A stretch of 46,687 bases of DNA from a virus. Below the pieces are notes generated by a model, which was not told the DNA's origin, did not search any database, and saw only the letters and a list, made by a program, of their open reading frames with translations. Of the stretch, positions 1-46,687 are shown one piece after another. How positions within the stretch are numbered: position 1 is the first letter of the stretch; each line of letters begins with the position of its first letter. The stretch is from positions 1 through 46,687 of IMG/VR virus record IMGVR_UViG_3300010397_001068; one strand, 5' to 3'. The position numbers and the translations under genes were made by a program.

Positions 1-368
1 TCAGCAACGCGAGATCAACTCGCTCTCTGCCTTGTCCACGATTCTTCGCAGTGCCAAGACAGCCTCATGCGAACTGCTCAGCGCCCATTGAGGGCTTGAG
101 GGCGGTAAACAGATACACCGCAGATAGGGTAGTGCCTCTCTTTTGAATTCAGCGAAGGCTTCCCGTTCTTTGGAAACCATCTTGTGCGCTTGGATTCCCG
201 CCCAACGGCCGGCAGGAGAGGCCAATTGCATCTCTGGCCTCTGAAAAGTACATACTCACTGGAGTAGACCAAAGTTGCAGGCTCAATGAACTCTTCAAGG
301 CGGCGTAGCGGCGAGATGAAGATCCGCGGGCTTCCGTCGCGCTTATCAATAATATACTTCGCCGCCAT
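1..368 (-). pseudogene. FRG-domain protein, frameshifted remnant
   Basis: Read on the reverse strand, the first frame (368 to about 190) carries the FRG-domain signature FRGQ..NWPLLPAVGR. A second frame (about 190 to the stop at 1-3) continues the same family pattern with KEREAFAEFKREALPYL. The two halves join only through a one-base frame change near 180-195. FRG domains are typically longer and found in proteins of unknown, often defence-associated function. The combined length of about 120 codons is short for the family, so I read this as a truncated, frameshifted relic. A sequencing error at the frame change is possible. Confidence 0.5.
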
Positions 369-431
369 TTTGGGTTCCTCGTCCCCTTGTCAGCCCCCGG
401 AAGGGAGGCGAAGGGTTGCTTGCTGGAGATG

Positions 432-641
432 CTACAACACGGCGACAGTTTGCAAAAAGGCCTCGCCTTCGCTGGCCATGGTGTAGATGAGCCGGCCCGT
501 GGCGCGGAGAGCGGCGTTGTGCTCCGGATCAGTGAAGAGAGACAGCGTCGTCTCCCGGAGACCCTCGAAGGAGTGGAAGTCTTCCGGGTCAATGATCGGC
601 GGGACGGCGGCGGCGGCCGGTGTCGAGGTGTCTTCGTCCAT
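432..641 (-). CDS. small hypothetical protein (69 aa)
   Basis: The start at 641 follows a GGGGAGG ribosome-binding site a few bases upstream. The protein has an Ala/Pro-rich N-terminus, then a section with FHSFEGLRETTLSLFTDP. It has no membrane segment or motif I recognise. A decayed copy of the same protein lies upstream at about 890-1060, showing the same FEGFR and FTDP signatures. This argues that the reading frame is a real, once-duplicated gene family. Function unknown. Confidence 0.45.
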   Translation of the reverse strand: MDEDTSTPAAAAVPPIIDPEDFHSFEGLRETTLSLFTDPEHNAALRATGRLIYTMASEGEAFLQTVAVL

Positions 642-644
642 GGC

Positions 645-885
645 CTACGCCTCCCCTTCGAGCTGCGGGACCTTGGCTTGCACGGCGTCCCCGATCCGCC
701 GGAGATCTGCTACCAGGGAGCCACAGAGGGCGGATACCGCCTCTTCTTCATCAGAGAGGGAAGCTTCCTCCCTTTGGCTGTCGGGCAGCCTTCAAGGTGG
801 AGAGATCGGCCAGCACGGCGCGGCACTGGTGGAAGAATGAGCCGTCCGGCTCGACGGGCCAATGACGGTTGTACTCCAGGCTCAT
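645..885 (-). pseudogene. small hypothetical gene, frameshifted
   Basis: From the ATG at 885 the frame reads MSLEYNRHWPVEPDGSFFHQ and closes at 751. A different frame from about 790 down to the TAG at 645-647 reads as an acidic, helical sequence (REEASLSDEEEAVSALCG) and ends just before the start at 641. The simplest reading is one gene of about 80 codons broken by a frameshift near 781-795. It sits in a small gene cluster with the 432-641 gene. Function unknown; a sequencing error cannot be excluded. Confidence 0.4.
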
Positions 886-889
886 AGTG

Positions 890-1060
890 TTAGTGTAGAG
901 GCTCGCCGAGCCCGCGGAGCGTCGTGCTGGCTTGTGGGTCAGTGAAGGCTGCAAGGGTGCAAGGGTGGTTTCCGGAACCCCTCGAAGTCTTCGAAGCGTT
1001 CGGGGAGGATGGCGGCGGGAATGGCGGCCGGAGGGGCCGGTGCTGTGGAAACGAGGCGGC
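890..1060 (-). pseudogene. decayed paralogue of the 432-641 gene
   Basis: On the reverse strand one frame reads IPAAILPERFEDFEGFRK and another, after a frame change near 960, reads TLAAFTDPQASTTLRGLG before a TAA at 890-892. Together they parallel the 432-641 protein (PPIIDPEDFHSFEGLRE, then TTLSLFTDPEHNAALRATG). No intact frame spans it. I infer a tandem duplication followed by decay. Confidence 0.4.
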
Positions 1061-1084
1061 GCGACCGCCCCGCCGTGTCCTAAG

Positions 1085-1628
1085 GGTCTGCCACGAAAAT
1101 AACCTCGTCAGAATCTCGAAGAGGGCCCTCTGCAGATCGAAGCGGCCTGGTCAGGATCGACGATCCCCCAGGCGGAGTTGAGTTTCCCCCAGGCGAAGTT
1201 GACGATCCCCCAGGCGGAGTTGAGTTTCCCCCAGGCGAAGTTGACGATCCCCCAGGCGGAGTTGAGCTTCCCCCAGGCGAAGTTGACGATCCCCCAGACG
1301 AAGTTGAGCTTCCCCCAGGGGAAGTCGACGATCCCCCAGGCGATGTTGAGCTCCCCCCAGGGGAAGTCGACGATCCCCCAGGCGATGTTGAGCTCCCCCC
1401 AGGGAGAGTCCAAGGCCCAGGGCAGATTGAGCTTTCCCCGGGGCAGATCGAATGTGTCCTCGGCACGAACAGACCTTTTCCAGGCACGAACAGAGCTGAA
1501 CCAGGCCCGCGGCGGAACGGTCCCAGGCCATCAGGTCCGCGGGGCCGGACGGGCCGATCACCTGCCTCGTCGCTTTGAATCCTGCGAGAGAAGCAAGAGA
1601 TTCTGACGAGGTTATTTCATGGCAGACC
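1085..1628. mobile_element. inverted-repeat-bounded element (MITE-like)
   Basis: The ends at about 1085-1117 and 1598-1628 are near-perfect inverted repeats of about 32 bp, sharing ggtctgcca and then aataacctcgtcagaatctc with only a small indel/mismatch between. The ~544-bp interior holds the 21-bp minisatellite and no gene I can support. Terminal inverted repeats around a short non-coding interior suggest a non-autonomous transposable element. I see no clear target-site duplication. It could instead be a large hairpin-forming regulatory region. Confidence 0.45.
1162..1413. repeat. 21-bp minisatellite, 12 units
   Basis: Twelve consecutive 21-bp units alternate between two types: one starting gatcccccaggcg, the other tttcccccaggcgaag or ctccccccaggg. 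This gives a 42-bp higher-order repeat. Units 1-5 are nearly identical; drift increases towards 1413, after which the pattern decays. Because 21 is a multiple of three, several frames stay open on both strands (for example a seven-residue ..AWGK.N pattern in reverse). These open frames follow from the repeat and are not evidence for a gene. Confidence 0.85.
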
Positions 1629-1633
1629 GTGCG

Positions 1634-1740
1634 CCAGTGGTCCACACGGCACAACGGCACCATGGGCCAGTTTCCGGCCCTGGGCGCAAACTACTGATTT
1701 GAAGGGCGATACGTGGTACGCCCTCGACGCCGGAGCTCGA
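1634..1740 (-). repeat. degenerate copy of the tRNA-Arg(CCG) 3' flank
   Basis: This stretch resembles 3301-3410. It shares ccagtggtccac, then ctgatttgaaggg, gatacgtggt and cgccct in the same order. The matched part at 3368-3410 is the 3' end and downstream flank of tRNA-Arg(CCG). At 1715-1740 the copy retains a CCA end and a ttcgag T-arm-like core but no tRNA body. It is most simply an old attachment-site duplication bounding the island that carries the 1842-3161 gene. Confidence 0.5.
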
Positions 1741-1841
1741 ACCCTGGAGCCGAGCCGGCTGGTGGAGTTTGTCCGTCTTATGGATGCGCTCCGACGACTT
1801 GACTGGGCGGCTTGAGAAGCCTGCCGCCAGGTTGGCAGAAG

Positions 1842-3161
1842 TCAATCCGGCTCGGCCAGGAGCCACTCGTAGGCGGGCTGCACGCTCACCCCGGTTGCCT
1901 CGATGGGAATTGCCTGATCGCGAGTCAGCACGAGCAGGCGCCGGTTTGCGCGCGGATAGGTCAGGGCTGCCTGGGTGAGAGCGCGGAGCTCGCGCTCCGT
2001 TGTCGCGTCGGCCGAAGGGTCGGCGCAGACTTGTATCAGCTCTTCGGCACCGGCGAGGTGGCGGACGTGGAAATCCACCTCGAAGCCTTCCGCGGTCTTT
2101 ACGTAAGCCACCTCGGCCTTGCGGTGCTCCAACTCGTTCAGTACCGCCGTCTCCAAGGCGTGGCCGAGATTCGAGCGGCCACTCGTGTCGTAGGCGCGGA
2201 TCAGGCCCGGGTCCACCGGATAGAGCTTGCGCGGGTTCGAGTTGCGCTGCCGCTCCGAGTCGGTCGCCAGCGGCACGCTGCTGAGCAGGAATGCATCCAG
2301 CAGATGGCCGAGCATGGCATGCACGGCGTCTTTCGCCACGCCGTGCCCTTGGGCTTTGAGGTCCAGGTGGAGCCGGTGCACGCTGAAGCTCCCGGCCGGA
2401 TTGCGCAGGCACTGGCGCACGAGCCAGCGCAGCGCAGCCACCTGCGAAACACCATAGCGCTCCACCACATCGCGAAAGAGCACGGTGTCCACGTAGCCTT
2501 GCAGCAACTCGATCCGTAGCCCGGAAGCGAGTCCCTGTGTCTCGGGAAAGCCGCCCGCGAGGAGATACTCGTGGAATCGCTTCTCCACCAGGGACCGCTC
2601 CGCCGCGGTCCATCGCGCCGCTTCCTTGTCTGGCTCCTCATCGCGGTGGCGGAGGAACTCGCGGAAACTGAAGGGACGGATGACCGTCGCCATGCCGCGC
2701 CCGCGCAGCGAGGTGTGGACCTCGCGAGAGAGCATGCGGGCCGAGGAGCCGGAGACCACGATCTCGACCTGCTCGGAATCGAGGACCCGGCGCACGAAGC
2801 GCTCCCAGCCCTCGACAAGCTGGATCTCGTCGAGGAACCAGTGCACTGTCTCGCGCCCGCGCAGCTCCGGGTAACGGCGGTAGTATTCCTCGAGCAAGAG
2901 CGCAAGTTGCTCCACGGTCAGATCGGCGAGCCGGTCATCATCGAAGCTCACGAAGACCGTGCGCTCCGGCGGCAGGCTCTCCCGCCGCGCGGCCTGCAAC
3001 TGGCGCAGGAAGGAGGTCTTGCCCGCCCGGCGCATGCCGATGACCGCATGCACTTTCCCCGGCATCACCGGAAGCCGGGCATCGCGCCGGGTGAGCGGCG
3101 GAGGCGGAGTCGGCGCGAGCGCAGCGTTGAGCTTCTCAAGCAATACAGGGTGGAGAGGCAT
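1842..3161 (-). CDS. AAA ATPase with DUF4143 domain
   Basis: A 439-residue protein. Near residue 42 it has the P-loop GMRRAGKTS, then a Walker B-like WFLDEIQ near 108. A C-terminal region carries AEGFEVDFHV, matching the DUF4143 part, which resembles restriction-endonuclease-fold folds. The combination AAA_14 + DUF4143 is common in accessory regions of bacteria and archaea; its biochemical role is not established. The start at 3161 has AAGGTAAGG just upstream. The gene is alone, between a tRNA 3'-end relic (1634-1740) and tRNA-Arg(CCG), so it is probably island cargo. A strong inverted repeat lies upstream at 3179-3205. Confidence 0.85.
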   Translation of the reverse strand: MPLHPVLLEKLNAALAPTPPPPLTRRDARLPVMPGKVHAVIGMRRAGKTSFLRQLQAARRESLPPERTVFVSFDDDRLADLTVEQLALLLEEYYRRYPELRGRETVHWFLDEIQLVEGWERFVRRVLDSEQVEIVVSGSSARMLSREVHTSLRGRGMATVIRPFSFREFLRHRDEEPDKEAARWTAAERSLVEKRFHEYLLAGGFPETQGLASGLRIELLQGYVDTVLFRDVVERYGVSQVAALRWLVRQCLRNPAGSFSVHRLHLDLKAQGHGVAKDAVHAMLGHLLDAFLLSSVPLATDSERQRNSNPRKLYPVDPGLIRAYDTSGRSNLGHALETAVLNELEHRKAEVAYVKTAEGFEVDFHVRHLAGAEELIQVCADPSADATTERELRALTQAALTYPRANRRLLVLTRDQAIPIEATGVSVQPAYEWLLAEPD

Positions 3162-3178
3162 GCCTTACCTTGCTCGAC

Positions 3179-3205
3179 AAGGTGTCCTTCTGTCAAGGAC
3201 ACCTT
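3179..3205 (-). promoter_or_regulatory. inverted repeat upstream of the ATPase gene
   Basis: A perfect 11-bp inverted repeat (aaggtgtcctt, five-base loop, aaggacacctt) lies 18-44 bp upstream of the ATPase start. Its centre includes TTGACA on the reverse strand, so it could be an operator over a -35 box. No good -10 follows at the right distance. A leader hairpin is the alternative. Confidence 0.45.
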
Positions 3206-3367
3206 GGAATGAATCCGGACTTCCCGCAAGGACACATCTGCTTCCAGCGACGAAGAACCAAAGGGATTCATCTCGCTGAGCCCTCCGGTATCGCCCCCAG
3301 TTGCCCCCCAGTGGTCCACGGAGCGCAAACAGCCATCCGGCCACCTTGGCGCCCTGGCTGTAACTGC

Positions 3368-3400
3368 CTGATTTGAAGGGAGATACGTGGTGCGCCCTAG
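3368..3400 (-). repeat. intact partner of the tRNA-flank repeat
   Basis: This is the tRNA-Arg(CCG) 3' end and its downstream flank, the undamaged partner of the degenerate copy at 1694-1726 (ctgatttgaaggg, gatacgtggt, cgccct). Together the copies bracket about 1.67 kb containing the DUF4143 ATPase gene. Confidence 0.5.
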
Positions 3401-3464
3401 AGGATTCGAACCTCTGACCTACAGCTTCGGAGGCTGTCGCTCTATCCAGCTGAGCTAAGGGCGC
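3388..3464 (-). tRNA. tRNA-Arg (anticodon CCG)
   Basis: Reverse-strand cloverleaf of 77 nt including encoded CCA. The acceptor GCGCCCT pairs with AGGGCGC. The anticodon stem ACAGC/GCTGT closes the loop CTCCGAA, giving anticodon CCG (reads CGG, Arg). The T-arm has GGTTCGAATCC. In the reconstructed prophage-free chromosome it would lie about 70 bp downstream of tRNA-Arg(TCT), in the same orientation. It is now about 42 kb away, with no convincing promoter of its own in the 62 bp up to attL. Confidence 0.95.
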
Positions 3465-3526
3465 GTGATGCGCGGTCCAACCGGCGGATCGGGGTGGCCC
3501 CCGGACGCCGTGCGGGATGATAGCAG

Positions 3527-3541
3527 GAAATATGGTCTGCC
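3527..3541. other. attL core
   Basis: Fifteen bases, gaaatatggtctgcc, identical to 45326-45340. To the left lies host spacer after tRNA-Arg(CCG); to the right lies phage DNA. In the uninterrupted host this core would be followed by the body of tRNA-Arg(TCT). Confidence 0.9.
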
Positions 3542-3628
3542 AAACCCCCTGAAGTTCGAACCGGCCGGCAGGATATCATCGGCTTCATCCAAGCAGCCGA
3601 CGAGTTGCGTTTGGCGATGGCGGCATGA
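3542..3628 (+). other. stranded 3' end of the serine integrase gene
   Basis: In the frame the integrase would have after ends are rejoined, this segment encodes 28 residues beginning KPPEVRTG and ending DELRLAMAA. It stops at TGA 3626-3628, which overlaps the ATG of the next gene at 3625 as ATGA. The lysogen has no start codon or ribosome-binding site for it, so it is silent here. The circle-form integrase would be 526 residues, against 508 in the lysogen. The identical phase and the phage-typical ATGA junction make coincidence unlikely. Confidence 0.8.
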
Positions 3629-4269
3629 GCATGGCCAAGTCCATGGTCGCCTACGCAGCTCGTACCGGGACCCGAGCCAATCTGGACGCATTGAAGACAG
3701 CGGGCTGGCGCCTCATGGTTTCAGCGCGCGGAGTCCTTCGTTCTGAGGGCTTCCGCTACGCCCTCGACAACGGAGCGTGGACCGCATACCAGCGGGGTGA
3801 GGCCTTCGACGAGCGAGCCTTCCTGGTCGCGGTCGACAAGCTCGGAGCCGACGCCGACTGGATCGTAATCCCAGACATCGTTGCAGGCGGGCTTGACTCG
3901 CTGCGCTTTTCTCTCTCTTGGCTCTCCCGGCTGCAAGATGTCGGGGTGCCACTCCTCCTTGCCGTGCAGAACGGGATCGAGCCGCGGGAAGTTGGCGGCC
4001 TTGTTAGTCCCGGGTTAGGGATCTTCGTCGGCGGTGACACGGCGTGGAAGGAAGGGACTATGTCGGTGTGGGGTGACCTGGCGGTTGAACGAGGCTGCCA
4101 CCTTCATATCGGCCGAGTAAACACGGTTCGCCGCATTCGGCTCTGTAGCGACGCAGGCGCGGATTCATTTGACGGCAGCTCTGCATCGCGGTTCGCTGTG
4201 TCCATCGGAACACTCACCCGTGCCCGTGAGACAGCCGCACTTCAGCGATGCCTTTGGGGTGCGGCTTGA
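3625..4269 (+). CDS. TGT-fold / DpdA-like base-exchange protein
   Basis: 214 residues. Seen: DNGAW at 48-52, PDIV at 83-86, FVGGDT at 134-139, LHIGRV at 160-165 and DSFDGSSASRF at 180-190. This order resembles the tRNA-guanine transglycosylase superfamily and small phage DpdA-type proteins, which insert 7-deazaguanines into DNA. No preQ0 biosynthesis genes are in the window, so precursor would have to come from the host. The start has no ribosome-binding site but overlaps the circle-form integrase stop (ATGA), so I infer translation by coupling after excision. Family-level assignment is moderate; substrate unknown. The next gene is an ASCH-domain gene, often linked to modified-nucleotide recognition. 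Confidence 0.55.
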   Translation: MSMAKSMVAYAARTGTRANLDALKTAGWRLMVSARGVLRSEGFRYALDNGAWTAYQRGEAFDERAFLVAVDKLGADADWIVIPDIVAGGLDSLRFSLSWLSRLQDVGVPLLLAVQNGIEPREVGGLVSPGLGIFVGGDTAWKEGTMSVWGDLAVERGCHLHIGRVNTVRRIRLCSDAGADSFDGSSASRFAVSIGTLTRARETAALQRCLWGAA

Positions 4270-4771
4270 GTCGCCTCTTCTCGGGCTTTGGTCTGACCCT
4301 CTGGCGCCCCTGGGACTGGGCGATCCTGCACGCCGGCAAGGACGTCGAGAACCGCGACTGGCTACCTTGGCCCAGAGTTCTTGGCCGGCACATCGCTGTC
4401 CATTCGGGCCTGCGCTGGGACGCCGCCGGCGCCCGCGATCTCCGGCAGGGCGGCTACCCGGTGCCCGAGCCCGAAGAGTGGCCGGGAGGGTTGATCCGCG
4501 GAGTTGTGCGAGTCGCCGGCACGGCTGAACAGCACTGGAGCGAGTGGTTCGGAGGGCCAATCGGTGGCTGCTCGAAGATCCGGTTTTGCTCCCACAGCCG
4601 GTGCCCTGCCGCGGAAAGAAGAAGCTCTGGCGCCTGCCGCCGCCAGTGCTCCTATCTGTTGCCGAGGGCCTCCGCAGAGGTTTCGTTCCGCCCGCTCCAG
4701 AAACTCAACAGAGAGAGGGGCAATCCGAAGGCGGGCGGGGGGGGTGCCCCCCGCAGGATATCCGGACATAA
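4248..4771 (+). pseudogene. ASCH-domain protein, frameshifted
   Basis: The first frame, from ATG 4248 or TTG 4266 (TTGA overlap with the preceding stop), has the ASCH pattern: LWRPWDWAILHAGKDVENRDW, then IAVHSG. Near 4555-4570 the homology moves to another frame, which continues RWLLEDPVLLPQPVPCRGK and ends at TAA 4769-4771. Joined, the product would be about 170 residues, a normal ASCH size. ASCH domains are beta-barrel RNA- or modified-base-binding modules. Adjacency to a DpdA-like gene suggests a shared role with modified nucleotides. A one-base deletion, a sequencing error or, less likely, programmed frameshifting would all explain the break. Confidence 0.6.
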
Positions 4772-4778
4772 ATGTCTG

Positions 4779-5396
4779 TTATCCCGCGTTGCGGATCACC
4801 ATGGCTCGGTCTTCGGGCGCGACGGAGTCTAGGTAGAGGCTGGTGGTCGAGAGGGAACTGTGCCCGAGCTGGCCTTGGATGTCGGACGATGGAACGCCGC
4901 GGCGGGTGAGGCGCACGGCATGGCTGTGGCGCAACCCGTGGGGATGGACGCGCTTTTCGATCCCCGCCTTCTCCGCGTAGCGGCGCAGCATGGTCCAAAC
5001 GTAGGGCTGGGAGAGGGTGGTGCCCAGGCGCATTCGCCCCTTGGTTGCCAGTGCATTGGCTCCCTCGCTGATCGTGCAGAACAGCGGAGCTTTGGTGGAG
5101 ATCCCGAGCTCCTCGCGTGTCCGGATCCACAGCTCGAGCGGTGCAATGCCCGGCTCCGAGATGACAGCGAGGCGTTGCTTGGCTCCCTTGCCACGCCGTA
5201 CGTTGATCTCGCCGCGGGCCAGGTCAACGTCCCTGGGGATGAGGGCGATCATCTCGCCCACCCGCAGGCCGGCGTAGAACAGGGTCGCAATGATGGCCCG
5301 GTTTCGGATGCCCGAAGGCCCCCGCCGCGACGCCTGCGCCATGATCTGTTCGACCTCCTGTTCGGACTGCACCTCGATCGGCTTCAACCGCGCCAT
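4779..5396 (-). CDS. tyrosine recombinase, catalytic domain only
   Basis: 205 residues from the ATG at 5396, chosen because AGGAG sits seven bases upstream. All catalytic landmarks are visible: R45 (AGLRVGE), K70, H153/R156 (HPHGLRH), H179 (LGH) and Y188 (SLYLDS). The N-terminal arm and SAM-like core-binding domain of full-length integrases are absent. It is transcribed against the structural genes, from a good promoter at 5424-5451. Because the serine integrase explains the att structure, this enzyme probably does another job, such as dimer resolution, inversion or control of a second site. Confidence 0.85.
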   Translation of the reverse strand: MARLKPIEVQSEQEVEQIMAQASRRGPSGIRNRAIIATLFYAGLRVGEMIALIPRDVDLARGEINVRRGKGAKQRLAVISEPGIAPLELWIRTREELGISTKAPLFCTISEGANALATKGRMRLGTTLSQPYVWTMLRRYAEKAGIEKRVHPHGLRHSHAVRLTRRGVPSSDIQGQLGHSSLSTTSLYLDSVAPEDRAMVIRNAG

Positions 5397-5417
5397 AGTT
5401 AGGCTCCTGTGTAGAAT

Positions 5418-5466
5418 CATAACTATATAGCAGGCTGGTGCGCTAGGTCAACAGGAACATAACTAT
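5418..5466 (-). promoter_or_regulatory. promoter of the short tyrosine recombinase with flanking direct repeats
   Basis: Reverse strand: -35 TTGACC (5446-5451), a 16-bp spacer, -10 TATATA (5424-5429), then a short leader to the start at 5396. A nine-base repeat, cataactat, occurs at 5418-5426 (over the -10) and 5458-5466 (upstream of the -35), 40 bp apart in the same orientation. This spacing suggests a regulator or recombinase binding on one face of the helix. The local sequence is much AT-richer than its surroundings. Confidence 0.6.
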
Positions 5467-5575
5467 TTGTTTGCGCCGAGGGTGGTTGCGTTGTTGCCTT
5501 TCTGCGCGGGTTTGATTCGTCCCCGCGAAGGCTCACCCTGAACGAAAAGCTTCGATGCGCGGGTACTTCTTCACC

Positions 5576-5607
5576 GGCGCAGAACGAAACCGGTTTCGTT
5601 CTGCGCC
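5576..5607. repeat. 32-bp perfect palindrome
   Basis: The sequence is fully self-complementary around the point between 5591 and 5592. Each half reads ggcgcagaacgaaacc outwards-in, with no loop. It lies in the gap between two tyrosine recombinase genes. There is no T-run on either side, so it is not an ordinary intrinsic terminator. A dimer-binding operator or a recombination site is more likely. The rest of 5467-5754 shows no gene I can support. Confidence 0.8.
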
Positions 5608-5754
5608 CGACGGGCGGCCGGGAGGGGGGCGCGGCGACGGATGCACGGCGGCTTCGCCCCAACCACACCGACCAGGTAAGTCACAACAAAGCCGCGCCTT
5701 GCGCGCGCCGCGTGCCGCGTCGGATGACGTCTAGAGGGGAAGAAGAACAGCGGG

Positions 5755-6780
5755 TTACAGAACAGGGTTTTTGTTGACTCCCGGCCCCGCCAGCTCCTGG
5801 AGCTCGCCGAGGAGGGCCTGGAAGCCCTGTTGGAGCCTCGGAACCCTCCGCTTCCCGTCGAGTGGACTCCTCCGCGCCAGAGCCCGGCCCAGCCTCTCGG
5901 CGTCGGCGTGCAGGTAGAGCTCCGTCGTGGAGATCGAGGCATGCCGCATGAAGAGCTGGACGGTCCGGATGTCGTGTCCGGCCGCCAGGAGATGGGTCGC
6001 AATCGAGTGTCGCAGGATGTGGGGAGAGAACCTCCTCCCACCGGCCGCGATCCCCGCCTCGTCGAGTCGCCGGCGGAGGATCTTGCGCACCATGGCTCGC
6101 GAGAGCGGCCTACCCCACAGGTACCGCCCGGCCGGCCGGATCGCCAGATAGGCTCCCAGAAGACGCGAGACGGCGCGATCGAGCGGCTGCCTCACATCAC
6201 CTCCCGCCGCCTTGCCGCGCCGGATGAGCACCGAGAAGGTCGACGTCGCTTCGTGCCACTGGACGCCCTCTGCCTCCAGCGGGCCGATCTCCGACGCTCG
6301 CAGCCCGGCGACGTAGGCCACCCCCAGGAGGCAGCGGTTGCGCAGCGACCGGGCATCCTTTGGGAGAGTGCCCGGTCGATCGCCCCAGAGGAGGCGCGAC
6401 ACTTCGGCCACGGTGAGCACCTTGATCTCCCGCCGATACCGCCGCGGCCCCGACAGGCCGGCCGCGGGATTGGCTGCAACAAGCCCGTGAGCCAGGCTCC
6501 ACTCGCCCAGCGAGCGGATGGCCACCACCACACCCTGCCGCACCGATTCGCCCTTGCCTGCCAGGTAGAGGCGCCTGAGATGCGCCTCGATATCCTCCCG
6601 GTTGATCTCGCTGAACGGCCTCCCAACATCACGCAGCAGCCGGTCGACCAGACCCCGGTACCGCGCGGCTGTCGCCGTCGCCCGGCCCTTCACCGCGATC
6701 AAGTACGACTCCCACCGATCGAGCTCCGGGGCGTCCCTCTGTTGGAGTTTTGCGCACATTGGAGGAACCCTACGGCACAC
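5755..6780 (-). CDS. tyrosine recombinase, XerC/XerD-like
   Basis: 341 residues from GTG 6780 (an ATG at 6759 is equally plausible). The N-terminal half (about 18-110) is a SAM-like core-binding domain. The C-terminal half shows R161 (AGLRASE), K190 (RRGK), H254/R257 (PHILRH), H280 (MRH) and Y289 (ELYLH), the full catalytic set. About 45 extra residues follow the Tyr. It is read in the same direction as the shorter recombinase at 4779-5396. Its role beside a serine integrase is unclear; I infer resolution or another specialised recombination rather than integration. Confidence 0.87.
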   Translation of the reverse strand: MCRRVPPMCAKLQQRDAPELDRWESYLIAVKGRATATAARYRGLVDRLLRDVGRPFSEINREDIEAHLRRLYLAGKGESVRQGVVVAIRSLGEWSLAHGLVAANPAAGLSGPRRYRREIKVLTVAEVSRLLWGDRPGTLPKDARSLRNRCLLGVAYVAGLRASEIGPLEAEGVQWHEATSTFSVLIRRGKAAGGDVRQPLDRAVSRLLGAYLAIRPAGRYLWGRPLSRAMVRKILRRRLDEAGIAAGGRRFSPHILRHSIATHLLAAGHDIRTVQLFMRHASISTTELYLHADAERLGRALARRSPLDGKRRVPRLQQGFQALLGELQELAGPGVNKNPVL

Positions 6781-6795
6781 CCCCGGCCGCTCCGG

Positions 6796-6823
6796 AATTG
6801 GACGCGTCTTCAGTCCAATTTTT
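6796..6823 (+). terminator. hairpin with T-run in front of the terminase genes
   Basis: An eight-base stem (aattggac/gtccaatt) with a nine-base loop is followed by TTTTT, read on the plus strand. It lies between the divergent recombinase and terminase genes. It may stop transcription entering from the left, or the inverted repeat (TTGGAC..GTCCAA) may be an operator. The remaining bases up to 6931 show no strong promoter. Confidence 0.4.
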
Positions 6824-6931
6824 CACCTTCTTCCGCGAAGATCCCGCGCAGAATCAGTGACTTAGAGAAGAGTACGACACCCGGTCCCTTGAGGAAGTCC
6901 GCCCTCCTGCTCGAACCTCTCCGGCAGGACC

Positions 6932-7594
6932 ATGATCATCAAACGCGACGGCAACACCCCGGGAAGTCGGCGAAGCCGAGGAGGAAGGCCTCGCGGCCCT
7001 TGCTCCGCCAAGGAGCTGGCGCAGCGCCGCGCCGCCCCGGTCAAAACCGGAGAGCATGCGCAAACCGCGCTCGGCCAGGCGCTCCCCCCCTGCAAGCCGA
7101 GGACATGCCCCAACGACGGCACGGGAACCTGTGACGTCAAGAAGGCCGTCGAGGCCCGCGGTGGCGCCCTCTCGGCCTGCCTGGTGGCCCTTGGCGGCGG
7201 CCGTGAGCTGGACGCCTATCTCAACGCCTTGCGAACCGGCGACGTCAAGGGCCTCGAGGAGCTCACCGCGACGAGCCTCGCCGCTCAAGCCGTTCTCGGT
7301 CAGTCCGAGCTGGCCATACTCCTCGGCGAAGGCTTCGTCACCGAGCAGCCCCTCGTCGGCAGGACCGAAGACGGTGGTACCGAGATCATCGGCTACCGGC
7401 CGGTCGAAAACCCACGGGCCGCCAACACCCTGAGGCTGCTCCAGCAGATCGGCCATACCGCGGCTGACCAGGTCCTCACCCCAAAAAGCCGCGGCGAAAA
7501 GAGACGCGACGAGGGCCTCGGCCGCGCCGGCCAGGCCGCCTGGGTTGCCCAAATGCGCCATCAACTCGCGGCGAGCGAAGAGGAGACCGATTGA
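6932..7594 (+). CDS. probable terminase small subunit
   Basis: 220 residues directly upstream of the large terminase, whose TTG start overlaps this stop. The N-terminus (about 1-35) is very basic, fitting DNA binding. A Cys-containing patch (PPCKPRTCPNDGTGTC) follows, then a helical body and a basic C-terminus. I do not recognise a specific small-terminase family, so the call rests mainly on position and charge pattern. It opens the late, plus-strand morphogenesis operon. Confidence 0.5.
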   Translation: MIIKRDGNTPGSRRSRGGRPRGPCSAKELAQRRAAPVKTGEHAQTALGQALPPCKPRTCPNDGTGTCDVKKAVEARGGALSACLVALGGGRELDAYLNALRTGDVKGLEELTATSLAAQAVLGQSELAILLGEGFVTEQPLVGRTEDGGTEIIGYRPVENPRAANTLRLLQQIGHTAADQVLTPKSRGEKRRDEGLGRAGQAAWVAQMRHQLAASEEETD

Positions 7595-9528
7595 ACACCG
7601 TCGAGCTCCTGCACCCCGACCTCCCCGCGCTGGTGGACGCCTATCTGCGCCGGCGCAGGGCGTCCTGGCAGGATCTCGAGCGCGGCCGTCTCAAGCTCGG
7701 CGACACCGTGCTGACCGTCGACGCCCTCCAGTGGTGGTTCGTCAACGCGGACCCCGTCTTGTGGGCCGAGTGCAACCTGGTCAACCAGCCCGAAGATGGC
7801 GGAGGTCTCTGGAGGCTCTTCGACTACCAGAAGGCCTCGCTCCGCTTTGACGGCAACGCCGTCCACCAGGACGGTGCTGAGGTGGGCAAGACCCGCGAGC
7901 TGTTGGCACTGATCGCCTGGGGTTCTCTCGGCATCGAGCGCGGCTCCATCCTCGTCGGCTCCGCCCGCGACGGCGACCTCGACGAAATCTGGGAGGAGCT
8001 CGACTATCAATGCGGCGCCAACCCGTACCTTGGGCGGCGCCGCGTCCGGGTAACCACCAAGCCCTATCGCAAGATCAACTGGGACAACGGCCTGCGCACC
8101 CTCTTCCGGCCCGCCGGCCACGACGGCACCGCCTTCCGCGGCATCCATGTCCGCGGCTGGCTGCTCCTCGACGAGGCCGCAAAAGTCGCCGAGGATGCCT
8201 GGAAAGATTTTTGGCGCGCCGCCAAGCCTGGCTGCAAGATCCGCATCTACTCAGTCCCCACCGGGTTGCAACTCATCTCGTTTCAACGCATCGCGGACGG
8301 TGCCGTTCCCGCGGAACAGGTCGTGCCAGAGGCAACGCCCGAGCTGCTCATCGAGCAGCTTCTGCACCCGGCCGTTCCCGCCGCGGTCCGAGAGTTGAGC
8401 CGCAAGATGGAAGGCCGCATGTTCGTAAGGTTCTGGTGGCCGAAGACCATCATGCCGCACCCCTTCTGGAGCGAAGAGCGGCGCCGCCACTACGTAGAGC
8501 AGTTCGGCAGCCCAGACGCGCCGGGCTATATCCAGAACGTCCTCGGCCTACCCGGCGATCCCGCGAACACGGTGTTCCCGGATCGCCTGCTGACTCCCGC
8601 GCTCACCTTCCTGCCCGACTATCGGACGGTCACCCTGCGCTGGGACACCCGCGCCGGCCGCATCGACGCGCTCAGCCGCCGCCTCAACCCCCTCTATCCC
8701 TGGGAAGACTCCGCGACCGGGGACGAGCCGCTGCTTGAGGGCGACGAAGAGTCCGAAGGCTCGGACGTCCCCACGCCCTTCCTCAACGTCCTCCAGGACA
8801 GCATCGACGTCTCCGGCTGGGAGACCATGGATCCGGGGCAGCGCCGCCAATTGGTGGACCGCCTTGTCCTCGACTTCGTCCGGCCGATCGCCGGCGATCT
8901 CATCGTTGGCGTCGACGTCGGCTCGGCGACAGTCACCGAGATCGCCGTCCAGCGGCGATCCACCATCGATGCGCTCATCCTGCGCATCAGCCTCATCGGC
9001 TGGAACTGGTACGCCCAGCGCGACTTTCTACTCGCCCTTGACGCCATCCTATCTCCCGCCGGCGGTTGGGGCGTCGACGCCACCGGCGTCGGCAGTGTCC
9101 TCGTCGACCTCGTGCAGCCCGATTTCGGCGAGCGCATGAGCGGCTACGTCTTCAACCGCTCCACGCCGGCGATCGATCCCGACAGTGGCGAAGTCCGCGA
9201 GGACCCCAACTCCGGCGAGCCCCTGCTGATCTCCTATAAGGAGCTGAGCACTCAGTCCATCGAGCGTCGCCTGCACGGCCGCCGCCTCGAATTTCCGTAC
9301 GACCCTGAGGTTCGGCACCTGCTGTCGAACCACACCTACACCCAGTCCGGCGCCGCCGGAGGGCGCACTTTTAAAAAGGTCGACGATCACCTCGTCGACG
9401 CCCTCCGCGTCGCCGAGTTGCGCAAGCTCACCGACACCTGGGGCGCCGTCGCCGCGACGCCGCCTACACAGTTCGCCGCCCCGCCTTCGAATCGGGCCGA
9501 TTCGATGGAAATCATGGAGAAGATGTGA
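7591..9528 (+). CDS. terminase large subunit (Mu gp28-like)
   Basis: 645 residues from TTG 7591, overlapping the previous stop as TTGA. The Walker A-like GAEVGKTR is at 95-102 and Walker B WLLLDEA at 190-196. The RNase H-like nuclease part begins with IVGVDVGS, continues with GWGVDATGVGS and ends with HLVDALR, giving the three acidic positions. This motor packages DNA into procapsids. The Mu-type portal, MuF and gpT genes nearby support a Mu-like assignment. An acidic insert (GDEESEGSD) sits between motor and nuclease. Confidence 0.9.
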   Translation: MNTVELLHPDLPALVDAYLRRRRASWQDLERGRLKLGDTVLTVDALQWWFVNADPVLWAECNLVNQPEDGGGLWRLFDYQKASLRFDGNAVHQDGAEVGKTRELLALIAWGSLGIERGSILVGSARDGDLDEIWEELDYQCGANPYLGRRRVRVTTKPYRKINWDNGLRTLFRPAGHDGTAFRGIHVRGWLLLDEAAKVAEDAWKDFWRAAKPGCKIRIYSVPTGLQLISFQRIADGAVPAEQVVPEATPELLIEQLLHPAVPAAVRELSRKMEGRMFVRFWWPKTIMPHPFWSEERRRHYVEQFGSPDAPGYIQNVLGLPGDPANTVFPDRLLTPALTFLPDYRTVTLRWDTRAGRIDALSRRLNPLYPWEDSATGDEPLLEGDEESEGSDVPTPFLNVLQDSIDVSGWETMDPGQRRQLVDRLVLDFVRPIAGDLIVGVDVGSATVTEIAVQRRSTIDALILRISLIGWNWYAQRDFLLALDAILSPAGGWGVDATGVGSVLVDLVQPDFGERMSGYVFNRSTPAIDPDSGEVREDPNSGEPLLISYKELSTQSIERRLHGRRLEFPYDPEVRHLLSNHTYTQSGAAGGRTFKKVDDHLVDALRVAELRKLTDTWGAVAATPPTQFAAPPSNRADSMEIMEKM

Positions 9529-10566
9529 ATGCGAAAGCTCGTGCTGCCCTCCCTTCTGCTTCTGCTCCCGTCGATAGCCGCCGCGCAATACCCCAGGCCA
9601 TCTCATGCGTTGCTCGGCTGGTTCGACATCGCCAACCACCTTGCCACCGCTGTCTTCGCTGGAGAGGTCATCGTGGCGCCAAAGGGCGGCAACTTCAAAA
9701 CGATCGGCGAGGCCGTCGCCTATGTCACTGCTCAGAATCCAACGCCCCAGGCGCCCTGGTTCATTACCGTCGAGCGAGGCGCGGTGAGCACCGGCACCGT
9801 CAATCAGACGTGCCACTACACCGAGACCGGGTGGGTCACTCCGCCGTCGACTTTGATCCAGGGCAGAGCGGTGATCCATCCCACTCCTGTCGGATTTACC
9901 TCAGCGCCAGTCGTTTGTCTCACGGGGGCAGGTGGAACACTGGTCAAGCTTCAGTCCGGATCACAGATGTCGCACCTGACACTGATTGACCGCACGCCGG
10001 CAACTGCCGCCGTCAAGCTGCTTGAGATGGATTGGTCTGGTCAAAGCTCTGGGCAGCCAGCCGTGATTTCGGACGTTGCCCTGATCACGACCTCCGCCGT
10101 GGGTAACGCGTTTGCCGTGGACGGGTTGACAATTACTCATGGGGCGCTCTACGGCTACGGCTTCAGCATTTTGCTCTCCGGCAACGCGCTCGGAACTGGC
10201 GTTGTAGTCAATGAGACGACCGCCGCTTTCGGCGTCACGCTGTACGGAGGACGGTGCCAGGGTTCAACCGGCTGCACTTCGTTTTTTCATAACGTCTCCA
10301 CTGCCTCCTTGAAGCTTTATGGTGTGAGGGTGGACCCGAAATGCGCCGCAGATCTAAAAAACGACTCCACCGGACTCCTTGAGGTCCACCAGACCGACTA
10401 CACTACGTCCTCCGGCACGATCACCGACGGAGTGACTCACGCCAACGGCGGCACTGCGCTTCCTGCCACCTGCTCCAACGATCAACTCTTCATCAACACG
10501 ACCACGCATTCTTTGTGCTGGTGCGAAGGTAGCGGTAACACCTGGAAGTGCGCCGCCGGATCGTAA
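9529..10566 (+). CDS. secreted beta-rich protein (cargo gene)
   Basis: 345 residues starting with a clear signal peptide (MRKLVLPSLLLLLPSIAAAQ). It continues as a Ser/Thr/Gly-rich, beta-type sequence with an early FKTIGEAVAYV segment typical of parallel beta-helix (pectate-lyase-like) proteins. Four late cysteines occur near the C-terminus. Its base composition looks lower in GC than its neighbours. It sits between terminase and portal, where head genes are normally contiguous, so it looks like an inserted cargo gene (moron). An exported protein may modify the lysogen surface; a virion role is less likely given the signal peptide. Function unknown. Confidence 0.6.
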   Translation: MRKLVLPSLLLLLPSIAAAQYPRPSHALLGWFDIANHLATAVFAGEVIVAPKGGNFKTIGEAVAYVTAQNPTPQAPWFITVERGAVSTGTVNQTCHYTETGWVTPPSTLIQGRAVIHPTPVGFTSAPVVCLTGAGGTLVKLQSGSQMSHLTLIDRTPATAAVKLLEMDWSGQSSGQPAVISDVALITTSAVGNAFAVDGLTITHGALYGYGFSILLSGNALGTGVVVNETTAAFGVTLYGGRCQGSTGCTSFFHNVSTASLKLYGVRVDPKCAADLKNDSTGLLEVHQTDYTTSSGTITDGVTHANGGTALPATCSNDQLFINTTTHSLCWCEGSGNTWKCAAGS

Positions 10567-10569
10567 AAT

Positions 10570-13056
10570 ATGCCCGCCGGCTTTGACGCAGATCTCGACC
10601 AGGCGCCCGACCAGGCCCGGCTTTTCGCCGACCTGGTCCTGGTGGCCCTCCAGGCGGAGCAGCTCCAGCCCTACGTCGGCGAGCTCGCGCCCGATCCCAT
10701 GCTGTCCCGCAACTGGGCCAACTGGGTCGAGATCCCGCATCCCTCCCTGATCCTGCGCGAGAGGTCCGAGCGCGGCTATCACCGCGTCGGAGAGCTCTAC
10801 AACCGCATGGTGGAGAGCGACACCGGCATCGGCGGGCTGTGGGAGAAGCGCACCAAGGCCGTGCTCGCGCTGCCGCATCACATCCGGCCGGCGAACAGCT
10901 CCCCACTTGCGCAGGAGACCGCGCAGTTCGTTCACGACGCCATGGCGCGGGTCCCCCTGCCGATCACCAACGTCACCCACAACCTCGGCTCGATCCTCAA
11001 GGGTGTTGCGATCACCGAGGTCATGTGGGAGCAAGTGTCGCGCGGGCCCCTGACCGGCGCCTGGCTCCCGGTCGACCTGATCGACCGGCCCATGTGGCGC
11101 TTCGCCTGGAGCGTTGATCGGCGCCTTCACATCCTCGCCGGGGTCGGCGGCCGTTTCGCCCCCTTCGAGGCGCCGCCCATGAAGTTTCTCACCCTAGGCT
11201 ACGGCACCAAAGACACACCATGGGGCAAGGGACTCCTCGACGCCCTGTACTGGCCGTACTACCTCAAAAAGCACGCCGCGAAGTACTGGGCTCTGTTCGT
11301 CGAGCGTTTCGCGAGCCCCCTCGCGAAGGGCACCTACAAATACAACCGCGACGAGCAGGTCAACAAGGAAAACCAGAGTGCGCTCCTGGCGATCCTGGAG
11401 ACGATCCGCACCGGTACGTCGATCGCGCTGCCCGAAGGACTCGACGTGGCCTTCCTCGAAGCCTCCCGCGGCGGCGATGCCAGCTATTCCGGATTCGTCG
11501 GCTGGCTCGATCGCGTCGAAGCCCTCATGTTACTGGGCGAGGTCGACACCAGCGGCATGGCCAAAGGAGCGGGCTCCTTCGCGAAGTCCGCCGTCTCGAA
11601 CGAAGTCCGCCTCGAAACCGTCGACCACGACGCCGGCCTGCTCGGCCCGTGGGAGACGGCGACCCTCTACAAGTGGCTCGTCGAGCTCAATTTCGGCCCC
11701 GACGCGCCGGTCCCCGTCAGCGTCTACGACTCGACGGACGCGGCCGACCGCGATCAGCGCATGGCGGGAATCGAAAACACTCTGGCCGCGGGACAGCCGG
11801 TCGGCAAGAGCTACTTCTACATGACGATGCAGGTCCCGGTCCCCGTGGAAGGGGAAGAAGTGATCACCGCGCCGGCCAGCCAGGTGATCCCCCCGCCCCC
11901 CGGACCTGGCGCGCCGGCCTTCGCGTCCCGCGAGCCGGCCGCCCTGCTGGTCAAGCCGCCGCATCACTTCACCCGCCTCTCCGCGCCCGGCGCCGGCGAC
12001 CTGTCCCAGATCGGCCGTCGCGCCGAGGCGCGGGACGCCCAGCTCCAGAGCGTCGCCGCTCTCTTTGCGCCGCTCACCACCGCCTACTTCGAGGCCCAGC
12101 AGGAGCGCCTCTTGGGATTGCTCGATACGGCCGCCGGCGCCGAGCTCGATCACCTCGTCGCCGGCGACACGCCGGCCCACCTGGTCGATTGGCTCACCGC
12201 CGCGCAGATCCATGGCGCCGGCTGGGCTCTCCTCCATGCCCACGAAGATCTCGGCGGTGCCGTCCGGCTCGCGAGCCCCGAGGACTTTACGCAGGCTTTG
12301 ACACCGGCGACCGCCATGGATTTCTGGTCCGCGCTCCTCGGCATCAGCAAGGATTTCTTCTCCACCCTCGGCGATGAGGCCCGCCGGATCGCGTTCGCGG
12401 TGGCGGGCCTCTCCGAAGGCCCCTTGCTCGTCGATCTGCACAACGTCCTCCAGCAGGCGCAGGCCGGCGGCCTCGATCGCGCCACCACCGCCGCTCTGAT
12501 CAAGCAGGAATACGCGGCCCACGGTCTTCTCCCGACCAGCGACGCCCACGCCCAGCTCATCTATGCGAACAACACCCGGCAGGCCGCCGCGGCCGTCCGC
12601 TACCAGCAGACCGTCCAGAATCCAGCCGCCCAGCGGCTGACGCCCTATCTCGTCTGGTGGACGATCGACGATAACAAGGTCCGCGAGCGGCCCCTCAACA
12701 ACCATGCCGTCATGCACGGCAAGGTCTTCGCGATCAATCACGAGATCTGGAGCACCTGGTGGAATCCGGCCGGCCACAACTGCCGGTGCTACATCGGCAC
12801 CATCAACATCGCCGAAGCGCGCCGACGCGGCTACACCGGCTCCGAGCCGACCGGCGCCTGGCCGTCTGCCCCGGGATCCGGCGCGCGGGCCTTGCCCGAC
12901 CCCGGATTCCGCGGCGCGCCGGATCTGGCGCGGGCGGCCAACGATTTCGAAGCCAAAGCGCAAGACATCTACGACCGGGCCGACGCCGAAGGAGGCGACC
13001 TCCTGACCGCGATCTCCCGGCTCTTTACAGCCCTCGGGCTGAGGAGGTCCCCATGA
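10570..13056 (+). CDS. portal protein (DUF935) fused to MuF head-morphogenesis domain
   Basis: 828 residues. The first ~430 match DUF935 / Mu gp29-type portals (VEIPHPSLILRERSERGYHR, PMKFLTLGYG, WGKGLLDALYWPYYLKKHA). A Pro-rich linker follows at about 430-480. The C-terminal part contains a MuF-type domain ending NNHAVMHGK and WWNPAGHNCRCY. In phage Mu these are separate genes (29 and 30); here they are one polypeptide. The portal forms the DNA gate, and MuF is a minor head protein in the capsid. The stop overlaps the next start as ATGA. Confidence 0.88.
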   Translation: MPAGFDADLDQAPDQARLFADLVLVALQAEQLQPYVGELAPDPMLSRNWANWVEIPHPSLILRERSERGYHRVGELYNRMVESDTGIGGLWEKRTKAVLALPHHIRPANSSPLAQETAQFVHDAMARVPLPITNVTHNLGSILKGVAITEVMWEQVSRGPLTGAWLPVDLIDRPMWRFAWSVDRRLHILAGVGGRFAPFEAPPMKFLTLGYGTKDTPWGKGLLDALYWPYYLKKHAAKYWALFVERFASPLAKGTYKYNRDEQVNKENQSALLAILETIRTGTSIALPEGLDVAFLEASRGGDASYSGFVGWLDRVEALMLLGEVDTSGMAKGAGSFAKSAVSNEVRLETVDHDAGLLGPWETATLYKWLVELNFGPDAPVPVSVYDSTDAADRDQRMAGIENTLAAGQPVGKSYFYMTMQVPVPVEGEEVITAPASQVIPPPPGPGAPAFASREPAALLVKPPHHFTRLSAPGAGDLSQIGRRAEARDAQLQSVAALFAPLTTAYFEAQQERLLGLLDTAAGAELDHLVAGDTPAHLVDWLTAAQIHGAGWALLHAHEDLGGAVRLASPEDFTQALTPATAMDFWSALLGISKDFFSTLGDEARRIAFAVAGLSEGPLLVDLHNVLQQAQAGGLDRATTAALIKQEYAAHGLLPTSDAHAQLIYANNTRQAAAAVRYQQTVQNPAAQRLTPYLVWWTIDDNKVRERPLNNHAVMHGKVFAINHEIWSTWWNPAGHNCRCYIGTINIAEARRRGYTGSEPTGAWPSAPGSGARALPDPGFRGAPDLARAANDFEAKAQDIYDRADAEGGDLLTAISRLFTALGLRRSP

Positions 13057-14066
13057 GGGAGACCCTGATCGTCATGCTCCCCGAGAGCGAGCATGCGATG
13101 GAGCTGGCCAGCGTTGGCGGCGACTCCGCGACCGCGGCCCCGTCGTTGACGATGGCTGTCGTCAAACCGATCGATCTGACGGACACCCGCGGTTACGACA
13201 TCACCGCCGCGCGGATTCAGGAGATCGTCGACGCCTACGACCCCACCATCGAGCAGGCCTCCCTGAATATGGATCACCAGTGGGGAGGCCCAAGCCTGGG
13301 CTGGTGCGAATCGCTCTGGGTGCAGGACGGCATCCTCTGGGCGCGATTCACCGACCTGGCTCCCGAAGCCGTCGCGGGCATCCAGGAGGGCCGCTACCGG
13401 CGGCAGAGCGCCGAGATCGTCTTTGACCACTCCGAAACCCACACCTGGTACCTCACCGCCGTCGCGCTGCTCGGCAACGCCCGGCCGGAGGTCAAGGGCC
13501 TGCCCCCCGTCATGTTGTGCAGCCGAACGGTCCACAAAAAGGAGACCCCCATGCCGCAGCACCGTACCGATCCGCCTCCGGCCGACCCGGCGGCGGCTGA
13601 TCCGCAACCTGAGACCCTCGCCACGCCCGCTGCCGCCGCTGCCGAGCTCGCCACTCTCCGCGGCCAGGTGGCCGAGGGCGCGCGTCTCGCGGCGCAACTG
13701 CGCCGCGGCCACGCCGAGCTCGACGCCGAGCGCCGGCTCGGCCAGCTCGGCAACCGCCTCACTCCGGCCATGCGGCAGCTCGCGCAGCCCCTTCTCGTCG
13801 AGCTCCTCGCCGCCGCTGAGCCGGTCACCGTCCAACTCCGGGCCGAGCCCACCGCGGCGCCCGCGGCCGTGAACGTCGTGGACCGCATCCTGGAGATCCT
13901 CGGCGCGGCCCCGGTCTTCGAGGCGCTGGGCGCCGGCCGCCTGGCCGAAGGCGATCCGCCCGAGGCGACGACCTCCAACCTCTCGGCCGAGCGCGAGGCA
14001 GAACTCGCCGCGAAATACCGTTTCAAAACCAACGCCTTCGGCTTCCGGCCGCCGGCGGAGAATTAG
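13053..14066 (+). CDS. Mu gpI-like prohead protease with scaffold region
   Basis: 337 residues from the ATG that overlaps the portal stop. The N-terminal ~160 residues resemble Mu I-type proteases (ASLNMDHQWGGPSLGW, then RYRRQSAEIVFDH). The rest is Ala/Glu-rich and helical, as in scaffolds, and ends AKYRFKTNAFGFRPP. The protease matures the procapsid. An in-frame internal start at 13551 can express the scaffold part alone, as with I/Z in Mu. Catalytic residues are not assigned with certainty. Confidence 0.8.
   Translation: MRETLIVMLPESEHAMELASVGGDSATAAPSLTMAVVKPIDLTDTRGYDITAARIQEIVDAYDPTIEQASLNMDHQWGGPSLGWCESLWVQDGILWARFTDLAPEAVAGIQEGRYRRQSAEIVFDHSETHTWYLTAVALLGNARPEVKGLPPVMLCSRTVHKKETPMPQHRTDPPPADPAAADPQPETLATPAAAAAELATLRGQVAEGARLAAQLRRGHAELDAERRLGQLGNRLTPAMRQLAQPLLVELLAAAEPVTVQLRAEPTAAPAAVNVVDRILEILGAAPVFEALGAGRLAEGDPPEATTSNLSAEREAELAAKYRFKTNAFGFRPPAEN
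13551..14066 (+). CDS. nested scaffold protein (internal start)
   Basis: The ATG at 13551 is in frame with the protease gene. It is preceded by AAAAAGGAG five bases upstream, the strongest ribosome-binding site in the local head genes. It would give a 171-residue protein consisting only of the helical, Ala/Glu-rich C-terminal part. Phages Mu (I/Z) and lambda (C/Nu3) use the same in-frame nested arrangement for protease and scaffold. Production of the short form is inferred. Confidence 0.65.
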   Translation: MPQHRTDPPPADPAAADPQPETLATPAAAAAELATLRGQVAEGARLAAQLRRGHAELDAERRLGQLGNRLTPAMRQLAQPLLVELLAAAEPVTVQLRAEPTAAPAAVNVVDRILEILGAAPVFEALGAGRLAEGDPPEATTSNLSAEREAELAAKYRFKTNAFGFRPPAEN

Positions 14067-14084
14067 AGGAAAGGAACCCCCAAA

Positions 14085-14528
14085 ATGGCACTCGCGCGCA
14101 ACATCCAGCGCCAGCTCACTGTCCACGATCCACAGCTCGTGCCCCTGGCCGTGGCTGCCGCCACCACCATTTACGAAGGCGCTCTCACCGCGACGAACGC
14201 GAGTGGGCTCGCGATACCAGGGGCCGACTCCGCGGGAATCACGTTCATGGGAATCGCGTGGCGCGGCTATGACAATTCCGGCGGCTCGGCCGGGACCATG
14301 GGCGGCACCGCCTTCAACGCCTTCGACGCGGTGCGCTACTGCGAAGTGGACGTCGAGGGCGAGTGGGAGATCAAATTCACCGGCACCACACCGAAACCCG
14401 GACAGCTCGCCTTTGTCGTCGACGACGATACCGTGTCCGCCGCGGCCACCACCAACAACATTCCTTGCGGTCGATTCACCAAACCCGGAACCCCGGGCTA
14501 CTGGTTCGTCGACATCGAGCGGAGGTAG
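14085..14528 (+). CDS. probable head decoration protein
   Basis: 147 residues, lying between the scaffold and major capsid genes, the usual place for decoration proteins. The sequence is beta-rich and Gly/Ala-rich (YEGALTATNASGLA, TFMGIAWRGYDNSGG). Its form resembles DUF2190-type capsid-associated proteins, but I see no decisive motif. A GAGGAAAGGA ribosome-binding site precedes the start. Confidence 0.55.
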   Translation: MALARNIQRQLTVHDPQLVPLAVAAATTIYEGALTATNASGLAIPGADSAGITFMGIAWRGYDNSGGSAGTMGGTAFNAFDAVRYCEVDVEGEWEIKFTGTTPKPGQLAFVVDDDTVSAAATTNNIPCGRFTKPGTPGYWFVDIERR

Positions 14529-14531
14529 CAA

Positions 14532-15461
14532 ATGCTCAGTGCGCTGCAAAGCATCGCTCGCGCGGTCACACCCATCGCGCTCGACATCTACGACCGGAGC
14601 TCCGCCCTCGCACTTATCAACAAGATCGCGCGCATGGTGCCCAACCCGCTCAAGGCGAAGAGCAACACGCTTGAATGGGTCACCATCTATCCGGAGCTCA
14701 AGAAGTGGGTCGGAGACCGGGTGATTCAGAAGAGCTTTCAGGAAGCTCTGACGATCGTCGGCGAAAACTACGAAAACACCGATGCCGTGGACAAGTACGA
14801 CATCGAGAGGGGCACGGCACTTGCCACGGTGGAGCAGAAGGTCGCCGCCATCGCCTCCGGTTTCGCGGTCGGCAAGCTGATGCTCGCCTGGCGCCCCCTC
14901 CGGCTCAACCAGCTCGCCTACGACGGCCAAAACTTCTTCGACACCGACCACGTGCGGCCGAACGGCAAGCTCTACAGCAACATCGTCACCGTTGGCCGCG
15001 CCGATGCGACCACGCCGAGCATCTCGGAAGCCCGCTCGGAGCTGGCCCAGGCGCGCCTGACTCTCCTGACCAACCGGCTCTGGTACGACTCCCTGATCGC
15101 CGCGAACGACGTCAACCAATCTCTGGTCGTTATCGTCCGGTCGAACCAGGTTTTCGACACCTACTACAGGCTCTGGTCGGAGCCCAGCTTCGGCGCGGAT
15201 CTGAACATCTGGAAAGGCGCCTTCGATCTGTGGATGGATCAGAACCCCGTCGCCGGAACGGAAGACACGGTCGACGTCATCCTGTCTCTCCCCGACAACG
15301 GCCCGCGGCCGATCGTCTTCATGCCCACGCGGGAGCCCGCGGGCATCGAATTCGACACCGGTTCGGCGTTCAAAAACCGGATGATCAGCTTCGGCATGGA
15401 CGGCGAATACGGCGTCGCGCCGGGCTTCCCTCAGACCGCTGCTCGAATCGTCCCCAGCTAA
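14532..15461 (+). CDS. major capsid protein (Mu gpT-like)
   Basis: 309 residues, the normal size for gpT-type major head subunits. Family-like segments include WVTIYPELKKWVGDRVI, YDGQNFFDTDH and ARLTLLTNRLWYDSLI. It follows protease, scaffold and decoration genes and precedes connector genes, as in Mu-like heads. It would form the HK97-fold shell. Confidence 0.88.
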   Translation: MLSALQSIARAVTPIALDIYDRSSALALINKIARMVPNPLKAKSNTLEWVTIYPELKKWVGDRVIQKSFQEALTIVGENYENTDAVDKYDIERGTALATVEQKVAAIASGFAVGKLMLAWRPLRLNQLAYDGQNFFDTDHVRPNGKLYSNIVTVGRADATTPSISEARSELAQARLTLLTNRLWYDSLIAANDVNQSLVVIVRSNQVFDTYYRLWSEPSFGADLNIWKGAFDLWMDQNPVAGTEDTVDVILSLPDNGPRPIVFMPTREPAGIEFDTGSAFKNRMISFGMDGEYGVAPGFPQTAARIVPS

Positions 15462-15471
15462 GGAGATTCCC

Positions 15472-15879
15472 TTGCTCTACAAAGTGCGAGCCAGTCCCGA
15501 AGTAGTGAGAAAAACCCCCGACGCGGCCGGCCAGCGGCGTCGCACCGTGTCCACCCCGGCCGGCAAGCGGACCCTCGTTTTCGGGCACGAGCCGGTGTTC
15601 CTGAGCTGCGAAACTCTCCCGCCAGAGATCGCCGGCGACGAGCACCTCCTCGCTACGCCCGTCCAAGCCGTCGACCCCGGCACCCCCGTCATCGACCTCG
15701 ACCTCAAGTCCGAGCGCGTCCAAGAGCCCGAAGCCGCGGAACCCGGCGAGCCGGCCACGCGCATCGCGGACACCGCGCTCTCTCTGTCCGACGTCTTGAG
15801 GAAGGTGGCACCCGATCTGAAAGCGTCGCGCGCGGCCGCCGCCAAGAAGCCCACCAAGCCGGCCCCAAAAAAGAGCTGA
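15472..15879 (+). CDS. hypothetical head-region protein
   Basis: 135 residues from TTG 15472, chosen because AGGAG lies six bases upstream. A basic N-terminus, a central acidic region and a Lys/Ala/Pro-rich tail (AAAKKPTKPAPKK) are visible. It sits between the capsid and gp36-like connector genes, so a structural or assembly role is likely. I recognise no domain. Confidence 0.55.
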   Translation: MLYKVRASPEVVRKTPDAAGQRRRTVSTPAGKRTLVFGHEPVFLSCETLPPEIAGDEHLLATPVQAVDPGTPVIDLDLKSERVQEPEAAEPGEPATRIADTALSLSDVLRKVAPDLKASRAAAAKKPTKPAPKKS

Positions 15880-15882
15880 CCC

Positions 15883-16302
15883 ATGCCGCGCTTCCTCACC
15901 TCCACCGAGCTCAAAGCCCTCCGCGGCGAAGCGGAAATCCTCCGCCTCGCCGCGGGCTCGGAGGACGCCCTCACCGCCGCCATCAACCAGGGCGAGAGTT
16001 TCGCCCTCTCCTACCTGCTCACCCGCTACGGCGCTGCCCTCCCGGCCGATCCCACCGCCACCCCCGACGTCCTGAAGGCGCAGATCGCCGTCCTCGCGCA
16101 CCGGCGCCTGATCACCAGCCAGGTCGCTCCAGCCCTCGACGACGAGTACAAGCAGGCCGTGAAGTGGCTCGGCGACGTCGCCCGCAGCATCGCCAGCCTC
16201 AACCTCCCCGAAGCGCCTCCGGTGGACCAGTCCACACCAGCGGTTCTCTCCAGCGGCCCGTGCGGGCCGGGCATGACCCTGAAAGACCTCGAGCACTGGT
16301 AA
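15883..16302 (+). CDS. Mu gp36-like head-tail connector (DUF1320)
   Basis: 139 residues with the DUF1320 pattern: a short helical N-terminus (FLTSTELKALRGE), a repeatedly helical middle (INQGESFALSYLLTRY) and DVLKAQIAVLAHRRLI. In Mu-like phages this gene lies just after the capsid gene and acts at the head-tail junction. Its position here matches. Confidence 0.75.
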   Translation: MPRFLTSTELKALRGEAEILRLAAGSEDALTAAINQGESFALSYLLTRYGAALPADPTATPDVLKAQIAVLAHRRLITSQVAPALDDEYKQAVKWLGDVARSIASLNLPEAPPVDQSTPAVLSSGPCGPGMTLKDLEHW

Positions 16303-16307
16303 CCGCC

Positions 16308-16778
16308 ATGCGCATCGCACTCAAGCTCGACGGTGCCCGCGAGGCCCAGGACCTTCTTCAGCGAACCGGAAAGAAGCTCAGCCAGCCGGCCCGGCCGCTC
16401 CTCGAGGTGCTCGCCGCCGAGCTCCAGACCTACCTCCAGACACACATCCGCGAGGAGTCTGGCCCCGCCGGCCCCTGGCCCGCCCTCATGCCCCAGACCC
16501 GCGCCATCCGCAATCACTACGGCCACGGCGACAGCCCCAAGCTCATCCGCGCCGGCGACCTCCTCCACAGCATCACCACGCTCGCCCTGACCGACCACGG
16601 CGTCGACGTCGGCACCCACATGTCCTACGCCCGCGTCGTCAACGACGGCGGCACGGTCACCGACCCCAAGACTGGTCAAACCCGCACCGTGCAGGCTTTC
16701 CCCTTCGTCTACGCCACCGCGCAGGAAATCGACGATCTCCGTACGCTCGTCCAGGAGTACTACTTTGGCGCTCCCTGA
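16308..16778 (+). CDS. phage virion morphogenesis protein (gpG-like)
   Basis: 156 residues from ATG 16308. A longer upstream extension is open but overlaps the previous gene deeply. Recognisable is the basic/aromatic core WPALMPQTRAIRNHYG, followed by LIRAGDLLHSI and VVNDGGTV. This matches Mu G/P2 S-type tail-completion proteins. It probably joins head and tail. The next gene starts inside its 3' end. Confidence 0.65.
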   Translation: MRIALKLDGAREAQDLLQRTGKKLSQPARPLLEVLAAELQTYLQTHIREESGPAGPWPALMPQTRAIRNHYGHGDSPKLIRAGDLLHSITTLALTDHGVDVGTHMSYARVVNDGGTVTDPKTGQTRTVQAFPFVYATAQEIDDLRTLVQEYYFGAP

Positions 16779-17301
16779 TCCCACCCTCTACCCCGATCTC
16801 CCCTGGTCGATCGACGCTCGCATCCTCCTCGCGCTGCGCCAGGTCCTACGCGCCGACGCCCCGCTGCGCACCGTGCTCACCCGCGACGATCAAATTGTCT
16901 GCGCCGAGATGGCCTTTCTGCTGCGCATGGAAAATCTCGCCAGCCCCAGCGTGCCCTGCCTCGCCCTCTCACTCCTCGCCGACGAGGAGACCGAGACCAC
17001 CAGCAGCTACGGCGCGGCCTACACGACCATCGTCCAGGCCGCCCTGGTGACGCAGCCGCCCGCCGCGTGGGGCGACACGTCCGACCTCCTCCGCTCCCGC
17101 CTCGTCGCGCAACTCCGGCGCGTCGTCCGCGCCGATCGCGGAGTCCTCGCCGACGATAGCGGCCGGCTCACCGAGGCGGTTACCAAGATCCAGCAGGTCC
17201 GCTTCGACGGCACGCAACTGCCGTCCGGTCTGCTCCTCACTCTCATCAACATCGAATATCGCAGCGAGATCACGCTCGACGATCAGGAGGTCCTCCCGTG
17301 A
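16765..17301 (+). CDS. putative tail terminator / neck protein
   Basis: 178 residues from TTG 16765, overlapping the previous gene by 14 bases. A mixed alpha/beta sequence with a central YTTIVQAALVTQPPAAW and a late INIEYRSEITL is consistent with Mu gp37-like or tail-terminator proteins. I see no decisive motif, so the call rests on position between the connector and tail tube genes. The stop overlaps the next GTG start. Confidence 0.45.
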   Translation: MALPDPTLYPDLPWSIDARILLALRQVLRADAPLRTVLTRDDQIVCAEMAFLLRMENLASPSVPCLALSLLADEETETTSSYGAAYTTIVQAALVTQPPAAWGDTSDLLRSRLVAQLRRVVRADRGVLADDSGRLTEAVTKIQQVRFDGTQLPSGLLLTLINIEYRSEITLDDQEVLP

Positions 17302-17672
17302 GTAGAGTCCCCATCCACTACGACGGCAGCCGCGGCGCAATCCGCGTGCAGCTCCGGAATCCCTTGACGGCCCTCGATCTCCCGGACGCCGGCGTTCGAT
17401 CCGTCCTCCCCGGTGACGCCGAGGACCTGCTCAGCCCGAAGATCGGCGGCGCCTTCTCGCGCACCCTGCCGCTCTCCGACGCGGCGGTCCGCTTCACCAT
17501 CAAGGCCCGCGTCCTCACCCGCCTGGCCGACAAAGGCGAGCTCACCACCGCCCTCTACACCCCACCCGGCACCGAGCAGGAGCTGCGCTACCTCGTGCTC
17601 GATCGCCTCACCCTCAAGCGCCTGGCGACCGCAGCCGCGGCCGGCGACACCAAGGAGGACGACTCCAAATGA
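17298..17672 (+). CDS. hypothetical tail-region protein
   Basis: 124 residues from GTG 17298 (GTGA overlap). Predominantly beta-type, with VRSVLPGDAEDLL and ELRYLVLDRLTLKR. It precedes the tail tube gene with a four-base overlap. A neck or tail-assembly role is likely from position; no family recognised. Confidence 0.5.
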   Translation: MSRVPIHYDGSRGAIRVQLRNPLTALDLPDAGVRSVLPGDAEDLLSPKIGGAFSRTLPLSDAAVRFTIKARVLTRLADKGELTTALYTPPGTEQELRYLVLDRLTLKRLATAAAAGDTKEDDSK

Positions 17673-19018
17673 GCGGCCCCGGCGTTGCAGCGAGCGGTTC
17701 CACCGTCCTGTGGGGCCTCGGCCCCGAGCAGGCCTTCGGCGTCCCCGGCGCGGCCGGCCTCACGGCCTATCGCGCCATCCTTCCCCTCGACGCCGATCTC
17801 CTCGGGAAAGAGGAGGACTCCAACGCGGTCAATCAGTCCGGCTTCTATGAGCGCGGCATTCCAGGTGCCAAAGACGGCAAGGTCTCCTGGGGCCTCCCGT
17901 TGACGTCCGGCATGATGCTCGAGTTCCTCGAGCATCTCTTCGGTTCGGTCACCAAGACGACGCCCGAGACCGGCGTGCGCAGCTACCTCTTCGAGCCCGA
18001 CCGCAGCGGCGTCGACACCAGCTTCTACGGCCTCCTCACGCGCGACCCCGTGGCGCGGAACTGGCTCTACGGCATCAAGTTAGACAAGCTCACCTGCGAC
18101 ATCGGCGACAACACCGAGATCCCGGCCAAGTTCGAGGGCCAGGCCAGCCAGGGCACCCGCATGGGCGCCGCCGTCGCGGACGACGCCAACACCGGCACCT
18201 ACACGAAAGGCCCCTACCTCCGCGGACCACTGCGCGATCCGGCCGCCGGCGACGTCTATCTCAAAGTCACCCGCGTCGACACCGGTCTCCAGTTCAAGAT
18301 CGAGCAGACCACCGGCACCCCCACCTTCCCCGAAGCGGCCGTGGACGTTGCGCTCGACGGCGACGAGGCTGTGTTCCAGAACCTCCAGTTCGACGGCGCC
18401 GATCTCGGCTTCTGGGGAGAAAACAAGGATCTCCTCGAGGCGATCTTCCCCGGCACGGCCGACGATCACGCGGATCTCGCGGTGGGAGACATCTTCCGGT
18501 TCCGTGCTCCGGGGACCTGGCCCAACCCGGCCGTGGCGACCCTGACCGGCCATCAGCGCTACACCTCCGCCCACTGGACGATCAAGATCCGCAAGGTCGG
18601 CGGTGGCTCCTGGACCACGATGCGCTGCCGCAAGGGCACGTTGGCCCTGGAGTGGCCTTTGAGCGCGGAGCGCGGCAACGGCTCGCGCTACCCGTACTCC
18701 CTTCTCCGCGACGGACTCTTCAAGCCGACCCTCAAGGTGGAGCGCGCCCTCGTCGATCCCTTCTTCGTCGACGGCGCCGAGGCCTCCCTCCGCTTCGAGG
18801 TGCAGCTTGCCTTCGAGGGCCAGGTGCTCGGCACCGCGCACCGCGAAAGCCTCACCGTCGCCTTTGCGAGCGCCCGCATCGACGACTGGAAGGGAGCCCC
18901 GAAGGACGCCAAGGTGATCGCCGAGGAAGTCACTCTCCTCGCCGAAACCAACGGCGCCGGCGATCCGCCCTGCACCATCACCGCCGTCACCGCCCGCAAC
19001 TGGACGCCCACGTCCTAA
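17669..19018 (+). CDS. major tail tube protein
   Basis: 449 residues. The N-terminus (GSTVLWGLGPEQAFG) and the modular, beta-rich body with internal Gly-rich strands fit long-tail tube proteins, often with an added Ig-like section. It is immediately before the tape measure gene. No sheath gene is present, which points to a siphovirus tail. At 449 residues it is longer than many tube proteins (about 200-300), suggesting extra surface domains. Confidence 0.65.
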   Translation: MSGPGVAASGSTVLWGLGPEQAFGVPGAAGLTAYRAILPLDADLLGKEEDSNAVNQSGFYERGIPGAKDGKVSWGLPLTSGMMLEFLEHLFGSVTKTTPETGVRSYLFEPDRSGVDTSFYGLLTRDPVARNWLYGIKLDKLTCDIGDNTEIPAKFEGQASQGTRMGAAVADDANTGTYTKGPYLRGPLRDPAAGDVYLKVTRVDTGLQFKIEQTTGTPTFPEAAVDVALDGDEAVFQNLQFDGADLGFWGENKDLLEAIFPGTADDHADLAVGDIFRFRAPGTWPNPAVATLTGHQRYTSAHWTIKIRKVGGGSWTTMRCRKGTLALEWPLSAERGNGSRYPYSLLRDGLFKPTLKVERALVDPFFVDGAEASLRFEVQLAFEGQVLGTAHRESLTVAFASARIDDWKGAPKDAKVIAEEVTLLAETNGAGDPPCTITAVTARNWTPTS

Positions 19019-19027
19019 GGACCACCT

Positions 19028-21352
19028 TTGGGCTCAGCCGACCAGAACGTCAAGATCGGGCTCACCATCCAGGAGGATGGCGAGCCCGAAGCCTTCGACA
19101 AGGCCGCCCAGGGCGTCTCTGAGCTCGCCGGGAAGGCGGGCGAGGCCGAACCCTCGCTCGCCAGCCTCGCGGAAGGCCTGGCGGCTCTGGGCAGCGCTGC
19201 GGAGGGCACGGCGGAGGCCAAAGATGCCTTCGTCGACTTTGCCACTAGCCTGAAGGACTTCGCCAACTCCGACAGCCTCGAAGGGCAGAAGGCGGCCGTC
19301 GATTCCGCCCTCGAAGCCTGGAAGCGCTTCGGCGAAGAGGTCCCAGACCTCCTGGACAAGTCCGACGAGGCGGCGAAGAAGTACCGGGAGACCCTGGACC
19401 AGCTCACCGAGCAGCAGCGCAAGCTCGGCGACCCGATCGAGCAGAGCCTGGGCAGGGCCCAGACGGCCTTCGAAAATCTGGAGGAGGCGACCAAGAACAG
19501 CCTCGGCACCGCGGCCAAGAAGCTGCCCGAAGCCAAACAGCGGATCGACGACTACCGCAAGGCGATCGACGACGCCCGGAAGGCCGGCGAGCACATCAGC
19601 GACGGCCAGCTCGCGGAGCTGGCGCGTCTCGAGAAGGGCTACGCCTCGGCGCAGAACGCCGTGGCTCGGTTTGGCGCGACGAAAAAGGACGTCCAACGCC
19701 AGCTCGAAACGAGCCGCGCCGCCACAGACGGTGAGGTCCGCTCCATCACCTCGCTCCGCGATGTAGCAAGCGAGGCAAGTCCCGCCATGGGCAAGCTCGC
19801 GATCCAAGCGGCCGCGGTCGTTGGGGCCTTCGAGGCCGGTTATGCCGCGGGGGAAAAGATCCGGAGCGTACTCAACGCTTTGACCGGCGGCGAATTCGAT
19901 CGAAATATCCAAGCCTGGTTCCACCTTGCGGAAGCGGCCGACGCCGCGACAGCCGCGATCGAAGGGGAAGTCGGAGCGGAAGAGCTGGCCAATCAGCGCC
20001 GGATTTTCATGCAGAAGGGGCTCCAGGGGTTTGCCCTCGACGTCGAGAAGAACAGGGCGATTCTCGACCAGCTCGCCCACGGCAACTTCGAGCTCAAGGC
20101 GGCCCAGGATGCACTTGCAGTCTCGACCCATAAGCTCGCGGAGGCGCATGGCGTCGACGAGGCCGCCCTCAACAAGCAGGCGAAGTCTCTCGAAGCCTCG
20201 ATCCTGGCTTTTGCGAGGGCGAATAAACAGCTCACCTCTGACCAGATCGGGAAGCTCTTCAAGGATTCCCTGCAACCCATTCTCGACGGCTACGAAAAGC
20301 TCGGCAAGCAGGCCCCAGAAAACCTCCAGAGGTTGGCCGCCCAGTGGGGCGTTGTCACGTCCGCCGTGGACAAACACAGATCCGCGGTGGCAAGAATCGT
20401 CGAACAGATCACCGGCATCGCCCTCAAGTCCAAGGCCGAGCTGGCACAGGCGGCGAAAGACGTCGAGGATGCCTTCTCCCACATCAACGTAGGGAAGCTC
20501 AACACCGAAGAGTTGGCGAGGGCGCGGAAAGAAGTACAGGACCTAATCGATTCCTACTCCCAGGCTGGCGAGAGAATCCCGGCCAGCCTTCAGAAAATCG
20601 CGCTACAGGTTGGTGCCTTTCAAAACGAAGCCGACCTCATGACCCACAAGGTCGACAACGTCCGGACCGGCCTGGACAAACTCGCCGAGAGTGCAAACAA
20701 GGCCGGCGCGGCGACCGAGAGCGCAGGAACCGCTTCCGGCGCCGCCGCGGTCAGTGTAGGGAAGCTGGAGCAGGCGACCGCGCGGCACGTCAAGGTGGTC
20801 ACGGAGCTGGATGAGAAGACCGGCAAGATGGTCAAGGTGATCCAAGACGCCGGCGAGGCCCAGGCCGCGGCAGCGGCGAGCACTCATCTGCACGTGGAGG
20901 AGGTCACCAAGACGGCTCAGGTTTTCCAGGCCAGCGGCGAGGAAATCTCTCGGACGACGACCCGAGTCAAAGAGCTCACGACGGCCAATGACGGCGCTGC
21001 CGGAAGCGCTGAAAAGCACGCTGAAGGCGTGCGCCAGCTCCGCAATAGCCTCCAAGAGGAAACGGACCTGCTGGCCAGATACGGCGAGGGCGCCGGGGTG
21101 ACGAAACAAAGGCTCGACGAGCTCACGGAAGCGGAGAAGAGGGTCGCCGCCGAAGATGCGGCCGTGATCGGAGGCTTGCAACATGTAGGCGTCGCGCTCG
21201 ACGACCTGAAGGAGCGAGCGGGCCGTCTGAGGGAAGGGCTCCAAGGGATCTTCGACCCCCTCCTCTCCGACATGGCGACCGTGCTGGCCAAGGCGGTCGA
21301 GGTGTCGGAGGCCATCGGTGGCATCGCCGGAACCGGCCTCGGAAAGAAGTGA
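19028..21352 (+). CDS. tape measure protein
   Basis: 774 residues from TTG 19028 with AAGGA upstream. Almost entirely helical, Ala/Glu/Lys-rich and coiled-coil-like, with weakly hydrophobic stretches (IQAAAVVGAFEAGYAAG). It has no enzymatic motif. Position after the tube gene fits a tape measure. At about 1.5 angstroms per residue it implies a tail of roughly 115 nm. No separate tail-assembly chaperone pair (lambda G/GT-like) lies between it and the tube gene. Confidence 0.8.
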   Translation: MGSADQNVKIGLTIQEDGEPEAFDKAAQGVSELAGKAGEAEPSLASLAEGLAALGSAAEGTAEAKDAFVDFATSLKDFANSDSLEGQKAAVDSALEAWKRFGEEVPDLLDKSDEAAKKYRETLDQLTEQQRKLGDPIEQSLGRAQTAFENLEEATKNSLGTAAKKLPEAKQRIDDYRKAIDDARKAGEHISDGQLAELARLEKGYASAQNAVARFGATKKDVQRQLETSRAATDGEVRSITSLRDVASEASPAMGKLAIQAAAVVGAFEAGYAAGEKIRSVLNALTGGEFDRNIQAWFHLAEAADAATAAIEGEVGAEELANQRRIFMQKGLQGFALDVEKNRAILDQLAHGNFELKAAQDALAVSTHKLAEAHGVDEAALNKQAKSLEASILAFARANKQLTSDQIGKLFKDSLQPILDGYEKLGKQAPENLQRLAAQWGVVTSAVDKHRSAVARIVEQITGIALKSKAELAQAAKDVEDAFSHINVGKLNTEELARARKEVQDLIDSYSQAGERIPASLQKIALQVGAFQNEADLMTHKVDNVRTGLDKLAESANKAGAATESAGTASGAAAVSVGKLEQATARHVKVVTELDEKTGKMVKVIQDAGEAQAAAAASTHLHVEEVTKTAQVFQASGEEISRTTTRVKELTTANDGAAGSAEKHAEGVRQLRNSLQEETDLLARYGEGAGVTKQRLDELTEAEKRVAAEDAAVIGGLQHVGVALDDLKERAGRLREGLQGIFDPLLSDMATVLAKAVEVSEAIGGIAGTGLGKK

Positions 21353-22161
21353 TGCGCGCCGACTGGCAAGACCTCCTCGGGCAGATGGACGAGATCCAGC
21401 GCCGCGCGATCGAAGTGCAGGGCCACCTCCGCAACGTCGCGGCCGTCGTGCAAACCACCGCGGCGGCCGTCGACGCGTCCGCCAGCGCTGTCACCGCCTC
21501 TCTCGCGACCCTTGGAAGCTCGGTGAGCACCGCCCAGACCGACGTCTCGGCCTCGCTCTCGACGATCCAGGAATCCGCGGCCTCGGCGGTTGGATTCGTG
21601 GGGAGCTCCACGTCGCAAATGAGCGCCCAGGTCCAGCAGGCCGCGGCCGACGTCGCTGCGAGCGCCACTTCGATGGCCACTTCTACAGAGACGGCGCACA
21701 AGCAGGTCGCCACGCGCCTCGACGATCTCCAGCAGCTCCTCTCCGATCACGACAACCTCTGGAACAAAGGCGTCGACGAAATGATCGACGCCGTCAAGAT
21801 CGGCGCGGTGCCCATCGAGGAGCTCCTCAGGCTCTATGGCGATGCGATCGTGCAGGGCAAGCGTGTGAGGGACTTCCTCTCCGGCCTGGATCTCCGGCAG
21901 TACGTCCACCAGGTCGACGACCTCGCCAAAGGGCTCTACGACGGAACCGTGAAGATCAGCCAGGTCACCGATTTTCTGGGCTCCACGCAGTTGCTGTTTG
22001 CGAAGCAGATGGCCGACACCATCAAGCTTTTCCAGGAAGGCAAGGTCACCCTCGAGTACGTCGAGTCGATCATCGCGGGCATCAAGAAGCTCTTCCCGAT
22101 CGGAGAATTTGCTGACCTGGCGAAGGCGCTCGAGGACGCTCTCCGAAAGGGCCATCTATGA
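21349..22161 (+). CDS. coiled-coil tail protein
   Basis: 270 residues. GTG 21349 and ATG 21352 are adjacent possible starts; the ATG shares a base with the tape measure stop. Residues about 15-130 are a long Ala/Ser/Thr-rich helical repeat (VQTTAAAVDASASAVTA), followed by a more ordinary helical domain. It looks like an extension of the tape measure and could be a second tape-measure segment or chaperone. Function unknown. Confidence 0.55.
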   Translation: MMRADWQDLLGQMDEIQRRAIEVQGHLRNVAAVVQTTAAAVDASASAVTASLATLGSSVSTAQTDVSASLSTIQESAASAVGFVGSSTSQMSAQVQQAAADVAASATSMATSTETAHKQVATRLDDLQQLLSDHDNLWNKGVDEMIDAVKIGAVPIEELLRLYGDAIVQGKRVRDFLSGLDLRQYVHQVDDLAKGLYDGTVKISQVTDFLGSTQLLFAKQMADTIKLFQEGKVTLEYVESIIAGIKKLFPIGEFADLAKALEDALRKGHL

Positions 22162-22835
22162 GCTTCGCGCTCCTGACCTCCGGCGTCCCCGCCCCGCCCA
22201 CCCTGGACGGACTCCACCTCAACGGTATCGCCGCGGATTCCCTCGAAGTGATCGAGCGCGAGCTGGTCGGCACCATCGCCCTCGCCGCCGGCGGCACCCG
22301 CGAGCAGCGCCTGGCACCCGATCCCGGCCAGCCGGTCATCCGTCGTTGGTACCAGGTGACGCTCGACTATCGCCACCTGGCCGACCTCGCCCCCGCCGTC
22401 GAGGCGCGCTTCGCCTTCCCCGGACCGCACCTGCTCGCCCTCTGGAAGCACGTCTGTCTCGGTTGGCTCGGAGACGCCAGCCGTGCCGAGTTCGCGCTTC
22501 CCTGGCGTCTCGCTCCCCACCTTCTCACGCCCGCCGGCGGCGCGCCGCCGGAGCGCTTCGCGCCCGTGATTCGCCTCGAATTCGACGGCGATCCGCTCAC
22601 CCTCGTCGAGCGCGACACATCCGACTACAACGCCGGGTCGCCGGCGGTCGGGGAGGTCTGGGTCGAGCGCGGCGGCCAGCGCCTCAAGCTCGAATCCCCG
22701 CCCGCCGCCGGCGCCCGCCTGATTGCCCACGTCGTGCCCCTCTTCCGCTGCGTCGTCGCGGCTGAGGACGTCGCGCGGCAATACCGCGACCCGGTGCGCG
22801 AGCCGCGCAAGATCGTGCTCCTGGAGGCCGCGTAG
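22158..22835 (+). CDS. putative distal tail protein
   Basis: 225 residues, ATGA-coupled to the preceding gene and followed by the hub-like gene, the usual place of distal tail proteins. It contains a beta-type core with WYQVTLDYRHLADL and FAPVIRLEFDGDPLT. I recognise no specific family, so the call is positional. Confidence 0.5.
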   Translation: MSFALLTSGVPAPPTLDGLHLNGIAADSLEVIERELVGTIALAAGGTREQRLAPDPGQPVIRRWYQVTLDYRHLADLAPAVEARFAFPGPHLLALWKHVCLGWLGDASRAEFALPWRLAPHLLTPAGGAPPERFAPVIRLEFDGDPLTLVERDTSDYNAGSPAVGEVWVERGGQRLKLESPPAAGARLIAHVVPLFRCVVAAEDVARQYRDPVREPRKIVLLEAA

Positions 22836-22836
22836 A

Positions 22837-25026
22837 GTGCCCATCGTCGCCACCGCCCGCCTGCGCGGACGCGTCGCGCCTGCAGACCTCGGCCCGGGCA
22901 CCCTGCGCGGATCTGTCGTCTCTGGATCCACCGCGACACTTTTCGCCACCGTGGCGCGCGACGTCGTCGAGTCCTTCTCCGGCCCCTCGCTCTGCTACAC
23001 CTTCGCCGTCAAGCTGCACGACGAGTGGATTCCCCGCACCGAGCTCCTCGGCCCCTTCGAGCTCGACGAGTCGATCGACACCGTGGCCGTGCTCTTCAGC
23101 TTCGGCCTCTCCGGCCGCCGCTGGTCGATCGAGGCGAGCTCCTGGGTGTGGAGCCGCACCCCGGTCGAGATCTGGGCCACAGCCGGCCCCGCCGGCGGCC
23201 TGCGCACCTGGTTGCGCGCCTTCGGCTACGTCCTCACCTGCGACCAGCAGGAAGGCCCCGAGCCGGTCCTCAAGGTCTCCTGCGGCGATCCGAGCATCCT
23301 CTACGCCCGCGAGCAGCTCTGCGCCGAAGTGCCCACCGGCGCCGGCCTTTCGCGAGGCGCCATCTGCGCCGATCTCCTCGCCGACCTCGGCATCGACTCC
23401 GACATCCCCGCCGGCGCGATCTATGCCAAGAGCCTGGTCACCGACAGCGCCAGGCTCTGGGACTTCCTCGCCGCCTTCGGAGAGCCCGAGGACTGGCACT
23501 GGCGCTTCATCGACGACGCAACCGTCCAGGCCTACACCGCCACCCTGCGTGTCGCTCCCGAGCCCTCCGACGACATCTGGAGCCTCGCCGACGTCGTCTC
23601 GATCCAGAGCGCGCCACCGAGCGAATCGCCGGCCCGCTACGTCCTGCGCAGCACCGAGCTCGTCGACGGCGCCGGCGGCGTGAAAATCGAGATCACCCGC
23701 ATCGAGGTCAAGGGCCTCTTCGCCCCCGTCGTCGCGCCGAACAAGCAGAATTCGGACGGCTCGATCACCAGCCTCGGCGTCTCCACGGGCATCGAAGTCT
23801 TCCGCACCATCAGCGTCCAGGAAGTGGAGAAGCACACGCTTGGTACCACCGTCGTCTACACGGTCACCCGCGACTTCGGCTGGTACAACCCGCGCGCCGC
23901 CAAGCTGCGCAGCCTCGGCCTGCCCGCCGGCCCCGTCGAGGACGGCTACTACTACGCCGTCGCCTGGCTCGATCCGGACGGCACCTACCGCGCCGGGCCG
24001 CAACAGACCTGGGTGCAGACCGGAGAGATCCGCGTCACCCCCACCTACGACGGCGACGGCACCGAGATCTCCACTCACACCGAAACCTACCGCTGGCGCG
24101 GCATCCCCATGGCCACCCGCGCCGCGCTCTCCGATCACCCGAGCGTTCTCAACGCCGCGGTGGGCGACGACGACCTGAGCTGGCAGACCTTCAACCTCGC
24201 CCTGGTCTCGGCCGGAATCCACCGCATCGAGGAGTTCGGCCTGGCGCAGGTGGACGACGTCACCCACGAATTCGGCGCCGCCGGCGCCGAGGTCCGCCAG
24301 ATCGAAGAGACCAGCACCTGGTACGCCGCCCGCAGCGGTGTGACCATCAACTGGCTCAACTACTCCGGCCAGGGCATGGCGGAGATGGTGGCGCCGTTTC
24401 GCCTCACCCGCCGCGTCACCACCGACAACCTGCTCACCGCGGACGCCCTCCTGGCGGGCACCATCGAGACGCAGACCGGCTTCGGAGCCCCCCACCGCCT
24501 CGGCACCCTCGGCGTCTACGACTGGGGCGACGGCGCCTCCTCCAATCAGGCGACCGAGACCTTCCAGGCCCTGCACTCGCAGATCACCACCTACAACGTC
24601 GTCGACGAGCAGACCTACGAAAAGCTCGTCGACGGCCGCCGCGAGCTCCTCAACGGTCGCCCGCCGCGCCCGCGCTTCCGAGCCTCCACCTGGACCCAGA
24701 CCGTGCAGGCGCCGCTCGAGGTGCTCCTCGAGGACCCCGCCGCCGCGGCCTGGTGGGGCGGAGAGACGCTCGTCATCGACCAGCCCTACGTCCAAAACCG
24801 CACCGAGGGCGAAGCCGTCGCGAGGCGCCGGCGCAAGCGGGCCGTGCGCATCCAACACACCGTGGTCCGCCCCGTCTGCCAGGTCCGCCCCGGGCAGACC
24901 GTCCTCCTCCTCGATCCCCGGTCGGGCATCGCCCACCGCTGCCTCGTCGTGACGCTCAAAGAGACCTGGACCCTCGCCCCACGGCCCCAGATCCTCGCCA
25001 CCTACACCCTGGAGCAACCGCTATGA
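22837..25026 (+). CDS. tail tip hub-like protein
   Basis: 729 residues from GTG 22837, chosen for GGAGG upstream and minimal overlap. The N-terminal third has beta strands typical of hub proteins (CYTFAVKLHDEWIPRTE, WSIEASSWVWSRTPVEIW). A middle region resembles the late-control/gp27-like fold, then a large beta-rich C-terminal part follows. Position after the distal tail gene supports a central tail-tip role. I see no peptidase or lysozyme motif. Family assignment is moderate. Confidence 0.55.
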   Translation: MPIVATARLRGRVAPADLGPGTLRGSVVSGSTATLFATVARDVVESFSGPSLCYTFAVKLHDEWIPRTELLGPFELDESIDTVAVLFSFGLSGRRWSIEASSWVWSRTPVEIWATAGPAGGLRTWLRAFGYVLTCDQQEGPEPVLKVSCGDPSILYAREQLCAEVPTGAGLSRGAICADLLADLGIDSDIPAGAIYAKSLVTDSARLWDFLAAFGEPEDWHWRFIDDATVQAYTATLRVAPEPSDDIWSLADVVSIQSAPPSESPARYVLRSTELVDGAGGVKIEITRIEVKGLFAPVVAPNKQNSDGSITSLGVSTGIEVFRTISVQEVEKHTLGTTVVYTVTRDFGWYNPRAAKLRSLGLPAGPVEDGYYYAVAWLDPDGTYRAGPQQTWVQTGEIRVTPTYDGDGTEISTHTETYRWRGIPMATRAALSDHPSVLNAAVGDDDLSWQTFNLALVSAGIHRIEEFGLAQVDDVTHEFGAAGAEVRQIEETSTWYAARSGVTINWLNYSGQGMAEMVAPFRLTRRVTTDNLLTADALLAGTIETQTGFGAPHRLGTLGVYDWGDGASSNQATETFQALHSQITTYNVVDEQTYEKLVDGRRELLNGRPPRPRFRASTWTQTVQAPLEVLLEDPAAAAWWGGETLVIDQPYVQNRTEGEAVARRRRKRAVRIQHTVVRPVCQVRPGQTVLLLDPRSGIAHRCLVVTLKETWTLAPRPQILATYTLEQPL

Positions 25027-25157
25027 ACGCCTTTGCTGGGAGCGCAGCCATCCTGGCGGCCCGGCTGAAAGCCGGAGGACTTCCAACCTTTGACCGCTGC
25101 GCCGGCGTTCCGCCGGGCCGCCAGGATGGCGGCGCTCCCAGCGAGGAGCTTCGATGA
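25023..25157 (+). CDS. 44-codon mini-ORF carrying a repeat hairpin
   Basis: It begins MNAFAGSAAILAARLKAGG and ends GRQDGGAPSEELR. Its start overlaps the hub stop (ATGA) and its stop overlaps the next start (ATGA), so it is fully coupled like its neighbours. Most of its length is an inverted repeat (25035-25142) that resembles a chromosomal REP-type element. It may be a real small gene invaded in frame by a repeat, or a repeat that happens to stay open. I cannot decide from sequence alone. Confidence 0.4.
   Translation: MNAFAGSAAILAARLKAGGLPTFDRCAGVPPGRQDGGAPSEELR
25035..25142. repeat. REP/MITE-like inverted repeat, 31-nt arms
   Basis: Arms at 25035-25065 and 25112-25142 are complementary with one mismatch and read ctgggagcgc, ccatcctgg, cggcccggc. 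The loop is 46 nt. The wording gggagcgc..catcctg resembles short palindromic repeats scattered in many bacterial genomes. It lies within a tightly packed tail operon. It could fold as an mRNA hairpin between the hub and tail fibre genes. Confidence 0.75.
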
Positions 25158-25696
25158 GCTCCCACTCCGACCGCGTCGTCGACGTCCTCGCCCGCCTCCT
25201 CACCCGCCGCGAGCGCGACCACGCCCCCACCCGCGCCGCCCGCGTCCTCGGCCGCAATGAAGACGGCACCGAACGCCTGCAGCGCACCGACGCCACATGC
25301 GTGACGCGCGGCGCCGTGTCCTCCAACTTCGCCGGCCAGGTCATCCTCGAGTCGGCCATCTCGCCATTTCATCGGCTCGGCTCGATCGACATCGCCCCGG
25401 TGTCGCAGCAGGCCTCGGCCGACACCTTGTGGATCGATCGCCTCGATCCCGCCGAGCTCCGTCCCGGCGAGAGCTACACCATCACGGTCACCGGCCGCGG
25501 CTTCACGCCTGGCGTGGTGATCGAGTTCCTGGAGCCGGCGCCGCTGTTCGTGCAGCCGACCGTGCTCAACGGCGACGTCACCATCGAGAGCTTGACCGTC
25601 GAGGACGACAGCACGATCGCCCTCAACGTCACCGTGGCCCCGGGTGCCCGCCTGTTTCCCTACGGCGCCCCCATCGCCTTCGGGAGGCCCTCTTGA
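25154..25696 (+). CDS. tail protein with Ig-like (IPT/TIG-type) domain
   Basis: 180 residues. The N-terminus is basic and helical. The C-terminal ~95 residues form an Ig-like domain (LWIDRLDPAELRPGESY, then VTGRGFTPGVVIEFLEP), a common surface-adhesion fold on phage tails. The start overlaps the mini-ORF stop. A structural or adsorption role is inferred. Confidence 0.6.
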   Translation: MSSHSDRVVDVLARLLTRRERDHAPTRAARVLGRNEDGTERLQRTDATCVTRGAVSSNFAGQVILESAISPFHRLGSIDIAPVSQQASADTLWIDRLDPAELRPGESYTITVTGRGFTPGVVIEFLEPAPLFVQPTVLNGDVTIESLTVEDDSTIALNVTVAPGARLFPYGAPIAFGRPS

Positions 25697-26835
25697 CCTT
25701 CACCCAGCTCCCCAACCGTAAGGCCGACGCCTACAGCGTTGACCTGCGCCTGGAAGCGAGAGAAACCATCCTCGACGCCTCCCCGCGCTGTGTCACCTGG
25801 GACCTCCACGGCCGGCGCCTGCTCTACGTCCGCGACATCTGGCGCTACCGCGTGATCGAGGGCACCGACATCGTCTACGACCCGGGCAACATCGACACCG
25901 AGGTCATGAGCCTCCCCGTGGCCCAACTTCCCCTGAGCTCGCCGGCTCAGGGCAACCTGCTCACCCGGATCGATCGCGTCCCCACCGCGCTCATCCCTGA
26001 TGAGACCTGGCCCGCCTACGGCAGCCTCCGGGTGGTCAACACCCTCGCCGCCGATCCCGAGACGGGAAACTTCATCGTCTACAGCCACCGCGACGACGTC
26101 GCCGATCCCTACTACACCGACCTCGCCGCCTACGCACCGAACGGCGGCCCGCTCGGCGGCACCGTCCACCTCGAGCAGCCCAACGACGGCACGCCCCGCT
26201 GGCAGGTGCCGCACGCCATCCTGGAAAAGGGCTGGCTGTACGCCATCGAGAGGGACCTCCAGCCCCAGGAGTCGCCCGGGCCCGCCCCGGGACACGTGGT
26301 GAAGCGGAACATCGGCACCCTCGGCAGCCTCATCTTCCGCTGGAGCCCCCTCGACCGCTACGTGTACCCGCACTCGGTCTCCGTGAGCAAAGACAACGTC
26401 TGGGTAGCCACCACCAAGCTCTACGACCCGGGCGACACGTCCGTGCAGCGCACCTTCATCCTCGCCCTGGACCGCAGCGGCCTGGGCGCGATCTACGCCG
26501 TCGAGCTCAACTTCGGCCTCGGCGTCACCGACGAGTCGGTGCACTACTGGCTCGGCGAGTGGCAGGCCGCCGGCGCGCCCAACAGCGGCGGCCTCGTGCT
26601 CTTCGACGGCACCGGCGACGACGAAGACCACACCCCCACTTTCATCGCCGCCGGCGCGTCCCCGCAGGACTACGACCCCGACGTCCGCCGCACCGCCCTC
26701 ATCCGCTTCGTTCTCAACCCGCCCGGCGTCCTCGTCGGCGAGCTGGGCGACGCGATGCCCATACCCATGTCCCGCACGCCGGCCGGCGTGGTGGGCAACA
26801 ACGTCGGCCAGCTCCCGGAGCTGCGAAACCTATGA
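25693..26835 (+). CDS. hypothetical tail-tip protein
   Basis: 380 residues from TTG 25693 (TTGA overlap). The sequence is beta-rich with repeated aromatic strands (CVTWDLHGRRLLYVRDIW, SLIFRWSPLDRYVYP), which could form a propeller or other beta scaffold. No known family. It lies among tail tip/fibre genes, so host adsorption is a reasonable inference. Confidence 0.55.
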   Translation: MTFTQLPNRKADAYSVDLRLEARETILDASPRCVTWDLHGRRLLYVRDIWRYRVIEGTDIVYDPGNIDTEVMSLPVAQLPLSSPAQGNLLTRIDRVPTALIPDETWPAYGSLRVVNTLAADPETGNFIVYSHRDDVADPYYTDLAAYAPNGGPLGGTVHLEQPNDGTPRWQVPHAILEKGWLYAIERDLQPQESPGPAPGHVVKRNIGTLGSLIFRWSPLDRYVYPHSVSVSKDNVWVATTKLYDPGDTSVQRTFILALDRSGLGAIYAVELNFGLGVTDESVHYWLGEWQAAGAPNSGGLVLFDGTGDDEDHTPTFIAAGASPQDYDPDVRRTALIRFVLNPPGVLVGELGDAMPIPMSRTPAGVVGNNVGQLPELRNL

Positions 26836-28310
26836 TCGAAATCCTCAACCCCGACCTGACCCCCCTCCTCGACGTCGAGATCCCCGGCCTCGAAGCCGGC
26901 CAGGACAGCGACGCGGTTCCGTTCGGGATCCGCCAAAGCGTCGGAAGTGACGACGCGGCGGATCTCCTTCTCGTCATTCAGGCCATCGACCCCGCCACCG
27001 GAGACTGGGTTTCCGCCGGCGTCCCGCCGCTCGACGAGATGTGGGCGCGTGTGCGCATCATCGACCAAGTCACCACCGACGCACCGGCACAGCAGCTCGA
27101 GGTGACCGACTGGACGGCGATCGGCGCCTGGCGCGGCCTCCACATCGCCACCCTCCTCGCCGGCGGCATCCGCACCGGCGAGATCCTCATGCGCCCGCCC
27201 GCGAGCGCCCCAGAGCTTGCCTGGAGCTGGCGCCTCGCGGTGATCGCCGCCGAGCACAGCCAGGCCGTGCCCCCCGGCGCCCGCCCCGGAATCCTCATCG
27301 GCCTCGGCGACGCCGGCCACAGCGCGGCCGTGCGTGGCCTGGCGGTCACTCCCTCCGACACGCCGGACGATCAGGTCCACGTCGCGGCTGGCCACTACGT
27401 TCACCGCGGCCGCCTGCTCGGCGTTGTCACCACCGCCCTCACCCTGGACCAGGCCGACGCCGCGGCCGAAGCGCTGGAGGCCGGTGAGGCGTACATAGCC
27501 GTCGTGTCCGCCGGCGCCGCGGGCCTCACCCTCACCAAGGGATCCCGGGCCATCGCGCCGCGGCGGCCGGCGACGCCTGCGTGGGAAGTGTCGCTCGCGG
27601 CCGTCGAGGTCAGATATTCCGCCGGCGACACCGTCGTCGAGGGCACCGACCTCACCGACCTCCTCGTCTACGACCGCTACTTTGCCGAGCCCGGCACCGG
27701 CCTGGAGCTCCGCCTGCACGCCGGCCAGGCGGTGGGGGGCGGCACGCTCCGCTACCACTCCACCATCCAGACGGTAGCCGTCGCGGCGAGCTCAACGCGC
27801 TACCTCTGGCAGCGAGCCAGCGGGGCCGCGGAGCTCACCGCCGGCGACCCGCCAGAAACCACCGCCCTCGGCCCCTGGTGGAAAGTCACCACAGACGGCG
27901 CCGGCGTCACCGAGCTCGTCGACCTGCGACACTTCGGGCCCGATACCGTGGTCCTGCACCTCCGCGGCGATCTCCCCGGCTCACCGGGCGAGATCGTCAC
28001 CCAGCTCGTTGGCCACGACGGCCTCGTCATCGACCAGGTTCTCTACCGCCTCTCCGACAACGGAGGCGGCTCCGCCGGCCAGACGCAACTCGACCTCGAG
28101 ATCGACGGCGCCACCGCCTACACCAGCTTCGCCACCGACGACCAGCGCCCTGCCTGGGCCTTCGACGCGTCGTCGCTCGAGGTGGGCGACGCCATCCATG
28201 AAGTCACCGAGCTGCGCCAGGGCCTCGTCGTGCGCCTGCTCTCGATCGAACACCCAACCGATGGCACCCCCGTCTGGGCGGAGGCCTATCTCGTCTGCAG
28301 GAGGTCCTGA
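26832..28310 (+). CDS. putative tail fibre / receptor-binding protein
   Basis: 492 residues from ATG 26832, ATGA-coupled. The N-terminus (MIEILNPDLTPLLDVEIPG) is typical of short virion-attachment segments. The rest is beta-rich with Gly/Ala-rich turns (RYSAGDTVVEGTDLTDL). It is the last large structural gene before the holin-like gene, where fibre genes usually sit. No enzymatic domain recognised. Confidence 0.5.
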   Translation: MIEILNPDLTPLLDVEIPGLEAGQDSDAVPFGIRQSVGSDDAADLLLVIQAIDPATGDWVSAGVPPLDEMWARVRIIDQVTTDAPAQQLEVTDWTAIGAWRGLHIATLLAGGIRTGEILMRPPASAPELAWSWRLAVIAAEHSQAVPPGARPGILIGLGDAGHSAAVRGLAVTPSDTPDDQVHVAAGHYVHRGRLLGVVTTALTLDQADAAAEALEAGEAYIAVVSAGAAGLTLTKGSRAIAPRRPATPAWEVSLAAVEVRYSAGDTVVEGTDLTDLLVYDRYFAEPGTGLELRLHAGQAVGGGTLRYHSTIQTVAVAASSTRYLWQRASGAAELTAGDPPETTALGPWWKVTTDGAGVTELVDLRHFGPDTVVLHLRGDLPGSPGEIVTQLVGHDGLVIDQVLYRLSDNGGGSAGQTQLDLEIDGATAYTSFATDDQRPAWAFDASSLEVGDAIHEVTELRQGLVVRLLSIEHPTDGTPVWAEAYLVCRRS

Positions 28311-28612
28311 TGGGGATTGATCAGATCGTCAAGCTCTTCGTCGAACACGGCGCCGCGGCGGGCCTCGCCGTCTTCGCCATCTACATGCTGCGGCAGTCCT
28401 ACCAGGAGCGCGCCGCGGACAGCGAGCGCATCGAGGCGCAAAGGGCTGAGGACAACGAGAGGCTGGAAGTTCTCCACCGCGGCACTCTCGCTGCGCTCCA
28501 GGCCAACACCCGCGCCCTGACGATCCTGACCGAGAGGCTCGGCCAGAGGCTGCTCAAACCTCCGGCCGCCGCAAGCTCGCGCCGAGTCAAGGAGCGCGGC
28601 GCCACTCGCTGA
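28310..28612 (+). CDS. small membrane protein, holin-like
   Basis: 100 residues with one N-terminal hydrophobic segment (about 13-28, HGAAAGLAVFAIYML), followed by a long charged helix (RQSYQERAADSERIEAQR). This layout resembles BhlA/UviB-type holins. Position at the end of the tail operon is typical for lysis genes. The ATG shares one base with the upstream stop. No endolysin gene is adjacent. Confidence 0.5.
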   Translation: MGIDQIVKLFVEHGAAAGLAVFAIYMLRQSYQERAADSERIEAQRAEDNERLEVLHRGTLAALQANTRALTILTERLGQRLLKPPAAASSRRVKERGATR

Positions 28613-28614
28613 GT

Positions 28615-30015
28615 TCACGGCTCCACGTTCACCGTGGCCGTCCAGGAGCCCTGCGAACTGTGCCACGTGAACTTGTGTGACCAGCTCGCCTGTCCCTTCG
28701 CCGGCACGCTCACTGGAATTCGCGCTGAGTCCTGCGGCTTCCCGTCCCGCAGCAGCGTCACCACCGCCGTGGCGCGCCCCGCGACGGCGCCGGTATTGAA
28801 GAGCTTGCCCGTCACGAGCATCTGATCGCCTAGCGGAGTCACCTCCGCTTCGCTGTAGAGCGCGCTGATTTCGGCATGAGGCTCTGGGCCGGCAGGCTCC
28901 GGCTCCTGTCGCTGCACCGGCCGCTCTGCCACCTGCGGCGGCGGCGCCGGCCGCTCCACCGGCCGCGCCGAGGGAGCGACCTCGATCCGCGCTACCCTGC
29001 TCCTGGCCGTTCGGTAGAGGGCCGGGTTTTGACCAATGACCGCCTTGACCGACCACTTCTCATCGCCAGCCATCGGCCGACCAGAGACCCTTTCAGTCCA
29101 GGGCTCCCTGCCGCCGGCGGGAATAATCAACCGCTCCGCAACTTGGTCGATTTCGACGTCGTTATAGAGCAGGGAGACGACGACGACACCAATTCCCGGC
29201 TTCGAACCGTGGTTGACGAGCGTGCCCGTAGCGAGGAACGTCGGGCGGTTCAAGTTGAACTTCGTAACCTCGGGCCGTCGCTCAAAATTGGTGATCTCAA
29301 GCACGTCAGGCCCCAGCACTTTGAGCTCGGCGACAGCGGCCGCTCGCCTCGCAGCGTCTCGCTCCGCCTCTTGTTTGGCAGCGGCCTCAGCTGCGGATTT
29401 CTCCGCCAACTGCCTATTGAAGGCCGCGTTCTCGGCCGCCGACGTTTGCTCCTCCGCCTCCTGTCGCGCCTTTTCAATGGCGGCCTTGCGCTGCTCTTCA
29501 GCTGCTAGAGCCGCCGCTGCCTTCCGCGCCTCCTCGGCCTTGTTCCACTCCTTCCGCTCTTCCTCTGCGACCTCTTCGGGAAAGATCCTCCGCCTGACCT
29601 CGGACACTGAGGCGTCGGCGACGTCCCGGGCCTGATAGGAGGCCGTCAGGTGGGCCGTACTGCTGCTGTCGTCACTCCCGACAAACGCCAACAGGCTCGC
29701 GATGGTCTCGGCCATCTCCGTGAGCCGCGCCTCGCGGGCCTTCGCCAGGCAAGGCGTAGGCTTGAGCTCTTCGAGCTCTCCGCGGATCTTCTGGAGCTCC
29801 GCAGCGGCCCCGGCAAGCGCCATCCGAGGAGTTGACCCTGCGATCTCCCGTTGCTCTGCCCACCGCCGGTCGATCTTGTAGGCAGCCCGCACCAGGTCCG
29901 GGTCGCACTGCGCCCTCTCGTGAGCGCGCGTCAAAAGCCAGGCTCCAAGGCCGAGCACAGGCAGAGCTACAAGGGCCACCATGGTGTACAAAGTCGCCCT
30001 ATCCAGCTTATGCAT
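28615..30015 (-). CDS. membrane-anchored coiled-coil protein with two Ig-like domains
   Basis: 466 residues from ATG 30015, with AGGGAG upstream. An N-terminal membrane anchor (12-28, MVALVALPVLGLGAWLL) is followed by a long Ala/Glu/Lys coiled coil (about 130-215). Two beta-type domains follow, of the kind seen in FxLYD/CARDB-like envelope proteins, separated by a Pro-rich linker (about 345-375). It is read against the phage operons and ends three bases from the holin-like gene. Likely expressed in the lysogen and facing the periplasm. Function unknown; an envelope-modifying cargo gene is my inference. Confidence 0.7.
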   Translation of the reverse strand: MHKLDRATLYTMVALVALPVLGLGAWLLTRAHERAQCDPDLVRAAYKIDRRWAEQREIAGSTPRMALAGAAAELQKIRGELEELKPTPCLAKAREARLTEMAETIASLLAFVGSDDSSSTAHLTASYQARDVADASVSEVRRRIFPEEVAEEERKEWNKAEEARKAAAALAAEEQRKAAIEKARQEAEEQTSAAENAAFNRQLAEKSAAEAAAKQEAERDAARRAAAVAELKVLGPDVLEITNFERRPEVTKFNLNRPTFLATGTLVNHGSKPGIGVVVVSLLYNDVEIDQVAERLIIPAGGREPWTERVSGRPMAGDEKWSVKAVIGQNPALYRTARSRVARIEVAPSARPVERPAPPPQVAERPVQRQEPEPAGPEPHAEISALYSEAEVTPLGDQMLVTGKLFNTGAVAGRATAVVTLLRDGKPQDSARIPVSVPAKGQASWSHKFTWHSSQGSWTATVNVEP

Positions 30016-30229
30016 TTTATTTCTCCCTGGTTGCTCGATTATTTTTCACGGGCCTAGAGATGTCTATACGCCCTGTTTCCGCCGCTCGGGTCGCCGCCGA
30101 GGAGGGCTCTATAATCGGGATTGGCCGAGGGTTCTCTTTTTTGAGGTTCTGGACTTCGGGTGTTACGGGATCGACAATCCGCTACTTCAGGCGGCGTTGG
30201 ATCGAGCCCTGGAGGAAGCCTACCCATGA
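29981..30229 (+). CDS. small putative lipoprotein
   Basis: 82 residues with a hydrophobic start and a good lipobox (LCILFLPGC), so predicted to be lipid-anchored at Cys17. The stop overlaps the next ATG as ATGA, which supports it being a real gene. Its first 35 bases lie antisense to the start of the 28615-30015 gene, so the two transcripts overlap head-to-head. It might be an outer-membrane spanin-like partner or another surface protein; the sequence is not Pro-rich as Rz1 is. Confidence 0.5.
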   Translation: MVYKVALSSLCILFLPGCSIIFHGPRDVYTPCFRRSGRRRGGLYNRDWPRVLFFEVLDFGCYGIDNPLLQAALDRALEEAYP

Positions 30230-30423
30230 ATAGGAAGACTGCGATAGTGGCGATGCTCTGCTTACTCTTTGCTGTGCCAACGTTTGCCGAGGAGTCTCCG
30301 ACTCAGTGGTTGGAGAGTAAGGCCCAAGCTATCCTCGCGTGGCTTGGGGCGTCGAAGCCGCTACCGCCGCCGACGACCGACGGCGGCCCCTGCACGGACC
30401 CCAATGGTGGTTGTCGGCCGTAG
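30226..30423 (+). CDS. small secreted peptide precursor
   Basis: 65 residues. A clear signal peptide (MNRKTAIVAMLCLLFAVPTFA) leaves a ~44-residue exported part with an amphipathic helix (TQWLESKAQAILAWLG), a Pro-rich linker and the tail TDGGPCTDPNGGCRP with two cysteines. GGAGGAAGCC precedes the start. A strong terminator follows, then a TPR-protein gene. Exported peptide next to a cytosolic TPR protein resembles the layout of peptide-signalling pairs. The role is not shown by sequence. Confidence 0.65.
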   Translation: MNRKTAIVAMLCLLFAVPTFAEESPTQWLESKAQAILAWLGASKPLPPPTTDGGPCTDPNGGCRP

Positions 30424-30431
30424 TCCAAATG

Positions 30432-30466
30432 AAAGGGGGAGCGGGTTTGAGTCCCGCTCCCCCTTT
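30432..30466 (+). terminator. strong hairpin terminator
   Basis: A perfect 14-bp stem (aaagggggagcggg / cccgctccccctt t) with a seven-base loop lies between the peptide and TPR genes. The plus-strand arm ends in TTT, so it can terminate the lipoprotein-peptide transcript. Read in reverse it also ends in TTT, making it potentially bidirectional. Confidence 0.75.
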
Positions 30467-30484
30467 GTGCTACAACATTGTGCC

Positions 30485-31477
30485 ATGTTGCCCCAGCGCT
30501 TTGCTGACCTAGGCGAGCTAGAATCGGTCGCTGGGTGCGCGCGCCTCCTCGACTTGGCTTTCGCAAACCGTTATGAGCTGCCAGGTACCTACCTGCGTTG
30601 GGGCAGGCTCGTAGCCCGGGCGGCGAGGCGCCACGCCGACCGCGAGCTAGGCTGTTTAGCTTGGGCGCACCGAGGCAACGCCCTGCGGATAATGGGCTAC
30701 TTCTCCAGGTCGGCGGGTTGTCTGAACATGGCGTTGGAACTCGCCGCAGGGAGTCCGGGCCTTCTTGCCCGCTGTCACGAGTTCTTTGCGTCCCTGCTCG
30801 AGAGCACTCGTGAGTTCACCACCGCGATGGCACATCTGCGTGTAGCGGAGGTCGTTCGCGCTTCTCTAGGTAAGAAGGATGATTTGGCTCGCTGCTTGGT
30901 TCAGCAGGGGATTGTCCTCGGCTACCTGGGGGATCTTCCGGGCGCGGTAAGTGTCCTCCGCCGCGCGATCCCGTTGGCGGAGAAGGCCGATACTCTCCGC
31001 TTTGTAATTCAGCCACTCGCGTGGAATCTGGTTGAGGCGGGCGCCCTTGAGGAGGCCGAACAAGTGCTCTCCGAAGGGCGCAGCCTATTTGCCGAGGGGC
31101 CCGGATTATTTCGGAGGAAAGTCAAATGGCTGGATGGTAAGATCGCCTCCGCAAGAAACCAGCGCCAACTTGCCGCTGAAATCTATCGGACCGTTCGCGA
31201 CGAATATGTTGGTGACGGGATGATGCAGGAGGCCGCTTTTGTCTCTGTAGACTTGGCGCGTTGCGAGTTGGCCTGCTCCAACCTAAGAGGGGCGCATGTT
31301 GCCATCGAGCAGGCTGTGCCTATTCTGGCAGCTCTGGGCATCAGGCTCGACTATCATGCCGCCCGCCTAATTCAAACGAGAGTCGGCGGCTTGATCGATC
31401 AAACGGCCCGCCTTGTTTCAACCCTTTCCGATAAAATCAGCGAAGCATCAGCCCGCCGCCGGTCGAAGGGGCTTTAA
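30485..31477 (+). CDS. TPR-repeat protein
   Basis: 330 residues from ATG 30485; the open frame extends upstream through the terminator, so the internal ATG is preferred. Helix-pair repeats run throughout (LAWAHRGNALRIMGYFSRS, LVQQGIVLGYLGDLPGA, PLAWNLVEAGALEEAEQVL). There is no DNA-binding domain, signal peptide or enzyme motif, so it is a cytosolic TPR scaffold or sensor. It faces the XRE repressor gene, overlapping it at the 3' ends (31448-31477). A Rap/AimR-like role sensing a peptide is conceivable but untested. Confidence 0.65.
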   Translation: MLPQRFADLGELESVAGCARLLDLAFANRYELPGTYLRWGRLVARAARRHADRELGCLAWAHRGNALRIMGYFSRSAGCLNMALELAAGSPGLLARCHEFFASLLESTREFTTAMAHLRVAEVVRASLGKKDDLARCLVQQGIVLGYLGDLPGAVSVLRRAIPLAEKADTLRFVIQPLAWNLVEAGALEEAEQVLSEGRSLFAEGPGLFRRKVKWLDGKIASARNQRQLAAEIYRTVRDEYVGDGMMQEAAFVSVDLARCELACSNLRGAHVAIEQAVPILAALGIRLDYHAARLIQTRVGGLIDQTARLVSTLSDKISEASARRRSKGL

Positions 31478-31801
31478 CGCTTCCGGCTTTTTGCCTCCTC
31501 CCGCCGGCTTTGGCTCAAGGCGGCGCAACGCGTCTGCCACCTCTGTCGAGACTCTCCCAGCTTGGAGAACCCCTGTGGCGCGCCACTCGATTTGAGTTGC
31601 GAGTTCGGCCAGCGTTGAGCCGTAGGTCTCCAGGCAGCGCTCCAGGCTCTCGAGTGTCATGCTTACCTCTTCAGCCTCCCAGCGCGAGATTTCAGGCTGT
31701 TGGGTGCCCAGGAGCTCCGCGGCCTTGCCTTGAGTGAGGCCCCGCCGCTTACGTAGATCGGCGAGAGCGGCTCCAAGGCCCTTCAGGGTCCCAGTCAACA
31801 C
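31448..31801 (-). CDS. XRE-family repressor (CI-like)
   Basis: 117 residues from GTG 31801. The N-terminal half is a helix-turn-helix (LADLRKRRGLTQGKAAELLGTQQPEISRWE), followed by a short C-terminal region without a LexA-like peptidase. It is divergent from the Cro-like gene at 31871, with paired operators between, as in a lysogeny switch. No ribosome-binding site precedes the GTG, and a TATCTT box lies only eight bases upstream, so a leaderless transcript is possible. Confidence 0.75.
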   Translation of the reverse strand: MLTGTLKGLGAALADLRKRRGLTQGKAAELLGTQQPEISRWEAEEVSMTLESLERCLETYGSTLAELATQIEWRATGVLQAGRVSTEVADALRRLEPKPAGGGKKPEALKPLRPAAG

Positions 31802-31879
31802 TCGGAAAAGATACCACCGTCAACGGGGTGTTGACAGCGCCTCATGTGCCATGGCACATTACTATGTGTTATGGCACAT
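31794..31879. promoter_or_regulatory. divergent operator/promoter region of the lysogeny switch
   Basis: Two kinds of operator are visible. GTCAAC-ggggt-GTTGAC (31819-31835) is a perfect inverted repeat with an extra half-site GTCAAC at 31794-31799. The palindrome atgtgccatggcacat (31844-31859) has a near-copy at 31864-31879, 20 bp on, which covers the start codon of the Cro-like gene. A perfect -35 TTGACA lies at 31831-31836, pointing right. The -10 is poor, perhaps CACATT. Different half-sites suggest two different proteins bind here. Confidence 0.7.
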
Positions 31880-32104
31880 CTGCTTCCTGCTCACCAGCGC
31901 TTGGCTTATGTCCGAGAGAGGGTGCTCGGGCTCAACCAGAGCCAACTGGCGGCACGCCTCGGGGTTACTCGGGCCGCGGTGTCGAAGTGGGAAAAGGGGA
32001 TTAGCCCCGGCTTGGCCAATGCGGCCAAGCTCGCTCGGCTCACAGGCATTGACGCCGGCGACTGGGCAATGCCGCTCGGCCGCGGCCAGGGAGGAAAGCC
32101 ATGA
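31871..32104 (+). CDS. Cro-like HTH regulator
   Basis: 77 residues from ATG 31871 (an upstream ATG at 31844 lies in the operator). A single helix-turn-helix fills it: GLNQSQLAARLGVTRAAVSKWEKG. Size and position opposite a CI-like gene fit Cro. It leads the early operon; its stop overlaps the next ATG. Its start codon lies inside an operator copy, which suggests tight autoregulation. Confidence 0.75.
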   Translation: MAHLLPAHQRLAYVRERVLGLNQSQLAARLGVTRAAVSKWEKGISPGLANAAKLARLTGIDAGDWAMPLGRGQGGKP

Positions 32105-32295
32105 GCGAAGCCCAGCGCTCTCCCTATCTGCGCCGTCCCGGCGACGCCTACACCGCGAACCTGCCAGAGGGAAAGACCTGCGGGGACTGCGCCCACATGA
32201 GGCGCTGCGGGTTGATCTACGGCCGGATCGAAGCGGATGAGGTTTGTGACTGGCTGCCGAGCCGCTTCACGCCGGCCGCTGGAGGTGCTCGGTGA
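32101..32295 (+). CDS. small Cys-rich early protein
   Basis: 64 residues with CGDCAHMRRC and a later C.WLPSRF, a pattern of small phage zinc-binding proteins. ATGA-coupled to the Cro-like gene. Function unknown. Confidence 0.65.
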   Translation: MSEAQRSPYLRRPGDAYTANLPEGKTCGDCAHMRRCGLIYGRIEADEVCDWLPSRFTPAAGGAR

Positions 32296-32533
32296 GCTAC
32301 CGGACCGAGTTGACACCTCAGCAGATCCTCGAGGCGGAGATTCTCCGCAACATCACCAGGCCGATGACTGCGCCGTGTAGATCTTTGCGGCGCCATGCGA
32401 ACCAGCGGAGCAGGACAAGGAGAACGGCTGGATCGGCGAGGCATTGCCGGGGCAGAAGAGCTTCCCGCTGCCGCTGCAATTGCCGCCACGAGTGCGTCTG
32501 CGGAGAATTCGCGGCGACCTGCTCCTGAGGTGA
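32292..32533 (+). CDS. small early gene, possibly frameshifted
   Basis: From GTG 32292 (GTGA overlap) the frame begins MSYRTELTPQQILEAEILRN and runs to TGA 32526-32528. After about 32375 it becomes Arg/Cys-rich and unconvincing. Another frame from 32381 to TGA 32531-32533 reads more naturally (PAEQDKENGWIGEALPGQ) but lacks a start. A frameshift near 32375 would join them into an ~80-residue protein. Function unknown. 32534-32602 shows no gene. Confidence 0.35.
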
Positions 32534-32602
32534 GGGGGGCGGCTACCTGGCGGGCCGCCCTAAACCGCATGCACGGTCCCAAGCCCGTGCGAGGAGGCCG
32601 CG

Positions 32603-32818
32603 ATGGCAACGAAGGAAGAGCTGCCTTGCCCTGTTTCGAAGTGCAAGCGCAAGAAGATGTTCATGGGCTTCTGTGCTCGCCATTGGCGGGAGATCCCCGC
32701 GGTGTTGCAGGCAAAGATCGCCAATGCCTACAAGAACGCCGCGGCGCGGCCGATCGACAAGGCTCTGGCCGGCACCCTCCAGGCGCTACGCGACCAGGCC
32801 GTCGGGATGCTGAGCTGA
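32603..32818 (+). CDS. small zinc-finger-like protein
   Basis: 71 residues with C9, C14 and C24-x2-H27 (CPVSKCKRKKMFMGFCARHW), a possible single zinc site, then an Ala-rich helix. GAGGAGG precedes the start. The stop shares a base with the next ATG. Function unknown. Confidence 0.6.
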   Translation: MATKEELPCPVSKCKRKKMFMGFCARHWREIPAVLQAKIANAYKNAAARPIDKALAGTLQALRDQAVGMLS

Positions 32819-33195
32819 TGCACGAGCTCGTGAGTCTCTCCGTCCGCGGCCCCGCCGGCACCCGGGAGACGGCTCGGGTGGTCAAAGTCGTCGCCCAGGG
32901 TGACACCTTGCACCTCTGCGGCCGGGAGTCTTGCCCGCATTGGGGAGGGCAAAAAGGCCTCTTCGCCGGCGCCGAGCTCATGGGTTGCCGCCTGACAGGT
33001 GCCGATCCCGTCACGCTCTGCCAGCCCTTCTACACCGAAGCGGCGGAAGACCACGATGCCGCCCGGCGTGCCATCCAGACGCGACTCGAGTCCGATCAAG
33101 CCGGCCTCCGGACGGAACTGCTCCGCCAGCTCGACGATGCAGAAGTCTGGGAGCGGCGCTTGGTTCAGGTCGCTGAGGAGGTGGGGCTATGGTGA
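32818..33195 (+). CDS. hypothetical early protein with Cys pair
   Basis: 125 residues from ATG 32818. Beta-type N-terminal half with LCGRESCPHWGG, then a charged helix (RRAIQTRLESDQAGLRTEL). No family recognised. Overlaps the next start by seven bases. Confidence 0.55.
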   Translation: MHELVSLSVRGPAGTRETARVVKVVAQGDTLHLCGRESCPHWGGQKGLFAGAELMGCRLTGADPVTLCQPFYTEAAEDHDAARRAIQTRLESDQAGLRTELLRQLDDAEVWERRLVQVAEEVGLW

Positions 33196-33557
33196 GTGAC
33201 TGGTATCCCCTGCTTTTCATCGGCGTCTTGATCCTCTATGGCTCGCTCCTCGTGGGCGTCATCTTCTGGCTGGTCGCTCGCGCGAACGCAGAGGAGGTCG
33301 GCGTAGAGATCGGCCCCGAGACCAAGGTTCACCGCGCTGGTCAAATGTCCGGCGACCAACAGTACTGCGCCGACTGTGGCGTGGCGATCTGTGGCCCCCT
33401 TTCGCCTTACCTGCCGCGTCAGAACCTCCGCGGCTTGTGCGGAGAGTGGGTTTATGCGCCGGGCACGCGAGTCGCTCTCGACCCGGCACGCGGCGCCCAT
33501 TGGCCTGCGAGCGGTGCGGATCTGGCTGTACTTGAAGTCTGCGAGGCGGCCCGCTGA
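33189..33557 (+). CDS. membrane-anchored CADCG-domain protein (copy 1)
   Basis: 122 residues. One membrane segment (7-29, PLLFIGVLILYGSLLVGVIF), then a domain shared with the next two genes: KVHRAGQ..GDQQYCADCG, a Gly/Arg region and W.YAPGTRVAL. It is the most diverged copy. Function unknown. Confidence 0.6.
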   Translation: MVSDWYPLLFIGVLILYGSLLVGVIFWLVARANAEEVGVEIGPETKVHRAGQMSGDQQYCADCGVAICGPLSPYLPRQNLRGLCGEWVYAPGTRVALDPARGAHWPASGADLAVLEVCEAAR

Positions 33558-33982
33558 TGCCCGCTCCTGCCTGCGAGAGGTGTGGTCTGAGGAGAGGCCG
33601 CCGCCGCTCCTGCTCCATGTGCTCGAAGCTCTGCTGCGGCAGCTGCGTCCGCCTCCTCCCGCGATCGCCGGGCCAGGCGCGGAGACCCGCGGTCTGCCAA
33701 ACGTGCTGCGAGAAGATGCTGGCCTTCGCGAATTCACTTTTACCCAAGGTCCACCGCGCCGGCACCCCGGCCCGCGGTCAGCAACGGTGCGCCGACTGCG
33801 GCCATCTTCTCATCGAGAGAAGCGGCTGCATGGTCATTGCCACCGCAGGGCCGCCTCGTGACGTCTGGTGGCCCGAGGGCAGCCGCGTCGCGGTGAGCCC
33901 TGACGGCAAGGGCTCCTGGCTCGCCGGCCCGAAAGAGCTCTCCGCGTGTGTCTGCACCAGAGCGCCGGAGGTTCCCTCGTGA
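33557..33982 (+). CDS. double zinc-finger CADCG-domain protein (copy 2)
   Basis: 141 residues. The N-terminal half is a Cys-rich cross-brace-like region (CERCG...CSMCSKLCCGSC...CQTCC). The C-terminal half is the shared domain: KVHRAGTPARGQQRCADCG, ATAGPPRDVWWPEGSRVAV, GSWLAGPKEL. The pairing with KVHRAG as in copy 1 shows recent common origin. Nucleic-acid or protein binding is likely from the Cys pattern. Confidence 0.6.
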   Translation: MPAPACERCGLRRGRRRSCSMCSKLCCGSCVRLLPRSPGQARRPAVCQTCCEKMLAFANSLLPKVHRAGTPARGQQRCADCGHLLIERSGCMVIATAGPPRDVWWPEGSRVAVSPDGKGSWLAGPKELSACVCTRAPEVPS

Positions 33983-34233
33983 TCGGGCAGGCCATCCTCG
34001 TGCACGTAGCCGCCCCGCCGGCGCTGGATCAGCAACGGTGTGCTGAGTGCGGCGAGGTTCTCCTCGATCTGACCGAAAGCGGCCTGGTGATCTGTACGGC
34101 TGGGCCTCCTCGATTGCTGGTCTGGCCAACTGGGTACGCCGTCGCGTTGAGCGCCGATGGACGCTCTGCCTGGCTCGCCTCCTCGGCTGAGGAGGCCGCC
34201 TTCGCCTGCTCCAGGGCTGGGGTGGTGCACTGA
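33979..34233 (+). CDS. CAECG-domain protein (copy 3)
   Basis: 84 residues from GTG 33979 (GTGA overlap). It is just the shared domain: LDQQRCAECG, CTAGPPRLLVWPTGYAVAL, SAWLASSAEE. ATG of the methyltransferase shares a base with its stop. The three copies in a row argue for a tandem duplication kept by selection. Confidence 0.6.
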   Translation: MIGQAILVHVAAPPALDQQRCAECGEVLLDLTESGLVICTAGPPRLLVWPTGYAVALSADGRSAWLASSAEEAAFACSRAGVVH

Positions 34234-36338
34234 TGCGCCGAAGTCGCTTTGTCCTTTCGGATGAGAACGGTCTGGTCATCGATCTTTTCGCAGGCGGGGG
34301 AGGGGCGAGCGTGGGAATCGAAGCCGCAATCGGTAGGAAGGTCGATCTCGCCATCAACCACGACGCCACCGCCCTCGCAGTCCACAAGGCAAACCACCCC
34401 GGGACTCGGCACCTCGAAGCGGATATCTGGGAAGTGCAGCCCAGGGCGGCAACGGAAGGTCGACCCGTCTACGCCTTGTGGGCGAGTCCGGATTGCACAC
34501 ACTTTTCGATCGCGAAGGGCGGAAAGCCGCGAAAGCAGAAAATCCGCTCGCTCGCAAACGTCGTCATCAAGTGGGCAAGGGCGGTTCGCCCGCGGCTGAT
34601 CTTTTTGGAAAACGTCTCGGAATTCCGCACCTGGGGACCCCTCGGGCTGGATGGCCAACCCGACAAGAAGCGGATGGGCGAGACCTTCCGATGGTGGCTG
34701 GCTCGTCTGGAGAAGCTCGGCTACGTCGTGGAATACCGCGTGCTCGACGCCTCTCTCTATGGAGCGCCGACGCGGCGCCGCCGGCTCTTTTTAATCGCCC
34801 GCTGCGACGGCCAGCCGATCGAGTGGCCAGAGGCGACGCATGGCCCGGTCAACCGGAAAGCCGGCAGGCCGGACAAGGGGCTGCTTCCGCTCAGGACGGC
34901 CGCCGAATGCATCGACTGGAGCCTTCCCTGCCCCAGCATCTTCGAGCGCTCCCGGCCGCTCGCGAAGAAGACTCTTTGGCGGATCGCTCAGGGTCTCCGG
35001 CGCTTCGTGTTGGAGAACCCGCGGCCCTTCATCGTGAACCTTTCTCACGGGGGAAGAGTCGAAACTGTCAGTGAGCCGCTGAATACGGTGACCGCCTGGC
35101 CCAAAGGGGGCGACCGCACAATCGTGGTCCCTGTCGTTGCAGGTGTGGGCGGCCGTTCTGGACAGTCTCCGGCGACGCCGGCGGACGCGCCGGTCGGAAC
35201 CGTGACCGCAAAGAACGATCGGGTGGTCTTGATGCCCGCACTGGTCGAGATGAACCACGCCAACGCCCCGCACGGCGTCGACGAGCCGCTCGGCGTGGTC
35301 ACCACCCAACACAACCGGTTCAACCTGCTGGCGCCCCACCTGGTCAAGGTGAACCACGGCGGAGACGACGCCCGCGGTGAGGCTCTGGATGCCCCCTTGT
35401 CGACGGTCACGGCAACGCAGCGGGGGCACGCTCTAATCGCTCCGTCGCTCATCAAGTTTCGCCACGATTCCACTCGCGCCGTAGTAGGCGAGCCGCTTCC
35501 AACGGTCACGGCAGGCAACGGCAGGGAGGATCGACCCGCCGGAGCGGGGCACGCGCTCGGCATCATCGCGCCGACCCTGATCCAAACCGGCTACGGCGAG
35601 CGCGAAGGCCAGCGGGCGCGGTACCTGGACCTGCACCAGCCGCTGGGTACCGAGGTCAACGGCCAGAAGCACGCCATCGTTGCCGCTCACCTCTCCCGGC
35701 AGTTCGGCAAGGGCGTCGGCTCAGAGATCGAGGAGCCGACGCCGACCGTGATGCCCGGCGGCTCCGGAAAGAGCGCCCTGGTCTCCGCCTTCCTCGCCAA
35801 ACACTATGGCGACCGCGGCCAGCGACCCGGGCTCGATGCTGGCGCGGAACCACTCGCCACCATCACTGCCTCCGATCATCACTCTCTCGCCGCCGCAACG
35901 CTGGTCAAGCTCCGAGGAGAGTGCTCGGGTGCCGATATCGAGGAGCCTGCGCCGACCGTTACCGCGGCCGGATTCCACATCGGCGAGGTTCGCGCCTTTC
36001 TCACCGCCTACTACGGCGAAGACGGTACCTCTGGCCAGTCGGTTCTGGAGCCTCTACGCACTGTTACTGCCAAGGCCCGGCTCGGTCTGGTGACGGTCGA
36101 GGGCACGGAATACCAGATCGTGGACATTGGCATGAGGATGCTGGAGCCCCACGAGCTCCTGCGCGCCCAGTTCGGTCGGTTCGCCGCGACCTACGACATC
36201 TCCGCAGCGAAGACGAAGGCCGCCAAGGTTCGCCTCATTGGCAACTCTGTGGCGCCTGAGAACGCCGAGGCGATCGTGCGCGCCAACACCGTCGCGTCGC
36301 GAGTGTCGCGCCGTCAGAACTCAGGAGCTGCCGCGTGA
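34233..36338 (+). CDS. C5 cytosine DNA methyltransferase with repeated insert
   Basis: 701 residues. SAM-binding DLFAGGGG at 17-24, catalytic C88 in SPDCTHFS, motif VI ENV at 126-128, motif VIII RRRRLF near 180 and C-terminal GNSVAPENAEAIV (motif X). Usual C5 enzymes have about 330-450 residues. The excess is about 320 residues with about ten degenerate copies of an EPL.TVTA-containing unit in the target-recognition region. It likely protects phage DNA from restriction and may recognise more than one site. Confidence 0.88.
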   Translation: MRRSRFVLSDENGLVIDLFAGGGGASVGIEAAIGRKVDLAINHDATALAVHKANHPGTRHLEADIWEVQPRAATEGRPVYALWASPDCTHFSIAKGGKPRKQKIRSLANVVIKWARAVRPRLIFLENVSEFRTWGPLGLDGQPDKKRMGETFRWWLARLEKLGYVVEYRVLDASLYGAPTRRRRLFLIARCDGQPIEWPEATHGPVNRKAGRPDKGLLPLRTAAECIDWSLPCPSIFERSRPLAKKTLWRIAQGLRRFVLENPRPFIVNLSHGGRVETVSEPLNTVTAWPKGGDRTIVVPVVAGVGGRSGQSPATPADAPVGTVTAKNDRVVLMPALVEMNHANAPHGVDEPLGVVTTQHNRFNLLAPHLVKVNHGGDDARGEALDAPLSTVTATQRGHALIAPSLIKFRHDSTRAVVGEPLPTVTAGNGREDRPAGAGHALGIIAPTLIQTGYGEREGQRARYLDLHQPLGTEVNGQKHAIVAAHLSRQFGKGVGSEIEEPTPTVMPGGSGKSALVSAFLAKHYGDRGQRPGLDAGAEPLATITASDHHSLAAATLVKLRGECSGADIEEPAPTVTAAGFHIGEVRAFLTAYYGEDGTSGQSVLEPLRTVTAKARLGLVTVEGTEYQIVDIGMRMLEPHELLRAQFGRFAATYDISAAKTKAAKVRLIGNSVAPENAEAIVRANTVASRVSRRQNSGAAA

Positions 36339-37300
36339 GCCTCACCCAACTGTTGCTCGTGGATCTTACGGGGTCCGCCACCGCGTCGACCCGCGACGCG
36401 TCGCGGGAGGTCCCCGACGACAGATCGCGGCGCGCGGCCGCGGTTCGCGACGCGTCGCCGCTGCAGGGACGTCCTGCCTGCGCCTGGTGCAGAGGGCCAA
36501 TCCCGGATCAGAAGCGGTCCGACGCCAAGACTTGCAAGAAGGCCTGTCGCCAGGCGCTGAGTCGCTTTCGCATCGGTCGCGCAGAGGCGGCCCTGGCGGA
36601 CGATCGAACGCAGGAATATGGCTACCCACCCTATCCCGGCCTCGCCGGCCGGTACTACAAGTGTCCCGAGGTCGATCACCGCGAGCTGGTGGCCCGCCTG
36701 GTCGAAGAGTTTCCCGATGGCTGGGCCCTCTCGACCTCGGCCGCGGCGCTCCAGTCCGTCCTGGCGCTCTGTCCGGCAGGGGTGAGGGTCTGCCCCTGGA
36801 TCAGGGGTGCCCGGCCCGGCAAGAGCCGCAAGGTCAAGGCCGCCTGGAAACCCCTCATTCTGTTCGGTGGCCGGCCGCCGGCACCTACCGTCGAGGTGGT
36901 GGACGTCCTCCTCTGGGGAGGAGCTGGTGCACCCGGCCGGCAACACTCCCACCCGGGCGCCCTCGTCGGAATGAAGCCGGCACCGTTCGCCGAGTGGCTC
37001 TTCCGGCTCCTGGGCGCGCGGATGGGGGACACCCTGGTCGACCTCTTCCCCGGCTCCGGTGCCATCACCCGCGCCTGGCAGCTTTACACGTCGCCGACGC
37101 CGGCACCGCGTGCGGCGTCGCGCCTGGCCGGCGCGACACGACGCCTGCAGGAGTTGCGCCCTGCTCTCCTCCTTCGGAGTAACCGACCGGCCGGAGAACA
37201 TGCCCGGCCAACTTCGGGACAGGAAGAGGAGGGTAGGGCGGAGCTCCTCGAGCCGCGACACACCGAAGCGTCGCCGGCGGCCGCTGGAGAGCCGGCGTGA
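36335..37300 (+). CDS. phage DNA methyltransferase (DPPY-type)
   Basis: 321 residues from GTG 36335 (GTGA overlap). An N-terminal Cys motif (CAWCRGPIPDQKRSDAKTC) precedes YPPYPGLAGRYYKC, a DPPY-like catalytic motif. WALSTSAAALQSVLALC follows, then the SAM motif DLFPGSGAITRAW near 240. This motif order (catalytic first) fits beta-type N6-adenine/N4-cytosine enzymes and matches 'DNA methylase' proteins of actinophages. It stands next to the C5 enzyme, so two chemistries of DNA modification are present. Confidence 0.75.
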   Translation: MSLTQLLLVDLTGSATASTRDASREVPDDRSRRAAAVRDASPLQGRPACAWCRGPIPDQKRSDAKTCKKACRQALSRFRIGRAEAALADDRTQEYGYPPYPGLAGRYYKCPEVDHRELVARLVEEFPDGWALSTSAAALQSVLALCPAGVRVCPWIRGARPGKSRKVKAAWKPLILFGGRPPAPTVEVVDVLLWGGAGAPGRQHSHPGALVGMKPAPFAEWLFRLLGARMGDTLVDLFPGSGAITRAWQLYTSPTPAPRAASRLAGATRRLQELRPALLLRSNRPAGEHARPTSGQEEEGRAELLEPRHTEASPAAAGEPA

Positions 37301-37971
37301 TCCACTACCAAGCCGCCAAGCCGACCGGCTGGGAGCTCGCCGACGAGGTCACGCTCCCCGGAGGCCGGCACCTTACCGGCACTGCCGCGAGGGTCTACAA
37401 CCTGCTGGCCGAGACGGCCAGGCGAGGCCACCGCTGGAAAGTCGGCCGGCACCCGGCGCCTGCCGGCGGATGGGTCCCCACGTGGGTGCTTCGCGAGCCC
37501 TGGGCTGGCGGATCCGCAGGAGACCGGCGGCTGAGAGACCTCCGCGAGGAGGGTGTGCCCATCGAGATGCTCACTTTCACGGGAGGCGACCTCTCCTCGC
37601 GGTCGAACCTGTGGCGCATCACTCCAAACTCGGGCGAAAAGCCTCCCGGAAGCCTTTCCGCGCAGGAATCGAGCGGCCTTCCCTTGGCCGGTCTGACCGT
37701 GCGCTTCCTGTCCGTGCCCGTCAAGGAGCGGCCTCCGGAAGCCCTCGACGTCTCGCCAGGCGCGGAGTGCGCCCTCGCGCCGTCGATCGGAATCGCAGAC
37801 GACGAGGCGTATCGTCGCGAGCTGCTCGCGACGTATCGCGACGGCCGTCTCCTGCCGGCGCTCGCCGGTCTCGTCGTGGTGGTCCTGTGGACCGACCCCG
37901 CCGCCGCCTTCGATCCCCGCCGCATGCTCGGCGTCGCACTGCGCAAGCTCGGAGCCCAGCTTGGGGGCTGA
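37297..37971 (+). CDS. hypothetical protein ahead of the replication genes
   Basis: 224 residues from GTG 37297 (GTGA overlap). The first half has a winged-helix-like part (TGTAARVYNLLAETARRGHRW, RRLRDLREEG), the second a helical tail. I do not recognise a family. Position before the initiator gene suggests an early, possibly replication-related role. Confidence 0.5.
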   Translation: MIHYQAAKPTGWELADEVTLPGGRHLTGTAARVYNLLAETARRGHRWKVGRHPAPAGGWVPTWVLREPWAGGSAGDRRLRDLREEGVPIEMLTFTGGDLSSRSNLWRITPNSGEKPPGSLSAQESSGLPLAGLTVRFLSVPVKERPPEALDVSPGAECALAPSIGIADDEAYRRELLATYRDGRLLPALAGLVVVVLWTDPAAAFDPRRMLGVALRKLGAQLGG

Positions 37972-37975
37972 TCAC

Positions 37976-38812
37976 GTGCAACGGATCTGGCAAACCTCCC
38001 GCGAGGGAGGCTCACGTCTCGTGCTGCTGCTCGCCGTGGCGAGCCACTGCGACGACGCCGGCGAGTGGCGGGCCAGCCTCGCCACCCTCCAACGCCTCTC
38101 GCGGCTCCAACGCCGCCGGGTGCAGCAAGTCGTCGACGAGCTGATCGCGGACGGCGAGCTCCAGGCCGAGACCGGGAACGGCCGCGGCAACGACTCGCTC
38201 TACCGCCTGGCGGCCGGAAAGGGTGCACCGGAGTGCACCCTTTCGCCCGCAGAGCCTGAAAAAGGGTGCAATCCAGTGCACCCTTTAGAGGCCAAGCCCA
38301 CAGAAAGGGTGCACTCCAGTGCACCCTTTAGCCGAAAGGGTGCAGCCGAGTGCACCCTTTCCGAGCCACAAAGGGTGCAGCCAGTTGCACCCTTTTTCCC
38401 TTCTTCCCCCCCCTGCACCCCCCCTAATAACCCAACAGCACCTTGCTCATCATCTGCCGTTGACCCCGGTAAGGAGTTGCGACCGCCTGCCCGGCCCCTC
38501 TCGGGGTCGCAGCAGGCCGTCGCGACGATCAGCCGGCTGTTCGAAACCGCCTCCATCCCTGTGCCCGGCCCGGGCCAGATCGCTGGCTGGATCAAAACCC
38601 TCGGCGGAGTCACCGTCCTGGAGGCGCTCGTCACCCAGCTCATCGCCGCCGGACTCGCGAAAAAATCGCGGCCGGATGCTTACGTCCACCAGGTCGTCAT
38701 GGACCGGTCTACTGCCGGCGCGGCACGACACGGGCGGCCGAGCCACCACACGGCGGGCGCCGACGACACTCGCCGCAAGCAGGCTCAAAGGCTCCTCGAG
38801 GAGGGCGAATGA
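37976..38812 (+). CDS. replication initiator-like HTH protein
   Basis: 278 residues from GTG 37976. The N-terminal winged helix (LATLQRLSRLQRRRVQQVV) is typical of phage initiator proteins. The middle (about 80-140) is low-complexity and encoded by the hairpin repeats at 38218-38395. The C-terminal domain (QAVATISRLFETASIPVPG) resembles loader-interaction parts. A helicase loader and DnaB follow, so initiator function is strongly suggested. As in lambda O, the origin would lie inside the initiator gene. Confidence 0.75.
   Translation: MQRIWQTSREGGSRLVLLLAVASHCDDAGEWRASLATLQRLSRLQRRRVQQVVDELIADGELQAETGNGRGNDSLYRLAAGKGAPECTLSPAEPEKGCNPVHPLEAKPTERVHSSAPFSRKGAAECTLSEPQRVQPVAPFFPSSPPCTPPNNPTAPCSSSAVDPGKELRPPARPLSGSQQAVATISRLFETASIPVPGPGQIAGWIKTLGGVTVLEALVTQLIAAGLAKKSRPDAYVHQVVMDRSTAGAARHGRPSHHTAGADDTRRKQAQRLLEEGE
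38218..38395 (+). repeat. five perfect hairpin repeats, probable replication origin
   Basis: Five copies of AAAGGGTGCA-N6-TGCACCCTTT at 38218-38243, 38261-38286, 38304-38329, 38335-38360 and 38370-38395. All ten-base arms match perfectly; the six-base centres differ. Copy spacing is 43, 43, 31 and 35 bp. They are followed by a pyrimidine/AT-richer run near 38390-38450. Multiple identical palindromes within an initiator gene are typical of iteron-type origins. Confidence 0.75.
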
Positions 38813-39462
38813 TCGACTGGCTCTGTCGCGCCTGCCAGCAGCCCCAGGTCGCCTGGTCCGACGTTCCTCCGGACCGCACCTGCCATGCGTGCCGCGATCG
38901 CCAGGCGGCGGCGGCGACGGCGGAGCAGACGGCCGGGATTCCCCCGGGGTATCGAGGGCTCACCCGGCAAAGCTGGGAAAAGCGTTTCGGCCGGAGCTGG
39001 CCGGCGCGAGCCGCCGCCTGGTCGGGCTCGCCGCACTGGTTCGCCACCTACGGGCCGACCGGCACCGGCAAGACCGGGCTCGCCACCGTGCTCCTCGCCG
39101 AGCACCTGCGCACCGGCCGGCGCGGGCGCTGGATCTCCGGCGCCGAGCTCTCCCGGCGGATCCAGCTCAACTTCTCCGCGGCCGACGAGGTCCTCTCGCC
39201 ACTCCTCGTCACCGGCCTGCTCGTCCTGGACGAGCCGTTCACCGGCGCCGCGACCGACTGGTACATCGAGCGGCTCGGGCTCATCTGCCGCACGCGGGAC
39301 GAGCGGCGTCTCCCAACCGTCGTCACGGCGCAGGAGCTCCCCGAGCTCTTCGCGAAGACGCCTCCGGGCGCTCCGCCCGCCCTGCTGTCGCGGATGTTGA
39401 GCGGCATCCGCCTCCCGCTCAAGGGCGACGACGTCCGCCTGCTCCGACAGGAGCCCGCCTGA
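38809..39462 (+). CDS. DnaC-like helicase loader ATPase
   Basis: 217 residues. An N-terminal zinc-ribbon (CRACQQP...CHACRDR) is followed by the P-loop GPTGTGKTG near 84-92 and Walker B LLVLDEPF near 140. The short AAA+ core is of DnaC/DnaI size. It loads the hexameric helicase encoded next. ATGA overlap with the initiator; the stop shares a base with the dnaB-like start. Confidence 0.82.
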   Translation: MIDWLCRACQQPQVAWSDVPPDRTCHACRDRQAAAATAEQTAGIPPGYRGLTRQSWEKRFGRSWPARAAAWSGSPHWFATYGPTGTGKTGLATVLLAEHLRTGRRGRWISGAELSRRIQLNFSAADEVLSPLLVTGLLVLDEPFTGAATDWYIERLGLICRTRDERRLPTVVTAQELPELFAKTPPGAPPALLSRMLSGIRLPLKGDDVRLLRQEPA

Positions 39463-40841
39463 TGGCGCCGCGCACGCTGCCGCACAGCGAAGAGTCAGAG
39501 CGCGCCGTCCTCGGTGGTCTGCTCCTCGATCCGGCCGAGCTCGCCGCGACCCGAGCGCGTCTGGAGCCGAGCGATTTCTACGTGGAGCGCCACCAGGTTC
39601 TCTACACGGCCATGCTGGCCGTCGCGGACGCCGGCTCGACGATCGACATGCTTACGCTGCAAGCGCATCTCGAGCAGGCTGGAGGCCTCGAAGCGGTGGG
39701 CGGACTCGCCTATCTCGCTAGCCTCGATGTCGATCTCCCGGACATCGGGCGGCTCGACCAGTACGTCGAGATCGTGCGCGACCGGTCCACCCGGCGCGCG
39801 CTCATCGCCGTGTCCCGCCAGACGATCACCGCGGCGGCCGGAACCGCGGAACCGGTCGGCGAGCTCCTGGCCAGCCTCCGCGGCAAGGCCGAAATCCTCC
39901 ACTCCGGCGCCGTCCGCGCCCGCTGGTCCGGCGTCGGCACAGCGATCGACGGGCTCATGGAGGCGATCGAAGCCGGGAGGGCCGAGCAGCTCCAGGGCCT
40001 TCCCACCGGATTTCCCGCTTTCGACACCGGGATCGGCGGCCTGCTGCCGGGGACGCTGATCGTGCTCGCCGGTCGGCCTGGCATGGGCAAGACGTCGTTC
40101 GCGGTCGACCTGGTCCGGCACACGGCTCTCGGCAGCGCCTTGACCTGCGGCGGCGCACCTCCTCGTCCTCCCTTGCCCGTAGGGGTTTTTTCCCTCGAAA
40201 TGGATCAGGAGGAGCTAGCTCTCAAGCTTCTCTCCGGTCAGTCGCAGATTCCCACGAAATACTTGCGATCGGGCCACGCCTCGACGCGGCAGTGGACCGA
40301 GATTTGGAAGGCCGCCAGGCATTTGGGCGCATCTCCCTTACTGATCGACGATCAGCCGGACCTGACTCTCCGAGAGCTCGAAGGCCGCGCCCGTCGCCTC
40401 CTGGCAGAGTACCCGACCCTGGCGCTCCTCGTCGTCGACTACTTGCAGCTTCTGCCTGCGGGAGAGCGCACGGCAAACCGGCGGCAGGAGGTTGGCTTGG
40501 TCACCCGCCGACTCAAGACTCTCGCGCGGTCGCTGCGGGTGCCGATCGTTGCTCTCAGCCAGCTCAACCGCGAAAACGTCCGCAGGAGCGACCCGAGACC
40601 GCACCTCGGCGACCTGGCGGAGAGCGGCGAGATCGAGGGCCACGCCGACGCGGTGATCTTCGTCCACCGCCCCGAGTACTACTCGCCGGACGACGACGAG
40701 GTCCGCGGCCTGGCGGAGCTCGTCGTCGCGAAGAACCGGCACGGCGAGACGGGCACCGTCGAGCTCGCCTGGCTGGCGCCGATCACCTCGTTCCGGACTC
40801 TGAGGCGGCAGGAACCTGCCGCGGGAGCGGACCCCTTTTGA
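39462..40841 (+). CDS. dnaB: replicative DNA helicase (DnaB-like)
   Basis: 459 residues, normal DnaB length. N-terminal domain (SEESERAVLGGLLLDP, FYVERHQVLYTAML), then RecA-like core with Walker A AGRPGMGKTS, VFSLEMDQEE (H1a), LLVVDYLQLL (Walker B) and LSQLNRENVRRSDPRPHLGDLAESGEIE (sensor region). It unwinds phage DNA at the fork. The ATG shares the last base of the loader stop. Confidence 0.95.
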   Translation: MAPRTLPHSEESERAVLGGLLLDPAELAATRARLEPSDFYVERHQVLYTAMLAVADAGSTIDMLTLQAHLEQAGGLEAVGGLAYLASLDVDLPDIGRLDQYVEIVRDRSTRRALIAVSRQTITAAAGTAEPVGELLASLRGKAEILHSGAVRARWSGVGTAIDGLMEAIEAGRAEQLQGLPTGFPAFDTGIGGLLPGTLIVLAGRPGMGKTSFAVDLVRHTALGSALTCGGAPPRPPLPVGVFSLEMDQEELALKLLSGQSQIPTKYLRSGHASTRQWTEIWKAARHLGASPLLIDDQPDLTLRELEGRARRLLAEYPTLALLVVDYLQLLPAGERTANRRQEVGLVTRRLKTLARSLRVPIVALSQLNRENVRRSDPRPHLGDLAESGEIEGHADAVIFVHRPEYYSPDDDEVRGLAELVVAKNRHGETGTVELAWLAPITSFRTLRRQEPAAGADPF

Positions 40842-41206
40842 ACCACTTCGACCCCGCCGCCGCGGCGAAATGCCTGCCACACGTCAACCCCGGTTGTGTC
40901 CGGGGCGGCCTGGCTGTGGGCCTGCGCGATGGCGCAGTCCTCGCCCTGGTCGTCGCCGAGCTGAGCTCGCGGGAAATCGCCGGGCTGAGAGCACACCAGG
41001 TGCGGCAGGTCGGGCGGCGGGTGTTCGTCAAGCTCGATCACCGCTTGCTTCCGCTTCCGGATCCCCTGGGCTCAAGGTTGCTGGCTTGGCTGGTGGAGCA
41101 GAACATCTGGGGCTCCGAGGAGCCCGTCTTCGCCGGCCAGAGAGGCGCCTTGACCCCCGAAGGGGTGATCAAGATCGTGCGCCGGTACCTCCGGGGGGTC
41201 CAATGA
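40838..41206 (+). CDS. truncated tyrosine-recombinase-like protein
   Basis: 122 residues from TTG 40838 (TTGA overlap). The fold pattern of an integrase catalytic domain's first half is visible (LRDGAVLALVVAELSSREIAGL, later LPDPLGSRLLAWLVE, GALTPEGVIKIVRRYL). The expected Arg of box I appears replaced by Ser (SSREIAG). The H-x-x-R box and tyrosine are missing. It therefore cannot be a working recombinase. It may be a regulatory remnant or a DNA-binding domain. Confidence 0.45.
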   Translation: MNHFDPAAAAKCLPHVNPGCVRGGLAVGLRDGAVLALVVAELSSREIAGLRAHQVRQVGRRVFVKLDHRLLPLPDPLGSRLLAWLVEQNIWGSEEPVFAGQRGALTPEGVIKIVRRYLRGVQ

Positions 41207-41361
41207 CCTACCGGGTCGAGCGCCGCAAGGGTCGGCTCTGGCTGAAACCGGCCTCCTCCGGTCTCCCGCTGCACCAGGCGCTCCTCCTCGCCTGCGACCT
41301 CGCCGGCTGGGGCCGCCCCGTGCAGCCGCCAGCCGCACCCGAACCCGAGGCCGGCGTATGA
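41203..41361 (+). CDS. small hypothetical protein (52 aa)
   Basis: Starts ATG 41203, overlapping the previous stop; stop overlaps the next ATG (ATGA). Sequence begins MTYRVERRKGRLWLKPASSG and ends Pro-rich. No family recognised. Coupling on both sides supports it as a real gene. Confidence 0.5.
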   Translation: MTYRVERRKGRLWLKPASSGLPLHQALLLACDLAGWGRPVQPPAAPEPEAGV

Positions 41362-42206
41362 AAGCGGCCCTCTACGCCCGCACCTCCGCGGCCGACCTCG
41401 GCCGCGTCACGGTCGAGCAGGTCCTCGGCGACCTCCGCGCATATGTCGCGCGCCGCGGCTGGGACGTGTCGCTCTCGGCCGCCGATCGCAACCCCTGGCT
41501 CCACGGCCGGCGCGAAGGACTGGAGGCTGTCACCGCGGCGATCCGCGACAGGTCGATCGACGTCCTCGTCGTGACGACGCTCACCCAACTCGCCCGCGAC
41601 GTCCGGCACCTGGCCGAGGTGGGCAAGGCCCTCCTCGGCGACGGCGAGCAGCAGGAGATCTGCCTCGTCGCGGTCGAAGAGGTCCTCGACACCACGACGC
41701 CTGCGGGAGCCATCCGCTGGCGCGACTGGGTGGAGATCTCCTCCAAGATCGCCCACCACACGCGCCGCGAAGCCTCGATCGTCGCGCACCTGCGAGCGGC
41801 CGAGGATGCCTGGGGTCGCCCCTGCGTCGCCGTGAACCCGCTCGAGCTCCTCAGCCTGTGGGAAGGTCGCGCTGGCCACCGGCCCCTCTCCGCGCGAGAG
41901 ATCGCCGGCAAGCTCGGCGTCTCGGCCACCACCGTCCGCGCCCGCCTCGCCGAGCTCCGCGACGCCGGCCGCGTCAACGACGTAGCCCGCGAGCAGGCCC
42001 TGGCCGCCAAGGGAGCGCGCAAGGGCGGCCGGCCCCCGCGACCGCTAAACGATGACGACGTTCGCGCGGCCTGGGAGCAGGCCAGCAGCCGCTTCGGCAT
42101 TCCACGCCAGCCGAGTGCCGCAACTCTCGCCCGGAAGCTCCGGGTGAGCCCCAGCCGTCTCACCGAAAAGCTTCGAGCCCTCGGGCTCTTGGAGGGAAAG
42201 CCATGA
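41358..42206 (+). CDS. small serine recombinase / resolvase-like protein
   Basis: 282 residues. Resolvase N-terminus AALYARTSAAD with the catalytic-type Ser10, then VLVVTTLTQLARDVRHL, the usual DRLARN-like segment altered. The C-terminal half has two helix-turn-helix units (SAREIAGKLGVSATTVRARL and SAATLARKLRVSPSRL). Unusual: no recombinase zinc domain and a degenerate middle. Could be an active invertase/resolvase or a regulator derived from one. Confidence 0.65.
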   Translation: MKAALYARTSAADLGRVTVEQVLGDLRAYVARRGWDVSLSAADRNPWLHGRREGLEAVTAAIRDRSIDVLVVTTLTQLARDVRHLAEVGKALLGDGEQQEICLVAVEEVLDTTTPAGAIRWRDWVEISSKIAHHTRREASIVAHLRAAEDAWGRPCVAVNPLELLSLWEGRAGHRPLSAREIAGKLGVSATTVRARLAELRDAGRVNDVAREQALAAKGARKGGRPPRPLNDDDVRAAWEQASSRFGIPRQPSAATLARKLRVSPSRLTEKLRALGLLEGKP

Positions 42207-42526
42207 CTGGTTTACCTGTCAACGTTGCGGTCACGCCCCTGTCCTGGTTTCATCCGCTGACCACGCCGGATGCGACTACGGATCTGCTGCTGATCGTCTT
42301 CACCACTCCCGGGACGGGTTGGCCGTGGCGCCGTGAAGGCGAGGTCCTTGTCGAGAAAGCAGTCTACGACCCTGGCCAGTTCGGCTGGATTATCCAGGGG
42401 GGCCGGTACGATGGGGAGTACATCCAGCGCGATTGGGTGCGCGCCTGGGCCAACGCTGGCCAGGTTCTGGGGCAGTTGAGCAACCTTCCCGCCTTTTCGT
42501 TGGATCTTCCAGGGGAGATCGCGTGA
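42203..42526 (+). CDS. hypothetical protein
   Basis: 107 residues, ATGA-coupled. A compact beta-type sequence (TPLSWFHPLTTPDATTDLL, WIIQGGRYDGEYIQRDW) with many aromatic residues. Resembles DUF551-like small phage proteins only loosely. Function unknown. Confidence 0.55.
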   Translation: MTGLPVNVAVTPLSWFHPLTTPDATTDLLLIVFTTPGTGWPWRREGEVLVEKAVYDPGQFGWIIQGGRYDGEYIQRDWVRAWANAGQVLGQLSNLPAFSLDLPGEIA

Positions 42527-43179
42527 GGCGGCGCCTGGGCCTCTGGATCGCCATGGCGGCCGTCGTGGTCGCCACGCCGCGGCTGGTGCTGACCCTCCTG
42601 GCCGGCGAGAGGATCGGCCTGCCCCCGGGCGCCACGGCCGCGCTGATCGCCATCTCCGGCGCCGGCGCTGCCGTCGTCCTGAGCGCCGGCCAGCTCTACA
42701 TCGTCCACGTCGTGGGGACCGTCCCGCAGCGAGTGACCCTCGCGTTCCTCTGGGCCGGCATCCTCCTCATGACCGCCGTCCTGGTCGTGCCGATGATCAT
42801 CGCCGGCCTCGAAGCGCGTACTCTGCCCGAGGTCCTCACCCAACCCGTGACGCCCGGCTGGGCGGGGCGCTGGACCTGGGCGGCCGTCGCCGTCCTCGCC
42901 GTCGAGCTTGCCGCGGCCGTCTGCGTGTACGCCGCCCGCCTGCACGGCCGGGAAGCTGAGCAGAGAGCTGAGCTGGAGCAGCAGCTCAGCATGCTGCAAG
43001 CACAGCTTGCTGCTTCTCAGCAAGCAAGGCAGCAGAGGCGTGCAAGCAAGCAGCAGCCGGCAGCAGCCGGCGAGCTGGTGCCCTGCCGCAACGCAGGCGC
43101 CGGCTGCGACTACGTCGGCTCCGAGATGGGGGAACGGGGACACCAGACGCACTGCCCGGCGAAGGGTGGTGCTCGTTGA
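42523..43179 (+). CDS. multi-pass membrane protein with zinc-finger tail
   Basis: 218 residues from GTG 42523. Four hydrophobic segments (about 6-24, 36-56, 68-92 and 118-140) are followed by a Gln-rich coiled coil (AELEQQLSMLQAQLAAS). The end has CRNAGAGCDYVGSEMGERGH..HC, a TRAF-like C2HC pattern. Membrane anchoring of a cytosolic zinc finger is inferred. The coiled-coil DNA is low-complexity (cagc-rich). Function unknown. Confidence 0.55.
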   Translation: MRRRLGLWIAMAAVVVATPRLVLTLLAGERIGLPPGATAALIAISGAGAAVVLSAGQLYIVHVVGTVPQRVTLAFLWAGILLMTAVLVVPMIIAGLEARTLPEVLTQPVTPGWAGRWTWAAVAVLAVELAAAVCVYAARLHGREAEQRAELEQQLSMLQAQLAASQQARQQRRASKQQPAAAGELVPCRNAGAGCDYVGSEMGERGHQTHCPAKGGAR

Positions 43180-43673
43180 AGCCAATCACGCAAACCCTCA
43201 CGGGCGAGGAGGGGAACTGCTTCGCGGCCTGTATCGCGAGTCTCTTGGAGGTCAAGCTCGGCGAGATCGACCTGATCATGGGAGGCGATTGGTACAACCG
43301 CTTCAATGCGTGGCTCGCGCCTCGCGGACTGGCCTACTTCGAGATCTACTTCACCGAGCCGTTGCCACCTTCGGTCTTTGGAGCCATTGCCGCCGATCAA
43401 CTATGGGTTGCGGTCGGGCCGACCCCCAGGGGCTTGCTCCACGCGGTCGTCATGCGGGGCGAAACCCTCGCCCACGATCCGCACCCCTCGGCGGTCGGGT
43501 TGTCCGCTATCCACGGCGCTGGGTTCTTGGTTCCCCTCGACCCCTCGACCTCCGCGAGCTGGAGCTCAGGTTGGGAGGGTGGGTGGCAGATGGCAGTGCG
43601 GACCTGCGCACGGGAGGTGAGCCGACTCGGATTGACAAACCTCGCGGATCACCTCCTGCGGAGCCTGCGGTAA
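43176..43673 (+). CDS. C39-like papain-fold protein
   Basis: 165 residues from TTG 43176. A cysteine in GNCFAACIASLLE, a histidine in GLLHAVVM and an Asp in DPHPS are in the order of papain-like C39 peptidases. The pattern is frequent in phage early regions. Substrate unknown; no signal peptide, so it acts in the cytoplasm and is unlikely to be the endolysin. Confidence 0.6.
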   Translation: MKPITQTLTGEEGNCFAACIASLLEVKLGEIDLIMGGDWYNRFNAWLAPRGLAYFEIYFTEPLPPSVFGAIAADQLWVAVGPTPRGLLHAVVMRGETLAHDPHPSAVGLSAIHGAGFLVPLDPSTSASWSSGWEGGWQMAVRTCAREVSRLGLTNLADHLLRSLR

Positions 43674-43691
43674 CACGCGCGAGCGCCTGCT

Positions 43692-43850
43692 ATGCTTTCT
43701 CTCGAAAAATGCCGCGAGATCTTGGGCCCCGTCGCCAAGGGGAAGAGCGACGCCCAGATCGATCAACTGCGAGGTGAGCTCTACATGCTCGCCGGCATCG
43801 CGATCGCGGCCTTCAAGGAGTCGAGGAAACCTGGCGAGACCGGAAAATGA
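43692..43850 (+). CDS. small protein preceding the integrase (52 aa)
   Basis: ATG 43692 to TGA 43848-43850, overlapping the integrase ATG as ATGA. Helical sequence with EKCREILGPVAKGKSD and DQLRGELYMLAGIAIAAF. Small helical proteins of this look often precede serine recombinase genes. It could be a recombination directionality factor, but only position supports that. Confidence 0.6.
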   Translation: MLSLEKCREILGPVAKGKSDAQIDQLRGELYMLAGIAIAAFKESRKPGETGK

Positions 43851-45373
43851 CACAGCGCGCAGTCATCTACACCAGGGTCTCCAGCGAACGCCAGGTGGCG
43901 AACCACTCGCTGCCCGTCCAACACCGCGGCTGTCTCGACTATTGCGAGCGAGAGGGCATGGAGGTCGCCAGGGTCTTTGTGGAGGGAGGAGAGTCTGCTA
44001 AGACGGCAGACCGAACCGAGCTCCAGGCTATGCTCGCCTACTGTCGAAAGCACCTCGGCCAAGTGCAGTTCCTGGTTGTCTACACGGTCGACCGGCTGGC
44101 GCGGAATCAATTCGACCACGCGATGATCCGCCGGCACCTCGCGACGCTTGGAATCACCCTCCGCGCCGCGAGCCAGCCGATCGACGACTCACCAACCGGC
44201 AGGGCGATGGAGGGCATGCTCTCCGTTTTTGCGCAACTCGACAACGACATCCGCGCAGAGAAGGTCAAGGAGGGGATGCAGGAGGCGGCGAAAGGCGGCC
44301 AGTGGATCTGGCGGGCGCCGTTGGGATACGTCCACGCTGTGCGGCCGGAGGGCGGGCGGACGATGATACCGGACCCGGTCCGTGGCCCTCTGGTGGTCAA
44401 GGCCTTCGAGCTGGTCGCCGCAGGCCACACGGCCGCTTCTGCCCTGGCCGAGGTTACGGCCCTCGGCCTACGCACCGCGCGTGGTGAGCCCCTCATCCCA
44501 GAAAGCTTCAAGCACGTCCTGGACAACCACGTCTACGCGGGGCGTGTGCGTGTGCCCTCCTGGCAACTGGACGTCCCCGGCAACTTTTCTGCGCTGGTCG
44601 ACCCTGACCTCTGGTGGCGGGCGCAGTCGAAGCTCAACGGCGGAGCCGCCGTCATACCGCACCGCCGAGGCAGGCCGGACTTCCCCCTGAGGGGGACGGT
44701 CATCTGCGGCGCCTGCGGTCGGCCCTTGACGGCGAGTTGGTCGACTGGAAGAAGGGGAGGGAAGTACGGCTACTACCACTGCCCGGCGCCCGCGCGCTGC
44801 AAGGCCACGAAGGTCCGCAAGGAAGAGATCGAGGAGGACTTCCTGCAACTCCTCCGCGAGCTCCGGCCAGAGCGTGAGTACCTCGCCCTCTTCCGGGCGG
44901 TCACCCTGGACGCCTGGCATGACGATCAAAAAGACATCGTAGATCGGCGGGCCGCACTGGAAGCGGAGGTCCGCGAAACCAAGAGGCGACGAGACCGCCT
45001 GGTGGAGGCGTACCTCTACGAGCAAGCCATTTCGGAGGAGGTCTACCAGGACCAGATGGCCCGCATCGACGAGGCCTACACCCTGGCCAACATGCGCCTG
45101 CACGACGCGCAGGTGTCCGAGATCGACATAGAGGCCGTGCTTGCCTTCGCCGAGCACCTCGCCCTGAAGGCCGACCGAATCTGGCTGGCCGCCACCCTGG
45201 AACAGCGCCAGCGCCTCCAGCGCGGCCTCTATCCAGACGGGCTCAAGATCACGGAAAACCGGCTAGTTCGAACCCCCCCAACCCTATTGATCTTCAATGG
45301 GTTGGGAGCGTTCCCCGAGGGAATCGAAATATGGTCTGCCTGGAGGGATTCGAACCCCCGACCCGCGGCTTAG
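43847..45373 (+). CDS. large serine integrase, C-terminus exchanged at attR
   Basis: 508 residues in the lysogen. Resolvase domain (about 4-145) with YTRVSS and catalytic S12, VDRLARNQ at 81-88; recombinase domain (about 150-265); zinc ribbon with C277, C280, C302 and C308; coiled coil (about 355-420). The last ten residues (WRDSNPRPAA) are antisense tRNA-Arg(TCT) sequence, past attR. In the excised circle, residue 498 would instead continue into 28 phage codons (3542-3625). It is the only recombinase touching an att site and is therefore the likely integrase. Confidence 0.92.
   Translation: MTQRAVIYTRVSSERQVANHSLPVQHRGCLDYCEREGMEVARVFVEGGESAKTADRTELQAMLAYCRKHLGQVQFLVVYTVDRLARNQFDHAMIRRHLATLGITLRAASQPIDDSPTGRAMEGMLSVFAQLDNDIRAEKVKEGMQEAAKGGQWIWRAPLGYVHAVRPEGGRTMIPDPVRGPLVVKAFELVAAGHTAASALAEVTALGLRTARGEPLIPESFKHVLDNHVYAGRVRVPSWQLDVPGNFSALVDPDLWWRAQSKLNGGAAVIPHRRGRPDFPLRGTVICGACGRPLTASWSTGRRGGKYGYYHCPAPARCKATKVRKEEIEEDFLQLLRELRPEREYLALFRAVTLDAWHDDQKDIVDRRAALEAEVRETKRRRDRLVEAYLYEQAISEEVYQDQMARIDEAYTLANMRLHDAQVSEIDIEAVLAFAEHLALKADRIWLAATLEQRQRLQRGLYPDGLKITENRLVRTPPTLLIFNGLGAFPEGIEIWSAWRDSNPRPAA
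45326..45340. other. attR core
   Basis: gaaatatggtctgcc, identical to attL. Its last nine bases are the 3' CCA end and part of the acceptor stem of tRNA-Arg(TCT) on the reverse strand, so the tRNA stays intact after integration. It also encodes integrase residues near 494-498. Confidence 0.9.
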
Positions 45374-45408
45374 AAGGCCGCCGCTCTATCCAACTGAGCT
45401 ACAGGCAG
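45332..45408 (-). tRNA. tRNA-Arg (anticodon TCT), integration target
   Basis: 77-nt reverse-strand cloverleaf with encoded CCA. Acceptor CTGCCTG/CAGGCAG; anticodon stem GCGGC/GCCGC closes CTTCTAA, anticodon TCT (reads AGA). T-arm GGGTTCGAATCCC. Its 3' end is the attB site. Confidence 0.95.
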
Positions 45409-45464
45409 CCAGGTGCGCGGTTCGTCGCCTTCGGCCTGGATTCCCCTCGGGACGCCGTCGGATA

Positions 45465-45538
45465 TCGGGGCGCCCAGATTTGAACTGGGGACCCCCTGCG
45501 CCCAAGGCAGGTGCGCTACCAGGCTGCGCTACGCCCCG
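45465..45538 (-). tRNA. tRNA-Pro (anticodon TGG)
   Basis: 74-nt reverse-strand cloverleaf, no encoded CCA. Acceptor CGGGGCG/CGCCCCG; anticodon stem CCTGC/GCAGG closes CTTGGGC, anticodon TGG. T-arm AGTTCAAATCT. It is first in the tRNA operon after the promoter. Confidence 0.95.
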
Positions 45539-45556
45539 ACGAAAAACGCGCATGGC

Positions 45557-45586
45557 AGTGTAAGCTGATCTCCGGAAACATGTCAA
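45557..45586 (-). promoter_or_regulatory. promoter of the tRNA operon
   Basis: Reverse strand: perfect -35 TTGACA (45581-45586), 18-bp spacer, -10 TACACT (45557-45562). It would start transcription just before tRNA-Pro, then tRNA-Arg(TCT) and, in the uninterrupted chromosome, tRNA-Arg(CCG). The rest of 45587-45664 shows nothing else I can name. Confidence 0.65.
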
Positions 45587-45664
45587 ACCGGGACCAACCG
45601 TGTCTGCGCAGAGACGGTCATGGTAGGGTAGATGCCGACCGCATCGAGGTGATTCGAGCAAGCC

Positions 45665-46687
45665 ATGACTTTTGGTGAGGAGCAGCGGCCCGCGTACAGC
45701 CGGGCGCTTCTGGTACCCGGCCCTTTGCCGCCCTTATCCCACCTCGGCGTCACGCTGTTTCGCCACGCCGCGGGAACCAGCCTCCGCTATGCCCTCTACC
45801 ATCTGGGGCTCCCCGTTCCCGAGACTCCGCCGTTCAAGACGATCCGGCTCCGGCTGTACCTGGACGCGCGGGAGCTGCGCAATCTCCTCACCCATACACC
45901 GGGCGGCGAGGACGTAGTGGCGGCACTGCTCGAGCCCGGAGGACGGGGCGGGCTGCCGCAGGCGGCACGGCCGCTCTCCGCGGCGCTCGGCTTCCACCGC
46001 CTCCGCCTGCTGCGCTTCCGGCCGCCGTCGCCGCGGCTCCTCGCGCCGCAGGGCGGCGAGTCGCCGCAGGAGCTCTGGAAGCGCTTCCGCACCCATTTCA
46101 GCCGGCTGCTGCCGCGGGTCAACGACGCACTGCTCGCCGACGTCATCGCCTCGGTGAACCGGCGCGCGGCCCGCACGTCCGGCGAGCCATTGCCGCCGGT
46201 CCTCAGCCGCTATGCCTGGGAGCTGCGCACCGGGGGGGAGGTCGATCTCCGCCTGTTCGGCCTGCCCGACCTTCTGGCGCCGTCCTGGGCCGAGACCCCT
46301 GACCGAGCCCGGGCGGCCTTGCAGTCGTTGCAGCCGCACGAGGTTCCCGGCCACGACCGCTACCGGGGCCGCTTCCGCGAGGCCTACCGCGCCCTGCTCA
46401 GCCAACTGGCCCCCATCTTCCGTGCGCTGGCACAGAGCGCCGTGGAGCGCGGTTTCCTGAAAGAGCCGGAGGACGCCTATTTCCTCCCCTTCGACCTCGC
46501 CGGCGACCTCGCGGCGGACAAGAAGCCCGCCTGGCTGGAGGATGGGCTGCACAACAATCGGGTCGAATATGACAGCCTCCGCCGCGCCGCCGAGCCGCTC
46601 GACCTGATGAGCGAGAAGCAGGAGATGGCACCGGTCGCGAGCGAGCGGCCGGAGTGGGAGTGGACTCCCCTGCTGCCGCTGCCGTAA
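45665..46687 (+). CDS. PEP-synthase central-region-like protein
   Basis: 340 residues, TAA at the last base of the window. The helical middle (RYRGRFREAYRALLSQLAP, then ERGFLKEPEDAYFLPFD) resembles the linker region of PEP synthase/PEP-utilising enzymes between the ATP-grasp and phosphohistidine domains. The ATP-grasp and catalytic His domains are absent. It may act with separately encoded partners or be a non-catalytic relative. Host gene, outside the prophage. Confidence 0.45.
   Translation: MTFGEEQRPAYSRALLVPGPLPPLSHLGVTLFRHAAGTSLRYALYHLGLPVPETPPFKTIRLRLYLDARELRNLLTHTPGGEDVVAALLEPGGRGGLPQAARPLSAALGFHRLRLLRFRPPSPRLLAPQGGESPQELWKRFRTHFSRLLPRVNDALLADVIASVNRRAARTSGEPLPPVLSRYAWELRTGGEVDLRLFGLPDLLAPSWAETPDRARAALQSLQPHEVPGHDRYRGRFREAYRALLSQLAPIFRALAQSAVERGFLKEPEDAYFLPFDLAGDLAADKKPAWLEDGLHNNRVEYDSLRRAAEPLDLMSEKQEMAPVASERPEWEWTPLLPLP

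Follow-up and report, generated by a model that had tools for sequence, protein, structure and literature searches.

The integrase gene and its attachment sites

The window, a stretch of 46,687 nucleotides from an IMG/VR virus record, carries Mu-like portal and head genes together with a 15-bp repeat, GAAATATGGTCTGCC, which is present in two exact copies (Table 1); no copy was found on the opposite strand of the window. The last 9 bp of the repeat are the 3′ end of a tRNA-Arg(TCT) called by ARAGORN. We conclude from the sequence that the two copies mark attL and attR at the 3′ end of this tRNA gene. The empty attB of the host was not seen, since the flanking 340-aa protein has no convincing relative in the genome contigs or in the Myxococcota, the Acidobacteriota and the phylum of L048 as sampled.

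Table 1. Attachment sites, integrase gene and neighbouring features, with positions in the window
Feature	Position	Strand	Evidence
attL core, 15-bp repeat copy	3527–3541	.	exact repeat
attR core, 15-bp repeat copy	45326–45340	.	exact repeat, ARAGORN
Host tRNA-Arg(TCT), target (attB), left intact	45332–45408	-	ARAGORN
Large serine integrase gene, lysogen form, 508 aa	43847–45373	+	Pfam, translation, relative's fold
Detached integrase 3′ end: 28 codons KPPEVRTGRQDIIGFIQAADELRLAMAA and stop	3542–3628	+	in phase at joined junction; tail-motif likeness
First gene after tail, phrog_15826, unknown function	3625–4269	+	PHROGs; ATGA overlap
52-aa ORF directly upstream of integrase, ATGA-overlapped	43692–43850	+	phmmer
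Probable second attL scar: 34-bp repeat, then in-phase tail WYALDAGARTLEPSRLVEFVRLMDALRRLDWAA and stop	1694–1815	+	repeat, tail likeness
Host tRNA-Arg(CCG), apparent target of element behind second scar	3388–3464	-	ARAGORN; repeat

The integrase has, in order, the Pfam domains Resolvase (E 1.9e-32), Recombinase (3.7e-08) and Zn_ribbon_recom (2.5e-10); R10, S12, Q25, R83 and R86 are invariant in the family alignment, and the catalytic Ser and Arg are in place. The preliminary description of this DNA held that the integrase frame crosses attR and ends in ten residues of antisense tRNA, and the ORF, its final residues WRDSNPRPAA and the ARAGORN call all bear this out. When the repeats are joined in silico, the same phase continues for 28 codons to a total of 526 aa, as had been claimed, with the minor correction that the sense codons occupy 3542–3625 and the stop 3626–3628. 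In this joined form the stop overlaps the ATG of the next gene as ATGA; eleven further 4-bp start/stop overlaps among the phage genes, six of them ATGA and the integrase start included, agree with the view that this is the phage's style of junction. As read from the two junctions, the circle (526 aa) and lysogen (508 aa) enzymes have different C-termini, and 498 of the 526 residues, including every annotated domain, are kept in one piece upon integration. An open frame of 28 codons is by itself weak evidence because the DNA is GC-rich; the strong evidence comes from relatives.

The gene order in the circle is 52-aa ORF, integrase, tail and the 3625 gene, with ATGA overlaps as the couplings, and integration breaks the last step, the 3625 gene being coupled to the integrase in the circle only. 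Searching the regions upstream of the relatives' integrases with phmmer located counterparts of the 52-aa ORF at the same place in many of them, and we infer that it is a candidate integrase partner or directionality factor. The 3625 gene was also tried as a route to relatives and led to unrelated phages.

Related integrases and their lost tails

Viral and genome scans supplied relatives of 23–55% identity, and for three of these the genomes of their phyla were searched for more. Querying with the integrase alone recovered no viral relative; alignments with conserved motifs did so, and one of these alignments (A2) included two sequences as bait only. The resulting 101 distinct integrases come from Acidobacteriota, Nitrospira, Myxococcota and candidate phyla. 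In 64 of them the ORF enters an antisense tRNA called by ARAGORN (Glu, Ala, Lys, Arg, Met, Leu, Gln, Asn or Val), and an automatic rule picked out another 15 with a tRNA-like peptide at the end, wrongly in the case of L163 at least. The rest comprise two with an uninterrupted tail, nine that fall short of the C-terminus, one at a contig edge and ten with other endings. Antisense-tRNA overlap was absent from all 18 distant Bacillota integrases that the same scan found. A serine integrase that ends in antisense tRNA-Glu is present on an annotated faecal phage contig.

Relatives with an uninterrupted tail, which the preliminary description proposed to look for, do exist: L077 and L093 have the tail within the integrase ORF, and viral contig L022 has it too, with an integrase that is frameshifted. 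The integrases of L077 and L079 are 80% identical, and where L077 has the tail, L079 ends in antisense tRNA-Glu. A homologue whose integrase stops before attP had been named as the observation that would speak against the scheme; none was clearly found, with the ten relatives of other endings standing unclassified. From these sequences, we conclude that an integrase crossing its attP is the rule of a family and not a one-off. The placing of attP inside the integrase gene is thus upheld by both the window and the broad family, and the epithet “unusual” survives in part: the arrangement is the normal state of this integrase family, while for serine integrases we found no report of it in the literature searched, in which subscription journals were poorly covered. 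Many integrated elements keep their integrase ORFs open, and the elements in the relatives' genomes often span no more than 3 to 15 kb between tail and integrase.

Tails were sought in the DNA upstream of the relatives' integrases, which was read across the recurring tRNA-end core in the phase of the integrase. This yielded tails that share a motif, such as SIPSWNQIAGWLKQIDNLRQAA (L030), SQNDWNQLYQWLREVELLRDACNV (L031), NSASWNRLTSWLRDLEGLRRFA (L046) and PSANWNQMTIWLRQLDGLRR (L061), summarised as SWNQIxxWLxxhDxLRxA, a helix. An HMM built from nine tails matched further tails in loci outside its training set; in these loci all strong matches but one lie on the integrase strand, and over all elements the count is 32 on that strand versus 1 on the other. 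All 22 of the tails that lie outside the integrase ORF and have a shared core of at least 8 bp are in phase with the integrase, where chance agreement would be 1/3 per tail. Pairwise comparison of 31 distinct tails gives a mean identity of 0.67 for second, 0.54 for first and 0.44 for third codon positions, the last being the most variable. Of the codon differences, a share of 0.21 is synonymous when read in the integrase frame, versus 0.13 and 0.11 in the other frames. Both patterns indicate that the tail is conserved as protein and not merely as an attP arm, and we conclude on this evidence that what is lost at integration is a conserved amphipathic helix selected as protein.

AlphaFold2 modelled the tail-bearing L077 protein with a mean pLDDT of 83.6, and the predicted fold matches serine integrase structures including those of SPbeta, Bxb1 and phiC31. 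Residues 508–559, which hold the tail, have pLDDT below 50, yet a helix is predicted at 527–545. The model is consistent with a tail helix set apart from the folded body by a flexible linker; AlphaFold2 predicted no docking site for it in L077.

The window's own tail lacks the WN pair and keeps the pattern (window DIIGFIQAADELR, family QIAGWLKQIDNLR). Three scoring schemes were applied to it, of which one gave a strong result: 2 of 5000 shuffles reached its mean ungapped BLOSUM62 score against the family tails, and by HMM the match is marginal (195 of 5000). We regard it as a diverged version of the family tail, judging by this likeness. A similar sequence lies nearby in the host flank. The stretch 1694–1727 repeats the 3′ region of tRNA-Arg(CCG) (3368–3401) with 31/34 positions identical. 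Directly after it, WYALDAGARTLEPSRLVEFVRLMDALRRLDWAA and a stop are read in the W phase used at attR; this tail, too, is like that of the family, with 7 of 5000 shuffles as good in the ungapped test. We read positions 1694–1815 as the probable mark left by a further element of this type; in the frames examined, tRNA-Arg(CCG) has no integrase left next to it.

Four of the relatives' loci (L052, L058, L181 and L182) have two or three successive tails upstream of one integrase, as if they were scars of elements that had inserted one upon another at a single tRNA gene. Among Myxococcota, more distant serine integrases of about 30% identity (L196, L197, L198, L199 and L202) also end in antisense tRNA (Arg, Asn, Glu, Val or Gln), several in the phase used by the window; the far ends of their elements could not be reliably identified. 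The closest phage by portal protein (L146, 66%) has a sequence that ends before the att region.

A proposed switch upon integration

By the sequence, the gene reads through attP in the circular phage and gives the 526-aa enzyme. Recombination at the tRNA 3′ end leaves the last 28 codons at attL and gives the gene ten antisense-tRNA codons in their place. We suggest that the full-length enzyme acts on the free circle (attP × attB), that the tail-less form recombines less readily or needs a partner, and that the gene in this way records its own integration state, favouring or stabilising lysogeny; integration would at the same time uncouple the integrase operon from the downstream genes of the circle (3625 onward). 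The tRNA determines the peptide that is gained, whose length and sequence vary, and the loss of the tail is therefore likelier to matter than the new end. That the swap regulates activity or direction, a possibility that the preliminary description had raised together with an effect on stability, is, we infer, likely. The explanation as a whole, in which the gene holds attP in its own 3′ end, the full form serves the circle, the tail-less form is handicapped and lysogeny is favoured, is the one that on balance we would hold. Against it speak the missing WN motif and marginal HMM score of the window's tail, the low-confidence tail helix for which no docking site is predicted, the integrase ORFs that many integrated elements keep open, and the precedent of Mx8, where the lysogen form is changed in specificity instead of being inactivated. 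Its extension to a widespread tRNA-targeting family that remembers integration, through a conserved helix present only in the circle and removed by the recombination it aided, as a means of directional control, is attractive but put forward tentatively, at somewhat less than even confidence.

Other readings of the locus were weighed. The 28 codons of the window could be an accidental open frame, which such GC-rich DNA would supply often enough and which the marginal HMM score would allow; with an ATGA overlap typical of the phage, a family that follows the same rule, the ungapped likeness and, in the second scar, a comparable tail in matching phase, we consider this very improbable. Equally improbable is that the sequence past the core is an attP arm to which the integrase binds and which is open as a protein frame by accident. 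At some 25 bp, one half of a serine integrase's attP must partly fall here, but the conservation spans about 60 bp, follows codon position and is in phase in 22 of 22 cases, and the codon periodicity largely refutes this reading.

The arrangement might instead serve compactness only, with attP and integrase forming one module, the tail aiding folding, stability or expression, and both forms recombining equally well. This is the most serious competitor, although we think it unlikely. In its favour, the tail is predicted as a separate helix beyond the folded body, integrated copies keep open integrase genes, and a single exchangeable module of int and attP has been proposed for archaeal suicidal integrases (PMC8371274), but conservation of the tail protein across phyla fits a dispensable part poorly. 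A further proposal takes its model from phage Mx8, where attP lies within int and integration is reported to yield a recombinant int with a new 3′ end that is altered in specificity and not inactivated (Tojo 1996 and Magrini 1999, as cited in PMC6070905). By analogy, the lysogen form would be active with a changed site preference, and tail exchange would tune specificity and not act as an off-switch. We judge this to be a good deal less probable still, as the Mx8 Int belongs to a different recombinase family and the acquired peptide varies with the tRNA without sign of selection.

Relation to known systems

In the integration-dependent immunity of mycobacteriophages, attP lies inside a coding gene and integration changes the C-terminus of its product; there the changed gene is a repressor, here it is the integrase. 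The integrase of the window shares with Mx8 the position of attP inside int and the in-frame change of C-terminus on integration, but Mx8 is a tyrosine recombinase whereas the window enzyme has serine recombinase domains, and no conserved tail family is described for Mx8 in the literature read. In archaeal suicidal integrases of SSV type, attP is also within the integrase gene, which integration changes (PMC8371274; Islander, PMC4383910); these are tyrosine recombinases, and integration breaks their gene into two halves that are both inactive, while in the window enzyme the exchange is confined to the tail. Islander notes integrases that extend across attP for both Mx8 and SSV and stated (online in 2014) that serine-family integrases were not known to target tRNA genes (PMC4383910). 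The domains are those of phiC31, Bxb1, A118 and SPbeta, with matching structures, although the reported sites of these classical large serine integrases are not tRNA genes (PMC4383910). The principle is thus known for tyrosine integrases (Mx8, SSV), and what appears to be new is the serine integrase version.

How reversal of integration is prevented is a central question for serine integrases, and their use in genome engineering is built on it. The family offers natural pairs of enzyme forms that differ solely at the tail, in dozens of elements, as well as a large collection of serine integrases whose tRNA targets are defined; in 2014 such a class was said not to be known. Gene calls made on integrated copies give an incorrect C-terminus, and the attP-form protein needs rebuilding from both ends of the element.

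Some further features of the window are recorded here. The region 1694–3401, flanked by the 34-bp repeats, carries an AAA_14/DUF4143 gene (1842–3161, minus strand) in addition to the integrase-tail scar and is probably a degenerate integrative element at tRNA-Arg(CCG). The host flank has a tandem array of 21-bp repeats at 1117–1445. A second serine recombinase-like protein is encoded at 41358–42206, with a Resolvase N-terminal domain and a helix-turn-helix, and without the large C-terminal integrase domains. At 38217–38399, five near-palindromic repeats of about 31 bp (GAAAGGGTGCAC..GTGCACCCTTTC) overlap the start of a DnaB-like helicase gene and may be an operator or origin iterons.
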